This document shows positions 1 through 64,000 of a DNA stretch of 64,000 nucleotides, piece by piece. The notes under the pieces were generated by a model, which saw only the letters and a program-made list of their open reading frames with translations, was not told the DNA's origin and did no database searches. Numbering within the stretch: the first letter of the stretch is position 1; the number at the start of each line of letters is the position of its first letter. This DNA comes from Gracilariopsis chorda. Its lineage: Eukaryota > Rhodophyta > Florideophyceae > Gracilariales > Gracilariaceae. The stretch spans positions 248,001 through 312,000 of the forward strand of contig NBIV01000007.1 of assembly GCA_003194525.1 (NCBI GenBank), read 5' to 3'. The translations under genes were made by a program, and so were the position numbers.

Positions 1-590
1 CTGAGTTAAAAAGAAACTCAGCTGTAGGAAGTAACCAGTCCCAATCATCTTCTTGGAAAGAACAAAAGCACCGAATATAGTTTCCAGCCATATGCTTCAT
101 CACCTTGGATGCTGCATCCGTTTGTGAATGGCGTGAGGAAGAAATTAGTATATAGAATCCGCAAAGCGTCATGAGCGTCTTCCAGAATAAAGAAGTAAAG
201 TGAGAGTCGCGGTCAGGGATCCAGCATCGTGGAGACAATGATGGGAAAACATGTGCTTGAAAAAAGGTCTGGCAACAGCCCTTGTATCGTCAGTTTTATG
301 AAATGGTACAAATGGACCTGTCCGGAAAGACGGTTTACCAGTCTTGAAATGCATTCGTTGTTCCTCTCTGTATTTGGTAAGTCCACGATAAAATTTGTTC
401 AAAGTAAACCCTATCTGCGTGAAGGTACTGGTAGAGTGGTAGCGGTCATTTTGGCCTTGACCATGATGATCTTTCTGTTGCTGACAGATCTGACATCCTT
501 CAAAATACTTCTAGGCATCACGAGTGTTCGGTTTCCAATGAAATCTAATGAGGCGAGTAAGCCTCTTGCGGAGATCGAAGTGGCCTGCGG
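1..590 (-). pseudogene. Ty3/gypsy integrase core remnant, runs off the left edge
   Basis: Reverse-strand translation gives a recognisable retroviral-type integrase in pieces. Around 560-470 there is a zinc-finger-like stretch with two His and a CxxC pair (FEGCQICQQQK). Around 235-1 lies the catalytic core, with DRDSHFTSLFWKTLMTLCGF followed by an H-x-Q-T-D-A-A-S-like segment and DDWDWLLPTAEF at the window edge. This order (H2C2 finger, then D,D-35-E core) is that of Ty3/gypsy integrase, which inserts element cDNA into the genome. The frame is interrupted by stops and shifts between the pieces, so it is dead. The RT and RNase H expected upstream on this strand are not recognisable to its right; sequence beyond the left edge would hold the integrase C-terminus. 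Confidence 0.65.
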
Positions 591-818
591 TTTTTGAATC
601 ATATGCCAGTTCTTAAACCTTTCTCCTAGCTTTCCTTGGGATGCAAAGCTTATTCTTGTAAAGGAGTTCGTAATACAGTGGGTACAACCAAGTGCTATTA
701 CAGATCTCGCCAAGCGCCGTGAGTGCCACGTGCGCCACGGCGCTCGTCTCGGACGGTCTCCAGGCGCCCACGGCAGCTCTATCAAAGAGGGTAACCGTCA
801 GGCAGTCTGAGAACACAT

Positions 819-1451
819 TTGCGCTTGCGAAGGTTAGGCTGTCTGCCTTTAAAAATAGATACAAAACAGGATTTCCACCTGAAGGTGAAGCAAGTCACAC
901 ACCTAAAAGAAGGGGATGAAATCTTCCTCAACAAACCCCAGTACACGTCAGAAAAACCTCCAGACGTCACCCGCCATTTGGCACCAAACAACTTAGGGCC
1001 CTAGAACGTCCTCGCCACCTATAAGGATACGATTGTCATCCAGGTAGACAGGCTCCATGACTTTGTCTCACGAGACCGGGTGACAAAAGTACCAGAGCCT
1101 CTCCCACGGAAACGACCTCAGCAGCGACCTCAGCAGCGACCCATCGTTCATCCCCCACCGCAGGCGGAACTGGCGACAAACCCGCGCTTTCCCCGTTCAC
1201 CAAAAATAGTATCGACGGACCCCCATACCCCGTCCATGAATGAGGATGCCTTTTCTTTAGGCAACCCTCTTCGGGATACCTCGTACGTAATCTCGACACC
1301 CCAGCGTGGGATCGTATATGCAGTGGATCACATCGTGTGGCACCGTCAAACCCTTTCAGGAATCAAGTTCTGCGTCAGATGGTACGGCTACACTTTAGCA
1401 GGTGATACAGAAGAACCTCCGGAACACATCCCGGAGAACTTCCTCAGGTGA
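819..1451 (+). pseudogene. Ty3/gypsy integrase C-terminus with chromodomain (one amber stop)
   Basis: One plus-strand frame runs from 819 to the stop at 1451, broken only by TAG at 1002-1004. The first part has the integrase GPY/F-type module (KEGDEIFLNKP … NNLGP), and the TAG falls exactly where the Tyr of the GPY motif is expected; reading resumes in the same frame with VLATYKDTIVIQVDRL. After a Pro/Arg/Gln-rich linker comes a chromodomain (YAVDHIVWHR, FCVRWYGYTLAGDTEEPPEH, IPENFL). Chromodomains at the integrase end define chromoviruses and direct integration toward marked chromatin. No LTR could be identified after the stop. It lies in the opposite orientation to the integrase core at 1-590, so the two are not simply one element. 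Confidence 0.72.
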
Positions 1452-1721
1452 TACCACCCCAAACTAGAGCAAAACAGCACCTCCTCGTAGACGTTTTCTT
1501 TTAAGAAAGGTGGAGACCCATAATGGTCTATCCCCAATTTGCTCAACTACAGGAGAAACACATTTTACTACCCTACAGGTTTCTTTTCGTTTCATTTCGC
1601 ACCTATAGGGACAAATGGACACAATTTAACACTAGCTTTAGATGGAACTGCTGTACCACCTAACGGATAGATTTATTGAATTTAATAACTGGATCCATGC
1701 AGACTATGTCACCGCCTAAAG
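1452..1721. other. Spacer with no recognised gene
   Basis: No coding frame or repeat I recognise. It follows the chromodomain stop and could contain remnants of a 3' untranslated region or LTR, but no second LTR copy was found in the window to compare it with. Confidence 0.4.
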
Positions 1722-3800
1722 GTTCCCGCGAAAGCGCGCCGCATACTCTGCATCCAAGCGCACCTTCGCCACCGTGGCCTGGTTATCGATGAACTCCTTC
1801 AGTCTGTCACTCATCGCCCTCAGAGAATTGTTATCCGTACGCGCCTTTCAGAGCTCAGGCACCCAGCCACGAGCTTTGCGCATAGCCTCAACGGGAAGCT
1901 GAGGCACGGATGCCCACCATCGGGCAGGCTTGCACCAAATCGTGTAAGGGGACTGCCATCGAACCCTCTGGTGACTCGACGGCGGTAGCAAACTCCGAAG
2001 GAGCTGCAGATACCACTATTGGGGCAGACGCATTAGCCTGGATAAGAGGTTCAGAGCCAGCCACCGAAGGTGATGGCATCGGAGGAGCCAAAGAAATGGC
2101 TGCAGGCGCCTACACCAGATGTGGGGAAGAAGCTAGAGGTAGCACACTTCAATGCAGGCTGAACTGCAGGAGCCGAAAAACCGAAGGCATTGGACCGACT
2201 GGGTTGGAAACCATCGTATCCTTCTCCATAGGGAAAACATCCATCCCTAATGCAGGGACCACAGGCACCAACGCCGGAGTGACAGTGACTGGAGCTGCAG
2301 CATCAACCGCAAGAGTATGAAAAATATTACCACAAACTGCAGGGGCTAGCAGCTAACCCTCCAACTGGCGAACGAGCTAGCGTGCAGATCGACAGACTCT
2401 CCACCTTAGGATCATCCTCGGATACCTGCACTCGTGGCACCTTAGGCGGCCTCCCTTCAATATGGCGGGGAAAAGAAACTTATGCGCGTCCGTCATCGTC
2501 ACCGTTCGGACTTTGCCTCATGGGGTAGAACTTGTCTTCCCCATAGTCATACCATAAGAAACCTGGGGTTTCAGACTAGTTCACCTGACGTTTGTAATCA
2601 ATAAAAGCCTCCGCTTCTTCTGCACTCCACGTGGTGCCCTTGACAAGGTTTGAGACACCTAAAGAGCGGATATACCGGATCATAGCCACCGAAAGGGGAA
2701 GTAAACGACCCAGTGTAAGCTGTTATGATGAGTCCCAATCGAGGCGACCATCGCGGCTCCGCGTATAGGAGAGGACACCCTCGTCTGCCACCTGAGGGTA
2801 CGCCATAAGGGCCCCCACAGCGAACTCCGTAGAGCCAATCAACATAACGAAACCCATCAGGGAGCTGTGGGTATCCAGTACCTCAGAGGATTGATATGAA
2901 AAAACGAAGGGCAACGCCACGCTCAGGTAAGGCGACACCCAATGGTCCCTCCAGGAGTCGAAGATGGGGACGTTGTATTTGGAACGCTGATCTGAAGGCA
3001 TATCATGGAACTCAATGTTCTGCCATCCGAAGAAGAATCCAAAGGAGTTCCTGATATGGGGCTTGTCTGCGGAGTTGGTGCCCGAGTTACTGCGGTGTAA
3101 CTAATAGAGGCCGTCGTAGGGACGGTCATAAGGAAGCAACGACAGAAGAGAGCAGCCATCCGAGATGTTGCCAGGACGGTACTCCAAACGGTGTATTAAT
3201 TCCTTCTGGAGGAGAAGTTGCAGACGCGACTACATTTTGCGTTCCTCAATACACGTAAGGTTGGGGGTATCGCAGTACCCCACCGTTGTCGGAGCGTTAT
3301 CGCCATGCACCGAAACGTGGAACCAGTGGGCGCAATACAAATCCTCACGGTTCCGTTTGTAGTCACTCCAGGGAGTTTCGGGAACTGTGCAAAAGCGCCC
3401 CCCTGAATGTATTGCGCGAAATGATGGATGTATTCACTAACAGAGCATTTTAGGTTGATCCAACGATCGTAGAGGGGCACAAAGACCAGAGTGGCGCGAT
3501 GATCGAGATGCTTCCCAGGCCGGAGTGTCACACCAGTAGAGGTGGGGTACACCTGAGGATCAAAGATTGATGGTTGTGAGCTTGAGACATTTTGAAGGAG
3601 AAAAAGAAGTCAAGAATAGCAGGAAAGATTTTTGGGTTGACACCAGGAAAAGAGGGAGATACCTGCAGAGGAATGCAGCCCTTTATATGTCCTTCAGGAG
3701 TCTCGGGGCTATCGCAACACCGTCGGGGAATTCGTGTGGATGGCGCCTCGGGTGATGCAAGAGAAGTAGGCTGCTTCATAATTCGGATCCAATCCATAGT
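1722..3800 (-). pseudogene. Degenerate gag-like coding region, family not assigned
   Basis: The minus strand carries a chain of protein-like reading segments separated by stops or shifts. About 3552-3196 encodes a Trp/Tyr/His-containing segment (VPLYDRWINLKCSV). 3001-2723 encodes MPSDQRSKYNVPIFDSWRDH and continues open past its stop with ETPGFLWYDYGEDKFYP near 2560. 2091-1888 is rich in Pro, Ser and Ala. The last piece, about 1905-1722, reads LPVEAMRKARGWVPEL, a stop, then SLRAMSDRLKEFIDNQATVA. Composition and position beside Ty3/gypsy fragments suggest a retrotransposon structural (gag-like) protein, but I see no zinc knuckle and do not recognise the family. This is an inference from continuity of protein-like sequence only. 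Confidence 0.33.
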
Positions 3801-3867
3801 TCCGCGTTCAGGCCTTCCTCCAGTATATGAAAATCGCTCGCACGAGGAAGTGAAGAAACGGAGGTAA

Positions 3868-6352
3868 AATGCACCCGGTCATCAGAAGGAGTTACTCCTG
3901 AGGTGTGAGCGGACGCTAATGGATACGCGTGAGATCAGCTCCGATTCTTCGCCTTAGAGGTTCCAAACAGACGCCACTCGGAAGCATAGCGCATGCGAAG
4001 GCAGCACCTGCGATGGAGGTAACAAGACTTGCCGCTGCAAGGAGCGCCCCTAAAGGACTTGCAGAATTACCGAAGGAGACGAGCACTTAGGCGTGATGCA
4101 CCTCGAGGACCTGGTGCAATCCAAGAAAGGGGGTATGTAGTACAGTGGGTACTATATATATGCTCCCAAGGATGGGCTGTTACGGAAGATTCCTAATGGA
4201 GTATCTGTATTTTCTAACTGGTCCCACGTAGCACAGCACTCCAGAGGAATCATTTCAGCGGATTGTAGTTCGATTGAGTAGAGTAACCTAAATTAGATTC
4301 TTATAGGGTACAGTATATAGTTTCCGTCGAGGTCAGCTCCTGGCACTGTATATCGTGCGCCGCTGGACCTCCACCTCCGGAGAAGTAAACCTAGCACCCT
4401 TGAGGCTTGTTCTAGCTCCTCTGGTTCAAGATCGTGGTACGCACCTTCAGGTGCACTCTTACGCCATCCTCGAGGTGTGGTTTCTAAGCCACCGATACCC
4501 AGCGCATCCCATTGTAGTGCCTGTACGATTATCTTCCGCCCTGAACCCGCTCTCTGCTTGGTGCTTGTGGATCATCTTTCAGGATTCTCCCGGTTGCCGC
4601 TCCTATATTAAGGAGAACACCACCTATTGCACCTCGTCTGTTAGGCCGACTTTAAAAGTCCTATTCTACGGACGTTGTGCTCACCACTGGCTGTACCACA
4701 GTCGGAACCCGTAAAAGAATAACCAGTGCGGTCATCTTCCACCCCAATCACACCAAACCATATTGGGAAAACGCCCTGCGAGATGCGGTTTAGGTATTGA
4801 CACTCTGCTACTGTGGCGTGAAGTCATGCCACTAGAGGCAGCCCCAACGTATGCCAAATAACAGAGTGCACCTGAGCTTGAGCCTCACTCAACCTTGAGG
4901 TACGTGCTGCGCTTCCTCTCCAAGAATGATAAATGTAAGTGTGGGAACATGGCTAAGGCGAATAGACTCCGTGGGCAACAGCTTAAAGGCTGGTACTACC
5001 CAGGAGGGGATGCAAGAGCTAAGTATGAGTAGACCTGGAATTGGTTAACCCTTTTAATGGTGAGCGATTGCAAATTATTGCTTATGATATGCCAGTATTG
5101 CTGGATACAGCAAACGTATGTGGGGGCACTTGCTACTGCAGAGGAAAATAGGAATACCTATTTTAGTAGTACTTCGTAATTATTGTTTTACGTACTGTAC
5201 CGGGCTCATCACCGCTACTTAAGTGGGTGCGCTCAGCCCCAATCAGGAGATGTAAACCTCAACGGAGTATTTGCCTCCGACTCAGGACCCCCTGGGGACT
5301 GATGTACTTCTCGCAGAGAGCCTGCACTTTGCCAAGAACAGGTCATCCGCCTCGCGTCACCTAAACACACTACATTGCATTGCGCATCTTGTTTATCCAG
5401 TGTGATGATTTTTATTTGATACTGCTATAAAGGTTATACCTCTCGGTATACCAGTGTCAGCCGTTTTTATGCCCCTGTACTGCCTCTATCACCAATCTCG
5501 TGAACGCACTTCCCGTCGCTGGTAAGGTCATGTACCAACAGCTTTGCGGTGTACTCTGCTCCTGCACGCCTTCTACCATTTTTAACATCTCACCAACCGT
5601 TGAGAAGGTGACTCTTGGATTCAAAACCGGCAAGCTTGTTCAATTTGAGAGGTACTCTACGTTCTTTGCTATCCCAGTGAAAAAAATGCTCCAAATATCT
5701 CTGTGTGTCTTTGCCAGCTCTTCAATTTTCTTACGACTGAAAGTAAGCCCCTATTAGCTAAGTGTGATACCACATGGTTTGTAAAGTCAATCTTCAGGAT
5801 TAAGTAAGGTTATTGAGGCTCTTCTAGCCCTTATTCGCAGTACGAACCATACACGCTAATTGATTATGAATAGGCCGTCTGGCTATTTTACGCCCCTGAT
5901 GATTTGGTGCTGCCACTACCATTTAGCTAGCTAACTTCCATCATTCAGGTTGAGCCTTCGTAGCGGTCCCAATAGATATTTCTTACTTGAAGACCTTCGC
6001 CAGCTGACTACGTTCGTTCAGGACTTAGGCTACATGCTATTTTCTAAAGCAACTAAACGCACGGTTTGCACATAATGATTTTTGAGAACAACAATTGCTT
6101 TAATAAGAAGCTGAGATATTTAGAAAACCGCGCAAACCATCAGCAAGCGCCTTCATCCATCAATGAACTTGAACCATTTTCCCTGCCCATCCCCGAACCC
6201 ATGCACCCACCTCCTTCACACATCCATACTCCCGGCCCTATCCATGGCAAACCTTCTACACACGGATGGCCCTCGACTGTTGATCTACTAATAATATTAC
6301 TTCCAGATTCAACTAAGCACGACTTCTTCCAAATTTCAGTTCCATGGTGGAA
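3868..6352. other. Decayed non-coding sequence
   Basis: About 2.5 kb without a gene I can support. Short open stretches at 4355-4714 and 5500-5757 (plus strand) have no recognisable motif, and their flanks are full of stops in all frames. The base composition resembles the decayed elements on both sides. Most likely old transposon sequence beyond recognition. Confidence 0.4.
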
Positions 6353-7770
6353 TCATGACGAGACTTGAAGATCCTCCAAATGCCCAGTCCAGTTTGGCAA
6401 CGGCACGTTGAAAAGTGATAGAGCATTGGTGGCAACCGCCTCAAACCGATTGCGTTGTTGTAGAGTGAGAGCATTCAGGTTGCTGTAGAGCTTGTGAGGT
6501 TTTATGTATAGCTTGGAATTCTTGTCACTTTGCCACCGTCCTCGGGATTTGATATCCTGATCGCTGAGCCGGACAAACAACTTGTCAGTGGTTGCGCCTC
6601 CAAATCGCAACATATGGTGTGTCATTTCGAAGGGCAACATTAGTCGGTCCACCGAGCGTTGCAGTACAACAGCAGTCCAATTCTAACGTCTGCCTGGCCA
6701 TGGCTAAGCATGTCATATGCTAGCGTGTACATCAAAATTTCCGGGCATACTTCGTGATGTGACATAGGCCTACTCACACCCCATCCACGCAAGCTTAGCG
6801 CAGAAAGCGTCAATTTTCCTTGTACTTGTGGCATATAAAATTCCAAAGCAGCCTTCGCCTGTACCACCCCCGAAGAATTCAGATCATGATTCTTGCTATA
6901 GTGGTGGACATGGTAACTTGTGTATAACCGTTCGGCGTCTCCAGCGGTAGTAAACCGCCGTTCCGACTCACTCAAGGTTTCCAGCGACGTCAAGAATTGT
7001 TGCAAGTGTTTGTTATAATTGTGCATCGTGGACCACTTTACTCGTTTGTGGGCACGTTCATACAATCCGTGAGCGTCTGTCAGCCGGGTTGGCATGGCTT
7101 GGGATATACAGACAATGCATGTATAAGTTGCCCAAAAGTAGTAAGCTGCTGTGCGCCGACAGAGTCGATTGAAACTCCCTACGCTGCTACATCGTTTACG
7201 GAGAGCACCGATTAGAGCCTGATTATCGAGAAAAATAATCATTCCTGTCCCATAATTTTTCTGTTGTCGGAGCAGCCATCGTAATGCAAGAAGCAGAGCT
7301 TCGCCTTCGAGAAGATGAATCGGCATTCTTTTGCGCCCACGGTGCCTGATGGCGAGCTTACATTGCTGATTGGATACCCATTGCCAATAACGTTCCACTG
7401 ATTGAGAAAGCAGATGTAGCGCACCTTCACACGGACTATACACTACTCCTCCACCCCAAAGACTGGCATCCATGCACATGGCAAAGATACAAAAGGGCGT
7501 TGTGATACATATGCGTATCAACCCAGATAGCTCGAATAGAAGTATGAGTTTTTGTCTGGCAATCTTTGTGGGTTGGAATGCACAGGAGCCAGATTGGCTC
7601 AACTGGTACACGCTTTGCAGCACCGAGAAGAGCGGTCGACGCAAGAGAAGAAACCACGCCCACTTCCCCAAGAGACAATGCAGCTCGCACACTTTCCAGC
7701 GTCTTCGCTTCACGAAGCTTACCGTCCGCGATATGAGGCATCGCCTAATCATCGCTTCCGGCAAGAGCAA
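6353..7770 (-). pseudogene. RNase H + tyrosine recombinase of the DIRS-order element (frameshifted)
   Basis: The long frame (7770-6640) first shows an RNase H fold: FAMCMDASLWGGGVVYSP (first Asp), LEGEALLLALRWLL (Glu) and IIFLDNQALIGALRKR (Asp), ending near DAHGLYERA, which sits where a final Asp is expected. It then runs into a recombinase N-terminal region (TMHNYNKHLQQFLTSL). A frameshift in the overlap 6640-6652 moves the reading into the 6652-6353 frame. That frame carries the recombinase C-terminal signature: HHMLRFGGATTDKL (box with H-x-x-R), then KSRGRWQSDKNSKLYIK with the candidate nucleophilic Tyr. Together these are the catalytic hallmarks of DIRS-type tyrosine recombinases, which cut and rejoin DNA. 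No methyltransferase-like domain is visible between RNase H and recombinase. Confidence 0.68.
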
Positions 7771-7776
7771 CCCATT

Positions 7777-8838
7777 TTAGTGAACTTCGATTCCCAGAAC
7801 TTCGATTCCCAGAACTTCGGTGCAGGATATCGTCCCTCGCCACGAAACCTTCCGTGGTTCGGACGGTAGCCCACATCGCTCGGATTCCCGTATAACTGCC
7901 TTCAGATCCATAGTCGCTTTTTCCATATTCGTGCCAAAAGAGAAGTATTTATCAACAAAGGCTCTATAGCTCAATTCCGAAACATCGATAACACCCATTA
8001 TCCAGCCAAACGACGATAGACCGGCAGACCCGAGCCACTCCCGGTGAATGGCATGTGCCACGAATACAGAGTGTGATCACTCCATGGGCATGGAACGCAT
8101 AACAGGGTATAGCTGCAGGTCACGCTTTTTTACCGGTGGTAAACTGAAATAGGGGCTTATCCATTCCTGTATTTTCATCCGATGAAACTTATTGTCTATA
8201 TCCGAATTACCGACATATTGCTTCTGCCCAAAGGGCATCCACGAACGTGCAAGGTATCCTGGATTCGGTAAATCAATCTGAATAGGTGCTATAAAGACTC
8301 TACTCGCGTTACGCGCGTATATAATCAGCCTCTGGCTTCCTTTATCACTCTTCGGTACCGCAAAAACGTCATTAATAATCTTCGGGTGCTCCTTAGTCAG
8401 CTGGACAAGTCCGGTTTTTCGCAGTTTTAAGACCAACGTTCCGTAATCTTCATTTCCAATGCCACAAAAAGACGTTGCCATTGGCTCACGCTCACACGCG
8501 GGCTTCAGTATTGAACCTTCTGCTGCATACGTTTCTTGGATGTGTTCTGGTAACAGTGCAAGAATATCGGCCGAGGCTTCCAGACCATCGACTGGCAAAG
8601 AAGCTCGCTCCGGGTCCAACCACACCCACCTATGTGGGGGGTCATATCCAAAACTAACGTCCTCTTCCTCTACAGAAAACCTCGCATCGAAATAGCTTTG
8701 GCAGAAGGATTCCGCTCCAATTTCTTGCAAGAAGTTGGTCGCCAACCATTGAACAGCGTTTCTCTCTCTTGACGTCGGATGATATGAGAAGACATGCCCA
8801 GCATTAAGACCATTTAGCCAACCTACCAGCGTGTGCAC
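7777..8838 (-). pseudogene. Reverse transcriptase of the DIRS-order element (in-frame stop, damaged active site)
   Basis: Two open stretches, 8838-8077 and 8061-7777, lie in one frame separated by a TGA at 8079-8077. The first contains the RT fingers/palm entry (FAVPKSDKGSQRLIIYARNA, then KQYVGNSDIDNKFHRMKIQE, the position of the first catalytic Asp). The second contains what should be the Y/F-x-D-D box, but it reads FVDKYFSFG: the second catalytic Asp is Lys. It then continues with a thumb-like segment ending VLGIEVLGIEV. That ending is a 15-bp tandem duplication of DNA at about 7782-7815. A stop, a lost catalytic residue and a small duplication mark this as a dead copy. Confidence 0.7.
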
Positions 8839-8914
8839 GATGTACTCAAGCAGTCTCCGTTTCCTAAGATGCTGATTTCATCGCTTACTTGCACACTCTA
8901 GGTGCCTCGTTGCA

Positions 8915-9950
8915 TCACCAACTACCCACTGTAGGGGAAGCATATCCCGCTCGTCCATCGTATCTCAGTGCACTATATGTTGTTGCCGTTTTTCTAAATA
9001 CGCCTAAAGCCATCTCCCTGTCTTTGGACAGGGCAGATCTACCCTTTTTCGTCAAAGTCGAGAGTTTTGTTCTCAATTTAGCCGGGTTAAGCAATTGTCG
9101 TCGGTGAGTTTCTCTCACCAAGACATCCTGCCCTTCCTCCAATTCACGCGCCGCAGACCATGTCCCGCTTTTGTCCGCCATTACTACAGCTGCCAGACGC
9201 CTGATGGAAAGCTCAACCGCAGGTTCATCCTTCGCGCGCATAACACCCAGAGAACTAATGATGCAGTCTATGACTTCTGCCAGTGTGGCAATTTCGCGCT
9301 TATTACGATTCCCACTCAAAATACCGAGCTTCAGTCCAAAAGAAGACTGTTGGGTAATTGGTCAAAGGTTTCTTCAACATGTTCTCTTCTTCTAGAGAGT
9401 CCACGAGAACCACCTGATCCGGGAAAGGCCGACGCGCCAACTTCTTAAAGAATCGTTTGTTAGATGTCTTGGAAGTATACGCAGAAGTTTTCGCACTCGA
9501 AACGTTCTCGACGGAGTCTGAAGTCCCACTTGCTTCAGGGTCGTCGTTCCCTTCAACCTCTTTACGCCTGGCTTGATTCAGGACTTCGAACAAGTCCTTC
9601 TCTCTACTAGCTTTCTTGGATTTCAAATTTTGGAGCTCTTTCCGAAGAGAAGCATGCTCTTTGCGTAGTTCATTACGGTCTTTTTTACGGTCATGTTGCC
9701 TTTTCGCTAGAGCCTGCATTACTGACACCAAGTCAGTGTCTTCACGATGGCGTGGCCTACAGGGTGATACCGTCTTGCTTCTGTCATCGATACAGCTCTT
9801 CGAAAAGTACTCCTCTTCAAATTCGTCCGTGGTCTTCTCTTTCTCAGGGGTCTTCTCCTTTCCTACTAAGAGATAGGTCCCATCCTTGACTTGCAGCAGG
9901 ATAGCTTCAATGTCTTTACCTTTGGGGATTCCATCAACCTCCTTCCGCAA
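8915..9950 (-). pseudogene. Gag-like ORF of the DIRS-order element (frameshifted)
   Basis: Frame 9950-9303 encodes a charged protein. An acidic start leads into a long Lys/Arg/Glu-rich probable coiled coil (RNELRKEHASLRKELQNLKS), then a Ser/Thr-rich stretch and FFKKLARRPFPDQVVLVDSL. The frame 9319-8915 overlaps it by 17 nt and continues with MSGNRNKREIATLAEVID and another Lys/Arg-rich helix, so one frameshift near 9310 probably splits a single protein of about 340 residues. Its place immediately upstream of the RT and its coiled-coil composition suggest the element's structural protein; the sequence itself matches no family I can name. Confidence 0.5.
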
Positions 9951-10072
9951 AGCGTTAAGCAGCGTGACTTTGCTCTGCTTGCGCTTTCCAAGGTATTCGG
10001 CCGCCCACTGGCCAAATTATACGCTAAATAGGTCCAGAGCTGCCCGCGACTGCCTTTGAGTCGAGTAAACAA

Positions 10073-11797
10073 CTACAAACAAACAGTTGGCATCGGTGTT
10101 ATAGCAGGTTGCTAACCTCGTCGAGCGTCTAGCCAAGACCTCTCCAAAGGCCACTTTATCTGGCGGCACAGGTTTGCGCTTTTTAGGAGGGCTGCTCCCG
10201 ACTGACTGCTGCGTTAAATAAGGCCAACCGTCACATGGCGCTTTCTTGGAGCACTTGCCAGGCCTTGTACCAGGAAAGTCACTGCGAAGAGCCTCACAAA
10301 GCCTCAGTTACTACTTATTGGACTTTACACCACCATGAAATGTTACCAACACCAGCCACCTTAGAGAAGCCGCCAGAAGCGCTTCATCCACACCTGCTGA
10401 CCCTCCTTCTTACTCTTTGCTGTATTTTCGCCGTTCTATGGTTACCAAAGCCACCGAATAAGGAAACGTCTTAGGGCATGCCATTGCGGCGATTTGAAGG
10501 ACCCGAGGCGCGCATCGCACCAAAACAAGACAGCGGCGTCTCACAAGGAGATCCGTTGACGTGAAAATTAAGGACCGCCATATGCTGTTTTTAAGTATAC
10601 TGCGTAGGCTTCTAACGTGATCATCCCCAAGAAGTGAGTATCACCACAGCTGGAGCTGATGTCCTTATAAGTTTTGTCGAACCTATGTTTGGATGCTCTG
10701 CCGATTGCCGAGGCTCTATTTGAAAGAAAAAGACCTAATCCAACATCCGTCCTAATCAAGGTTGGGTGCAATGCAGGTTCCCTGTTTACGTGATCCATTT
10801 ACGGACTGCATTTGAATCTTGGCCCTTCGACTAGAGAATTCAGGTCTTCTCTACTTGCTACTTTGTACAGCTTTTGCTGTCTTACTGAAACCAACGTGAG
10901 GGTAGGGACACAGATTAACGTCGGCAGTAGTCAAAGCGTCAGAGACTAGTACACTCAGAATAGCATTACCTTCGTTTTCACTCGGTAATACAAATATTAT
11001 CTAGATGGACTACCCAGATTGTACTTGACATCAAAAACGTTGTGCCACACGTGTTTGCTAGATTTTTGTGCTAATTTACGTACTTTTTGGTCGTCAGGTT
11101 GAGTTTGATTGTATTTTTTGAGAATTTGGTGAGTTATCTTGCTGTCAGAGGCTATGTTATCTTTCATAGTTTCGAGTATGTTTTATGGCGTTTGAGCATA
11201 GCTGTCCGGAGTGATTAATAACGATTATCTAGTAGTTTGGTGTATATAAACAATTTGAGGATGGCTAGACGTGTAGCGTTTTGGTGTGCTGCTGAAAAGG
11301 TTGTTAAGAGAACCGAGTTTTCTGTGAGATGTTTTGTTGTGTCATGAAGAATAGTTGGTTGAGAGAGGTTGGCTTTGTACACTGCGATACTGTCAGGGTT
11401 TAGGGTGGAAATGTGGGAGATTTCTTGTTCGTTATGGGTTTTTGTGTGATGTTCTGTGGATTATGGTGGTATTGTTGGTTAGCTTGGCGTTGGTGAGTAG
11501 CTTTTGGGTTATGTTTTGTGCTAATGTGGTACGTGCACGGTGGGTGGCGCACAGGATGCGTGAGATGGGTTGGAGGATTCATGAACGTTCTTGTTGGCCC
11601 ATTATCTGTGAGCGCCAACGACAAAGGAGTCGGAGGTTCAAGTTTATTGATGTGCAAGCCCAATTTTGTGCTGTTGTGCTGAAGTGGCCGGTGGTACTGT
11701 ATTGTGCACGGTCTGACAACCCTAAAGAAAAAAGGCAGAAGAAAGTGTACCAAAGCCCTAACACACTGAAAAAAGCAAATAAGAATTCAAGAATAGT
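10073..11797. other. AT-rich spacer with no supported gene
   Basis: From about 10.9 kb the plus strand becomes T/G-rich with few long open stretches. The 152-codon open stretch at 11355-11813 has no motif I recognise and its composition follows the local T/G skew. It could be an upstream part of the decayed hAT gene that follows, but nothing in it supports this directly. Confidence 0.4.
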
Positions 11798-11989
11798 TTG
11801 TTATTTGCTCTAAATATGGTAGCTGGCGAGTTCTTAGCGTCTCAGGCTTCATCTACTGCTGCCAAATGTTTATTCAGCGATCTTGGACGTCATGAGAATT
11901 CAATTGTCAGTGTTTGCTGTCGAGTAAAACAGGTATATGTGAAGTCATTTGCACGTGCGCACAAAATGAGTTTCGAACAATACGTTTGA
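11798..11989 (+). pseudogene. hAT transposase C-terminal (dimerisation) remnant
   Basis: The 63-codon plus-strand frame reads GEFLASQASSTAAKCLFSDL followed by GRHEN, close to the conserved hAT C-terminal dimerisation block (…QASSA..ER.FS..G….R..L). This block is the most conserved part of hAT transposases. The rest of the enzyme is not recognisable upstream and no terminal inverted repeats or 8-bp target duplication were found, so this is an isolated fossil. Confidence 0.45.
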
Positions 11990-12494
11990 CTCAGTGTGTG
12001 CTAATGCATCCGGAGGAAGAATTGTTTTAGAGAATTGTTCGCAAAATTGCGCAATTGGTGTCGAGGGAAGAAAATCACTAAAAGTTTGACCACAATGACT
12101 GAAATACTCCTTATTAGGGTGACTACTGACTGACAAAAGAGGCTCGTTAGTTAATCATAGGTATACGGCCCTGATTCAAGTACAACAACACAATTGCCTA
12201 AAACAAATCAGGTGTTGTACGCATGCGATGATCAGCCAATATTTAAGCACAAATGGACCATAAGCGCTCTAATTCCGCTGCAAAACTCATTATACAACCA
12301 GAGCATATGTAGCATGTATCCGCAACATTTTTACAACGCTTTTGATGATGCAAACAATGCTTATAATAGTATTATGAGAGCAATGGAAAATCTCTAGTTG
12401 TTGCTGGACGTATCTTTTTCAAGTTGAGTTGAATAGTGGCAATTATTGAGCACTATATGATGACATGAAACGTCTAACAATCGTTATATATGAA
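11990..12494. other. Left flank of the Helitron block
   Basis: Non-coding, AT-rich. Its last bases (…tatatga on the plus strand before the block) supply the T that follows the Helitron 3' end when read on the minus strand, i.e. half of the A|T target dinucleotide. Confidence 0.5.
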
Positions 12495-15312
12495 CAAGTG
12501 GAAACGGGCTTCGGCCTTGGGCGGCGCTGCGCGCTGCGCGCCGCGTTCTTTTTGTAGCTTTGTGTATTTAGTAGCGTTCGGAGGCTCTCCGAGCACTTTG
12601 CTCGCTTGCGCTCGCAATAGCACTCGTAGAACCACGGGGTGCCGCGGCACTGAGAGTAGGTAAAGTGATAGGGGTTTGTGTTTAGGTGCCCAAATTGACT
12701 GCAGTGCCAGACAATGATGAGAAAGCGCGACGCGTTCCTTTGTGTAACTGGATGGCAATGCAGTCATTATGGGAGTGCGAGCCAGTAAGCAGGAAGCTTT
12801 GCTGCTGCTGCTGCTGCTGAAGTTTTTAAAAGGTAGGGAGGGGTTGCGCCAAATGGGCGTTTTGCAAGCGCAAATGGGGGCGTGCCAAGCGAATTTGTGG
12901 CGCAACGCCTCCCGTCAGTCAACAACACCCCCCTCATACCTGTGTAAATCATTAAGATAGGTGGTGTTGAGAGAAGTGGAAACGGCCTTCGGCCGTGGAC
13001 GGCGCTGCGCGCCGCATTCTTTTTGTAGCTTTGTGTATTTAGTAGCGTTCGGAGGCTCTCCGAGCACTTTGCTCGCTTGCACTCGCAATAGCGCTCGTAT
13101 AACCACGGGGTGCCGCGGCACTGAGAGTAGGTAAAGTGATAGGGGTTTGTGTTTAGGTGCCCAAATTGACTGCAGTGCCAGCCAATGATGAGAAAGCGTG
13201 ACACGTTGCTTTGTGTAACTGGATGGCACTGCAGTCATTATGGGAGTGCGAGCCAGTAAGCAGGAAGCTTTGCTGCTCCTGCTGCTGCTGAAGTTTTTAA
13301 ACGGTAGGGAGGCGTTGCGCCAAATGGATTATTTGCATGGGCAAATGGGGCATGCAAGACAAATTTGTGGCGCAACGCCTCCATTCAATCAAGAACGCCC
13401 CCCTCATACAGGAACAAATACTTTAAATGGAGAGACAAGTGGAAACGGCCTTCTGCCGTGGGCAGCGCTGCGCGCCGCGTTGTCTATGTAGCTTTGTGTA
13501 TTTAGTAGCGTTTGGAGGCTCTCCGAGAACTTTGCTCGCTTGCGCTTGCAATAGCAGTCGTAGAACCACGGGGCGCTGCGGCGCCTAGAGTAGGTGGAGC
13601 CGTAGGGATTTCTGTTTAGGTGTCTAAATTGACTGCAGTGCCAGCCATTGATGAGAAAGCGCGACACGTTGCTTTTTGTATCTAGATGGCACTGCAGTCA
13701 TTATGGGAGTGCCAGCCAGTAAGCAGGAAGCTCTGCTGCTGCTGCTGAAGTTTTTTAAAGGTAGGGAGGCGTTGCGCCAAATGGGCGTTTTGCATGAGCA
13801 AACGGGGGCATGCAAAGCGAATTTGTGGCGCAATGCCTCCCGTCAGTCAACAACACCCCTCTCATACATGTGTAAATCATTAAGAGTGGGGGTGTTGAGA
13901 CAAGTAGAAACGGCCTTCGGCCATTGGCGGCGCTGCGCGCCGCGTTGGTTTCGTAGCTTTGTGTATTTAGTAGCGTTCGGAGGCTCTCCGAGCACTTTAC
14001 TCGCTTGCGCTCGCAATAGCGCTTGTAAAAACATGAGGCGCCGCCGCGCCGAGAGTATGTGGAGCCGTAGGTGTTTGTGTTCAGGTGCTAAAATTGACTG
14101 CAGTGCCAGCCAATGATGAGAAAGCGTAACACGTTGCTTTTTGTATCTAGATGGCACTGCAGTAATTATGGGAGTGCCAGCCAGTAAGCAGGGAGCTTTG
14201 CTGCTGCTGCTGCTGCTGAAGTTTTTTAAAGGTAGGGAGGCGTTGCACCAAATGGGCGTTTTGCAAGCGCAAACGGGGGCATGCAAAGCGAATTTGTGGC
14301 GCAACGCCTCCCGTCAGTCAACAACACCCCTCTCATACATGTGTAAATCATTAAGACTGGGGGTGTTGAGACAAGTAGAAACGGAATTCGGCCGTGAACG
14401 GCGCTGCGGGCCGCGTTGGTTTTGTAGCTTTGTGTATTTAGTAGCGTTCGGAGGCTCTCCGAGCACTTTACTAGCTTGCGCTCGCAATAGCGCTTGTAAA
14501 ACCACGGGGCGCCGCCGCGCCGAGAGTATGTGGAGCCGTAGGAGTTTGTCTTCAGGTGCTAAAATTGACTGCAGTGCCAGCCAATGATGAGAAAGCGTAA
14601 CACGTTGCTTTTTGTATCTAGATGGCACTGCAGTAATTATGGGAGTGCCAGCCAGTAAGCAGGAAGCTTTGCTGCTGCTGCTGCTGCTGAATGTTTTAAA
14701 TGGTAGGGAGGCGTTGCGCCAAATGGGCGTTTTGCATGTGCAAACGGGGGCGTGCAAAGCGAATTTGTGAAGCAACGCCTCCCGTCAGTCAACAACACCC
14801 CCCTCATACATGTGTAAATCATTTAAAGTGGTGGTGTTGAGACAAGTGGAAACGGCCTTCGGCCGTGGGCGGCGCTGCGCGCCGCGTTCTTTTTGTAGCT
14901 TTGTGTATTTAGTAGCGTTCGGAGGCTCTCCGAGCACTTTACTCGCTTGCGCTCGCAATAGCGCTCGTATAACCACGGGGTGCCGCGGCACTGATAGTAG
15001 GTAAAGTGATAGGGGTTTGTGTTTAGGTGCCCAAATTGATTGCACTGCCAGCCAATGATGAGAAAGCGCGACACGTTGCTTTGTGTAACTGGATGGCACT
15101 GCAGTCATTATGGGAGTGCCAGCCAGTAAGCAGGAAGCTTTGCTGCTGCTGCTGCTGCTGAATTTTTTAAATGGTAGGGAGGCGTTGCGCCAAATTGGCG
15201 TTTTGCATGCGCAAACGGGGGCGTGCAAAGCGAATTTGTGGCGCAACGCCTCCCGTCAGTCAACAACACCCCCCTCATACATGTGTAAATCATTAAGAGT
15301 GGGGTGTTGAGA
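12495..15312 (-). repeat. Short non-autonomous Helitron units 1-6 (long-form monomers)
   Basis: Six tandem units: 12495-12972, 12973-13435, 13436-13900, 13901-14371, 14372-14842, 14843-15312 (463-478 bp). In element orientation each has TCTC at the 5' end and an inverted repeat GGAGGCGTTGCGCCA/TGGCGCAACGCCTCC with a loop of about 46 bp. A (CAG)n tract follows, then a middle region not found in the autonomous element, a run of GC-rich palindromes and the terminal hairpin before CTTG. These units keep a segment of about 34 bp (after the GGCGC palindrome) that most later units lack. They are the most diverged group: hairpins in units 1 and 5 are damaged. Unit 2 has the alternative 5' end. Confidence 0.85.
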
Positions 15313-15336
15313 CAAGAGGAAGCGGCCTTCGGCCGC
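15313..15336 (-). other. Helitron 3' terminal hairpin and CTTG end (element A)
   Basis: Plus-strand caag (15313-15316), a 5-nt spacer, then gcggccttcggccgc (15322-15336). On the element strand this is a 6-bp GC stem with a GAA loop, 5 nt, then CTTG. A short hairpin just before the end is the transposition terminator in canonical Helitrons, which however end in CTRR; this family ends in CTTG. The short units carry acggcc…ggccgt here, so the outer pair is A-T where the autonomous elements have G-C. Confidence 0.75.
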
Positions 15337-15459
15337 GGGCGGCGCTGCGGCTTGCGGTGGAGGAGTGATAAACAGCGGGGAGGAGAAAAGAGGGTAGAGA
15401 AAGCAAAAGCAGAAAAGCAAGTAGTTTAATTCAATGAAAGAAGAATGCAAGAGATATGA

Positions 15460-18400
15460 TTACGGTTGTGGAGGGATGCAGAACGGAATGGCTTCAGGCA
15501 GCACTGGGTTGGCGATGGGAACAGGCATGGGATGAATTGTGTGCGCATTCGCGGGTGTAAGCTGCGGATCATGCAGGAGCAGCACATGGTCGTTCCTTCG
15601 AACGCGTGACAATGCGACATACAACTGACCAGCGCAGAAGAAGTTGGATCGCACATCCACAACCAAGCCATCCGACGTCTTTCCCTGTCCTTTGTGAACG
15701 GTAGCTGCAAACGCGAGACGAATGGGAAACTGCCTTCGAATCATGCGAATATCTGCGAAAGAAAACTCGAAGTCGATACGATGCAGGAGCTGTCGTTCGA
15801 GCACCTGTCTGTTCTCATCGAATCGAGCCACCTGCATCGTAAATTCATCGACACGCACGACTACGAACAGCTTTCCGTTGATCACAGCCGGATGCAGCAC
15901 CTTCCGAATGACCATAACTGGCACACCGATCTTCAAGTCCAAGTTATGAGGCGGTATTCCAGTACGCGCATACTGATATGCAAACTCGGGGACGATAGAA
16001 CTGGCAAGTCAGACTCTGGGTTCTGTCCACGAACAGGTTGCATGGTTGTCGCTGACGGAAGAGTGAAGCGTTCACCAGGAAACAGATCTAGCGCTGCCGC
16101 ATTATGTTCGTCGACCAACTGATTTGTGGAGGCAATGAGCATTTTGCTGAGATCCACATCCTCCTTGCATCGTGTTGTGAGCCACTTCCACACGAATTGG
16201 TAGGCGGTTTGCATGCCACCGGTAGATCTGAGTGGTAGTGGAGCGTTGTTGGATATTTTGTTTCGTGCAATGGAACGTAACAGCGACGCAAATGCCGGAT
16301 CATCCGCTTGGCGTACTTGTTCCGTGAGGTACAGCACTTGAACCGAGCACAATGTCCACAGATCACTCTTCCACGGCAATTCGTTGAGAATGTTTGTGTA
16401 CACTCGTCTCACATTACCACTTGGCTCGGCCTCCATGTATACCTGCGGCACCACTGGAAGCAGCTGGGAGTAGTCGCCGGATAGAACGATGGTCAAGCCC
16501 CCAAAGGGAGGTGGGTTTTCCATTCCACTGCAGCAAAGATATTTGAGCAACGCATTCATGAGTTCGAAGAGCTTTCTTGAGAGCATGGACGCTTCATCCA
16601 AGACGAGCAGTTGTATTTCGCGTAGCAGTTCTGCACGTTGAGATCGGGGACCGTACTTTGACAAAGTGGCTGTAGTGTTGCTTGTGCTGTCCCTATCAGC
16701 TACACCCAGTCAGAGAAGGCTATGTAAAGTGCGGCCACCTTCGTACAACGAAGCTGCAATGCCTGTTGTAGCAGTCATTTCGGCGAGCATTCCTTCCGAC
16801 TCAACGATATCACGAAGGAGGTTGAGCACGTATGTCTTTCCGGTTCCTGCGGATCCTTGCACAAAGAACACGTTTCCAGGAGTGCTTGTTCGCTCGTGCA
16901 GCGCCTGTCGTTGTTGCAATGCGGTAATGACGGTGTTAATGACTTGTCTTTGGCGAGGTTTTAAGGTGGCGTACCTTGACTGCAAAGTTGACGAATTTCG
17001 CACCACTCGTGCGTCTCGAGTTGTTGTAGCTCGACTCGCCTCAGTCAATGCTGTATGATCCTGCTGTAGGTGTTGGAAGAAGAAGCTGTGATCGAGAAGC
17101 AGTCGTCCTCCGTGCCGGTCTGAGATCTCCACCACACGTCGATACATTTCTTGCTTTCGTTGCTGCTCATCTCCTCTATGTATGTCGCTACATAGTGCCT
17201 CCCAGTTTTCGACGGCCATTTTTTCTGGGTCTGTGCCTTGTTGGTATAGTGTAACAACCAGACGTCGTAGCTCTGAGGGCGTGCTGTATATCTGCACTGC
17301 TTCTTGGAATGCAATATCAAACTCGGATCCGTCCGCGAGCAGTCCGCTTACAATTGCAGTTTCACGATACGTTCCATACTGCTGTCCGTTGAAATTCCTT
17401 GCGTCTTCATAAGAGCTCGAGCCGTGATTCATGAGCAGCAAGCGCAGAGCAAAGAGCTCAATGTCCGACGGTGAAACACCTCTGATCCTTGCGACGCACT
17501 GCTCGTCGTCCGTGCGCTCTACCACGTACATGGGCGGATCGCAGTCGTCTGTGGGCACCTGAGTGCTGTCTCCGTCGTATTGGTTAAGCACGCGGGCTGG
17601 AAGCGTGCGATACAATCGCACTTTTTCAAAGTACGAAAGGTAGTCGAGGTTCGCGTATGCTTCGGGCCTTGCAAAGTATCTCTGCATTGTAGACGGCTGT
17701 GATGCAGAAGAGAGCTGGTTTGGACCTCTCAGCAGAAATGTGCGCTCTCCTTCCAAGTGAATGGCCAGTCGCTCTACTTTTGGTACGATGTGAACATGTC
17801 CAAACTCGAAAAGTCTCCAAGCTGCATTGACGGCGCCCACCACACGCGCTCGCATTTATGCACGAATGGCGTTCTGCACCTGTGGCTCTTGTTGCTTCTC
17901 GTTGTGTGTGCCTTTCTCATTAGCACCACTCACGTTGAGCACCACCTCCTGAGCTTTGGGCTGCTTAAACGCGTACTTCATCAGATAAGCCACTGCGCCC
18001 CCTCCTTGCGTGCGCTCTACGTTGATATGAGAGGGGTACTTCTTGGTCAGAGTTGGGTTGTACGGCACTATCCTGAGGTCATGTTGCCTTCTTCTGCGGT
18101 AGACCACGCGATTCGTGCCTTCTTCAATGTACGTCTCCGGCACAATCATGTTGCCGTCGTATCCAAACTTGCAACGCCCAGCGCGATTCCGGCAATAGGT
18201 GGAGTGGCGGTGCCTGTGCATGGAACGAATGAGAGCACGCAACGCGTCGTCTTCACCGGGAAGAGGAAGTTCTGCACGAATCAGCTCGTCGATCACATCA
18301 ACGTCTTCAATCACGCCTTCTTCGAGCCACACGAGTATGTGGTGATGAGGCACATTGCGCTCTTGAAACTCGAACTTTGATGCAAGCCCCAGGCACTTCA

Positions 18401-20879
18401 ATCCAAAGATCTGCTCCGAGTTCTTCTCCAAATCCTTCATGAAGTCGTTTGCGTACTGGTTGTACACCCTTGCAATCAGATCCGGTCGGTCAAACGGTCG
18501 AGGGCGGTTACTTTGTGCCGTAAATGCGCCACGATTGGTGGTGTCCATCCCAAGACGCTGGATGTCCTCTCGCCAGATGTTCATGGTGATTGTAATGAAC
18601 AGAGAAGGCGGTCCTCTCCGCGCCACGATCGCCTGTACATCCATGCGCTTGTTCTTCCAGTATGCTGCTGAGTTGACGTAGTCATCGGGCAGAAAGATGC
18701 GTCCCATTAGCACGAGCTGGGATTGTGGCACGTGACCGGTTTGCTGTTGTGCTTGCTGCATTTCTTGCTCTTGTACAATGCGTGCCCGTTGTTCTCTTTC
18801 GAGGAAACGGAGTCGCATGTCCTCAATGTTTGTGTGGGTGCGGAGCATCCACATCTGCATCAACGGTCCACTGTCCAGAAGGATGTTGTCTGAGTACAGT
18901 CGTCTCTTCGCGTTCTCAGCCCAGGTGAGCTTTCGGAGCTTCCAATCTTTGAAGCTGAGACCTGAGATTTGCTGTGTTGAGTTCTTTGCCTCCAGAAACA
19001 CGCCAATGTCAAACGGTTCGTGCTGATCACCGTACGGGTAGAGCAGAGGGAAAGTGCCTTTCTCTGCCATTTTGGATGCCGGTTTTAGAAGGCGGTACCG
19101 CACTTGCGCATTGTTTGCGCCATCTACAGTCGCCCCTGCTCCAGCAGCAACAGCACTCGTCACTGCAGCGTGCTCTTCGGCTACGGTTCCTTCTACCAAG
19201 CGCGGTACTTGAGACTCCACTCGGTACAGGCCAGTCGGATCCACGACGAGCGTTCTCATCATGGTTGGCCCCCCACCAGGAGCATCTTTAGGGAGAGGCC
19301 CAGCACCTACGTGAGGAGCACTGACTGTGGCACTTCGGGTTCCTTCGTAACCACGTACGACTACTCTCTCTTCTGCTGCCTGCATGCTGATATCGACGGC
19401 GGTATCTGCATTTTGTTTTTGTTGTTGTTGCGTGCTAAGCATGGATCGGTACCGCTCACGCACCACGTCTGGCTTGGGCTGGATCACATCGTACAACTTG
19501 GGCACGATATCTCGTACGTTGATATCTTGAATGAACGCACGCAAATTGGCACGCGCATAGTGAGAGGGATCCAAGTTAGGGGGACCAGTACCCCACAGAA
19601 AGCTGTAGCGCGTGTTGTTCTGGTTCTGCGTGGGCAGAGCGAGAGCTGCGTTTCCCTCAAGTCTCAGAAAGGAGGGACCGCCTCCCGTCACATACGACAT
19701 GTCCATGAACGCTTGCGTCGTAGCGAAGAGCGTATTCAAGTTGAGAAAATGGCTGTGAAAGGCTCTCAGACTATAAAGACTGCGAACCAACTCGTTGTTA
19801 TGCCTTCTGCGGAACGTGACGCCCCACCCTGACATTCTTTTCATTCCACAGCACACTCCATTGGTCTCTTTGCCAAGCAAAACGCATCCGCAGTACTTGC
19901 AGCTATGAATTCTCAATGTCCAGTCCCGGTACGGGCAGGAGGAGAGCGTGTGTGCGTGCTCGCCGCATCTTCCGCATCGCCTTTGACCTGCAGTGGGAAG
20001 CATATCAAACTCCGGCACGCTTGCACGGATGGCCGGATCATTCCTCGCCTGAGCTGCCACGGAATCCCACGCATAGTACACGCGATAGAGTCCTCGATCA
20101 GGACGCCCAGCACAGTGCATGACCGTCGTATCAAGCTGTTGCTGTGGCTGATGCTGCGGCTGGTGTGAGGGAGCCGGTGTGATCTCATCCGCTTCCACCT
20201 CCATCGGAATGGACATCTGTTGTTCTTCCTGTTCCGCTTGTGGCAACGCAGGCTGCGGCGGCGGGTTTGAGGGAGCCGGGGTGATCTCATCGTCTTCCAC
20301 TTCCATCGGGACTGGCATCTGTTCTTCCTCTTGTTCAGCTTGTGGCAGAGCAGGCTGCTGTGATGGCGGTGGCTGTGAGGGAGCAGGGATGATCTCATCC
20401 TCTTCCACTTCCATCGCAATAGGCATCTGTTCTGCAGGCATTGGTGGGAGAGGGGGAGGCATCGGAGGCGGTGGAATGTGACTTGGAAGGCCTCTCACAA
20501 ACTCCAGAAATACAGGAAGTGGGCACGATGTCGGTAGATCTGTGGCAGGGGACTCACTGGCTCCAGCGGCGCTTGTGCTAACTGCTGCTGCAACCGAAGT
20601 AGGTGCAGGAGTAATTTCGTCTTCTTCAACCACTGGAACAATAGGTCCTTGAACGTGTGCTCCGCTCTCATTTACTCCCAACTCATCTGGAGCTGGAAGA
20701 GCTGGTGCTCTTCGGGGTCTTCCAGCTCCTGCCCGTGCTCCACCACTGCCGACGCGACGACCACCAGCGTTTTGCCTTGCACCGCCTGCGTTCAACCTGG
20801 CACCTCCAAAATTGTCTCTGGCACCTCCTGAGTTAGATCGGACGCCACCAGAGTTTAGACGTCGCCCTCCTCTCGTCAT
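15460..20879 (-). pseudogene. Helitron A Rep-helicase (broken at three sites)
   Basis: The rolling-circle transposase. From the ATG at 20,879: residues 4-57 are repeats of R-x-N-x-G-G; residues 85-240 hold acidic repeats around EDEITPAPS; C302-x2-C305-x4-H310-x4-C315 is a zinc knuckle, followed by a Cys cluster at 327-344. A Helitron-like N domain follows, then the HUH endonuclease with PHHHILVWL (His 845-847) and the two-tyrosine motif YLMKY (Tyr 965, Tyr 969). The helicase half has Walker A GSAGTGKT (16,856-16,833), VLDEASM, GDYSQLLPVV and, near the C-terminus, [11 protein letters not shown]. Lesions, judged against B-F: TAA at 17,858-17,856 (Tyr codon in B), TGA at 16,712-16,710 (Gly codon in B) and a missing base near 16,005. 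The Rep active site itself is intact. Confidence 0.88.
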
Positions 20880-21127
20880 TTCAATTTACCAGAAAAAGGA
20901 AAAAAAACATTTCTATGTTTTTGTAAACCGTTAAAAACTTTGCCAGAGTTCCAGAATAATTTCCAATATACCACAAAGTTGAAAGTGAAAAACTGGTTGC
21001 AGTTTGTTGCTTTGCACCCACCGGGCCTAGTCGCATGCAGCAATTAAAAAAACAAATTGCTGCAAGGCTTATATTTACCCGATGCAGTCGTGCGCAGCAC
21101 AGGGACTCTCGACACACTCCTGTTGGA

Positions 21128-21331
21128 TTATGACGGGCGGAGTGCGCCCAGCCGGTTTTCAAGCCGTTTGATGTTTAACCCGCGTCCGGTTGTAAGGATT
21201 GGTCTGCCTTTACTCACACACCGAAGTGTGCTTTCCGGCCCCAAGAGGTACGACACGGCGGCCGCCCTGGACCCTGCACAGCAAGCTGGTATTAGGTCCG
21301 GTAAACCCTCAGACTTCCTGATCGCCGTCAA
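21128..21331 (-). CDS. Conserved 67-codon leader ORF of the Helitron (uncertain)
   Basis: Begins MTAIRKSEGLPDLIPACCAG and ends shortly after ILTTGRGLNIKRLENRL. The same open frame occurs in B (32,618-32,415) and C (49,409-49,206) with only a few changes, and its first 49 codons form the start of the fused frame in D and F. It precedes the Rep-helicase gene on the same strand. No known domain. It may be an upstream ORF, a first exon, or chance; the copies are too similar for conservation alone to prove coding. Confidence 0.3.
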   Translation of the reverse strand: MTAIRKSEGLPDLIPACCAGSRAAAVSYLLGPESTLRCVSKGRPILTTGRGLNIKRLENRLGALRPS

Positions 21332-21546
21332 ACGACCAGTATACCACAGAGGAGCACCTGACGTTTCCCAGATCCGTGGTACTTAGTGGGTTACTCTTGT
21401 GGCGACCTGCACACGAGCTCGGCCTTGCCTAGGTCCCAGGCCAGCAAACAATGCCCAAAGTAGGAAAAGGTTACGACACTGCGCTATTGACCAAGCCTGA
21501 ATGGGATGCAAAATAGTGGTTAGGGTCAGCAAGCGAGATGCATTTG

Positions 21547-21627
21547 GCACTGCGCCAGTGCAGTATATACGTCTGTTGCAGGCATGTCTGCAATGACACT
21601 TCAGTATACACTGCACTGGCGCAGTGC
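21547..21627. promoter_or_regulatory. Stem-loop in the Helitron leader
   Basis: Left arm 21,547-21,569 (gcactgcgccagtgcagtat…) pairs with right arm 21,605-21,627, 23 bp with one mismatch, around a 35-nt loop. The loop itself holds a smaller stem, ttgcag/ctgcaa. The right arm overlaps the repeated cacgtg-containing element. All full-length copies and D-F have it. It could form a cruciform or act in transcription or replication control; this is inference. Confidence 0.5.
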
Positions 21628-21976
21628 AATTTGCCACGTGTCGGAATGCACTGCACTGGCGCAGTGCGATTTGCCACGTGTCGGAATGAACAGGCGGGGT
21701 TTTGCTGCTGAGTGGCTGGCACAACAATATGATTGTATTGCAAGCCATTCAGCAGCCATTGCACAGTCAACTTGCAGCAGCAGCAGCTAATTAACTGAAC
21801 GCTTTGCTGCTGCTGCTGCTGCTGAATTTTTTTAATGGTAGGGAGGCGTTGCGCCAAATGGGCGATTTGCATGCGCAAACGGGGGCGTGCAAGAGGATTT
21901 TGTGGCGCAACGCCTCCATTCAATCAACAACACCCCCCTCATACATGTGTAAATCATTAAGAGTGGGGTGTTGAGA

Positions 21977-22327
21977 TGCAATTTGCCACGTGTCGAAATG
22001 CACTGCACTGGCGCAGTGCAATTTGCCACGTGTCTGAATCAACAGGCGGGTTTTGCTGCTGAGTGGCTGGCACAACAATTTGATTGTATTGCAAGCCATT
22101 CAGCAGCCATTGCACAGTCAACTTGCAGCAGCAGCAGCTAATTAACCGAACGCTTTGCTGCTGCTGCTGCTGCTGAATTTTTTAAATGGTAGGGAGGCGT
22201 TGCCCCAAATGGGCGATTTGAATGCGCAAACGGGGGCGTGCAAGAGGATTTTGTGGCGCAACGCCTCCATTCAATCAACAACACCCCCCTCATACATGTG
22301 TAAATCATTAAGAGTGGGGTGTTGGGA
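21977..22327 (-). mobile_element. Truncated Helitron fragment: 5' module plus start of leader
   Basis: In element orientation it starts with TCCCAACACC (22,327), has the usual inverted repeat, CAG tract and first part of the leader (two cacgtg repeats), then stops abruptly at …CAAATTGCA and is followed by the 5' TCTC of element A. The hairpin and CTTG end are missing. The break in the leader is not at an A|T pair, so A did not simply insert there; it looks like an aborted copy or a recombination product. Confidence 0.65.
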
Positions 22328-25300
22328 CAAGTGGAAAGGGCCTTCGGCCGTGGGCGGCGCTGCGCGCCGCGTTGGTTTTGTAGCTTTGTGTATTTAGTAG
22401 CGTTCGGAGGCTCTCCGAGCACTTTACTCGCTTGCGCTCGCAATAGCGCTCGTAGAACCACGGGGCGCCGCGGCGCCTAGGTGCCTAAATTGACTGCAAT
22501 GCCAGCCAATGATGAGGAAGCGCGACACGTTGCTTTGTGTAACTGGGTGGCACTGCAGTCATTATGGGAGTGCCAGCCAGTAAGCAGGAAGCTTTGCTGC
22601 TGCTGCTGCTGAATTTTTTAAATGGTAGGGAGACGTTGCGCCAAATGGGCGATTTGCATGGGCAAACGGGGGCGTGCAAGAGGATTTTATGGCGCAACGC
22701 CTCCATTCAATCAAGAACACCCCCCTCAGAGAGGAACAAATACTTATAATGGAGAGACAAGTGGAAACGGCCTTCGGCCGTGGGCGGCGCTGCGCGCCGC
22801 GTTGGTTTTGTAACTTTGTGTTTTTAGTAGCGTTCGGAGGCTCTCCGAGCACTTTGCTCGCTTGCGCTCGCAATAGCACTCGTAGAACCACGGGGCGCCG
22901 CGGCGCCTAGGTGCCTAAACTGACTGCAGTGCCAGCCAATGATGAGGAAGCGCGACACGTTGCTTTGTGTAACTGGGTGGCACTGCAGTCATTATGGGAG
23001 TGCCAGCCAGTAAGCAGGAAGCTTTGCTGCTGCTGCTGCTGCTGAATTTTTTAAATGGTAGGGAGGCGTTGCGCCAAATGGGCGATTTGCATGCGCAAAC
23101 GGGGGCGTGCAAGAGGACTTTGTGGCTCAACGCCTCCATTCAATCAAGAACATCCCCCTCATACGCGTATAAGTACTTATAGTGGAGAGACAAGTGGAAA
23201 CGGCCTTTGGCCGTGTGCGGCGCTGCGCGCCACGTCGGTTTTGTAGCTTTGTGTATTTAGTAGCGTTCGGAGGCTCTCCGAGCACTTTGCTCGCTTGCGC
23301 TCGCAATAGCGCTAGTAGAACCACGGGGCGCCACGGCGCGTAGATGCCTAAATTGACTGCAGTGCCAGCCGATGATGAGGAAGCGCGACACGTTGCTTTG
23401 TGTAACTGGGTGGCACTGCAGTCATTATGGGAGTGCCAGCCAGTAAGGAGGAAGCTTTGCTGCTGCTGCTGCTGCTGAATTTTTTAAATGGCAGGGAGGC
23501 GTTGCGCCAAATGGGCGATTTGGATGGGCAAACGGGGGCGTGGAAGAGGAGTTTATGGCGCAACGCCTCCATTCAATCAGGAACACCCCCCTCATAGAGG
23601 AACAAATCATTATAATGGAGAGACAAGTGGAAACGGCCTTCGGCCGTGGGCGGCGCTGCGCGCCGCGTTGTTTTTGTAACTTTGTGTATTTCGTGGCGTT
23701 CGGAGGCTCTCCGAGCACTTTGCTTGCTTGCGCTCGCAATAGCGCTCGTAGAACCACGGGGCGCCGCGGCGCCTAGGGGTCTAAATTGACTGCAGTGCCA
23801 GCCAATGATGAGAAAGCGCGACACGTTGCTTTGTGTAACTGGGTGGCACTGCAGTCATTATGGGAGTGCGAGCCAGTAAGCAGGAAGCTTTGCTGCTGCT
23901 GCTGCTGCTGAATTTTTTAAGTGGTAGGGAGGCGTTGCGCCAAATGGCAGTTTTGGATGGGCAAACGGGGGCGTGGAAGAGGATTTTATGGCGCAACGCC
24001 TCCATTCAATCAAGAACCCCCCCTCATACGCGTGTAAATCATTATAATGGAGAGACAAGTGGAAACGGCCTTCGGCCGTGGGCGGCGCTGCGCGCCGCGT
24101 TGTTTTTGTAACTTTGTGTATTTCGTGGCGTTCGGAAGCTCTCCGAGCACTTTGCTTGCTTGCGCTCGCAATAGCGCTCGTAGAACCACGGGGCGCCGCG
24201 GCGCCTAGGGGTCTAAGTTGACTGCAGTGCCAGCCAATGATGAGAAAAGCGCGACACGTTGCTTTGTGTAACTGGGTGGCACTGCAGTCATTATGGGAGT
24301 GCGAGCCAGTAAGCAGGAAGCTTTGCTGCTGCTGCTGCTGCTGAATTTTTTAAGTGGTAGGGAGGCGTTGCGCCAAATGGCAGTTTTGGATGGGCAAACG
24401 GGGGCGTGGAAGAGGATTTTATGGCGCAAGGCCTCCATTCAATCAAGAACCCCCCCCTCATACGCGTGTAAATCATTATAATGGAGAGACAAGTGGAGAC
24501 GGCCTTCGGCCGTGGGCGGCGCTGCGCGCCGCGTTGGTTTTGTAGCTTTGTGTATTTCGTAGCGTTCGGAGGCTCTCCGAGCACTTTGCTCGCTTGCGCT
24601 CGCAATAGCGCTCGTAGAACCACGGAGCGCCGCGGCGCTGAGAGTATGTGGAGCCGTAGGGATTTGTGTTTAGGTTCCTAAATTGACTGCAGTGCCAGCC
24701 AATGATGAGAAAGCGCGACACGTTGCATTGTGTAACTGGATGGCACTGCATTCATTACGGGAGTGCCAGCCAGTAAGCAGGAAGCTTTGCTGCTGCTGCT
24801 GCTGCTGAATTTTTTAAATGGTAGGGAGGCGTTGCGCCAAATGGGCGATTTGCATGGGCAAACGGGGGCGTGCAAAGCGAATTTGTGGCGCAACGCCTCC
24901 ATTCAATCAAGAACACCCCCCTCATACGCGTATAAATACTTATGATGGAGAGACAAGTAATAACGGCCTTCGGCCGTGGGCGGCGCTGCCCGCCGCGTTG
25001 GTTTTGTAGCTTTTTGTATTTCATGGCGTTCGGAGGCTCTCCGAGCACTTTGCTCGCTTGCGCTCGCAATAGCGCTCGTAGAACCACGGGGCGCCGCGGC
25101 GCCTAGGTGCCTAAATTGACTGCAGTGCCAGCCAATGATGAGGAAGCGTGACACGTTGCTTTGTGTAACTGGGTGGCACTGCAGTCATTATGGGAGTGTG
25201 AGCCAGTAAGCAGGAAGCTTTGCTGCTGCTGCTGGTGCTGAATTTTTTTAGTGGTAGGGAGGCGTTGCGCCAAATGGCAGTTTTGCATGCTCGTAGAGCG

Positions 25301-26704
25301 GCATACAGAGGGGTTTATTGGCGCACCGCCTCCCATCAATCAACAACACCCCCCTCATACATGTGTAAATCATTAAGAGTGGGGTGTTGAGACAAGTGGA
25401 AACGGCCTTCGGCCGTGGGCGGCGCTGCGCGCCGCGTTGGTTTTGTAGCTTTGTGTATTTCGTGGCGTTCGGAGGCTCTCCGAGCACTTTGCTCGCTTGC
25501 GCTCGCAATAGCGCTCGTAGAACCACGGGGCGCCGCGGCGCCTAGGTGCCTAAATTGACTGCAGTGCCAGCCAATGATGAGGGAAGCGCGACACGTTGCT
25601 TTGTGTAACTGGGTGGCACTGCAGTCATTACGGGAGTGCGAGCCAGTAAGCAGGAAGCTTTGCTGCTGCTGCTGCTGCTGCTGCTGAATTTTTTAAATGG
25701 TAGGGAGGCGTTGCGCCAAATGGGCGATTTGGATGGGCAAACGGGGGCGTGCAAGAGGATTTTGTGGCGCAACGCCTCCATTCAATCAAGAACACCCCCC
25801 TCATACGCGTATAAATACTTATGATGGAGAGACAAGTGGAAACGGCCTTCGGCCGTGGGCGGCGCTGCGCGCCGCGTTGGTTTTGTAGCTTTGTGTATTT
25901 CGTGGCGTTCGGAGGCTCTCCGAGCACTTTGCTCGCTTGCGCTCGCAATAGCGCTCGTAGAACCACGGGGCGCCGCGGCGACTAGGTGTCTAAATTGACT
26001 GCAGTGCCAGCCAATGATGAGAAAGCGCGACACGTTGCTTTGTGTAACTGGGTGGCACTGCAGTCATTATGGGAGTGCGAGCCAGTAAGCAGGAAGCTTT
26101 GCTGCTGCTGCTGCTGCTGAATTTTTTAAATGGCAGGGAGGCGTTGCGCCAAATGGGCGATTTGGATGGGCAAACGGGGGCGTGGAAGAGGATTTTATGG
26201 CGCAACGCCTCCATTCAATCAAGAACACCCCCCTCATAGAGGAACAAATCATTATAATGGAGAGACAAGTGGAAACGGCCTTCGGCCGTGGGCGGCGCTG
26301 CGCGCCGCGTTGTTTTTGTAGCTTTGTGTATTTAGTAGCGTTCGGAGGCTCTCCGAGCACTTTGCTCGCTTGCGCTCGCAATACCGCTCGTAGAACCACG
26401 GGGCGCCGCGGCGCCTAGGTGCCTAAACTGACTGCAGTGCCAGCCAATGATGAGAAAGCGCGACACGTTGCTTTGTGTAACTGGATGGCACTGCAGTCAT
26501 TATGGGAGTGCCAGCCAGTAAGCAAGAAGCTTTGCTGCTGCTGCTGCTGCTGAAGTTTTTAAGTGGTAGGGAGGCGTTGCGCCAAATGGCAGTTTTGCAT
26601 GCGCGTAGAGGGGCATACAGGGCGGTTTATTGGCGCACCGCCTCCTATCAATCAACAACACCCCCCTCATACATGTGTAAATCATTAAGAGTGGGGTGTT
26701 GAGA
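22328..26704 (-). repeat. Short Helitron units 7-16 (ten tandem units)
   Basis: Unit starts on the plus strand: 22328, 22758, 23191, 23624, 24056, 24490, 24954, 25393, 25833, 26266, each running to the next start. Lengths are about 430-440 bp except 24490-24953 (464 bp), which keeps the 34-bp segment lost from the others. Eight units carry the TCTCTCCATTATAATG-type 5' end; 24954 and 26266 carry the TCTCAACACC type. CTG runs are six repeats in most units, eight in 25393-25832, five in 22328-22757. Units here are much more alike than those in 12.5-15.3 kb, implying recent homogenisation. Confidence 0.85.
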
Positions 26705-29700
26705 CAAGAGGAAGCGGCCTTCGGCCGCGGGCGGCGCTGCGCGCCGCGGTGGAGGAGTGATAAACAGCGGTGAGGAAAAAAGAGGGTGGAGAAAGCAAAA
26801 GCAGAAAAGCAAGTAGTTTAATTCAATGAAAGAAGAATGCAAGAGATATGATTACGGTTGTGGAGGGATGCAGAACTGAATAGCTTCAGGCAGCACTGGG
26901 TTCGCGATGGGAACAGGCATGGGATGAATTGTGTGCGCATTCGCGGGTGTAAGCTGCGGATCATGCAGGAGCAGCACATGGTCGTTCCTTCGAACGCGCG
27001 ACAATGCGACATACAGCTGACCTGCGCAGAAGAAGTTGGATCGTACATTCACAACCAAGCCATCCAAGGTTTTTCCCTGTCCTTTGTGAACTGCAGTTGC
27101 AAACGCAAGACGAATAGGGAGCTGCCTTCGAATCATGCGAATGTCTGCGAAAGAAAACTCGAAGTCGATACGATGCAGGAGCTGTCGTTCCAGTACCTGT
27201 CCGTTCTCGTCGAATCGAGCCACCTGCATCGTAAAGTGATCGACACGCACGACTACGAACAGCTTTCCGTTGACCACAGCCGGATGCAACACGTTCCGAA
27301 TGACCATAACTGGCACACCAATCTTCAAATCCAAGTTATGAGGAGGTACACCAGTAGGTGCATACTGATACGCAAACTCGGGAACAAAGGTATTGGTGAC
27401 GTCGGGCTCTGAGTTTGGTACACCGTCAAGTTGTACCGTCGTAGCTGACGGAAGAGTGAAGCGTTCACCAGGAAACAGATCCAGCGCTGCCGCATTGTGT
27501 TCATCGACCAACTGATTTGTGGAGGCAATGAGCATTTTGCTGAGATCCACATCCTCCTTGCGTCGTGTTGTGAGCCACTTCCACAGGAATTGGTAGGCGG
27601 TTTGCATGCCACCGGTAGATCTGAGTGGTAGCGGGGCGTTGTTGGATATTGCGTTTCGTGCAATGGAACGTAACAGCGACGCAAATGCCGGATCATCGGC
27701 TTGGCGTACTTGTTCCGTGAGGTACAGCACTTGAACCGAGCACAATGTCCACAGATCACTCTTCCACGGCAATTCGTTGAGAATGTTTGTGTACACTCGT
27801 CTCACATTACCACTTGGCTCGGCCTCCATGTACACCTGCGGCACCACTGGAAGCAGCTCGGAGTAGTCGCCGGATAGAACGATGGTCAAGCCCCCAAACG
27901 GAGGCGGGTTTTCCATTCCACTGCAGCGAAGATCTTTGAGCAACGCATCCATGAGTTCGAAGAGCTTTCGTGAGAGCATGGACGCTTCATCCAAGACGAG
28001 CAGTTGTATTTCACGTAGCAGTTTTGCACGTTGAGATCGGGGACCGTACTTTGACAGAGTGGCTGTAGTGCTGCTTGTGCTGTCCCTATCAGCTACACCC
28101 AGTCCGAGCAGGCTATGTAAAGTGCGGCCACCTTCTTACAACGAAGCTGCAATTCCTGTTGTAGCAGTCATTTCAGCGAGCATTCCTTCCAACTCAACGA
28201 TATCACGAAGGAGGTTGAGCACGTATGTCTTCCCGGTTCCTGCGGATCCTTGCACAAAGAACACGTTTCCAGGAGTGCTTTTTCGCCCCTGCGGCGCCTG
28301 TCTTTGTTGCAATGCGGCAATGACGGTGTCAATGACTTGTCTTTGGCGAGGTTTTAAGGTGGCGTACCTTGACTGCAAAGTTGACGAATTTCGCACCACT
28401 CGTGCGTCTCGAGTTGTTGCAGCTCGATTTGCCTCAGTCAATGCTGTATGATCCTGCTGTAGGTGCTGGGAGAAGAAGCTGTGATCGCGAAGCAGTCGTC
28501 CTCCGTGCCGGTCTGAGATTTCCACCACACGTCGATACATTTCTTGCTTTCGTTGCTGCTCATCTCCTGTATGTATGTCGGTCGCTACATAGTGCCTCCC
28601 AGTCTTCGACGGCCATTTTTTCTGGGTCTGCGCCTTGTTGGTATAGTGTGACAACCAGACGTCGTAGCTCTGAGGACGTGCTGTATATCTGCACTGCTTC
28701 TTGGAATGCAATATCAAACTCGGATCCGTCCGCGAGCAGTCCGCTTACAATCGCAGTTTCACGATACGTTCCATACTGCTGTCCGTTGAATGTCCTTTCG
28801 TCTTCATAAGAGCTCGAGCCGTGATTCATGAGCAGCAAGCGCAGAGCAAAGAGCTCAATGGCCGACGGTGAAACACCTCTGATCCTTGCAACGCACTGCT
28901 CGTCGTCCGTGAGCTCTACCACGTACATGGGCGGATCGCAGTCGTCTGTGGGCACCTGAGTGCTGTCTCCGTCGTATTGGTTAAGCACACGGGCTGGAAG
29001 CGTGCGATACAATCGAACTTTTTCAAAGTACGAAAGGTAGTCGAGGTTCGTGTATGCTTCGGGCCTTGCAAAGTATCTCTCCAGTGTAGACGGCTGTGAT
29101 GCAGAAGAGAGCTGGTTTGGACCTCTCAGCAGAAATGTGCGCTCTCCTTCCAAGTGAATGGCCAGTCGCTCTACTTTTGGTACGATGTGAACATGTCGAA
29201 ACTCGAAAAGTCTCCAAGCTGCATTGACAGCGCCCACCACACGTGCTCGCATGTATGCACGAATGTCGTTCTGCACCTGCGGCTCTTGTTGCTGCTCGTT
29301 GTGTGTGCCTTTCTCATTAGCACCACTCACGTTGATCACCACCTCCTGAGCTTTGGGCTGCTTAAACGCGTACCTCATCAGATAAGCCACTGCGCCCCCT
29401 CCTTGGGTGCGCTCTACGTTGATATGAGAGCGGTAATTCTTGGTCAGAGTTGGGTTGTACGGCACTATCTTGAGGTCATGTTGCCTTCTTCTGCGGTAGA
29501 CCACGCGATTCGTGCCTTCTTCAATGTACGTCTCCGGCACAATCATGTTGCGGTCGTATCCAAACTTGCAACGCCCAGCGCGATTCCGGCAATAGGTGGA
29601 GTGGCGGTGCCTGTGCATGGAACGAATGAGGGCACGAAACGCGTCGTCTTCACCGGGAAGAGGAAGTTCTGCACGAATCAGCTCGTCGATCACATCAAAG

Positions 29701-32700
29701 TCTTCAATCACGCCTCCTTCGAGCCACACGAGCATGTGGTGATGAGGCACATTGCGCTCCTGAAACTCGAACTTTGATGCAAGCCCCAGGCACTTCAATC
29801 CGAAGATGTGCTCCGAGTTCTTCTCCAAGTCCTTCATGAAGTCGTTTGCGTACTGGTTGTACACCCTTGCAATCAGATCAGGTCGGTCAAACGGTCGAGG
29901 GCGGTTACTTTGTGCCGTAAATGCGCCACGATTGGTGGTGTCCATCCCAAGACGCTGGATGTCCATTCGCCAGATGTTCATGGTGATTGTAATGAACAGA
30001 GAAGGCAGTCCTCTCCGCGCCACGATCGCCTGTACATCCATGCGCTTGTTCTTCCAGTATGCTGCTGAGTTGACCGAGTCATCAGGCAGAAAGATGCGTC
30101 CCATTAGCACGAACTGGGATTGTGGCACGTGACCGGTTTTCTGTTGTGCTTGCTGCATTTCTTGCTCTTGTACAATGCGTGCCCGTTGTTCTCTTTCCAG
30201 GAAACGCAGTCGCATGTCCTCAATGTTTGTGTGGTGCGAAGCATCCACATCTGCATCAACGGTCCACTGTTCAGAAGGATGTTGTCTGAGTACAGTCGTC
30301 TCTTCGCGTTCTCAGTCCAGGTGAGCTTTCGGAGCTTCCACTCGTTGACGCTGAGACCTGAGATTTGCTGTGTTGAATTCTTTGCCTCCAGAAACACGCC
30401 AATGTCAAACGGTTCGTGCTGATCTCCGTACGGGTAGAGAAGAGGAAAAGTGCCTTTCTCTGACATTTTGGATGCCGGTTTTAGAAGGCGGTACCGCACT
30501 TGCGCATTGTTTGCGGCATCTACAGTCGCCCCGGCTCCAGCAGCAGCAGCAGTAGTCATTGCAGCGTGCTCTTCTGTTACGGTTCCTTCTACCAAGCGCG
30601 GTACTTGAGACTCCACTCGGTACAGGCCAGTCGGATCCACGACGAGCGTTCTCATCATGGTTGGCCCCCCACCAGGAGCATCTTCAGGGAGAGGCCCAGC
30701 ACCTACGTGAGGAGCACTGACTGTGGCACTTCGGGTTCCTTCGTAACCACGCACAACTACTCCCTCTTCTGCTGCCTGCATGCTGATATCGACGGCGGTA
30801 TCTGCATTTTGTTGTTGTTGTTGTGTGCTAAGCATGGATCGGTACCGCTCACGCACCACGTCTGGCTTGGGCTGGATCACATCGTACAACTTGGGCACGA
30901 TGTCTCGTACGTTGATGTCTTGAATGAACGCACGCAAATTGGCACGCGCATAGTGAGAGGGATCCAAGTTAGGGGGACCAGTACCCCACAGAAAGCTGTA
31001 GCGCGTGTTGTTCTGGTTCTGCGTGGGCAGAGCGAGAGCTGCGTTTCCCTCAAGTCTCAGAAAGGAGGGACCGCCTCCCGTCACATACGACATGTCCATG
31101 AACGCTTGCGTCGTAGCGAAGAGCGTATTCAAGTTGAGAAAATGGCTGTGGAAGGCTCTCAGACTATAAAGACTGCGAACCAACTCGTTGCTATGCCTTC
31201 TGCGGAACGTGACGCCCCACCCTGACATTCTTTTCATTCCACAGCACACTCCATTGGTCTCTTTGCCAAGCAAAACGCATCCGCAGTACTTGCAGCTATG
31301 AATTCTCAATGTCCAGTCCCGGTACGGGCAGGAGGAGAGCGTGTGTGCGTGCTCGCCGCATCTTCCGCATCGCCTTTGACCTGCAGTGGGAAGCGTCTCA
31401 AACTCCGGCACGCTTGCACGGATGGCCGGATCATTCCTCGCCTGAGCTGCCACGGAATCCCACGCATAGTACACGCGATAGAGTCCTCGATCAGGACGCC
31501 CAGCACAGTGCATGACCGTCGTATCAAGCTGTTGCTGTGGCTGATGCTGCCGCTGGTGTGAGGGAGCCGGTGTGATCTCATCCGCTTCCACCTCCATCGG
31601 AATGGACATCTGTTGTTCTTCCTGTTCCGATTGTGGCAAAGCAGGCTGCTGTGATGGCGGTGGCTGTGAGGGAGCAGGGATGATCTCATCCTCTTCCAAT
31701 TCCATCGCAATAGGCATCTGTTCTGCAGGCATCGGTGGGAGAGGGGGAGGCATCGGAGGCGGTGCAATGTGACTTGGAAGGCCTCTCACAAACTCCAGAA
31801 ATCCAGGAATTGGGCACGAAGTTGGTAGATCTGTGGCAGCGGACCCACTGGCTCCAGCGCCGCTTGTGCTAACTGCTGCTGCAACCGAAGTAGGTGCAGG
31901 AGTAATTTCGTCTTCTTCAACCACTGGAACAATAGGTCCTTGAACGTGTGCTCCGCTCTCATGTACTTCCAACTCATCTGGAGCTGGAGGAGCTGGTTCT
32001 CTTCGGGGTCTTCCAGCTCCTGCCCGTGCTCCACCACTGCCAACGCGACGACCACCAGCGTTTTGCCTTGAACCGCCTGCGTTCAACCTGGCACCTCCAG
32101 AATTATCTCTGGCACCTCCCGAGTTAGATCGGATGCCACCAGAGTTCAGACGTCGCCCTCCTCTCGTCATTTCAATTTACCAAAGAAAAGAAAAGAACAA
32201 TTCTATGTTTTTAAACCGTTAAAAAATTTGCCAGAGTTCCAGAATAATTCCCAATAAAACACAAAGTTGAAAGTGAAAAAACTGGTTGCAGTTTGTTGCG
32301 TTGCACCCACCGGGCCTAGTCGCATGCAGCAATTAAAAACAAATTGCTGCAAGGCTTATATTTACCCGATGCAGTCGTGCGCAGCACAGGGACTCTCGAC
32401 ACACTCCTGTTGGATTATGACGGGCGGGGTGTGCCCAGCCGGTTTTCAAGCCGTTTGATGTTTAACCCGCGTCCGGTTGTAAGGATTGGTCTGCCTTTAC
32501 TCACACACCGAAGTGTGCTTTCCGGCCCCAAGAGGTACGACACGGCGGCCGCCCCGGACCCTGCACAGCAAGCTGGTATTAGGTCCGGTAAACCCTCAGA
32601 CTTCCTGATCGCCGTCAAACGACCAGTATACCACAGAGGAGCACCTGACTTTTCCCAGATCCGTGGTACTTAGTGGGTTACTGTTGTGGCGACCTGCACA

Positions 32701-33225
32701 CGAGCTCGGCCTTGCCTAGGTACCAGGCCAGCAAACAGTGCCCAAAGTAGCAAAAGGTTACGACACTGCGCTATTGGCCAAGCCTGAATGGGATGGAAAA
32801 TAGTGGTTAGGGTCAGCAAGCGAGATGCATTTGGCACTGCGCCAGTGCAGTATATACGTCTGTTGCAGGCAAGTCTGCAATGAAAGTTCAGTATACACTG
32901 CACTGGCGCAGTGCAATTTGCCACGTGTTGGAATGAACAGGCGGGGTTTTGCTGCTGAGTGGCTTGCACTACATTTTGATTGTATTGCAAGCCATTCAGC
33001 AGCCATTGCACAGTCAACATGCAGCAGCAGCAGCTAATTAACTGAACGCTTTGCTGCTGCTGCTGCTGCTGAAGTTTTTAAGTGGTAGGGAGGCGTTGCG
33101 CCAAATGGGGCGTTTTGCATGGGCAAACGGGGGCGTGCAAGACGATTTTGTGGCGCAACGCCTCCCGTCAGTCAACAACACCCCCCTCATACATGTGTAA
33201 ATCATTAAGAGTGGGGGTGTTGAGA
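26705..33225 (-). mobile_element. Helitron B, near-full-length element (6.52 kb)
   Basis: Same layout as A: 5' TCTCAACACC at 33,225, CAG tract, leader, Rep-helicase gene 32,170-26,852, and hairpin gcggcc/ggccgc with CTTG at 26,708-26,705. Together with adjoining short units it is nearly identical to the C region: positions 26,097 to about 33,800 correspond to 42,786 to about 50,600. Confidence 0.87.
26852..32170 (-). pseudogene. Helitron B Rep-helicase (frameshifts and nonsense)
   Basis: Same domain order as copy A. Lesions: a 1-nt deletion near 30,231 in the N domain (before the Rep core); a 4-nt duplication of gtcg at 28,577-28,584 between Rep and helicase; and TAA at 28,138-28,136 just after Walker A, where A has Tyr. 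The helicase C-terminal half (27,994-26,852) is open and keeps DEASM, GDYSELLPVV and [11 protein letters not shown]. One of the acidic 34-residue repeats in the N-terminal region is missing relative to A and C, which accounts for the 102-bp length difference from C. Confidence 0.85.
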
Positions 33226-34525
33226 CAAGTGGAAACGGCCTTCGGCCGTGGGCGGCGCTGCGCGCCGCGTTGTTTTTGTAGCTTTGTGTATTTTGTAGCG
33301 TTCGGAGGCTCTCCGAGCACTTTGCTCGCTTGCGCTCGTAATAGCGCTCGTAGAACCACGGGGCGCCGCGGCGCCTAGGTGCCTAAATTGACTGCAGTGC
33401 CAGCCAATGATGAGAAAGCGTGACACGTTGCTTTGTGTAACTCGGTGGCACTGCAGTCATTATGGGAGTGCGAGCCAGTAAGCAGGAAGCTTTGCTGCGG
33501 CTGCTGCTGCTGAAGTTTTTAAATGGTAGGGAGGCGTTGCGCCAAATGGGCGATTTGGATGGGCAAACGGGGGCGTGCAAGACGATTTTATGGCGCAACG
33601 CCTCCATTCAATCAAGACCCCCCCCCTCATAGAGGAACAAATCATTATAATGGAGAGAAAAGTGGAAATGGCCTTCGGCCGTGGGGGGCGCTGCGCGCCG
33701 CGTTTTGTTTGTAGCTTTGTGTATTTCGTGGCGTTCGGAGGCTCTCCGAGCACTTTGCTCGGTTGCGCTCGCAATAGCGCTCGTAGAACCACGGGGCGCC
33801 GCGGCGCCTAGGTGCCTAAATTGACTGCAGTGCCAGCCAATGATGAGGGAAGCGCGACACGTTGCTTTGTGTAACTGGGTGGCACTGCAGTCATTACGGG
33901 AGTGCCAGCCAGTAAGCAGGAAGCTTTGCTGCTGCTGCTGCTGCTGAATTTTTTAAATGGTAGGGAGGCGTTGCGCCAAATGGGCGATTTGGATGGGCAA
34001 ACGGGGGCGTGGAAGAGGATTTTGTGGCGCAACGCCTCCATTCAATCAAGAACACCCCCCTCATACGCGTATAAATACTTATAGTGGAGAGACAAGTGGA
34101 AACGGCCTTCGGCCGTGGGCGGCGCTGCGCGCCGCGTTGGTTTTGTAGCTTTGTGTATTTCGTGGCGTTCGGAGGCTCTCCGAGCACTTTGCTCGCTTGC
34201 GCTCGCAATAGCGCTCGTAGAACCACGGGGCGCCGCGGCGCCTAGGTGTCTAAATTGACTGCAGTGCCAGCCAATGATGAGAAAGCGCGACACGTTGCTT
34301 TGTGTAACTGGGTGGCACTGCAGTCATTATGGGAGTGCGAGCCAGTAAGCAGGAAGCTTTGCTGCTGCTGCTGCTGCTGAATTTTTTAAATGGCAGGGAG
34401 GCGTTGCGCCAAATGGGCGATTTGGATGGGCAAACGGGGGCGTGGAAGAGGATTTTATGGCGCAACGCCTCCATTCAATCAAGAACACCCCCCTCATAGA
34501 GGAACAAATCATTATAATGGAGAGA
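33226..34525 (-). repeat. Short Helitron units 17-19
   Basis: Units 33226-33658, 33659-34092 and 34093-34525, all with the TCTCTCC-type 5' end and the short form. The first unit has an interrupted CTG run (ctgcggctgctg), an oddity repeated at 50,286 and in the following units, which helps trace the B/C duplication. Confidence 0.83.
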
Positions 34526-36468
34526 CAAGAGGAAGCGGCCTTCGGCCGCGGGCGGCGCTGCGCGCCGCGGTGGAGGAGTGATAAACAGCGGTGAGGAAAA
34601 AAGAGGGTGGAGAATGCAAAAGCAGAAAAGCAAGTAGTTTAATTCAATGAAAGAAGAATGCAAGAGATATGATTACGGTTGTGGAGGGATGCAGAACTGA
34701 ATAGCTTCAGGCAGCACTGGGTTGGCGATGGGAACAGGCATGGGATGAATTGTGTGCGCATTGGAGGGTGTAAGCTGCGGATCATGCAGGAGCAGTACAT
34801 GGTCGTTCCTTCGAACGCGCGACAATGCGACATACAACTGACCAGCGCAGAAGAACTTGGATCGCACATCCACAACCAAGCCATCCAACGTCTTTCCCTG
34901 TCCTTTGTGAACGGTAGCTGCAAACGCGAGACGAATGGGAAACTGCCTTCGAATCTTGCGAATATCTGCGAAAGAAAACTCGAAGTCGATACGATGCAGG
35001 AGCAGTTGTTCGAGCACCTGTCTGTTCTCGTCGAATCGAGCCACCTGCATCGTAAATTGATCGACACGCACGACTACGAACAGCTTTCCGTTGACCACAG
35101 CGGGATGCAGCACGTTCCGAATGACCATAACTGGCACACCAATCTTCAAGTCCAAGTTATGAGGCGGTACTCCAGTAGGCGCATACTGATACGCAAACTC
35201 GGGAACAAAGGTATTGGTGACGTCAGACTCTGGGTTCTGTCCACGAACAGGTTGCACGGTTGTCGCTGACGGAAGAGTGAAGCGTTCACCAGGAAACAGA
35301 TCCAGCGCTGCCGCATTGTGTTCATCGACCAACTGATTTGTGGAGGCAATGAGCATTTTGCTGAGATCCACATCCTCCTTGCGTCGTGTTGTGAGCCACT
35401 TCCACAGGAATTGGTAGGCGGTTTGCATGCCACCGGTAGATCTGAGTGGTAGCGGGGCGTTGTTGGATATTGCGTTTCGTGCAATGGAACGTAACAGCGA
35501 CGCAAATGCCGGATCATCGGCTTGGCGTACTTGTTCCGTGAGGTACAGCACTTGAACCGAGCACAATGTCCACAGATCACTCTTCCACGGCAATTCGTTG
35601 AGAATGTTTGTGTACACTCGTCTCACATTTCCACTTGGCTCGGCCTCCATGTACACCTGCGGCACCACTGGAAGCAGTCCGGTTGTAAGGATTGGTCTGC
35701 CTTTACTCACACACCGAAGTGTGCTTTCCGGCCCGAAGAGGTACGACACGGCGGCCGCCCCGGACTGTGCACAGCAAGCTGGTATTAGGTCCGGTAAACC
35801 CTCAGACTTCCTGATCGCCGTCAAACGACCAGTATACCACAGATGAGCACCTGACTTTTCCCAGATCCGTGGTACTTAGTGGGTTACTCTTGTGGCGACC
35901 TGCACACGAGCTCGGCCTTGCCTACGTCCCAGGCCAGCAAACAGTGCCCAAAGTAGCAAAAGGTTACGACACTGCGCTATTGGCCAAGCCTGAATGGGAT
36001 GCAAAACAGTGGTTAGGGTCAGCAAGCGAGATGCATTTGGCACTGCGCCAGTGCAGTATATACGTCTGTTGCAGGCAAGTCTGCAATGAAACTTCAGTAT
36101 ACGCTGCACTGGCGCAGTGCAATTTGCCACGTGTCGGAATGCGCTGCACTGGCGCAGTGCAATTTGCCACGTGTCGGAATGAACAGGCGGGGTTTTGCTG
36201 CTGAGTGGCTGGCACAACAATTTGATTGTATTGCAAGCCATTCAGCAGCCATTGCACAGTCAACTTGCAGCAGCAGCAGCAAATTAACTGAACGCTTTGC
36301 TGCTGCTGCTGCTGCTGAATTTTTTAAGTGGTAGGGAGGCGTTGCGCCAAATGGCAGTTTTGCATGCGCGTAGAGGGGCATACAGAGCGGTTAATTGGCG
36401 CACCGCCTCCTATCAATCAACAACACCCCCTCATACATGTGTAAATCATTAAGAGTGGGGTGTTGAGA
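34526..36468 (-). mobile_element. Helitron deletion derivative D (1.94 kb)
   Basis: Keeps both ends (TCTCAACACC at 36,468; hairpin and CTTG at 34,529-34,526) but lacks about 4.7 kb, equivalent to positions 16,464-21,184 of A. The join is at 35,677/35,678: helicase sequence …ggaagcag meets leader sequence tccggttg…, with at most one base of shared sequence. All of Rep and helicase Walker A/B are gone. The same join occurs in E and F. Confidence 0.85.
34673..35824 (-). CDS. Leader-helicase fused frame, 383 codons (element D)
   Basis: The deletion fuses the first 49 codons of the leader ORF (MTAIRKSEGLPDLIPACCAQ … ILTTG) in frame to the helicase from LLPVVPQVYMEAEP to its natural stop. The product would retain the C-terminal helicase motifs ([14 protein letters not shown] and [11 protein letters not shown]) but has no Walker A, no DEASM box and no Rep domain, so it could not be a working helicase. 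It might bind DNA or interfere with the full enzyme, or be meaningless. Sequence to the left of about 35,220 resembles the B type and to the right the A type, so the copy is a mosaic. Confidence 0.4.
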   Translation of the reverse strand: MTAIRKSEGLPDLIPACCAQSGAAAVSYLFGPESTLRCVSKGRPILTTGLLPVVPQVYMEAEPSGNVRRVYTNILNELPWKSDLWTLCSVQVLYLTEQVRQADDPAFASLLRSIARNAISNNAPLPLRSTGGMQTAYQFLWKWLTTRRKEDVDLSKMLIASTNQLVDEHNAAALDLFPGERFTLPSATTVQPVRGQNPESDVTNTFVPEFAYQYAPTGVPPHNLDLKIGVPVMVIRNVLHPAVVNGKLFVVVRVDQFTMQVARFDENRQVLEQLLLHRIDFEFSFADIRKIRRQFPIRLAFAATVHKGQGKTLDGLVVDVRSKFFCAGQLYVALSRVRRNDHVLLLHDPQLTPSNAHTIHPMPVPIANPVLPEAIQFCIPPQP

Positions 36469-37807
36469 CAAGTGGAAACGGCCTTCGGCCGTGGGCGGCG
36501 CTGCGCGCCGCGTTGGTTTTGTAGCTTTGTGTAATTAGTAGCGTTCGGAGGCTCTCCGAGCACTTTGCTCGCTTGCACTCGCAATAGCGCTCGTAGAACC
36601 ACGGAGCGCCGCGGCGCCGAGAGTATGTGGAGCCGTAGGGGTTTGTGTTTAGGTGCTAAAATTGACTGTAGTGCCCGCCAATGATGAGAAAGCGCGACAC
36701 GTTGCTTTGTGTAACTGGCTGGCACTGCAGTCATTATGGGAGTGCGAGCCAGTAAGCAGGAAGCTTTGCTGCTGCTGCTGCTGCTGCTGAATTTTTTAAA
36801 TGGTAGGGAGGCGTTGCGCCAAATGGGCGTTTTGCATGGGCAAACGGGGGCGTGCAAGAGGATTTTGTGGCGCAACGCCTCCATTCAATCAAGAACACCC
36901 CCCTCATAGAGGAACAAATACTTATAATGGAGAGACAAGTGGAAACGGCCTTCGGCCGTGGGCGGCGCTGCGCGCCGCGTTGGTTTTGTAGCTTTGTGTA
37001 CTTAGTAGCGTTCGGAGGCTCTCCGAGCACTTTGCTTGCTTGCGCTCGCAATAGCGCTCGTAGAACCACGGGGCGCCGCGGCGCCTAGGTGTCTAAATTG
37101 ACTGCAGTGCCAGCCAATGATGAGAAAGCGCGACACGTTGCTTTGTGTAACTGGCTGGCACTGCAGTCATTATGGGAGTGCCAGCCAGTAAGCAGGAAGC
37201 TTTGCTGCTGCTGCTGCTGCTGAATTTTTTAAATGGTAGGGAGGCGTTGCGCCAAATGGGCGATTTGGATGGGCAGACGGGGGCGTGCAAGAGGATTTTG
37301 TGGCGCAACGCCTCCATTCAATCAAGAACACCCCCCTCATACGCGTATAAATACTTATAGTGGAGAGACAAGTGGAAACGGCCTTCGGCCGTAGGCGGCG
37401 CTGCGCGCCGCGTTGGTTTTGTAGCTTTGTGTATTTCGTGGCGTTCGGAGGCTCTCCGAGCACTTTGCTCGCTTGCGCTCGCAATAGCGCTCGTAGAACC
37501 ACGGGGCGCCGCGGCGCCTAGGTGCCTAAATTGACTGCAGTGCCAGCCAATGATGAGAAAGCGCGACACGTTGCTTTGTGTAACTGGATGGCACTGCAGT
37601 CATTATGGGAGTGCGAGCCAGTAAGCAGGAAGCTTTGCTGCTGCTGCTGCTGCTGAATTTTTTAAGTGGTAGGGAGGCGTTGCGCCAAATGGCAGTTTTG
37701 CATGGTCGTAGAGGGGCATACAGAGCGGTTTATTGGCGCACCGCCTCCCATCAATCAACAACACCCCCCTCATACATGTGTAAATCATTAAGAGTGGGGT
37801 GTTGAGA
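36469..37807 (-). repeat. Short Helitron units 20-22
   Basis: Units 36469-36935 (467 bp, long form, seven CTG repeats), 36936-37368 and 37369-37807. The first two carry the TCTCTCC-type 5' end, the last the TCTCAACACC type together with the alternative inverted-repeat loop (ggcgcaccgcctcc right arm). Confidence 0.83.
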
Positions 37808-39745
37808 CAAGAGGAAGCGGCCTTCGGCCGCGGGCGGCGCTGCGCGCCGCGGTGGAGGAGTGATAAACAGCGGTGAGGAAAAAAGAGGGTGGAGAAAGCA
37901 AAAGCAGAAAAGCAAGTAGTTTAATTCAATGAAAAAAGAATGCAAGAGATATGATTACGGTTGTGGAGGGATGCAGAACTGAATGGCTTCAGGCAGCACT
38001 GGGTTGGCGATGGGAACAGGCATGAGATGAATTGTGTGCGCATTCGAGGGTGTAAGCTGCGGATCATGCAGGAGCAGCACATGGTCGTTCCTTCGAACGC
38101 GCGACAATGCGACATACAACTGACCAGCGCAGAAGAAGTTGGATCGCACATCCACAACCAAGCCATCCAACGTCTTTCCCTGTCCTTCGTGAACGGTAGC
38201 TGCAAACGCGAGACGAATGGGAAACTGCCTTCGAATCATGCGAATATCTGCGAAAGAAAACTCGAAGTCGATACGATGCAGGAGCTGTCGTTCGAGCACC
38301 TGTCTGTTCTCGTCGAATCGAGCCACCTGCATCGTAAATTGATCGACACGCACGACTACGAACAGCTTTCCGTTGACCACAGCGGGATGCAGCACGTTCC
38401 GAATGACCATAACTGGCACACCAATCTTCAAGTCCAAGTTATGAGGCGGTACTACAGTAGGCGCATACTGATACGCAAACTCGGGAACAAAGGTATTGGT
38501 GACGTCGGGCTCTGAGTTTGGTACACCGTCAGGTTGTACTGTCGTAGCTGGCGGAAGAGTGAAGCGTTCACCAGGAAACAGATCCAGCGCTGCCGCATTG
38601 TGTTCATCGACCAACTGATTTGTGGAGGCAATGAGCATTTTGCTGAGATCCACATCCTCCTTGCGTCGTGTTGTGAGCCACTTCCACAGGAATTGGTAGG
38701 CGGTTTACATGCCACCGGTAGATCTGAGTGGTAGTGGAGCGTTGTTGGATATTGTGTTTCGTGCAATGGAACGTAACAGCGACGCAAATGCCGGATCATC
38801 CGCTTGGCGTACTTGTTCCGTGAGGTACAGCACTTGAACCGAGCACAATGTCCACAGATCACTCTTCCACGGCAATTCGTTGAGAATGTTTGTGTACACT
38901 CGTCTCACATTACCACTTGGCTCGGCCTCCATGTACACCTGCGGCACCACTGGAAGCAGTCCGGTTGTAAGGATTGGTCTGCCTTTACTCACACACCGAA
39001 GTGTGCTTTCCGGCCCGAAGAGGTACGACACGGCGGCCGCCCCGGACTGTGCACAGCAAGCTGGTATTAGGTCCGGTAAACCCTCAGACTTCCTGATCGC
39101 CGTCAAACGACCAGTATACCACAGATGAGCACCTGACTTTTCCCAGATCCGTGGTACTTAGTGGGTTACTCTTGTGGCGACCTGCACACGAGCTCGGCCT
39201 TGCCTACGTCCCAGGCCAGCAAACAGTGCCCAAAGTAGCAAAAGGTTACGACACTGCGCTATTGGCCAAGCCTGAATGGGATGCAAAACAGTGGTTAGGG
39301 TCAGCAAGCGAGATGCATTTGGCACTGCGCCAGTGCAGTATATACGTCTGTTGCAGGCAAGTCTGCAATGAAACTTCAGTATACGCTGCACTGGCGCAGT
39401 GCAATTTGCCACGTGTCGGAATGCGCTGCACTGGCGCAGTGCAATTTGCCACGTGTCGGAATGAACAGGCGGGGTTTTGCTGCTGAGTGGCTGGCACTAC
39501 AATTTGATTGTATTGCAAGCCATTCAGCAGCCATTGCACAGTCAACTTGCAGCAGCAGCAGCAAATTAACTGAACGCTTTGCTGCTGCTGCTGCTGCTGA
39601 ATTTTTTTAATGGTAGGGAGGCGTTGCGCCAAATGGGCGATTTGGATGGGCAAACGGGGGCTTGGAAGAGGATTTTATGGCGCAACGCCTCCATTCAATC
39701 AAGAACACCCCCCTCATAGAGGAACAAATACTTATGATGGAGAGA
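37808..39745 (-). mobile_element. Helitron deletion derivative E (1.94 kb), fused frame broken
   Basis: Same internal deletion as D, join at 38,959/38,960. The fused frame is interrupted by TAA at 38,707-38,705, leaving open parts 39,106-38,705 and 38,653-37,955. Its 5' end is the TCTCTCC type, unlike A-D, indicating exchange of the 5' module with a short unit at or near the CAG tract. Confidence 0.83.
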
Positions 39746-41056
39746 CAAGCGGAAACGGCCTTCGGCCGTGGGCGGCGCTGCACGCCGCGTTGGTTTTGTA
39801 GCTTTGTGTATTTCGTAGCGTTCGGAGGCTCTCCGAGCACTTTGCTCGCTTGCGCTCGCAATAGCGCTCGTAGAACCACGGGGCGCCGCGGCGCCTAGGT
39901 GCCTAAATTGACTGCAGTGCCAGCCAATGATGAGGAAGCGCGACACGTTGCTTTGTGTAACTGGGTGGCACTGCAGTCATTATGGGAGTGCCAGCCAGTA
40001 AGCAGCAAGCTTTGCTGCTGCTGCTGCTGCTGAATTTTTTAAATGGCAGGGAGGCGTTGCGCCAAATGGCAGTTTTGCAAGCGCGTAGAGGGGCATACAG
40101 GGCGGTTTATTGGCGCACCGCCTCCCGTCAATCAAGAACACCCCCCTCATACATGTGTAAATCATTAAGAGTGGGGTGTTGAGACAAGTGGAAACGGCCT
40201 TCGGCCGTGGGCGGCGCTGCGCGCCGCGTTGGTTTTGTAGCTTTGTGTATTTCGTGGCGTTCGGAGGCTCTCCGAGCACTTTGCTCGCTTGCGCTCGCAA
40301 TAGCGCTCGTAGAACCACGGGGCGCCGCGGCGCCTAGGTGCCTAAATTGACTGCAGTGCCAGCCAATGATGAGAAAGCGCGACACGTTGCTTTGTGTAAC
40401 TGGGTGGCACTGCAGTCATTATGGGAGTGCGAGCCAGTAAGCAGGAAGCTTTGCTGCTGCTGCTGCTGCTGAATTTTTTAAATGGCAGGGAGGCGTTGCG
40501 CCAAATGGGCGATTTGGATGGGCAAACGGGGGCGTGGAAGAGGATTTTATGGCGCAACGCCTCCATTCAATCAAGAACACCCCCCTCATAGAGGAACAAA
40601 TCATTATAATGGAGAGACAAGTGGAAACGGCCGTCGGCCGTAGGCGGCGCTGCGCGCCGCGTTGGTTTTGTAGCTTTGTGTATTTCGTGGCGTTCGGAGG
40701 CTCTCCGAGCACTTTGCTCGCTTGCGCTCGCAATAGCGCTCGTAGAACCACGGGGCGCCGCGGCGCCTAGGTGACTAAATTGACTGCAGTGCCAGCCAAT
40801 GATGAGAAAGCGTGACACGTTGCTTTGTGTAACTGGGTGGCACTGCAGTCATTATGGGAGTGCCAGCCAATAAGCAGGAAGCTTTGCTGCTGCTGCTGCT
40901 GCTGAAGTTTTTAAATGGTAGGGAGGCGTTGCGCCAAATGGCAGTTTTGCATGCGCGTAGAGGGGCATACAGAGCGGTTAATTGGCGCACCGCCTCCTAT
41001 CAATCAACAACACCCCCCTCATACATGTGTAAATCATTAAGAGTGGGGTGTTGAGA
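39746..41056 (-). repeat. Short Helitron units 23-25
   Basis: Units 39746-40184, 40185-40617 and 40618-41056. The first and third carry the TCTCAACACC-type 5' end with the alternative loop, the second the TCTCTCC type. In 40618-41056 the hairpin loop is changed (ggccgtcggcc) while the stem is kept. Confidence 0.83.
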
Positions 41057-42954
41057 CAAGAGGAAGCGGCCTTCGGCCGCGGGCGGCGCTGCGCGCCGCG
41101 GTGGAGGAGTGATAAACAGCGGTGAGGAAAAAAGAGGGTGGAGAAAGCAAAAGCAGAAAAGCAAGTAGTTTAATTCAATGAAAAAAGAATGCAAGAGATA
41201 TGATTACGGTTGTGGAGGGATGCAGAACTGAATGGCTTCAGGCAGCACTGGGTTGGCGATGGGAACAGGCATGGGATGAATTGTGTGCGCATTCGAGGGT
41301 GTAAGCTGCGGATCATGCAGGAGCAGCACATGGTCGTTCCTTCGAACGCGCGACAATGCGACATACAACTGACCAGCGCAGAAGAAGTTGGATCGCACAT
41401 CCACAACCAAGCCATTCAACGTCTTTCCCTGTCCTTTGTGAACGGTAGCTGCAAACGCGAGACGGATGGGAAACTGCCTTCGAATCATGCGAATATCTGC
41501 GAAAGAAAACTCGAAGTCGATACGATGCAGGAGCTGTCGTTCGAGCACCTGTCTGTTCTCGTCGAATCGAGCCACCTGCATCGTAAATTGATCGACACGC
41601 ACGACTACGAACAGCTTTCCGTTGACCACAGCGGGATGCAGCACGTTCCGAATGACCATAACTGGCACACCAATCTTCAAGTCCAAGTTATGAGGCGGTA
41701 CTACAGTAGGCGCATACTGATATGCAAACTCGGGGACGATAGAACTGGCAAAGTCAGACTCTGGGTTCTGTCCACGAACAGGTTGCACGGTTGTCGCTGA
41801 CGGAAGAGTGAAGCGCTCACCAGGAAACAGATCTAGCGCTGCCGCATTATGTTCGTCGACCAACTGATTTGTGGAGGCAATGAGCATTTTGCTGAGATCC
41901 ACATCCTCCTTGCGTCGTGTTGTGAGCCACTTCCACAGGAATTGGTAGGCGGTTTGCATGCCACCGGTAGATCTGAGTGGTAGTGGAGCGTTGTTGGATA
42001 TTGTGTTTCGTGCAATGGAACGTAACAGCGACGCAAATGCCGGATCATCCGCTTGGCGTACTTGTTCCGTGAGGTACAGCACTTGAACCGAGCACAATGT
42101 CCACAGATCACTCTTCCACGGCAATTTGTTGAGAATGTTTGTGTACACTCGTCTCACATTTCCACTTGGCTCGGCCTCCATGTACACCTGCGGCACCACT
42201 GGAAGCAGTCCGGTTGTAAGGATTGGTCTGCCTTTACTCACACACCGAAGTGTGCTTTCCGGCCCCAAGAGGTACGACACGGCGGCCGCCCCGGACCCTG
42301 CACAGCAAGCTGGTATTAGGTGCGGTAAACCCTCTGACTTCCTGATCGCCGTCAAACGACCAGTATACCACAGAGGAGCACCTGACTTTTCCCAGATCCG
42401 TGGTACTTAGTGGGTTACTCTTGTGGCGACCTGCACACGAGCTCGGCCTTGCCTACGTCCCAGGCCAGCAAACAGTGCCCAAAGTAGCAAACGGTTACGA
42501 CACTGCGCTATTGGCCAAGCCTGAATGGGATGCAAAAAAGTGGTTAGGGTCAGCAAGCGAGATGCATTGGGCACTGCGCCAGTGCAGTATATACGTCTGT
42601 TGCAGGCAAGTCTGCAATGAAACTTCAGTATACACTGCACTGGCGCAGTGCAATTTGCCACGTGTCGGAATGAACAGGCGGGGTTTTGCTGCTGAGTGGC
42701 TGGCACAACAATTTGATTGTATTGCAAGCCATTCAGCAGCCATTGCACAGTCAACTTGCAGCAGCAGCAGCTAATTAACTGAACGCTTTGCTGCTGCTGC
42801 TGCTGCTGAATTTTTTAAATGGCAGGGAGGCGTTGCGCCAAATGGGCGATTTGGATGGGCAAACGGGGGCGTGGAAGAGGATTTTATGGCGCAACGCCTC
42901 CATTCAATCAAGAACACCCCCCTCATAGAGGAACAAATCATTATAATGGAGAGA
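41057..42954 (-). mobile_element. Helitron deletion derivative F (1.90 kb)
   Basis: Same deletion as D and E, join at 42,208/42,209. It has one cacgtg leader repeat rather than two. Its 5' end is the TCTCTCC type. The sequence to the right of the CTG tract (from 42,786) matches the short unit at 26,097 rather than the leaders of D or E, so the left breakpoint of the B/C duplication lies at this CTG tract. Confidence 0.83.
41204..42355 (-). CDS. Leader-helicase fused frame, 383 codons (element F)
   Basis: Open across its whole length, with the same fusion point after codon 49 as in D. It differs from D in the segment after NPESD, where it carries FASSIVPEF (A-like) in place of VTNTFVPEF, so D and F are not simple copies of each other. 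It lacks Rep, Walker A and the DEASM box. Two of three derivatives keep the frame open, which is suggestive but not proof of use. Confidence 0.4.
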   Translation of the reverse strand: MTAIRKSEGLPHLIPACCAGSGAAAVSYLLGPESTLRCVSKGRPILTTGLLPVVPQVYMEAEPSGNVRRVYTNILNKLPWKSDLWTLCSVQVLYLTEQVRQADDPAFASLLRSIARNTISNNAPLPLRSTGGMQTAYQFLWKWLTTRRKEDVDLSKMLIASTNQLVDEHNAAALDLFPGERFTLPSATTVQPVRGQNPESDFASSIVPEFAYQYAPTVVPPHNLDLKIGVPVMVIRNVLHPAVVNGKLFVVVRVDQFTMQVARFDENRQVLERQLLHRIDFEFSFADIRMIRRQFPIRLAFAATVHKGQGKTLNGLVVDVRSNFFCAGQLYVALSRVRRNDHVLLLHDPQLTPSNAHTIHPMPVPIANPVLPEAIQFCIPPQP

Positions 42955-43393
42955 CAAGTGGAAACGGCCTTCGGCCGTGGGCGGCGCTGCGCGCCGCGTT
43001 GTTTTTGTAGCTTTGTGTATTTAGTAGCGTTCGGAGGCTCTCCGAGCACTTTGCTCGCTTGCGCTCGCAATAGCGCTCGTAGAACCACGGGGCGCCGCGG
43101 CGCCTAGGTGCCTAAACTGACTGCAGTGCCAGCCAATGATGAGAAAGCGCGACACGTTGCTTTGTGTAACTGGATGGCACTGCAGTCATTATGGGAGTGC
43201 CAGCCAGTAAGCAAGAAGCTTTGCTGCTGCTGCTGCTGCTGAAGTTTTTAAGTGGTAGGGAGGCGTTGCGCCAAATGGCAGTTTTGCATGCGCGTAGAGG
43301 GGCATACAGGGCGGTTTATTGGCGCACCGCCTCCTATCAATCAACAACACCCCCCTCATACATGTGTAAATCATTAAGAGTGGGGTGTTGAGA
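42955..43393 (-). repeat. Short Helitron unit 26
   Basis: A single 439-bp unit between F and C, nearly identical to the unit at 26266-26704 that sits in the same place beside B. Confidence 0.83.
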
Positions 43394-46300
43394 CAAGAGG
43401 AAGCGGCCTTCGGCCGCGGGCGGCGCTGCGCGCCGCGGTGGAGGAGTGATAAACAGCGGTGAGGAAAAAAGAGGGTGGAGAAAGCAAAAGCAGAAAAGCA
43501 AGTAGTTTAATTCAATGAAAGAAGAATGCAAGAGATATGATTACGGTTGTGGAGGGATGCAGAACTGAATAGCTTCAGGCAGCACTGGGTTCGCGATGGG
43601 AACAGGCATGGGATGAATTGTGTGCGCATTCGCGGGTGTAAGCTGCGGATCATGCAGGAGCAGCACATGGTCGTTCCTTCGAACGCGCGACAATGCGACA
43701 TACAGCTGACCTGCGCAGAAGAAGTTGGATCGTACATTCACAACCAAGCCATCCAAGGTTTTTCCCTGTCCTTTGTGAACTGCAGTTGCAAACGCAAGAC
43801 GAATAGGGAGCTGCCTTCGAATCATGCGAATGTCTGCGAAAGAAAACTCGAAGTCGATACGATGCAGGAGCTGTCGTTCCAGTACCTGTCCGTTCTCGTC
43901 GAATCGAGCCACCTGCATCGTAAAGTGATCGACACGCACGACTACGAACAGCTTTCCGTTGACCACAGCCGGATGCAACACGTTCCGAATGACCATAACT
44001 GGCACACCAATCTTCAAATCCAAGTTATGAGGAGGTACACCAGTAGGTGCATACTGATACGCAAACTCGGGAACAAAGGTATTGGTGACGTCGGGCTCTG
44101 AGTTTGGTACACCGTCAAGTTGTACCGTCGTAGCTGACGGAAGAGTGAAGCGTTCACCAGGAAACAGATCCAGCGCTGCCGCATTGTGTTCATCGACCAA
44201 CTGATTTGTGGAGGCAATGAGCATTTTGCTGAGATCCACATCCTCCTTGCGTCGTGTTGTGAGCCACTTCCACAGGAATTGGTAGGCGGTTTGCATGCCA
44301 CCGGTAGATCTGAGTGGTAGCGGGGCGTTGTTGGATATTGCGTTTCGTGCAATGGAACGTAACAGCGACGCAAATGCCGGATCATCGGCTTGGCGTACTT
44401 GTTCCGTGAGGTACAGCACTTGAACCGAGCACAATGTCCACAGATCACTCTTCCACGGCAATTCGTTGAGAATGTTTGTGTACACTCGTCTCACATTACC
44501 ACTTGGCTCGGCCTCCATGTACACCTGCGGCACCACTGGAAGCAGCTCGGAGTAGTCGCCGGATAGAACGATGGTCAAGCCCCCAAACGGAGGCGGGTTT
44601 TCCATTCCACTGCAGCGAAGATCTTTGAGCAACGCATCCATGAGTTCGAAGAGCTTTCGTGAGAGCATGGACGCTTCATCCAAGACGAGCAGTTGTATTT
44701 CACGTAGCAGTTTTGCACGTTGAGATCGGGGACCGTACTTTGACAGAGTGGCTGTAGTGCTGCTTGTGCTGTCCCTATCAGCTACACCCAGTCCGAGCAG
44801 GCTATGTAAAGTGCGGCCACCTTCTTACAACGAAGCTGCAATTCCTGTTGTAGCAGTCATTTCAGCGAGCATTCCTTCCGACTCAACGATATCACGAAGG
44901 AGGTTGAGCACGTATGTCTTCCCGGTTCCTGCGTATCCTTGCACAAAGAACACGTTTCCAGGAGTGCTTTTTCGCCCCTGCAGCGCCTGTCTTTGTTGCA
45001 ATGCGGCAATGACGGTGTCAATGACTTGTCTTTGGCGAGGTTTTAAGGTGGCGTACCTTTACTGCAAAGTTGACGAATTTCGCACCACTCGTGCGTCTCG
45101 AGTTGTTGCAGCTCGATTTGCCTCAGTCAATGCTGTATGATCCTGCTGTAGGTGCTGGGAGAAGAAGCTGTGATCGCGAAGCAGTCGTCCTCCGTGCCGG
45201 TCTGAGATTTCCACCACACGTCGATACATTTCTTGCTTTCGTTGCTGCTCATCTCCTGTATGTATGTCGGTCGCTACATAGTGCCTCCCAGTTTTCGACG
45301 GCCATTTTTTCTGGGTCTGCGCCTTGTTGGTATAGTGTGACAACCAGACGTCGTAGCTCTGAGGACGTGCTGTATATCTGCACTGCTTCTTGGAATGCAA
45401 TATCAAACTCGGATCCGTCCGCGAGCAGTCCGCTTACAATCGCAGTTTCACGATACGTTCCATACTGCTGTCCGTTGAAAGTCCTTTCGTCTTCATAAGA
45501 GCTCGAGCCGTGATTCATGAGCAGCAAGCGCAGAGCAAAGAGCTCAATGGCCGACGGTGAAACACCTCTGATCCTTGCGACGCACTGCTCGTCGTCCGTG
45601 AGCTCTACCACGTACATGGGCGGATCGCAGTCGTCTGTGGGCACCTGAGTGCTGTCTCCGTCGTATTGGTTAAGCACGCGGGCAGTAAGCGTGCGATACA
45701 ATCGAACTTTTTCAAAGTACGAAAGGTAGTCGAGGTTCGCGTATGCTTCGGGCCTTGCAAAGTATCTCTCCAGTGTAGACGGCTGTGATGCAGAAGAGAG
45801 CTGGTTTGGACCTCTCAGCAGAAATGTGCGCTCTCCTTCCAAGTGAATGGCCAGTCGCTCTACTTTTGGTACGATGTGAACATGTCGAAACTCGAAAAGT
45901 CTCCAAGCTGCATTGACAGCGCCCACCACACGTGCTCGCATGTATGCACGAATGTCGTTCTGCACCTGCGGCTCTTGTTGCTGCTCGTTGTGTGTGCCTT
46001 TCTCATTAGCACCACTCACGTTGAGCACCACCTCCTGAGCTTTGGGCTGCTTAAACGCGTACCTCATCAGATAAGCCACTGCGCCCCCTCCTTGGGTGCG
46101 CTCTACGTTGATATGAGAGCGGTAATTCTTGGTCAGAGTTGGGTTGTACGGCACTATCTTGAGGTCATGTTGCCTTCTTCTGCGGTAGACCACGCGATTC
46201 GTGCCTTCTTCAATGTACGTCTCCGGCACAATCATGTTTCGGTCGTATCCAAACTTGCAACGCCCAGCGCGATTCCGGCAATAGGTGGAGTGGCGGTGCC

Positions 46301-49300
46301 TGTGCATGGAACGAATGAGGGCACGAAACGCGTCGTCTTCACCGGGAAGAGGAATTTCTGCACGAATCAGCTCGTCGATCACATCAAAGTCTTCAATCAC
46401 GCCTCCTTCGAGCCACACGAGCATGTGGTGATGAGGCACATTGCACTCCTGAAACTCGAACTTTGATGCAAGCCCCAGGCACTTCAATCCGAAGATGTGC
46501 TCCGAGTTCTTCTCCAAGTCCTTCATGAAGTCGTTTGCGTACTGGTTGTACACCCTTGCAATCAGATCAGGTCGGTCAAACGGTCGAGGGCGGTTACTTT
46601 GTGCCGTAAATGCGCCACGATTGGTGGTGTCCATCCCAAGACGCTGGATGTCCATTCGCCAGATGTTCATGGTGATTGTAATGAACAGAGAAGGCAGTCC
46701 TCTCCGCGCCACGATCGCCTGTACATCCATGCGCTTGTTCTTCCAGTATGCTGCTGAGTTGACCGAGTCATCAGGCAGAAAGATGCGTCCCATTAGCACG
46801 AACTGGGATTGTGGCACGTGACCGGTTTTCTGTTGTGCTTGCTGCATTTCTTGCTCTTGTACAATGCGTGCCCGTTGTTCTCTTTCCAGGAAACGCAGTC
46901 GCATGTCCTCAATGTTTGTGTGGTGCGAAGCATCCACATCTGCATCAACGGTCCACTGTTCAGAAGGATGTTGTCTGAGTACAGTCGTCTCTTCGCGTTC
47001 TCAGTCCAGGTGAGCTTTCGGAGCTTCCACTCGTTGACGCTGAGACCTGAGATTTGCTGTGTTGAATTCTTTGCCTCCAGAAACACGCCAATGTCAAACG
47101 GTTCGTGCTGATCTCCGTACGGGTAGAGAAGAGGAAAAGTGCCTTTCTCTGCCATTTTGGATGCCGGTTTTAGAAGGCGGTACCGCACTTGCGCATTGTT
47201 TGCGGCATCTACAGTCGCCCCGGCTTCAGCAGCAGCAGCAGTAGTCATTGCAGCGTGCTCTTCTGTTACGGTTCCTTCTACCAAGCGCGGTACTTGAGAC
47301 TCCACTCGGTACAGGCCAGTCGGATCCACGACGAGCGTTCTCATCATGGTTGGCCCCCCACCAGGAGCATCTTCAGGGAGAGGCCCAGCACCTACGTGAG
47401 GAGCACTGACTGTGGCACTTCGGGTTCCTTCGTAACCACGCACAACTACTCCCTCTTCTGCTGCCTTCATGCTGATATCGACGGCGGTATCTGCATTTTG
47501 TTGTTGTTGTTGTGTGCTAAGCATGGATCGGTACCGCTCACGCACCACGTCTGGCTTGGGCTGGATCACATCGTACAACTTGGGCACGATGTCTCGTACG
47601 TTGATGTCTTGAATGAACGCACGCAAATTGGCACGCGCATAGTGAGAGGGATCCAAGGAAGGTGGACCAGTACCCCACAGAAAGCTGTAGCGCGTGTTGT
47701 TCTGGTTCTGCGTGGGCAGAGCGAGAGCTGCGTTTCCCTCAAGTCTCAGAAAGGAGGGACCGCCTCCCGTCACATACGACATGTCCATGAACGCTTGCGT
47801 CGTAGCGAAGAGCGTATTAAAGTTGAGAAAATGGCTGTGGAAGGCTATCAGACTATAAAGACTGCGAACCAACTCGTTGCTATGCCTTCTGCGGAACGTG
47901 ACGCCCCACCCTGACATTCTTTTCATTCCACAGCACACTCCATTGGTCTCTTTGCCAAGCAAAACGCATCCGCAGTACTTGCAGCTATGAATTCTCAATG
48001 TCCAGTCCCGGTACGGGCAGGAGGAGAGCGTGTGTGCGTGCTCGCCGCATCTTCCGCATCGCCTTTGACCTGCAGTGGGAAGCGTCTCAAACTCCGGCAC
48101 GCTTGCACGGATGGCCGGATCATTCCTCGCCTGAGCTGCCACGGAATCCCACGCATAGTACACGCGATAGAGTCCTCGATCAGGACGCCCAGCACAGTGC
48201 ATGACCGTCGTATCAAGCTGTTGCTGTGGCTGATGCTGCCGCTGGTGTGAGGGAGCCGGTGTGATCTCATCCGCTTCCACCTCCATCGGAATGGACATCT
48301 GTTGTTCTTCCTGTTCCGATTGTGGCAACGCAGGCTGCGGCGGCGGGTGTGAGGGAGCCGGGGTGATCTCATCCTCTTCCACTTCCATCGGGACTGGCAT
48401 CTGTTCTTCCTCTTGTTCAGCTTGTGGCAAAGCAGGCTGCTGTGATGGCGGTGGCTGTGAGGGAGCAGGGATGATCTCATCCTCTTCCAATTCCATCGCA
48501 ATAGGCATCTGTTCTGCAGGCATCGGTGGGAGAGGGGGAGGCATCGGAGGCGGTGCAATGTGACTTGGAAGGCCTCTCACAAACTCCAGAAATCCAGGAA
48601 TTGGGCACGAAGTTGGTAGATCTGTGGCAGCGGACCCACTGGCTCCAGCGCCGCTTGTGCTAACTGCTGCTGCAACCGAAGTAGGTGCAGGAGTAATTTC
48701 GTCTTCTTCAACCACTGGAACAATAGGTCCTTGAACGTGTGCTCCGCTCTCATGTACTTCCAACTCATCTGGAGCTGGAGGAGCTGGTTCTCTTCGGGGT
48801 CTTCCAGCTCCTGCCCGTGCTCCACCACTGCCAACGCGACGACCACCAGCGTTTTGCCTTGAACCGCCTGCGTTCAACCTGGCACCTCCAGAATTATCTC
48901 TGGCACCTCCCGAGTTAGATCGGATGCCACCAGAGTTCAGACGTCGCCCTCCTCTCGTCATTTCAATTTACCAAAGAAAAGAAAAGAACAATTCTATGTT
49001 TTTAAACCGTTAAAAAATTTGCCAGAGTTCCAGAATAATTCCCAATAAAACACAAAGTTGAAAGTGAAAAAACTGGTTGCAGTTTGTTGCGTTGCACCCA
49101 CCGGGCCTAGTCGCATGCAGCAATTAAAAACAAATTGCTGCAAGGCTTATATTTACCCGATGCAGTCGTGCGCAGCACAGGGACTCTCGACACACTCCTG
49201 TTGGATTATGACGGGTGGGGTGTGCCCAGCCGGTTTTCAAGCCGTTTGATGTTTAACCCGCGTCCGGTTGTAAGGATTGGTCTGCCTTTACTCACACACC

Positions 49301-50016
49301 GAAGTGTGCTTTCCGGCCCCAAGAGGTACGACACGGCGGCCGCCCCGGACCCTGCACAGCAAGCTGGTATTAGGTCCGGTAAACCCTCAGACTTCCTGAT
49401 CGCCGTCAAACGACCAGTATACCACAGAGGAGCACCTGACTTTTCCCAGATCCGTGGTACTTAGTGGGTTACTGTTGTGGCGACCTGCACACGAGCTCGG
49501 CCTTGCCTAGGTACCAGGCCAGCAAACAGTGCCCAAAGTAGCAAAAGGTTACGACACTGCGCTATTGGCCAAGCCTGAATGGGATGGAAAATAGTGGTTA
49601 GGGTCAGCAAGCGAGATGCATTTGGCACTGCGCCAGTGCAGTATATACGTCTGTTGCAGGCAAGTCTGCAATGAAAGTTCAGTATACACTGCACTGGCGC
49701 AGTGCAATTTGCCACGTGTTGGAATGAACAGGCGGGGTTTTGCTGCTGAGTGGCTTGCACTACATTTTGATTGTATTGCAAGCCATTCAGCAGCCATTGC
49801 ACAGTCAACATGCAGCAGCAGCAGCTAATTAACTGAACGCTTTGCTGCTGCTGCTGCTGCTGAAGTTTTTAAGTGGTAGGGAGGCGTTGCGCCAAATGGG
49901 GCGTTTTGCATGGGCAAACGGGGGCGTGCAAGACGATTTTGTGGCGCAACGCCTCCCGTCAGTCAACAACACCCCCCTCATACATGTGTAAATCATTAAG
50001 AGTGGGGGTGTTGAGA
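43394..50016 (-). mobile_element. Helitron C, near-full-length element (6.62 kb)
   Basis: Same layout as A and B. It shares B's leader variants and coding lesions base for base, and its neighbours on both sides match B's neighbours, so it is a duplicated segment rather than a separate transposition. Confidence 0.87.
43541..48961 (-). pseudogene. Helitron C Rep-helicase (B's lesions plus its own)
   Basis: Shares with B the 1-nt deletion (near 46,920), the gtcg duplication (45,266-45,273) and the TAA at 44,827-44,825. Private changes are TAA at 45,061-45,059 (a Ser codon in A and B) and a Walker A substitution, GYAGTGKT for GSAGTGKT, near 44,935. It also has Arg to Cys just before PHHH in the Rep core. 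It retains the extra acidic repeat missing from B. Not functional as an enzyme. Confidence 0.85.
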
Positions 50017-51320
50017 CAAGTGGAAACGGCCTTCGGCCGTGGGCGGCGCTGCGCGCCGCGTTGTTTTTGTAGCTTTGTGTAATTTGTAGCGTTCGGAGGC
50101 TCTCCGAGCACTTTGCTCGCTTGCGCTCGCAATAGCGCTCGTAGAACCACGGGGCGCCGCGGCGCCTAGGTACCTAAATTGACTGCAGTGCCAGCCAATG
50201 ATGAGAAAGCGTGACAAGTTGCTTTGTGTAACTGGGTGGCACTGCAGTCATTATGGGAGTGCGAGCCAGTAAGCAGGAAGCTTTGCTGCGGCTGCTGCTG
50301 CTGAATTTTTTAAATGGTAGGGAGGCGTTGCGCCAAATGGGCGATTTGGATGGGCAAACGGGGGCGTGGAAGAGGATTTTATGGCGCAACGCCTCCATTC
50401 AATCAAGAACCCCCCCCTCATAGAGGAACAAATCATTATAATGGAGAGAAAAGTGGAAACGGCCTTCGGCCGTGGGGGGCGCTGCGCGTCGCGTTTTGTT
50501 TGTAGCTTTGTGTATTTCGTGGCGTTCGGAGGCTCTCCGAGCACTTTGCTCGCTTGCGCTCGCAATAGCGCTCGTAGAACCACGGGGCGCCGCGGCGCCT
50601 AGGTGTCTAAATTGACTGCAGTGCCAGCCAATGATGAGAAAGCGCGACACGTTGCTTTGTGTAACTGGCTGGCACTGCAGTCATTATGGGAGTGCCAGCC
50701 AGTAAGCAGGAAGCTTTGCTGCGGCTGCTGCTGCTGAATTTTTTAAATGGTAGGGAGGCGTTGCGCCAAATGGGCGATTTGGATGGGCAAACGGGGGCGT
50801 GCAAGAGGATTTTATGGCGCAACGCCTCCATTCAATCAAGAACCCCCCCTCATAGAGGAACAAATCATTATAATGGAGAGAAAAGTGGAAACGGCCTTCG
50901 GCCGTGGGGGGCGCTGCGCGTCGCGTTTTGTTTGTAGCTTTGTGTATTTCGTGGCGTTCGGAGGCTCTCCGAGCACTTTGCTCGCTTGCGCTCGCAATAG
51001 CGCTCGTAGAACCACGGGGCGCCGCGGCGCCTAGGTGTCTAAATTGACTGCAGTGCCAGCCAATGATGAGAAAGCGCGACACGTTGCTTTGTGTAACTGG
51101 CTGGCACTGCAGTCATTATGGGAGTGCCAGCCAGTAAGCTGGAAGCTTTGCTGCGGCTGCTGCTGCTGAATTTTTTAAATGGTAGGGAGGCGTTGCGCCA
51201 AATGGCAGTTTTGCATGCGCGTAGAGGGGCATACAGAGCGGTTAATTGGCGCACCGCCTCCTATCAATCAACAACACCCCCCTCATACATGTGTAAATCA
51301 TTAAGAGTGGGGTGTTGAGA
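50017..51320 (-). repeat. Short Helitron units 27-29, right end of the block
   Basis: Units 50017-50449, 50450-50881 and 50882-51320. All three share the ctgcgg-interrupted CTG run. The last unit ends in the TCTCAACACC type, which defines the outer 5' edge. The adjoining flank reads tggagaga on the plus strand, which resembles the other 5' end type, so the edge could lie 8 bp further right; either placement leaves an A before TC. Confidence 0.82.
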
Positions 51321-52300
51321 TGGAGAGATACAGAGTTTGTCCTACGTTTGGAACGAATACTATCGGCACAGTTGATTCAATATTCACCGCTTCCATCGCG
51401 CAATTGGATGTGAAGATTGTTTCTGAGAATACCATCGAATTGCAATCCGTTGCAAAGATAGCGATTGAAAATTGCTGACTTTGAGATTGCCATCGATGAC
51501 AAGTCCATAGTTCAAAACCCAACCATTCTCACAATGCTTAACGATAATCTCATTTTATGACGTAGTAACGTACCATTTAGCACCGGCCTCTTTAAGAGCA
51601 AGGAAAGGTACATTATCTAAGAAAAACCCGTTCAAGAAGTTATCTAACTCAGTGGTCTACCTTGAGAATTGCATCTCTCGTTTACTCAGCTAACCACAGT
51701 AAAGATATCAGTCAACTGTTTTAGTTACCACATTTACCGCACTTACGAAGAAGCGCAAGTATATTAATATTTGTCATCACCATCTCCTTGGTGCTATCAG
51801 AAGGAAGCCATCAAAGCTGTTCCGTTTTGTTTCGTCCTTCATGTTCGCCCATGCGTTCACAAAACGTCTGAAGCCACAGCGCTTCCGCGGTCTCACTTAG
51901 TATCTCCAAGCTGCCATCGCACCAACTCACGCGGTGGGGTGGCGTGTGGCAGCACGCAAAGACTGCGCCTAAAAACCCCTCATCACCGCGGGCTCTGGCG
52001 GCTCCCTTCAACCAGCGCTCAAAGTTGCACCACTTCTTGGGCTGGTCACCGACTGAAAATCGCGATGGCAGATACGGCTCCGCGGAAAAATCCACTAGTA
52101 TGGGCGCACGGCGCACGTGCGCAGCAGATTTTTTATGCATGGGCGCACCTATCAGCGACGTGCAGCGCATCAGCAAAAACTTGCACGCTCTTCTCGCTCC
52201 GCCGTGTCCAAAGCCAACGCACATTCCACGCGACCCCCATCGCGTTCCTATCGTGCTCCCCTCCGACCCCCGACGCGCCCAACCCGGCATCGAAGTCACA
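51321..52300. other. Spacer between the Helitron block and the gene island
   Basis: No supported gene to about 51.77 kb. From there to 52,300 the frame of the next gene stays open, but its codons show no recognisable domain, so this probably contains the promoter and 5' leader of the gene that starts at 52,301. Confidence 0.4.
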
Positions 52301-53341
52301 ATGGCCTTCGTGCCGTCCCTCCCCTTACCCACTCTATCCAGCTCGTCGGCAGCGCCGTTCCGCTCCTCCAAACGGCCCTTCAAACCGGTGCACACCCGCG
52401 TCATCCGCGCAAGTCGTAGCGAATCTAGCCCGACGGAAAGCGCTGGCCAGGTTCGTCGCGCGAAGAATCCAAAGGAGCTACATCTTTTATACGCCGTTTG
52501 GAACGCCGTTGCATCTGACGAAGGGCTTCCCTCTTTAGCTCCCGACGAACTCGACGCCGCCTCTTCAACCGTTCACCTTATTGCTCGCGCTCCAGACCGC
52601 TCCGTAAGCGGCGCTGCACGACTCGTACGAACCGGTCAGAACGCGCGCTTAGATCGTGTAGCAGTGCTTCCCAAATGGCGTGGTAAAGGTGTTGGACGTG
52701 CGCTAGTGGACCGACTTTTGGTTTTGGCAGCTCCTGTTGAAGGTGCCATATACGTGAATGCCACGCGAGGCGAAATGGGTTTCTTCTCCATTCTCGGTTT
52801 TGAAACGCTCGGCAATGAGTTTATAGACGGCATTGTTCAGATGCGCACTATGGTGTATCGAACGCCCGTCTGCGCGCCAGCAAGCGGTTGCGTCGGGTTG
52901 CATCACACCTCGGTAAGAGTGTCGGACATCGAACGAAGCCTCGCTTTTTACGGATCTTTGGGGTTTGCAGTGACGGATAAATTCGTGACTGGAGGCGGAC
53001 AACGCGCGTGTTACGTAGAGGGACTCGGCACGCGTTTGGAGTTTGTGGAGGCCAATGATGGACATGGTGGACTGAGCGGCTTGCAGGGTGTGCCGCATAC
53101 CGGGTTTGACCGCCTGGTTTTTGACGTGACCAAGGCTTGCACCGATTTGGAAACGTTTCTGCAACACCTTGAACGACGGAATGGCGGGATGATGAACGTG
53201 GCGGCACAACCGGCCAAACAGGTGGCTGGATCGCACGTGGTTAGTGTGGCAAGTGTGTATGATCCGGATGCGTTACCGATCGACTTTATTCGACGAGAGG
53301 CTCAAGTTCCGAGCGAACTTCGTACCAAAGTGGACTGGTAA
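52301..53341 (+). CDS. GNAT acetyltransferase-glyoxalase (VOC) fusion, probably plastid-targeted
   Basis: 346 residues from the ATG at 52,301. Residues 1-48 (MAFVPSLPLPTLSSSSAA…) are Ser/Pro/basic with a Phe near the start and resemble a plastid transit peptide of red-algal type. Residues about 55-185 form a GNAT domain, with the acetyl-CoA loop in LDRVAVLPKWRGKGVGRALV (117-136) and the end motif GFFSILGFETLG. Residues about 198-346 form a glyoxalase/bleomycin-resistance (VOC) domain: GLHHTSVRVSDIERSLAFY, then RLEFVEAN and VYDPDALPIDFIR, with candidate metal ligands His201/202, Glu247/250 and the last acidic residues. Substrates of either half are unknown. The upstream open stretch (from 51,944) is not included because it has no domain and starts outside the transit-like leader. 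Confidence 0.82.
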   Translation: MAFVPSLPLPTLSSSSAAPFRSSKRPFKPVHTRVIRASRSESSPTESAGQVRRAKNPKELHLLYAVWNAVASDEGLPSLAPDELDAASSTVHLIARAPDRSVSGAARLVRTGQNARLDRVAVLPKWRGKGVGRALVDRLLVLAAPVEGAIYVNATRGEMGFFSILGFETLGNEFIDGIVQMRTMVYRTPVCAPASGCVGLHHTSVRVSDIERSLAFYGSLGFAVTDKFVTGGGQRACYVEGLGTRLEFVEANDGHGGLSGLQGVPHTGFDRLVFDVTKACTDLETFLQHLERRNGGMMNVAAQPAKQVAGSHVVSVASVYDPDALPIDFIRREAQVPSELRTKVDW

Positions 53342-53469
53342 GATACGAAGCGGCGCGGAGCGGCGGTTTTTGTTTTTGTATTTGTTTTTTGTTAGTAAAC
53401 AGTTTGTGTTGTTGTGTGATGGTGTGTGTTGCGTTGCGTTTTTGTTTTGTTTGCGGTGAGAAAGCACAA

Positions 53470-54234
53470 TCACGACGAATGTAGCTTGTACAATAGGAGC
53501 GGAGACAGCTCCACTTGATGTTCTCTCAACGTGAGCAGGTACTCACAAACGGCGCCGGCGACGAGAGGAATGAACAGGTTATCATCAATTCCAAAGGGAA
53601 AGGATTTCCAACCGAGGATGATTTGCGGCGACGGAACGAGCAGCTCAGTGAACGAAGCGAGGACGCCCATAACAACAGCCAGACTGAGCGCGTCAACGGT
53701 GGGAAGCGTGGTCCATTCATTAAAGCACAAGGCGGTGAAGACGACGAGTATGGCGGCGAAAGCGGCCACAATGAAGGCGGCCAGCGACTTTCCATTGCGC
53801 AGTCGCAGCTCGGGCAGGTGGGGCTCGAAGGCGACGCCGATGAGGGCGGCGATGGGGTCGAGAACGGACAGGCACAGGATGGCGAGACAAGCGGTGGTGC
53901 GCGAGTACAAGAGTGTGCACAGCGCGACGCCGAGGGTGTAGTACAGCATGCCGGAGAGTTGGTGCGTCTCGTGGTGGCGCATGAAGGGGCGAAACGAGGA
54001 GAGCACCAGGGCGTTGAGCGGGCCCGCGGGGTGTCGCAGACGCGAAAACTCGGTGAGGAAGACGAGGGCGACGAGGGAGAGCGAGAGGGCGCGCCAGGTG
54101 GAGTGGGGGAGGTTTCTGGCCAGCAGGGCGTAGAGGAGGCCGGAAAGACAGTGAAAACACTTTCGGGTGAGATGGAAGGCGTTGCGCGTGGGCAGCGAGG
54201 AGGACGGTGCGGCGGCGCCGATGGGGCGCGTCAT
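53470..54234 (-). CDS. Dgk1/SEC59-type CTP-dependent lipid kinase, membrane protein
   Basis: 254 residues with 6-7 hydrophobic segments. The family signatures are HQLSGMLYYTLG (91-102), SVLDPIAALIG (123-133) and RLRNGKSLAA (144-153), as in CTP-dependent diacylglycerol kinase Dgk1, dolichol kinase and phytol kinase, which phosphorylate a lipid alcohol with CTP at the ER or plastid envelope. Length is close to Dgk1 and far shorter than full dolichol kinases, so diacylglycerol or phytol is more likely than dolichol, but the substrate cannot be set from sequence. The gene is convergent with the GNAT-glyoxalase gene, with 128 bp between stops. Confidence 0.75.
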   Translation of the reverse strand: MTRPIGAAAPSSSLPTRNAFHLTRKCFHCLSGLLYALLARNLPHSTWRALSLSLVALVFLTEFSRLRHPAGPLNALVLSSFRPFMRHHETHQLSGMLYYTLGVALCTLLYSRTTACLAILCLSVLDPIAALIGVAFEPHLPELRLRNGKSLAAFIVAAFAAILVVFTALCFNEWTTLPTVDALSLAVVMGVLASFTELLVPSPQIILGWKSFPFGIDDNLFIPLVAGAVCEYLLTLREHQVELSPLLLYKLHSS

Positions 54235-54441
54235 GGCCGCGAAGAAGGGAGGCGGGCGGTATGTTTATGGGAGCGGACGGCGAAAGCGGGTGGTTGCTGC
54301 GCAGAGCAAAGGCGGGCGCAGGTTTGAAACAGCGGCTTTACAAAAGTTACATGGGGGGGGGGGAAAAAGAACAAAAGAAAGAATACACAAATATGACAGA
54401 AATAAAAACAAACAAGCGAAAACAAGCACAGCGCCGCCGAG

Positions 54442-55665
54442 CTATCGCGTTCGCATCTCCTCCATTTTTCGTTCGCTGGCCACCAGGCTGAGCAAGTTTA
54501 TGCCCGAACTATCGGCGATTTCAGCGGCCATAGGCGTAGTGCCCTTCGCCAGTATGGGCGGCTTGGCGGCGGACACATGAGCAGAAGCGGCGTTTGCGCA
54601 CAGTTGATCTCTCGGGCTTCCAGGCGGCGTTCGCGTTCTACTCGGAGAAGCGGCGCCGCCATTGGCAGCGACCAGCACCGACGGCGCAGCGGCGGCGGCG
54701 CCCACCTTGGTGAGGTCGCCCTCGGACATGCTTCTCTTGCGCGCACTGCTGAGCAGCGAGCCGTTCTTCTTGGCGACGCGCAGAAAGTATTTCTGCGCGT
54801 GCGTGCGCACCTGCGTGGCGTTGCGACTGCCGACGTAATTGGCGATGGCGCGCACGTCCTTGGGGCCGAACTTGTGCAGCGCCTCGAGAAACCTGTGGTG
54901 CTCGGCGGGCGTCCAGTACCTGGACTGCACCTTTGGCGGCTCGGGCTTGACGCGCTCCTTCTCCAGGTCGGCCACGCGCGCCCGGAGGCGATCAATCTCG
55001 GCGTGCGCGGCGTGCAGCTGCTGCTCCAGACGCGCGACCTTTGCGCACGAGTCGTAGTAGGGGGGGAGCGTGTGAAGCGGTTGGAGGGAGGGCAGATGCT
55101 GCTGCTGCGGCGCGGATTGGTCGGACGCGGCGAGGGGGGGTAGGCGTGGAGGGGGGGGGGGTGAGGGGGGAGGTACGACGGCGGCGGAGCGGGGGGGTGG
55201 TGGTGGTGGTGGTGGTGTTGGAGATGGGGGGGGTGGGGGAGATGAGTGGGGGGAGGGGGGCGGGGTAAGGCGCGGGGTGTAGAGGGGGTGGATGAGGGGG
55301 AGGGGCTGAGGCGTGGACGTGCGCGTGTTGGGGCGGATGCTGCGACTGCATGGCGGTGGGTGGTGGTGGTGGTGGTGGTGGTGGGTTGGGGGGGGGGGGG
55401 AGGGGAGGAGGAGGAGGGAGAGGGAGGGGGAGTTGGGGGAGTTGGGGGAGTTGTACGAGACGGGGCGGCGGCGGGGGTTTGGGGAGAGCAGCGAGGCGCG
55501 GGGATGGGCGGAGCTGGTGCGTTGCGTTGAGATGATGGACGAGCTCTGCGGCGCGGCGCTGCTGCTGCTGCCGCTGCTGCCGCTGCTGCCGCTGCTCTTC
55601 CGGCACACGCACACGCGCGCGCACACGCACGTGCTTCGCCGCTGCGCCGCCGCCACAACAAACAC
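54442..55665 (-). CDS. MYB-related transcription factor with THAQKYF motif
   Basis: A single MYB repeat at about residues 248-299 begins SRYWTPAEHHRFLEALHKFG and ends QVRTHAQKYFLRVAKK, the SHAQKYF-type motif in its Thr variant. A short coiled coil precedes it (VARLEQQLHAAHAEIDRLRA, 210-229). The N-terminal half is low complexity: Ser-Gly runs, eight His and long Pro tracts, encoded by G-rich plus-strand DNA. Such factors bind promoter DNA through the third MYB helix; in plants this class includes clock and sugar-response regulators, but a role here is not known. The start is uncertain: the first ATG at 55,665 begins in simple sequence and a later start is possible. Confidence 0.72.
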   Translation of the reverse strand: MFVVAAAQRRSTCVCARVCVCRKSSGSSGSSGSSSSAAPQSSSIISTQRTSSAHPRASLLSPNPRRRPVSYNSPNSPNSPSLSLLLLPSPPPPTHHHHHHHHPPPCSRSIRPNTRTSTPQPLPLIHPLYTPRLTPPPSPHSSPPPPPSPTPPPPPPPPRSAAVVPPPSPPPPPRLPPLAASDQSAPQQQHLPSLQPLHTLPPYYDSCAKVARLEQQLHAAHAEIDRLRARVADLEKERVKPEPPKVQSRYWTPAEHHRFLEALHKFGPKDVRAIANYVGSRNATQVRTHAQKYFLRVAKKNGSLLSSARKRSMSEGDLTKVGAAAAAPSVLVAANGGAASPSRTRTPPGSPRDQLCANAASAHVSAAKPPILAKGTTPMAAEIADSSGINLLSLVASERKMEEMRTR

Positions 55666-55707
55666 GCGCCGAATGGGTGGTGGCTGTGCCGCCGCTGACT
55701 GTCACCG

Positions 55708-55836
55708 CCACACGCCGCACACGCCGCACACGCCGCACACGCCGCACACGCCGCACACGCCGCACACGCCGCACACGCCGCACACGCCGCACACGCCGCA
55801 CACGCCGCACACGCCGCACACGCGCACACGCCGCAC
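55708..55836. repeat. 9-bp minisatellite cacacgccg, about 13 copies
   Basis: Near-perfect tandem copies of cacacgccg, grading into cacacgcg variants to the right. It lies in the 340-bp space between the divergent MYB and secreted-protein genes, so it may be part of a shared promoter. Confidence 0.85.
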
Positions 55837-56005
55837 ACGCGCACACGTGGCGCGCGCATTACACTCGCGCGCGCCGCTGCGCCCAACGGAACGTCGCGCG
55901 CCACGTGCACGTGCGCGCGCATCGATCGGTTGTTATAAACGGCGCCACTATCGCACGCATCGTACGTACGCACACACATTCGCACATTCCCCCAACAACA
56001 TCAAC

Positions 56006-56043
56006 ATGCGCTCGTTTGCCTTCTTGCTCCTCGCCGTGCTCAA

Positions 56044-56088
<45 letters not shown>

Positions 56089-56350
56089 AGAGCCGCAGTA
56101 CGCCTCCTTCCCCATGGACTACGTCCGAATGTGCGCCGCGTGGCACTTTGAGGGCTGCTCGCCGCAGGCCGCCGAACCCGGTCCCTGCCAGTCCGCCGCA
56201 GACTGCAAGTCCATCGCCTGCGACCTCGCCCAGCCCGGCAACTGCCTTTCCGAGCCCTCGCTCTCCTGGTGCGACGGCATCACCTGCCCAATTGCCCCGC
56301 ACATAGCGCGCCAGCTTTCCGACCCGCTCGGCCGTCTCACCGCCGCCTAA
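56006..56350 (+). CDS. Small secreted cysteine-rich protein
   Basis: 114 residues from the ATG at 56,006 (MRSFAFLLLAVLN, then 15 Ala). The start with a basic residue, a hydrophobic core and a small-residue run is a signal peptide, cleaved probably near Ala28. The Ala run is encoded by a GCC trinucleotide array. The mature part of about 86 residues contains eight Cys (…CAAWHFEGC, GPC, ADC, IAC, GNC, SWC, ITC), enough for four disulfides. No family recognised; an extracellular or wall-associated role is inference. It is divergent from the MYB gene and its stop overlaps the stop of the mannosidase gene. Confidence 0.6.
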
Positions 56351-58071
56351 CTAAACTTTTGCCTCAACTCAAAGCTCGTCGTGCCCCCCCCCCGCCCCCC
56401 GCCCTCGCACCGCCGCGAGCCGCCCGCCGTCAGCCCCGGGCAGATTAGTAGTGGATGAGCTTCTGTATTAAATACCCATTCGTCAAGTCGTAACTCCTGC
56501 TCCTCCCCGAATATCAGAAACATGTACTTGAACGTCTCCGCAATCAAGAACGAGTGCATCACGTCCACGTGCCGCGGCTGTCGCCTTTTCGCGTTCCGAA
56601 TCGCCGCGTAGCCCCCGCTCTCAACCTTGCAGTGCCGCTCAATGCCCTCGAAAATCTCCCACGCGTACCGCCTATACTTGTCCTCCCCGCTGTGCCTGTA
56701 CATGTAGAAAAACGCTTCAACCGCTTCGGGGCGCAGCTCGTACCCGCCCGTCATGCGCCATTCGTCGTTTGCGCCCAGTCGAATGTGCTCGCCTGCAAGC
56801 CCGCTGGGCGACTTGGCGTACATTTTGTAGCACGTTTCAGTCAGCTGTGTAGCCACCCATTCCCACCGCCGCCGTCGTTCCGCCTCTTTCTCGCCCAGCC
56901 CGCGCATGCCCAGCACAATCATCCCCGGGATGTAGCACGCAAAGTGATCCATCTTCTTCTGAAACTGCACCGTTCCGTTCTGCGATACCACCACGTCCAT
57001 CACGATCACGTCGCCGTGCTTGGATTCATACGTTGCTAGCTCCACCATGCTGTCCACCACCCGTTTGAATCGGCCCCATTGTCGATCCTCTTTCATTCCG
57101 CCTTGAATCCATGTCTTCACCAGGTATTCAAAGTAACTGTCTGCGGGCGCTCCCAGCGTCACCAGGTTCGTCGAGTACCGCCCGGTGCTTCGAGACATTG
57201 AAAACGGCAGTAACGCGTCGTGTGGAGCTTGTAATCTACCCACAACGCTTTGTGCATCTTGCAACACTTCAATCACGCGTTCGGATGCATTTCGCAACAC
57301 GTGCGATACGCTCGCTTTGGAGTGGTGCGAAAGCGCGCGGAATTCCAGTTGTATGGAACCCACCTCGGCTAGATACAGACTGTCTCCCAACTGCTCGTGG
57401 TTCTCGCATACGCCCGGCCGGTTCAAATGGCATCTTGGCCACGGTAGTCCGTACGTGCTGTCAAAACTGGACGCGAGACGAACAGCAAGTTCTTCCGCCT
57501 TTCTCAGAAACATCACGTCTCCGGACAGATGATACATGGATAACAACCCGCCCAAGTTTCGTATCACCGTTTCAAACACTATCACACGACCGACCTTGGA
57601 AAAGTCTAGATGCTGTTCAACCCAGTTGCGTGCGCGTTCGTAGCGCCCTTCAAGCCCGCCCATGATGTACAGCGTGCTTAGAGAATCGATTATGGTCGTC
57701 GCTAGATGAGGGGAGAATGAATCTTGACCTTGTCTGGAGAGCGGCAAAAGTTCATCGTATCCCCACGCATGTCGTTCGTATGCATCCCATGCATGGCGTA
57801 CCGCCTCTTTTATTAGCTCCCTTTTTTCGCCGTTGACGCCTTTTGCGGTAAAGGGGCGAAAACTTCCCGGCGGGATGGATGTGTGGCCGGAACAATGTTC
57901 GAAGGAGGATGCAGAGGGCTTGTGTTCGAGGTAGTTAATCGCTAGTCTTGTTAGGTTTGGTGCTGGCGGTGCACAGCCTGTTGTTTGGCACGTTAGTTGA
58001 AGGAGGAGGATGGTAAGGAGAAGCGGAATTGAAAGGTTTCGAGTTTGGTACGGTGAATGCGCCGCCTTCAT
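56347..58071 (-). CDS. GH47 class I alpha-1,2-mannosidase
   Basis: 574 residues, a type II membrane or secreted glycosidase of the ER/Golgi that trims mannose from N-glycans. Residues 14-29 are a hydrophobic anchor. Family motifs in order: HAWDAYERHAWGYDELLPLS (93-112), IIDSLSTLYIMGG (127-139), VFETVIRNLGGLLSMY with Glu167, GAPADSYFEYLVK with Asp311, the conserved disulfide partners Cys379 (FACYIPGM) and Cys414 (ETCYKMY), ELRPEAVEAFFYMYR with Glu449, and the calcium-site ending EWVFNTEAHPLL. Glu167, Asp311 and Glu449 sit where the catalytic acids of the family lie. The tail after residue 545 is Gly/Arg-rich and atypical. Whether it acts in glycan processing or in ER quality control (EDEM) is not decided; the motifs fit processing enzymes better. 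Confidence 0.9.
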   Translation of the reverse strand: MKAAHSPYQTRNLSIPLLLTILLLQLTCQTTGCAPPAPNLTRLAINYLEHKPSASSFEHCSGHTSIPPGSFRPFTAKGVNGEKRELIKEAVRHAWDAYERHAWGYDELLPLSRQGQDSFSPHLATTIIDSLSTLYIMGGLEGRYERARNWVEQHLDFSKVGRVIVFETVIRNLGGLLSMYHLSGDVMFLRKAEELAVRLASSFDSTYGLPWPRCHLNRPGVCENHEQLGDSLYLAEVGSIQLEFRALSHHSKASVSHVLRNASERVIEVLQDAQSVVGRLQAPHDALLPFSMSRSTGRYSTNLVTLGAPADSYFEYLVKTWIQGGMKEDRQWGRFKRVVDSMVELATYESKHGDVIVMDVVVSQNGTVQFQKKMDHFACYIPGMIVLGMRGLGEKEAERRRRWEWVATQLTETCYKMYAKSPSGLAGEHIRLGANDEWRMTGGYELRPEAVEAFFYMYRHSGEDKYRRYAWEIFEGIERHCKVESGGYAAIRNAKRRQPRHVDVMHSFLIAETFKYMFLIFGEEQELRLDEWVFNTEAHPLLICPGLTAGGSRRCEGGGRGGGTTSFELRQKFS

Positions 58072-59047
58072 ACTGGGCCTGGTCTGTGTGTGCGATCACG
58101 TGCTCTTCGGTGCTGAAAAGAGTGGCGTGCTCCTATATCTAGTTTCTCGTGTGGGTGGTCTTGGCGGCGAGCTTCCCAAACTGTGGCTGCAGTGCGAAAG
58201 GGATATGCAAATAAATATATATTTTGAAAGGCGCGAGACTGTCTGCATCAACCAAGGGTGAACGGTCCCAGTACAGTATATGGGCGAAAATCCGGCTCGG
58301 ATGCCCGCCTTCGGTCTCCATCATCACTATCTATCGATTGCCGCGGCGTGGATAGATATTGCGTGGTCACCGGCGGCGACCACACAACCGGCGATTCGCC
58401 GTGCACTCTTGGTACACCAAGACAGACCGCCCGATACTTTCAGAGAAGAAATCGCTCCAACTTGTGCAAGGGTCTGAGGGAAGGGAGAGAATTCATTCCA
58501 TGAGTGAACCAGAGCAATGCATGACTTTGCCACAAGCAAGCTCCTCAAGGCATTCCCGCCCACTTCTCGAATCGTAATCAGGTCTTTGTTCTTAAACACG
58601 TCTTCCACGAACGCGCTAGATCCCTCCAACGATATTATACTTGGGCCGGTACTCACTACGTGATCGTTGCTGAACCTAACCTAAATTTCAAACACGGTTT
58701 AGAGAACACGCTTCTCGAGAAAATATACAAAGCATTCGGGGACAGACTTCGAGCCGAATGGAGGAATCGTTGGCTAACTGTATGACGGGTCTTTGGTCGT
58801 ATCTTGAGAAAGATCATTCAGAGCGGCAAGCGAAGGGCACACCCCCTCATGGAACGCATTGGAGTATCAGACTACGACCACACAGAAGCGCACAAACTGA
58901 AAGCGAGTGATGGTACTATCCATGCGATAGCCAGCGAAACAAAGGACGACAAAGGCTTGCAGCCCTTCGAAAACACATTTCCCAGATACTGAAAAGCATC
59001 TTCGATACTTTTCAGTATCAGAGATTCAAGTCTTGTAAAGAATTACT
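58072..59047. other. Spacer upstream of the mannosidase gene
   Basis: The first few hundred bases should hold the mannosidase promoter (minus strand). The rest has only short frames; 58,804-58,992 (plus strand) encodes a hydrophilic stretch (SDYDHTEAHKLKASDG) that might be an upstream piece of the kinase-like remnant that follows. Nothing can be assigned with confidence. Confidence 0.35.
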
Positions 59048-59589
59048 ATGTTCGTATTTCGCGTCAACATTCATGGGCAAGAGTACTGCGTCAAGGAAGG
59101 GCCAGAATGGATCTCTTGTTCGGCGGAAAAGCTGCAAAAGGCTCTCAACGTTACCCCTCATCTTGAGGAGATGGTGGTCAACAGAGATGTTAAGATTCTA
59201 AGTGTGGAAACGATGTGGAAGAACAGATCTCAAATGCCGTGCAACCTCTGCACAAGCGCGGCATAGTTTGGGGAGACGCTAAGCAGGACAATATTCTTAT
59301 TAAGAATGCCAACAGTGAAGCCACGCTGATTGGTTTCAACGGGACTGCACAACAAACGGGGCTCGATGAACATCTTGATGACACCAAAGAAGTCGATTTG
59401 CAGCCACTTGAACGAATTCTTCGCTACATTGATAAGAAGCATACATCTGTTGATGGATGTTACTTGTGCTACCGGTTTTTCGTTCGCCACTATGATGAAA
59501 TTGCTACATATGCTGCACTATCGATCCTTCCAGTGTCCTGGTCGCGGCACTTTCCATTCAGCTCGGTGGTCTCGCATTCCGTCACATAA
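59048..59589 (+). pseudogene. Protein-kinase-like fragment, frameshifted
   Basis: Two overlapping plus-strand frames. The first (59,048-59,266) has VFRVNIHGQEYCVKEGPEW, where the Lys could be the ATP-binding Lys of a kinase N-lobe. The second (59,215-59,589) has LHKRGIVWGDAKQDNILI, a good match to a kinase catalytic loop (H/W-G-D-x-K-x-x-N), followed by TLIGFNGTA where the metal-binding D-F-G should stand; here the Asp is lost. A frameshift and a missing catalytic residue indicate a pseudogene or an inactive kinase-like protein. No intron signals were verified. Confidence 0.42.
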
Positions 59590-60903
59590 TAGGATTCCAC
59601 TGTCTCTCATCAGTGGGAAGCTGAATACAACCATAATGGGGAAATGATCGTTTGTGTACTGAGTCCATTTCATCCGTCGTTTAAAGCACTCACAAGCAAA
59701 ACCCCTGCATCAACGACCCTGTCATCACCATGACATTTCTGCTTCCTCATGATCGATATCTCGATTTCACATGAAACCTTTCCCTTCCGAAGCACATCGT
59801 CCGACACGCCACGAGGTCACTGTCGCACAATCTCTCATGCCCACACTCTTTTCCTGCCGGTTTCGAAAAGACGAACAAACCTGGGCGCACGTAGGGTTAT
59901 GTTTTATCTGGCGCTTCTTGTCTCAGGCGTCTACATGACATGGCTACGCTGCTCACATTCCTCACACTATGCTTTGAACGTATGCCCAAAAACATCACGC
60001 TATCTACTTATCAAGTTCCTATGTATGTAAGTATGTTTACGAGCGAACGCTACTAATTCCGAAAGCGTGGTAGGAGCTCTTATCAAACAACTCCTCTCTC
60101 CACAAGAGTTCCAACACCCTACCTGGCCTTTTCTTCAATACTGCTGCCACTCCAAGCCCCTGTCTTTCTCTTATAGACGGGAAAGCATCACGTCTGGACT
60201 TGATCCGCCTTCATAAGGTGTGCCTGACTTCCCTTTCGATGGGTAGAGGAAGCGAAAGGGACTCGCAATTGGGTCTCTAAGAAAGATCAAGCTCTTATAC
60301 AGACACGGTTTTGCACTGCGTCGTCTCTTCGTTGTTTTGTTTTCGCTCGCTAGTACAATTCCGAGAACCCATCAGGCACATGCGATCCGCCTTCACGTGG
60401 TGTGTCTGTCTTCCCTTTAGCTAAGGAAGAGGAACGGATCTGCGGCTGGGTCTCCAACGGAGACCGGCATGTTTCAGAGCTGGTTCACCTCGTGAGAGAG
60501 CGCTACGTCCATATGAAGCGCTCTGCGCTAAGTATGAATTAACCTAGCGTACCCGTAGAAGAGAGAGAGAGAGAGAGAGAACCCAGCACTAGTATTGGGG
60601 CGCTAATCTCTACTAAACGAAGATCAATTTCGGCAACAGTCGCGCTCGTTCATTCATGTGATATTTCACCGATTCACTTCCACAGTTTCCCAAGGGAAAC
60701 TTAACTGCCACGGCAGGGTGAATAATGTCTTGTACGTATCTATGAACAGATACACTGTTCTAGTGTTCTATTGTATCGATTAACTCCTAGACGATGGGCT
60801 GCGTCACGGGTTATCACGACTACGTACAGTGTTGGTTCACAAACTTTCGTTGTGCTTATCTGATTGTACAGTCTAGTCCGCTGTACCTTATCCCCGTTCT
60901 CAT
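59590..60903. other. Non-coding, with two diverged copies of a short repeat and a GA run
   Basis: Two related segments, about 60,198-60,290 and 60,377-60,470, share blocks such as tgatccgccttcataaggtg / gcgatccgccttcacgtggt, each followed by tgtctgacttccc-like sequence and gggtctc. A (ga)10 run lies at 60,561-60,580. No gene recognised. Confidence 0.4.
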
Positions 60904-61078
60904 GGGGTGATGAGATTTCATCACCCCAATTTGAGGGTAGAATTGGGTGATACGGTCCCACGTCACCCTTCCAGGGTGAGTGAGTCCCACAGCGCGGTGA
61001 GGTTCACCCATTATTGGGTTGGTATCACCCCACCCCTCACCCACCGCGACCTGAACCTCACTGCGTGGGACCGCATCA
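60904..61078. repeat. Foldback element with nested perfect hairpin
   Basis: ggggtgatga and tcatcacccc (60,904-60,927) form a perfect 10-bp stem with a 4-nt loop. Overlapping it, atcaccccaatt pairs with aattgggtgat (60,920-60,951). A larger pair, tgatacggtcccacg (60,948-60,962) and cgtgggaccgcatca (61,064-61,078), closes a loop of about 100 bp with one mismatch, and the loop itself is rich in gggtga/tcaccc motifs. It resembles a small foldback or MITE-type element; no target duplication was identified. Confidence 0.5.
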
Positions 61079-61665
61079 TTCCTTGCTGATGAGATCACAA
61101 TTTTCGGTGTACATTGCCGTTCATTGTAAGGAACGCTTCAAAGCGCTGTTTCCCCCTGATACCTAACGTTTCTTACAGACCCATTCTTTCCATTTATCAC
61201 CAAAGCACCAGCGGAGACACAACTGCGGAAATTAAGAAAGAAAACCACGAATAGGTATTCAAATTACCACCTCACGTTCACATTAGAGCGTTAGATTGAG
61301 GCAGTTAGAAGTACACGATAACATCTAGAGTTCGTAAACCTTCCAACGTTTGCCTTCGGTCGTCTCAGAATTGCCTACGATTGCAGTGCTTTACCGTTCA
61401 GCTTCTCAAGCTCATCATCGAGTATCTCTGCTCGTAGTAAGATTGGTTCCGAATGCCACTTTGGCCAACAATGAGAACAAATTGCTTGCTTGCAAACGCT
61501 ACACCACAGTTTTTGACGACCTCCATCTTTGCTTCTGAACGCCTTTCCGTTCTTCTTAATTGTTCAAATTTACAAGCAAAGGGAACAGTATATGTTTTTT
61601 CCTTTCACTTTTCTATGCAAATCTTTGCTTCCAAGTCTTCGCTTCTTGTCTTCTTCATGGGACTG

Positions 61666-63690
61666 TCAGTGGCCAACCGCAGTAAGAATACAAATAATCT
61701 CGTTCTTAATCTTTGCTTGAAGGCTCTCAACCGTTGCAGACATGAGGCAAGACACAGCGTGCTCTTGCTGATCGGGGTTGGGCGTACAAATTACTTGCAG
61801 ATTCAAAGAATGGCACATTAAACTCAGTTTGGACATAAGGTTTTGATTTGTCTCATTCTCGCCTGTCGGAAATGGGACAAGCCTATTGTATATTTGTTTC
61901 CCACTGACAAAGTAGGAAAGTGCTTCAATGCTATCTTCATGATCCTTCGCTACGCAACGCAAAAAATTTTGAGATGTGCACGACGTGAATTGAAAGGCTG
62001 GGCCCAAAAATCAGCCCGGGTCCTGAGATTGCAGTAATGTTATCTCCTCAACACTAGCAAGTGCTTGGAGTACTTTTATTCTCGGTGCCATACCGCTGAC
62101 AACATTCTCAAGGTTTCCTGCGTGTGCTGATTGTAAAACAGAACGATCGTTGAACAAGTGAAACTTTTCCCTTTGGGCTGATGTTTGCTGATGTTCATGA
62201 CCAGATTTTGGAATCAAAGTGAACTGGGTAGCAGAGAAAAGGCGACCGCTTTTATAAAACATGGCTACAACACGACCACTAACGCTCTCGCGATACATCA
62301 CTGCTTCCACACGTCTTCCGGACAATTTGTTCGGTTTTGTTCGTGCGCTGTATATCGCTATTCAACTGCGTCTACTTACAACCATCCCTTTGTGTAGTTT
62401 TTGCAAAAAATCATCCCCAATAACAAAGAGATAGTCTAAACTCCTTTTTTGCCGTCCCAATTCCCGTTGCACCGATGGGATCATTACTTTAATCGATAAA
62501 TCCTTTCGACTCATTGCCTCTGTCAAAAGCAAACAATGTTTCTGTCATGTGTCTCACAGGACCTGCAGTAGAACATCTTCAATGAGCCGGATCAATCATT
62601 TACATATATTTGTTACTTTCTCCCCCGGTCTCAAGTAGAGATTTGTCAAAGCGACAGAATTCAAGGCTCAACACGTTGTATTATTGACAGGACCAAGCGT
62701 CTTATACGGATTGTTGACGTGGAATATTGTGGTCAGTTTTGCAACTGCCTTTGATCGCAATCGCTGGTAGTCTTCATCAAGACTATAGATTGTAGCGCCT
62801 GAACCATAACATAACACCCGATTTAGAGCAGCCAACACATCCTCGAGTTCTGTTATCATTGCGTTTGCCCTCTGAAGAAGATTGGACGATCCTTCTCCGA
62901 AATCCTCAACCCTTTGTCTCCTGCCCTGCGTACACGACAATGCTGACCATACATCACAGTACCAATTACCTAACATATTCATTTGACAAGATATTCTTGT
63001 TTCGCTTCGCCGTAATTGTCCCTACAGTTGATGAATAAGATGCAGCTAATACGTGTAAAATGAGAATACCTTTGAATTCAAAGGCTGTGCTCGGATTCTT
63101 ATTCTTGAGTTTTATAACTCGATTAACATTTGATATGATCTTCATAAAGACATTTTTGGGCAAGCAAACATCCAATAAATCCATTTTAATCAAGTTTGTC
63201 TCAGTAATAAGGTCCTTTGTGCCAAAACTTTCTCTAATTTCTCGTGTTACTTTTCGTAGAATGAAATTGGTCTCCGAAACAAACTTCTTTTCAAGCCGTT
63301 TGTTAGTACCGTCTATTTCAATCTACAAAGATTGAAACGGAGAAAAATAATTCCACTATTTAAGCTCCCCTGTTCTTGCAAGTAGTTTTCGATCTCCTTT
63401 GCACATACTACTGGACACATTTGCAACATAATTACAGTATTCGAATGTATCGTCTATCAGTGCATCAATAGCATCATTGAAAAGTGAAGACCAAATGTTT
63501 TCTACGGCTATCTGGCGAGCATCATTTGCGTTGGAAATGCCCAGTTGATTTTGTCTAGGTACCTTTCTGATACGATTTTCAACACGTAGTACATATAGCT
63601 CTTGCTCTAGAATGTGCGATTGATTTTTTACGTTTGTTGTTGAAATACTCTTTGTACAATTGGTTCGAGTACTGCTGTCTTCTGTGTCAT
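61666..63690 (-). pseudogene. Broken coding region of unknown identity (possibly with introns)
   Basis: A chain of minus-strand protein-like frames. 63,690-63,355 has no ATG and includes ILEQELYVLRVENRIRKV and WSSLFNDAIDALIDDTFEY. 63,310-62,966 includes RLEKKFVSETNFILRKVTRE and MDLLDVCLPKNVFMKIISN. 62,982-62,668 includes NLLQRANAMITELEDVLAAL; then come 62,325-62,011 and 62,007-61,666. A pyrimidine tract ending tttgtag precedes the second piece and could be a splice acceptor, but a donor with matching phase was not found. It may be an intron-bearing host gene, a decayed one, or a transposon gene. I do not recognise the product. Confidence 0.33.
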
Positions 63691-64000
63691 GAAAAATGAA
63701 GAGAGAATCGTCTGGCTCACCATTTCAAGCAAACGTAAACAATCATATCACATTCTGCGGATTGATAAAATTTGTGACTGGAGACACGCTGGCCACCAGT
63801 TGGGACGTGGTTTTCAGTCCACTCGTCCCGACTGGAGGCACCAAATAAATGACCTCGCTGATCTCCCTGCGTTCACGAGAATGAGGGGAGAGGGCAGACA
63901 GTGAGAAGCCACAAAGCTACACACAGCAACATGGTAGCATCGCATGCGGTTATCGATAACACCGTCGACGCGAAAAAGGCGTATCGAAAACAATATTGAA
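63691..64000. other. Right edge, nothing assigned
   Basis: Only a short plus-strand frame (63,689-63,904) without recognisable motif. If the minus-strand gene to the left is real, its upstream part or promoter would be here. Confidence 0.3.

What the first reader, a model, noticed from the sequence alone, without database searches (positions are those of the whole stretch)
12495..51320. A 38.8-kb Helitron-only satellite flush between one A and one T
Autonomous-type, deletion-derived and short non-autonomous units alternate head to tail with no spacer: CTTG of one touches TCTC of the next. The outer edges lie between A and T, the Helitron target pair. Helitron tandems and Helitron-derived satellites are known, but a mixed block of full-length, deleted and short members filling what looks like one insertion site is unusual. 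It may record a rolling-circle concatemer or repeated insertion at the element end, later amplified by unequal exchange.
Basis: partly seen in the sequence, partly recalled or inferred. Interest (0 to 1): 0.88.

Follow-up and report, generated by a model that had tools for sequence, protein, structure and literature searches.

The report
Helitrons stacked by self-targeting
In a red seaweed, one family of jumping genes lands next to a short sequence motif that it also carries at its own front end, which would make copies land on each other and build long head-to-tail blocks; this suggests how such a transposon can turn itself into a satellite and can be tested directly.

Summary
Window 12,495-51,320 (minus strand) is 35 Helitron units with no spacer: 3 long (6.5-7.0 kb, Rep + Pif1 helicase), 3 deletion-type (1.9 kb) and 29 short ones (430-478 bp). 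The block lies between host A and T, and two diverged empty paralogues of the flanks run straight across that point. The genome is Gracilariopsis chorda. The block is not unique: 323 of 438 exact 3' ends genome-wide abut another copy's TCTC.

The new part is the target. Host DNA 3' of insertions carries an oriented box, TAANNATT, usually 8-11 nt from the A|T. In flanks not used to define it, 18 of 42 are exact and 36 of 42 match at least 5 of 6 letters; AT-matched controls average 0.41 and 6.57. The element's own 5' end carries the same box, mostly at 11 or 17 nt (136 of 147 units). An A-flanked resident is therefore itself a target, and insertion there gives a flush CTTG|TCTC junction. Flush neighbours differ by a median 8.1%, against 2.3% to their nearest relative elsewhere, which speaks against single-circle concatemers. 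Local duplication adds to some arrays. Reads were not checked.

The parts
12495..51320 (-). Block of 35 flush Helitron units, 5' end at 51,320 and 3' end at 12,495
   Evidence: lengths sum to 38,826; 34 junctions CTTG|TCTC or one-base variants
15313..22327 (-). Long unit (7,015 bp) with Rep and Pif1-helicase reading frames; an in-frame stop separates the Rep frame from the next
   Evidence: ORFs; Helitron_like_N (E 5.5e-28) and PIF1; Helraiser 7lcc (E 4.5e-25)
26705..33225 (-). Long unit (6,521 bp), frames split
43394..50016 (-). Long unit (6,623 bp), frames split; near-copy of 26,705-33,225
   Evidence: 98-99% over the surrounding 7.9 kb
34526..36468 (-). Medium deletion-type unit, 1,943 bp
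   Evidence: 97% to 37,808-39,745
37808..39745 (-). Medium deletion-type unit, 1,938 bp
   Evidence: 95% to 41,057-42,954
41057..42954 (-). Medium deletion-derived unit, 1,898 bp: positions 1-1152 of the 6,623-bp unit joined to 5869-6605 (plus-strand positions)
25833..26265 (-). Representative short non-autonomous unit, 433 bp (29 short units, 430-478 bp, in the block)
25842..25856 (-). 3' subterminal hairpin, 6-bp stem, 9 nt before the end; its outer pair is A-T in the short unit and G-C in a long unit
25859..25875 (-). Second 3' hairpin, 7-bp stem
51296..51303 (-). TAATGATT box in the 5' end of the outermost unit, 17 nt from the A|T
12479..12486 (-). TAACGATT box in host DNA, 8 nt beyond the 3' edge of the block (target-site box)
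12495..15312 (-). Six 3'-most short units (463-478 bp), the most diverged of the block, read as the oldest
   Evidence: nearest relative elsewhere 5.9-9.1% away; the other short units of the block 0-3.9%
26266..34092 (-). Segment repeated at 42,955-50,881 (98-99%): local duplication

Best explanation
This is a Helitron family (5' TC, 3' CTTG, Rep-helicase) in the red alga Gracilariopsis chorda. It inserts between A and T when an oriented TAANNATT box lies about 8-11 nt (up to about 15) downstream. The element's own 5' end carries that box at 11 nt (type TCTCTCC) or 17 nt (type TCTCAAC). After one insertion, host A plus the element's first T is again an A|T followed by a box, so the next copy inserts flush at the 5' edge of the resident and regenerates the same target. 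Repetition builds a head-to-tail array of whatever copies are active: autonomous, deleted or short. Some stretches then duplicate locally, probably by unequal exchange. Shown here: flush arrays, A|T edges, empty paralogues, the box in host targets, the box in the 5' end, and mixed ancestry of neighbours. Inferred: that one transposase reads the box both to start transposition at the element's 5' end and to choose the target, and that growth is mainly at the 5' edge.
For: 3' ends are followed by T: of 438 exact 3' ends, 323 continue TCTC, 72 T then not-C, 3 non-T, and by subtraction 40 TC then not-TC. The 15 distinct outer 5' flanks that I picked by eye from the listing (junctions and internal starts left out) all end in A. 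Box: written down from the first flanks seen; in flanks from later fetches 18 of 42 have exact TAANNATT at +6..+24 and 36 of 42 match >=5 of 6, against AT-matched means of 0.41 (max 3) and 6.57 (max 14) in 1000 draws; the exact windows and the 5-of-6 cut were set after those flanks had been listed. Over a 44-flank set the forward box occurs in 22 and the reverse in 1, over the 51-flank set 26 and 3; control windows further downstream have 0 and 0; 15 outer 5' flanks have 0. The element 5' end has the exact box in 136 of 147 short units, with TG, GT or GC at the two free positions. Two host repeats seem each to have been hit three times at different A|T positions near the same box (L062, L063, L066; L050, L068, L074). 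Five insertions lie inverted, 10 nt (four) or 6 nt (one) beyond the box of a resident 5' end, as a nearly palindromic box would allow. Of 94 flush short pairs, 67 differ by >5%; no pair is shared between loci; 81 of 127 scored units have their nearest relative at another locus. In this block the 3'-most units are the most diverged.
Against: The age gradient is strong only with the window array included (S 244 of 714 pairs, 0 of 5000 permutations); without C7 and C289 it is not significant (S 29 of 230, 639 of 5000). The type TCTCAAC box sits at 17 nt, outside the commonest host range of 8-11. Six of 42 independent host flanks do not reach 5 of 6 letters. Three own-family insertions (L046, L047, L103) lie directly at the box, with no spacing. 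Of the two empty paralogues, C39 keeps a near-box (AAACGATT) but C35 reads AAAAGATC there. Internal junctions offer G|T, so strict A|T growth at the edge is not proved. The type TCTCTCC 5' end is preceded by A at 56 places and by C or T at 34; at least six of the 34 (three in this block, C38, C59, C163) are array junctions with a changed 3' end, the rest were not read. 42 of 127 units have their nearest relative in the same array, so local duplication contributes. With about 0.3% of host A|T sites carrying an exact box, host targets must greatly outnumber resident 5' ends, so residents must be much better targets, or nearer, or arrays must be amplified afterwards; which of these was not measured.
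Confidence: 0.72

Rival explanations
1. Rolling-circle concatemer: a circular intermediate is copied several times round and the multimer is inserted in one event.
For: Helraiser circles carry exact RTS-LTS junctions like these (passages of PMC5876387, and PMC4778049). Five of 94 flush pairs differ by <1%.
Against: A concatemer of one circle gives near-identical neighbours; the observed median is 8.1%, with long, deleted and short units mixed. It does not explain the box in host targets or the inverted insertions.
Confidence: 0.1
2. Unequal exchange alone: one dimer arose by chance and all arrays grew by recombination.
For: 7.9-kb duplication in the window; alternating two-unit repeat at C289, its middle units 0-0.5% from their nearest in the array; C135 two identical pairs.
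Against: Nearest relative lies at another locus for 81 of 127 units (42 in the same array) and no flush pair is shared between loci, so most array diversity came from elsewhere. 323 junctions, the first 100 listed lying on 41 contigs by my count, need a founding process of their own.
Confidence: 0.12
3. Multi-unit transposition: read-through of the first CTTG moves strings of units together.
For: C38 and C699, and C690 and C40, share unit order.
Against: C699 (12 kb) and C690 (24 kb) are short contigs that look like duplicates or haplotypes and were dropped; among the rest no flush pair is shared at <1.5% on both units.
Confidence: 0.08
4. Assembly artefact: collapsed or scrambled repeats.
For: Raw reads were not available; the unit strings of C38 and C699 agree, which may be uncollapsed haplotypes.
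Against: Units are diverged enough to be told apart, the edges read are A|T, the block lies inside a 683,597-bp contig, and the same junction recurs on many contigs.
Confidence: 0.04
5. The box only reflects a taste for AT-rich, easily melted DNA, as reported for Helraiser.
For: Helraiser prefers AT-rich DNA within ~20 bp, most on the 3' side (section 10 of PMC4778049). Host flanks here are 67% AT over 30 nt against 53% at host A|T sites of the window.
Against: AT-matched controls give far fewer boxes; the box is oriented and positioned; the element's 5' end keeps it in 136 of 147 units.
Confidence: 0.08

Closest known systems
Two adjacent maize Helitrons at r1 (Du et al. 2008, PMC2267711; passages read)
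   Same: Flush CTAG|TC junction (G/T); different elements side by side; the authors already state that the second copy could have used the A of the host and the T of the resident's 5' end.
   Different: One pair only; no target motif beyond A|T in the passages; no genome-wide arrays.
Tandem Helitrons in bat and plant genomes, incl. plant centromeres (as cited in PMC2267711, PMC5876387, PMC5148889; originals not read)
   Same: Perfect head-to-tail junctions, tandem arrays.
   Different: There linked to rolling-circle replication or circular intermediates; here neighbours are mostly unlike each other and the 5' end carries the target box.
Helraiser / Helibat1 (PMC4778049 section 10 and passages; PMC5876387 passages)
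   Same: RepHel protein (7lcc), 5' TC, 3' hairpin, A|T insertion, AT-rich bias on the 3' side.
   Different: CTAG end; AT-richness reported rather than a defined box in the section read; no arrays by self-targeting described in what I read.
HELPO2 of Pleurotus ostreatus (PMC4289320, passages)
   Same: 3' end CTTG, A|T insertion, hairpin, RepHel.
   Different: No tandem arrays mentioned (0 hits for 'tandem' in the main text).
FoHelis of Fusarium (PMC5148889, passages)
   Same: Self-insertion, multiple 5' ends, and a three-copy tandem in Metarhizium acridum for which 5'-end insertion or rolling circle are both considered.
   Different: Non-canonical termini; TNAT|A target for FoHeli1/2; no shared target and 5'-end box described in the passages.
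IS200/IS605 and IS91 HUH transposons (recalled; IS608 site specificity mentioned in PMC5876387)
   Same: Works like them in that the nuclease may read target and element end by related sequence (recalled).
   Different: Prokaryotic, different proteins; an analogy, not a membership.

Membership tests
Helitron (canonical type) | Rep (HUH, two Tyr) plus SF1 helicase of Pif1 type | tested here: met
   Pfam Helitron_like_N 5.5e-28 and PIF1; Helraiser 7lcc residues 371-739, E 4.5e-25; HHH and YLMKY read by eye in the frames. The frames are split in this window; elsewhere open frames of up to 1,809 aa hold the whole 1,009-aa match without a stop.
Helitron (canonical type) | 5' TC | tested here: met
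   34 of 35 units begin TCTC, one TCCC
Helitron (canonical type) | 3' CTRR | tested here: not met
   CTTG in 31 of 35 units, CTTT in 3, CTTC in 1. HELPO2 shares CTTG, so it is filed as a CTTG variant by its RepHel protein and other features, not as a strict CTRR Helitron.
Helitron (canonical type) | Hairpin about 10 nt before the 3' end | tested here: met
   6-bp stem 9 nt from the end plus a second 7-bp stem in both units folded, one short and one long
Helitron (canonical type) | Insertion between A and T without target duplication | tested here: met
   435 of 438 exact 3' ends followed by T; 15 of 15 outer 5' flanks picked end in A; empty paralogues join at A|T
Helitron (canonical type) | Circular or rolling-circle intermediate | not testable with these tools
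   needs DNA from living alga
Helentron / Helitron2 | T|T insertion, endonuclease domain (recalled) | tested here: not met
   A|T insertion; no endonuclease among Pfam hits of three frames of the 7.0-kb unit, one of the 6.5-kb and one of a 1.9-kb unit
Satellite DNA | Long head-to-tail array homogenised by exchange | tested here: inconclusive
   Head-to-tail yes; homogenisation only local (C289, C135, 7.9-kb duplication)

The most novel reading that the evidence does not exclude
The 5' end of this Helitron is a copy of its own target site: one protein-DNA contact (TAANNATT read at a distance from an A|T nick) serves both to start transposition at the element and to choose where it lands, so every copy is a renewable landing pad and the family builds its own mixed-unit satellites, with newest units at the 5' edge.
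Probability: 0.6. Interest if true: 0.75.

Novelty: new variant of a known kind. Interest (0 to 1): 0.62.

Why it matters
Flush Helitron tandems have been read in two ways: rolling-circle concatemers or consecutive insertion (both stated in PMC2267711). Here one genome offers hundreds of junctions. The composition of those read favours consecutive insertion, and a concrete sequence reason appears: the element's 5' end carries the same box as its host targets. It also gives a Helitron a defined, positioned target motif, where the passages read here report A|T and AT-richness or, for Fusarium, TNAT|A. If the box is what the transposase reads, it predicts insertion sites, explains how a transposon can start a satellite without exchange, and suggests how target choice could be studied in other Helitrons.

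Tried and rejected
Single-circle concatemer as main source: rejected on neighbour divergence. Strings of units moving together: no flush pair shared between loci once C699 and C690 were dropped. A general 5'-to-3' age gradient: strong in this block, not significant elsewhere, so used only as support for this block. The 8-nt TCTCTCCA at 51,321-51,328 as part of the element: considered because C38 shows the same (L010); left outside because the empty paralogues carry CCA|TTCA. In the 15-flank tally the window flank was taken with those 8 nt and the L010 flank without; both end in A. A motif upstream of the A: none seen beyond the A itself in 15 flanks. Protein search with the Rep frame (residues 250-1009) found no hit at E<=1e-3, so no relatives from other algae could be compared. 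A crude scan for single insertions gave 16 possible solo, 14 array and 27 undecided of 57 stretches; not used further. Rows dropped by hand: two host rows (L102 and one of L105) that look like the family; one search sorts 16 of 67 flanks as own-family by text pattern, and two rows left in as host (L099, L106) also look like decayed 5' ends. Flanks shorter than 34 nt were not used. Several stretches gave short flanks because my end coordinates were off.
Full report
What is there. The window lies at C7:248,001-312,000 of a 91.3-Mb, 1,081-contig genome. A host gene (GH47 mannosidase) matches, at 100% over 57% of its length, a Gracilariopsis chorda protein on a contig of 683,597 bp, the length of C7, so the organism is this red alga. 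Positions 12,495-51,320 are filled by units that read TCTC...CTTG on the minus strand, 29 junctions exact and 5 with one changed base, giving 35 units: 7,015, 6,521 and 6,623 bp; 1,943, 1,938 and 1,898 bp; and 29 of 430-478 bp. The 1,898-bp unit is the 6,623-bp unit with its middle removed. Frames in the long units match Helitron_like_N and PIF1 and the solved Helraiser protein. They are interrupted in this window; among 45 scored copies (of 2,650 candidates) in the genome some keep an open frame of up to 1,809 aa with no stop inside the match. Two hairpins precede the 3' end; the outer pair of one is A-T in the short unit and G-C in the long one folded.

The site. The block lies between A and T. 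Joined host flanks found no identical empty copy, but two diverged paralogues, C35 and C39, run across the junction as CCA|TTCA, so one host A|T was opened. Where the window has the box TAACGATT, C39 carries AAACGATT and C35 AAAAGATC.

How common it is. Of 438 exact 3' ends in the genome, 323 are followed by TCTC, 72 by T then not C, 3 by something other than T, and the remaining 40, by subtraction, by TC then not TC. Flush stacking is the usual state of the family. The exact-match count favours young copies.

The target box. Reading host DNA beyond the 3' edge of the first loci, I noticed TAANNATT at a near-constant distance and noted it down. I then fetched more edges. Among 67 distinct flanks of at least 34 nt, 16 are family DNA and 51 host by a text filter. 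In the 42 host flanks not used to form the idea, 18 have the exact box within +6..+24 and 36 match at least five of its six fixed letters; AT-matched host A|T sites give means of 0.41 and 6.57 with maxima 3 and 14 in 1000 draws. The window bounds and the five-of-six cut were chosen after those flanks had been listed. In the earlier 44-flank set the forward box is in 22, its reverse in 1; in the 51-flank set 26 and 3; windows further downstream have none. With 12 possible placements, 40 of 44 align at five or more letters; over a wider placement range 34 of 41 such placements are at offset 8-11. Three insertions into one host repeat (L062, L063, L066) and three into another (L050, L068, L074) use different A|T positions near the same box, so the box looks like the anchor. 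Against this, six of the 42 do not reach five letters, and three own-family insertions lie directly at the box (L046, L047, L103).

The element carries the box. Of 147 short units (two of them double readings of one unit, and some on contigs that look like duplicates), 136 have exact TAANNATT near the 5' end, mostly at 11 nt in the TCTCTCC type and 17 nt in the TCTCAAC type: TAATGATT 104, TAAGTATT 27, TAAGCATT 5; the other 11 are changed at other positions or have lost it. A resident preceded by A is therefore an A|T with a box downstream. Insertion there leaves CTTG directly against TCTC, as seen. Five own-family insertions are inverted and lie 10 nt (four) or 6 nt (one) beyond the box of a resident's 5' end, on the other strand. 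That is expected if a nearly palindromic box attracts insertion from both sides, and is not expected of concatemers.

Ancestry of neighbours. Among 131 short units kept of 147 (C699 and C690 dropped as collinear short contigs, and two double readings dropped), 94 flush pairs differ by a median 8.1%, 67 by more than 5% and 5 by less than 1%. The median distance to the nearest unit at another locus is 2.3%. The nearest relative is elsewhere for 81, in the same array for 42, tied for 4; no flush pair is shared between loci. The loci were chosen by similarity to one 433-bp unit, so this is a sample. Local duplication is real: 26,266-34,092 and 42,955-50,881 are 98-99% alike, and C289 alternates two units.

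Direction of growth. If A is needed, growth is at the 5' edge and the 3' unit is the founder. In this block the six 3'-most units are 5.9-9.1% from their nearest relative elsewhere, the other short units 0-3.9%. Over 23 arrays the trend is strong (0 of 5000 permutations), but without C7 and C289 it is not (639 of 5000). I treat this as consistent, not proved.

Known and new. Adjacent Helitrons with a G/T junction and the idea of insertion at host A plus resident T were published for one maize pair (PMC2267711, passages). Tandem arrays in bats and plants are cited in papers I read in passages. Helraiser shows AT-richness on the 3' side (section 10); wheat Xuan-Feng shows AT dinucleotides (passages); FoHeli1/2 use TNAT|A (passages); HELPO2 ends in CTTG (passages). 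In these passages, and in the listings of ten paper searches, I saw no positioned target box shared with the element's 5' end and no account of this family in G. chorda. The library holds open-licence papers only and most listed papers were not opened, so this is a limited statement. Gp. lemaneiformis has 1.71% RC/Helitron (PMC5970526, passage).

Limits. No raw reads, no second species, no experiment. That the transposase itself reads the box is inference. In checking this report against the calls I changed facts of detail (the open-frame length, the inverted spacing, rows against the box); none called for new odds.

Noticed in passing
window 51321-51328; L010 near 1492-1500: An extra TCTCTCCA stands directly outside the outermost 5' end here and at C38, preceded by A in both; perhaps a second 5' start, perhaps chance.
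   Followed up: partly
L045 (C289:78001-86000): 13 complete flush short units, alternating two types from the third on, the middle ones 0-0.5% from their nearest in the array: a two-unit higher-order repeat, the clearest local amplification.
   Followed up: partly
L009 1934-2069 (C52): A 136-bp unit made of 29 bp of 5' end and 107 bp of 3' end, flush between two 433-bp units: possibly a minimal mobile form.
   Followed up: no
L034, L048, L052, L065, L072: Head-to-head insertions just inside the 5' end of a resident copy, four of five at the same distance (10 nt) beyond the box.
   Followed up: yes
L046, L047, L103: Insertions directly at the TAATGATT box of a resident copy, with no spacing; they do not fit the usual 8-11 nt.
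   Followed up: no
window 20156-20433 and 48243-48515: 102-bp tandem repeat inside the long units' first reading frame; one repeat more or less matches the 102-bp length difference between two near-identical long units.
   Followed up: partly
window 21625-22324: 351-bp tandem duplication at the 5' part of the 7,015-bp unit, giving it two possible 5' starts.
   Followed up: no
window 6640-8877, minus: Broken retroelement-like frames (reverse transcriptase/RNase H look, by eye); no Pfam match.
   Followed up: no
window 55709-55847: Nine-base minisatellite CACACGCCG, about 16 copies, beside a MYB-like gene.
   Followed up: no
window 51872-53341, plus: One open frame joining a GNAT acetyltransferase and a glyoxalase domain.
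   Followed up: no
C271:73843-81957: Three pairs of TCTCTCC 5' ends, each pair 28 bp apart, suggesting doubled 5' ends like those reported in Fusarium.
   Followed up: no
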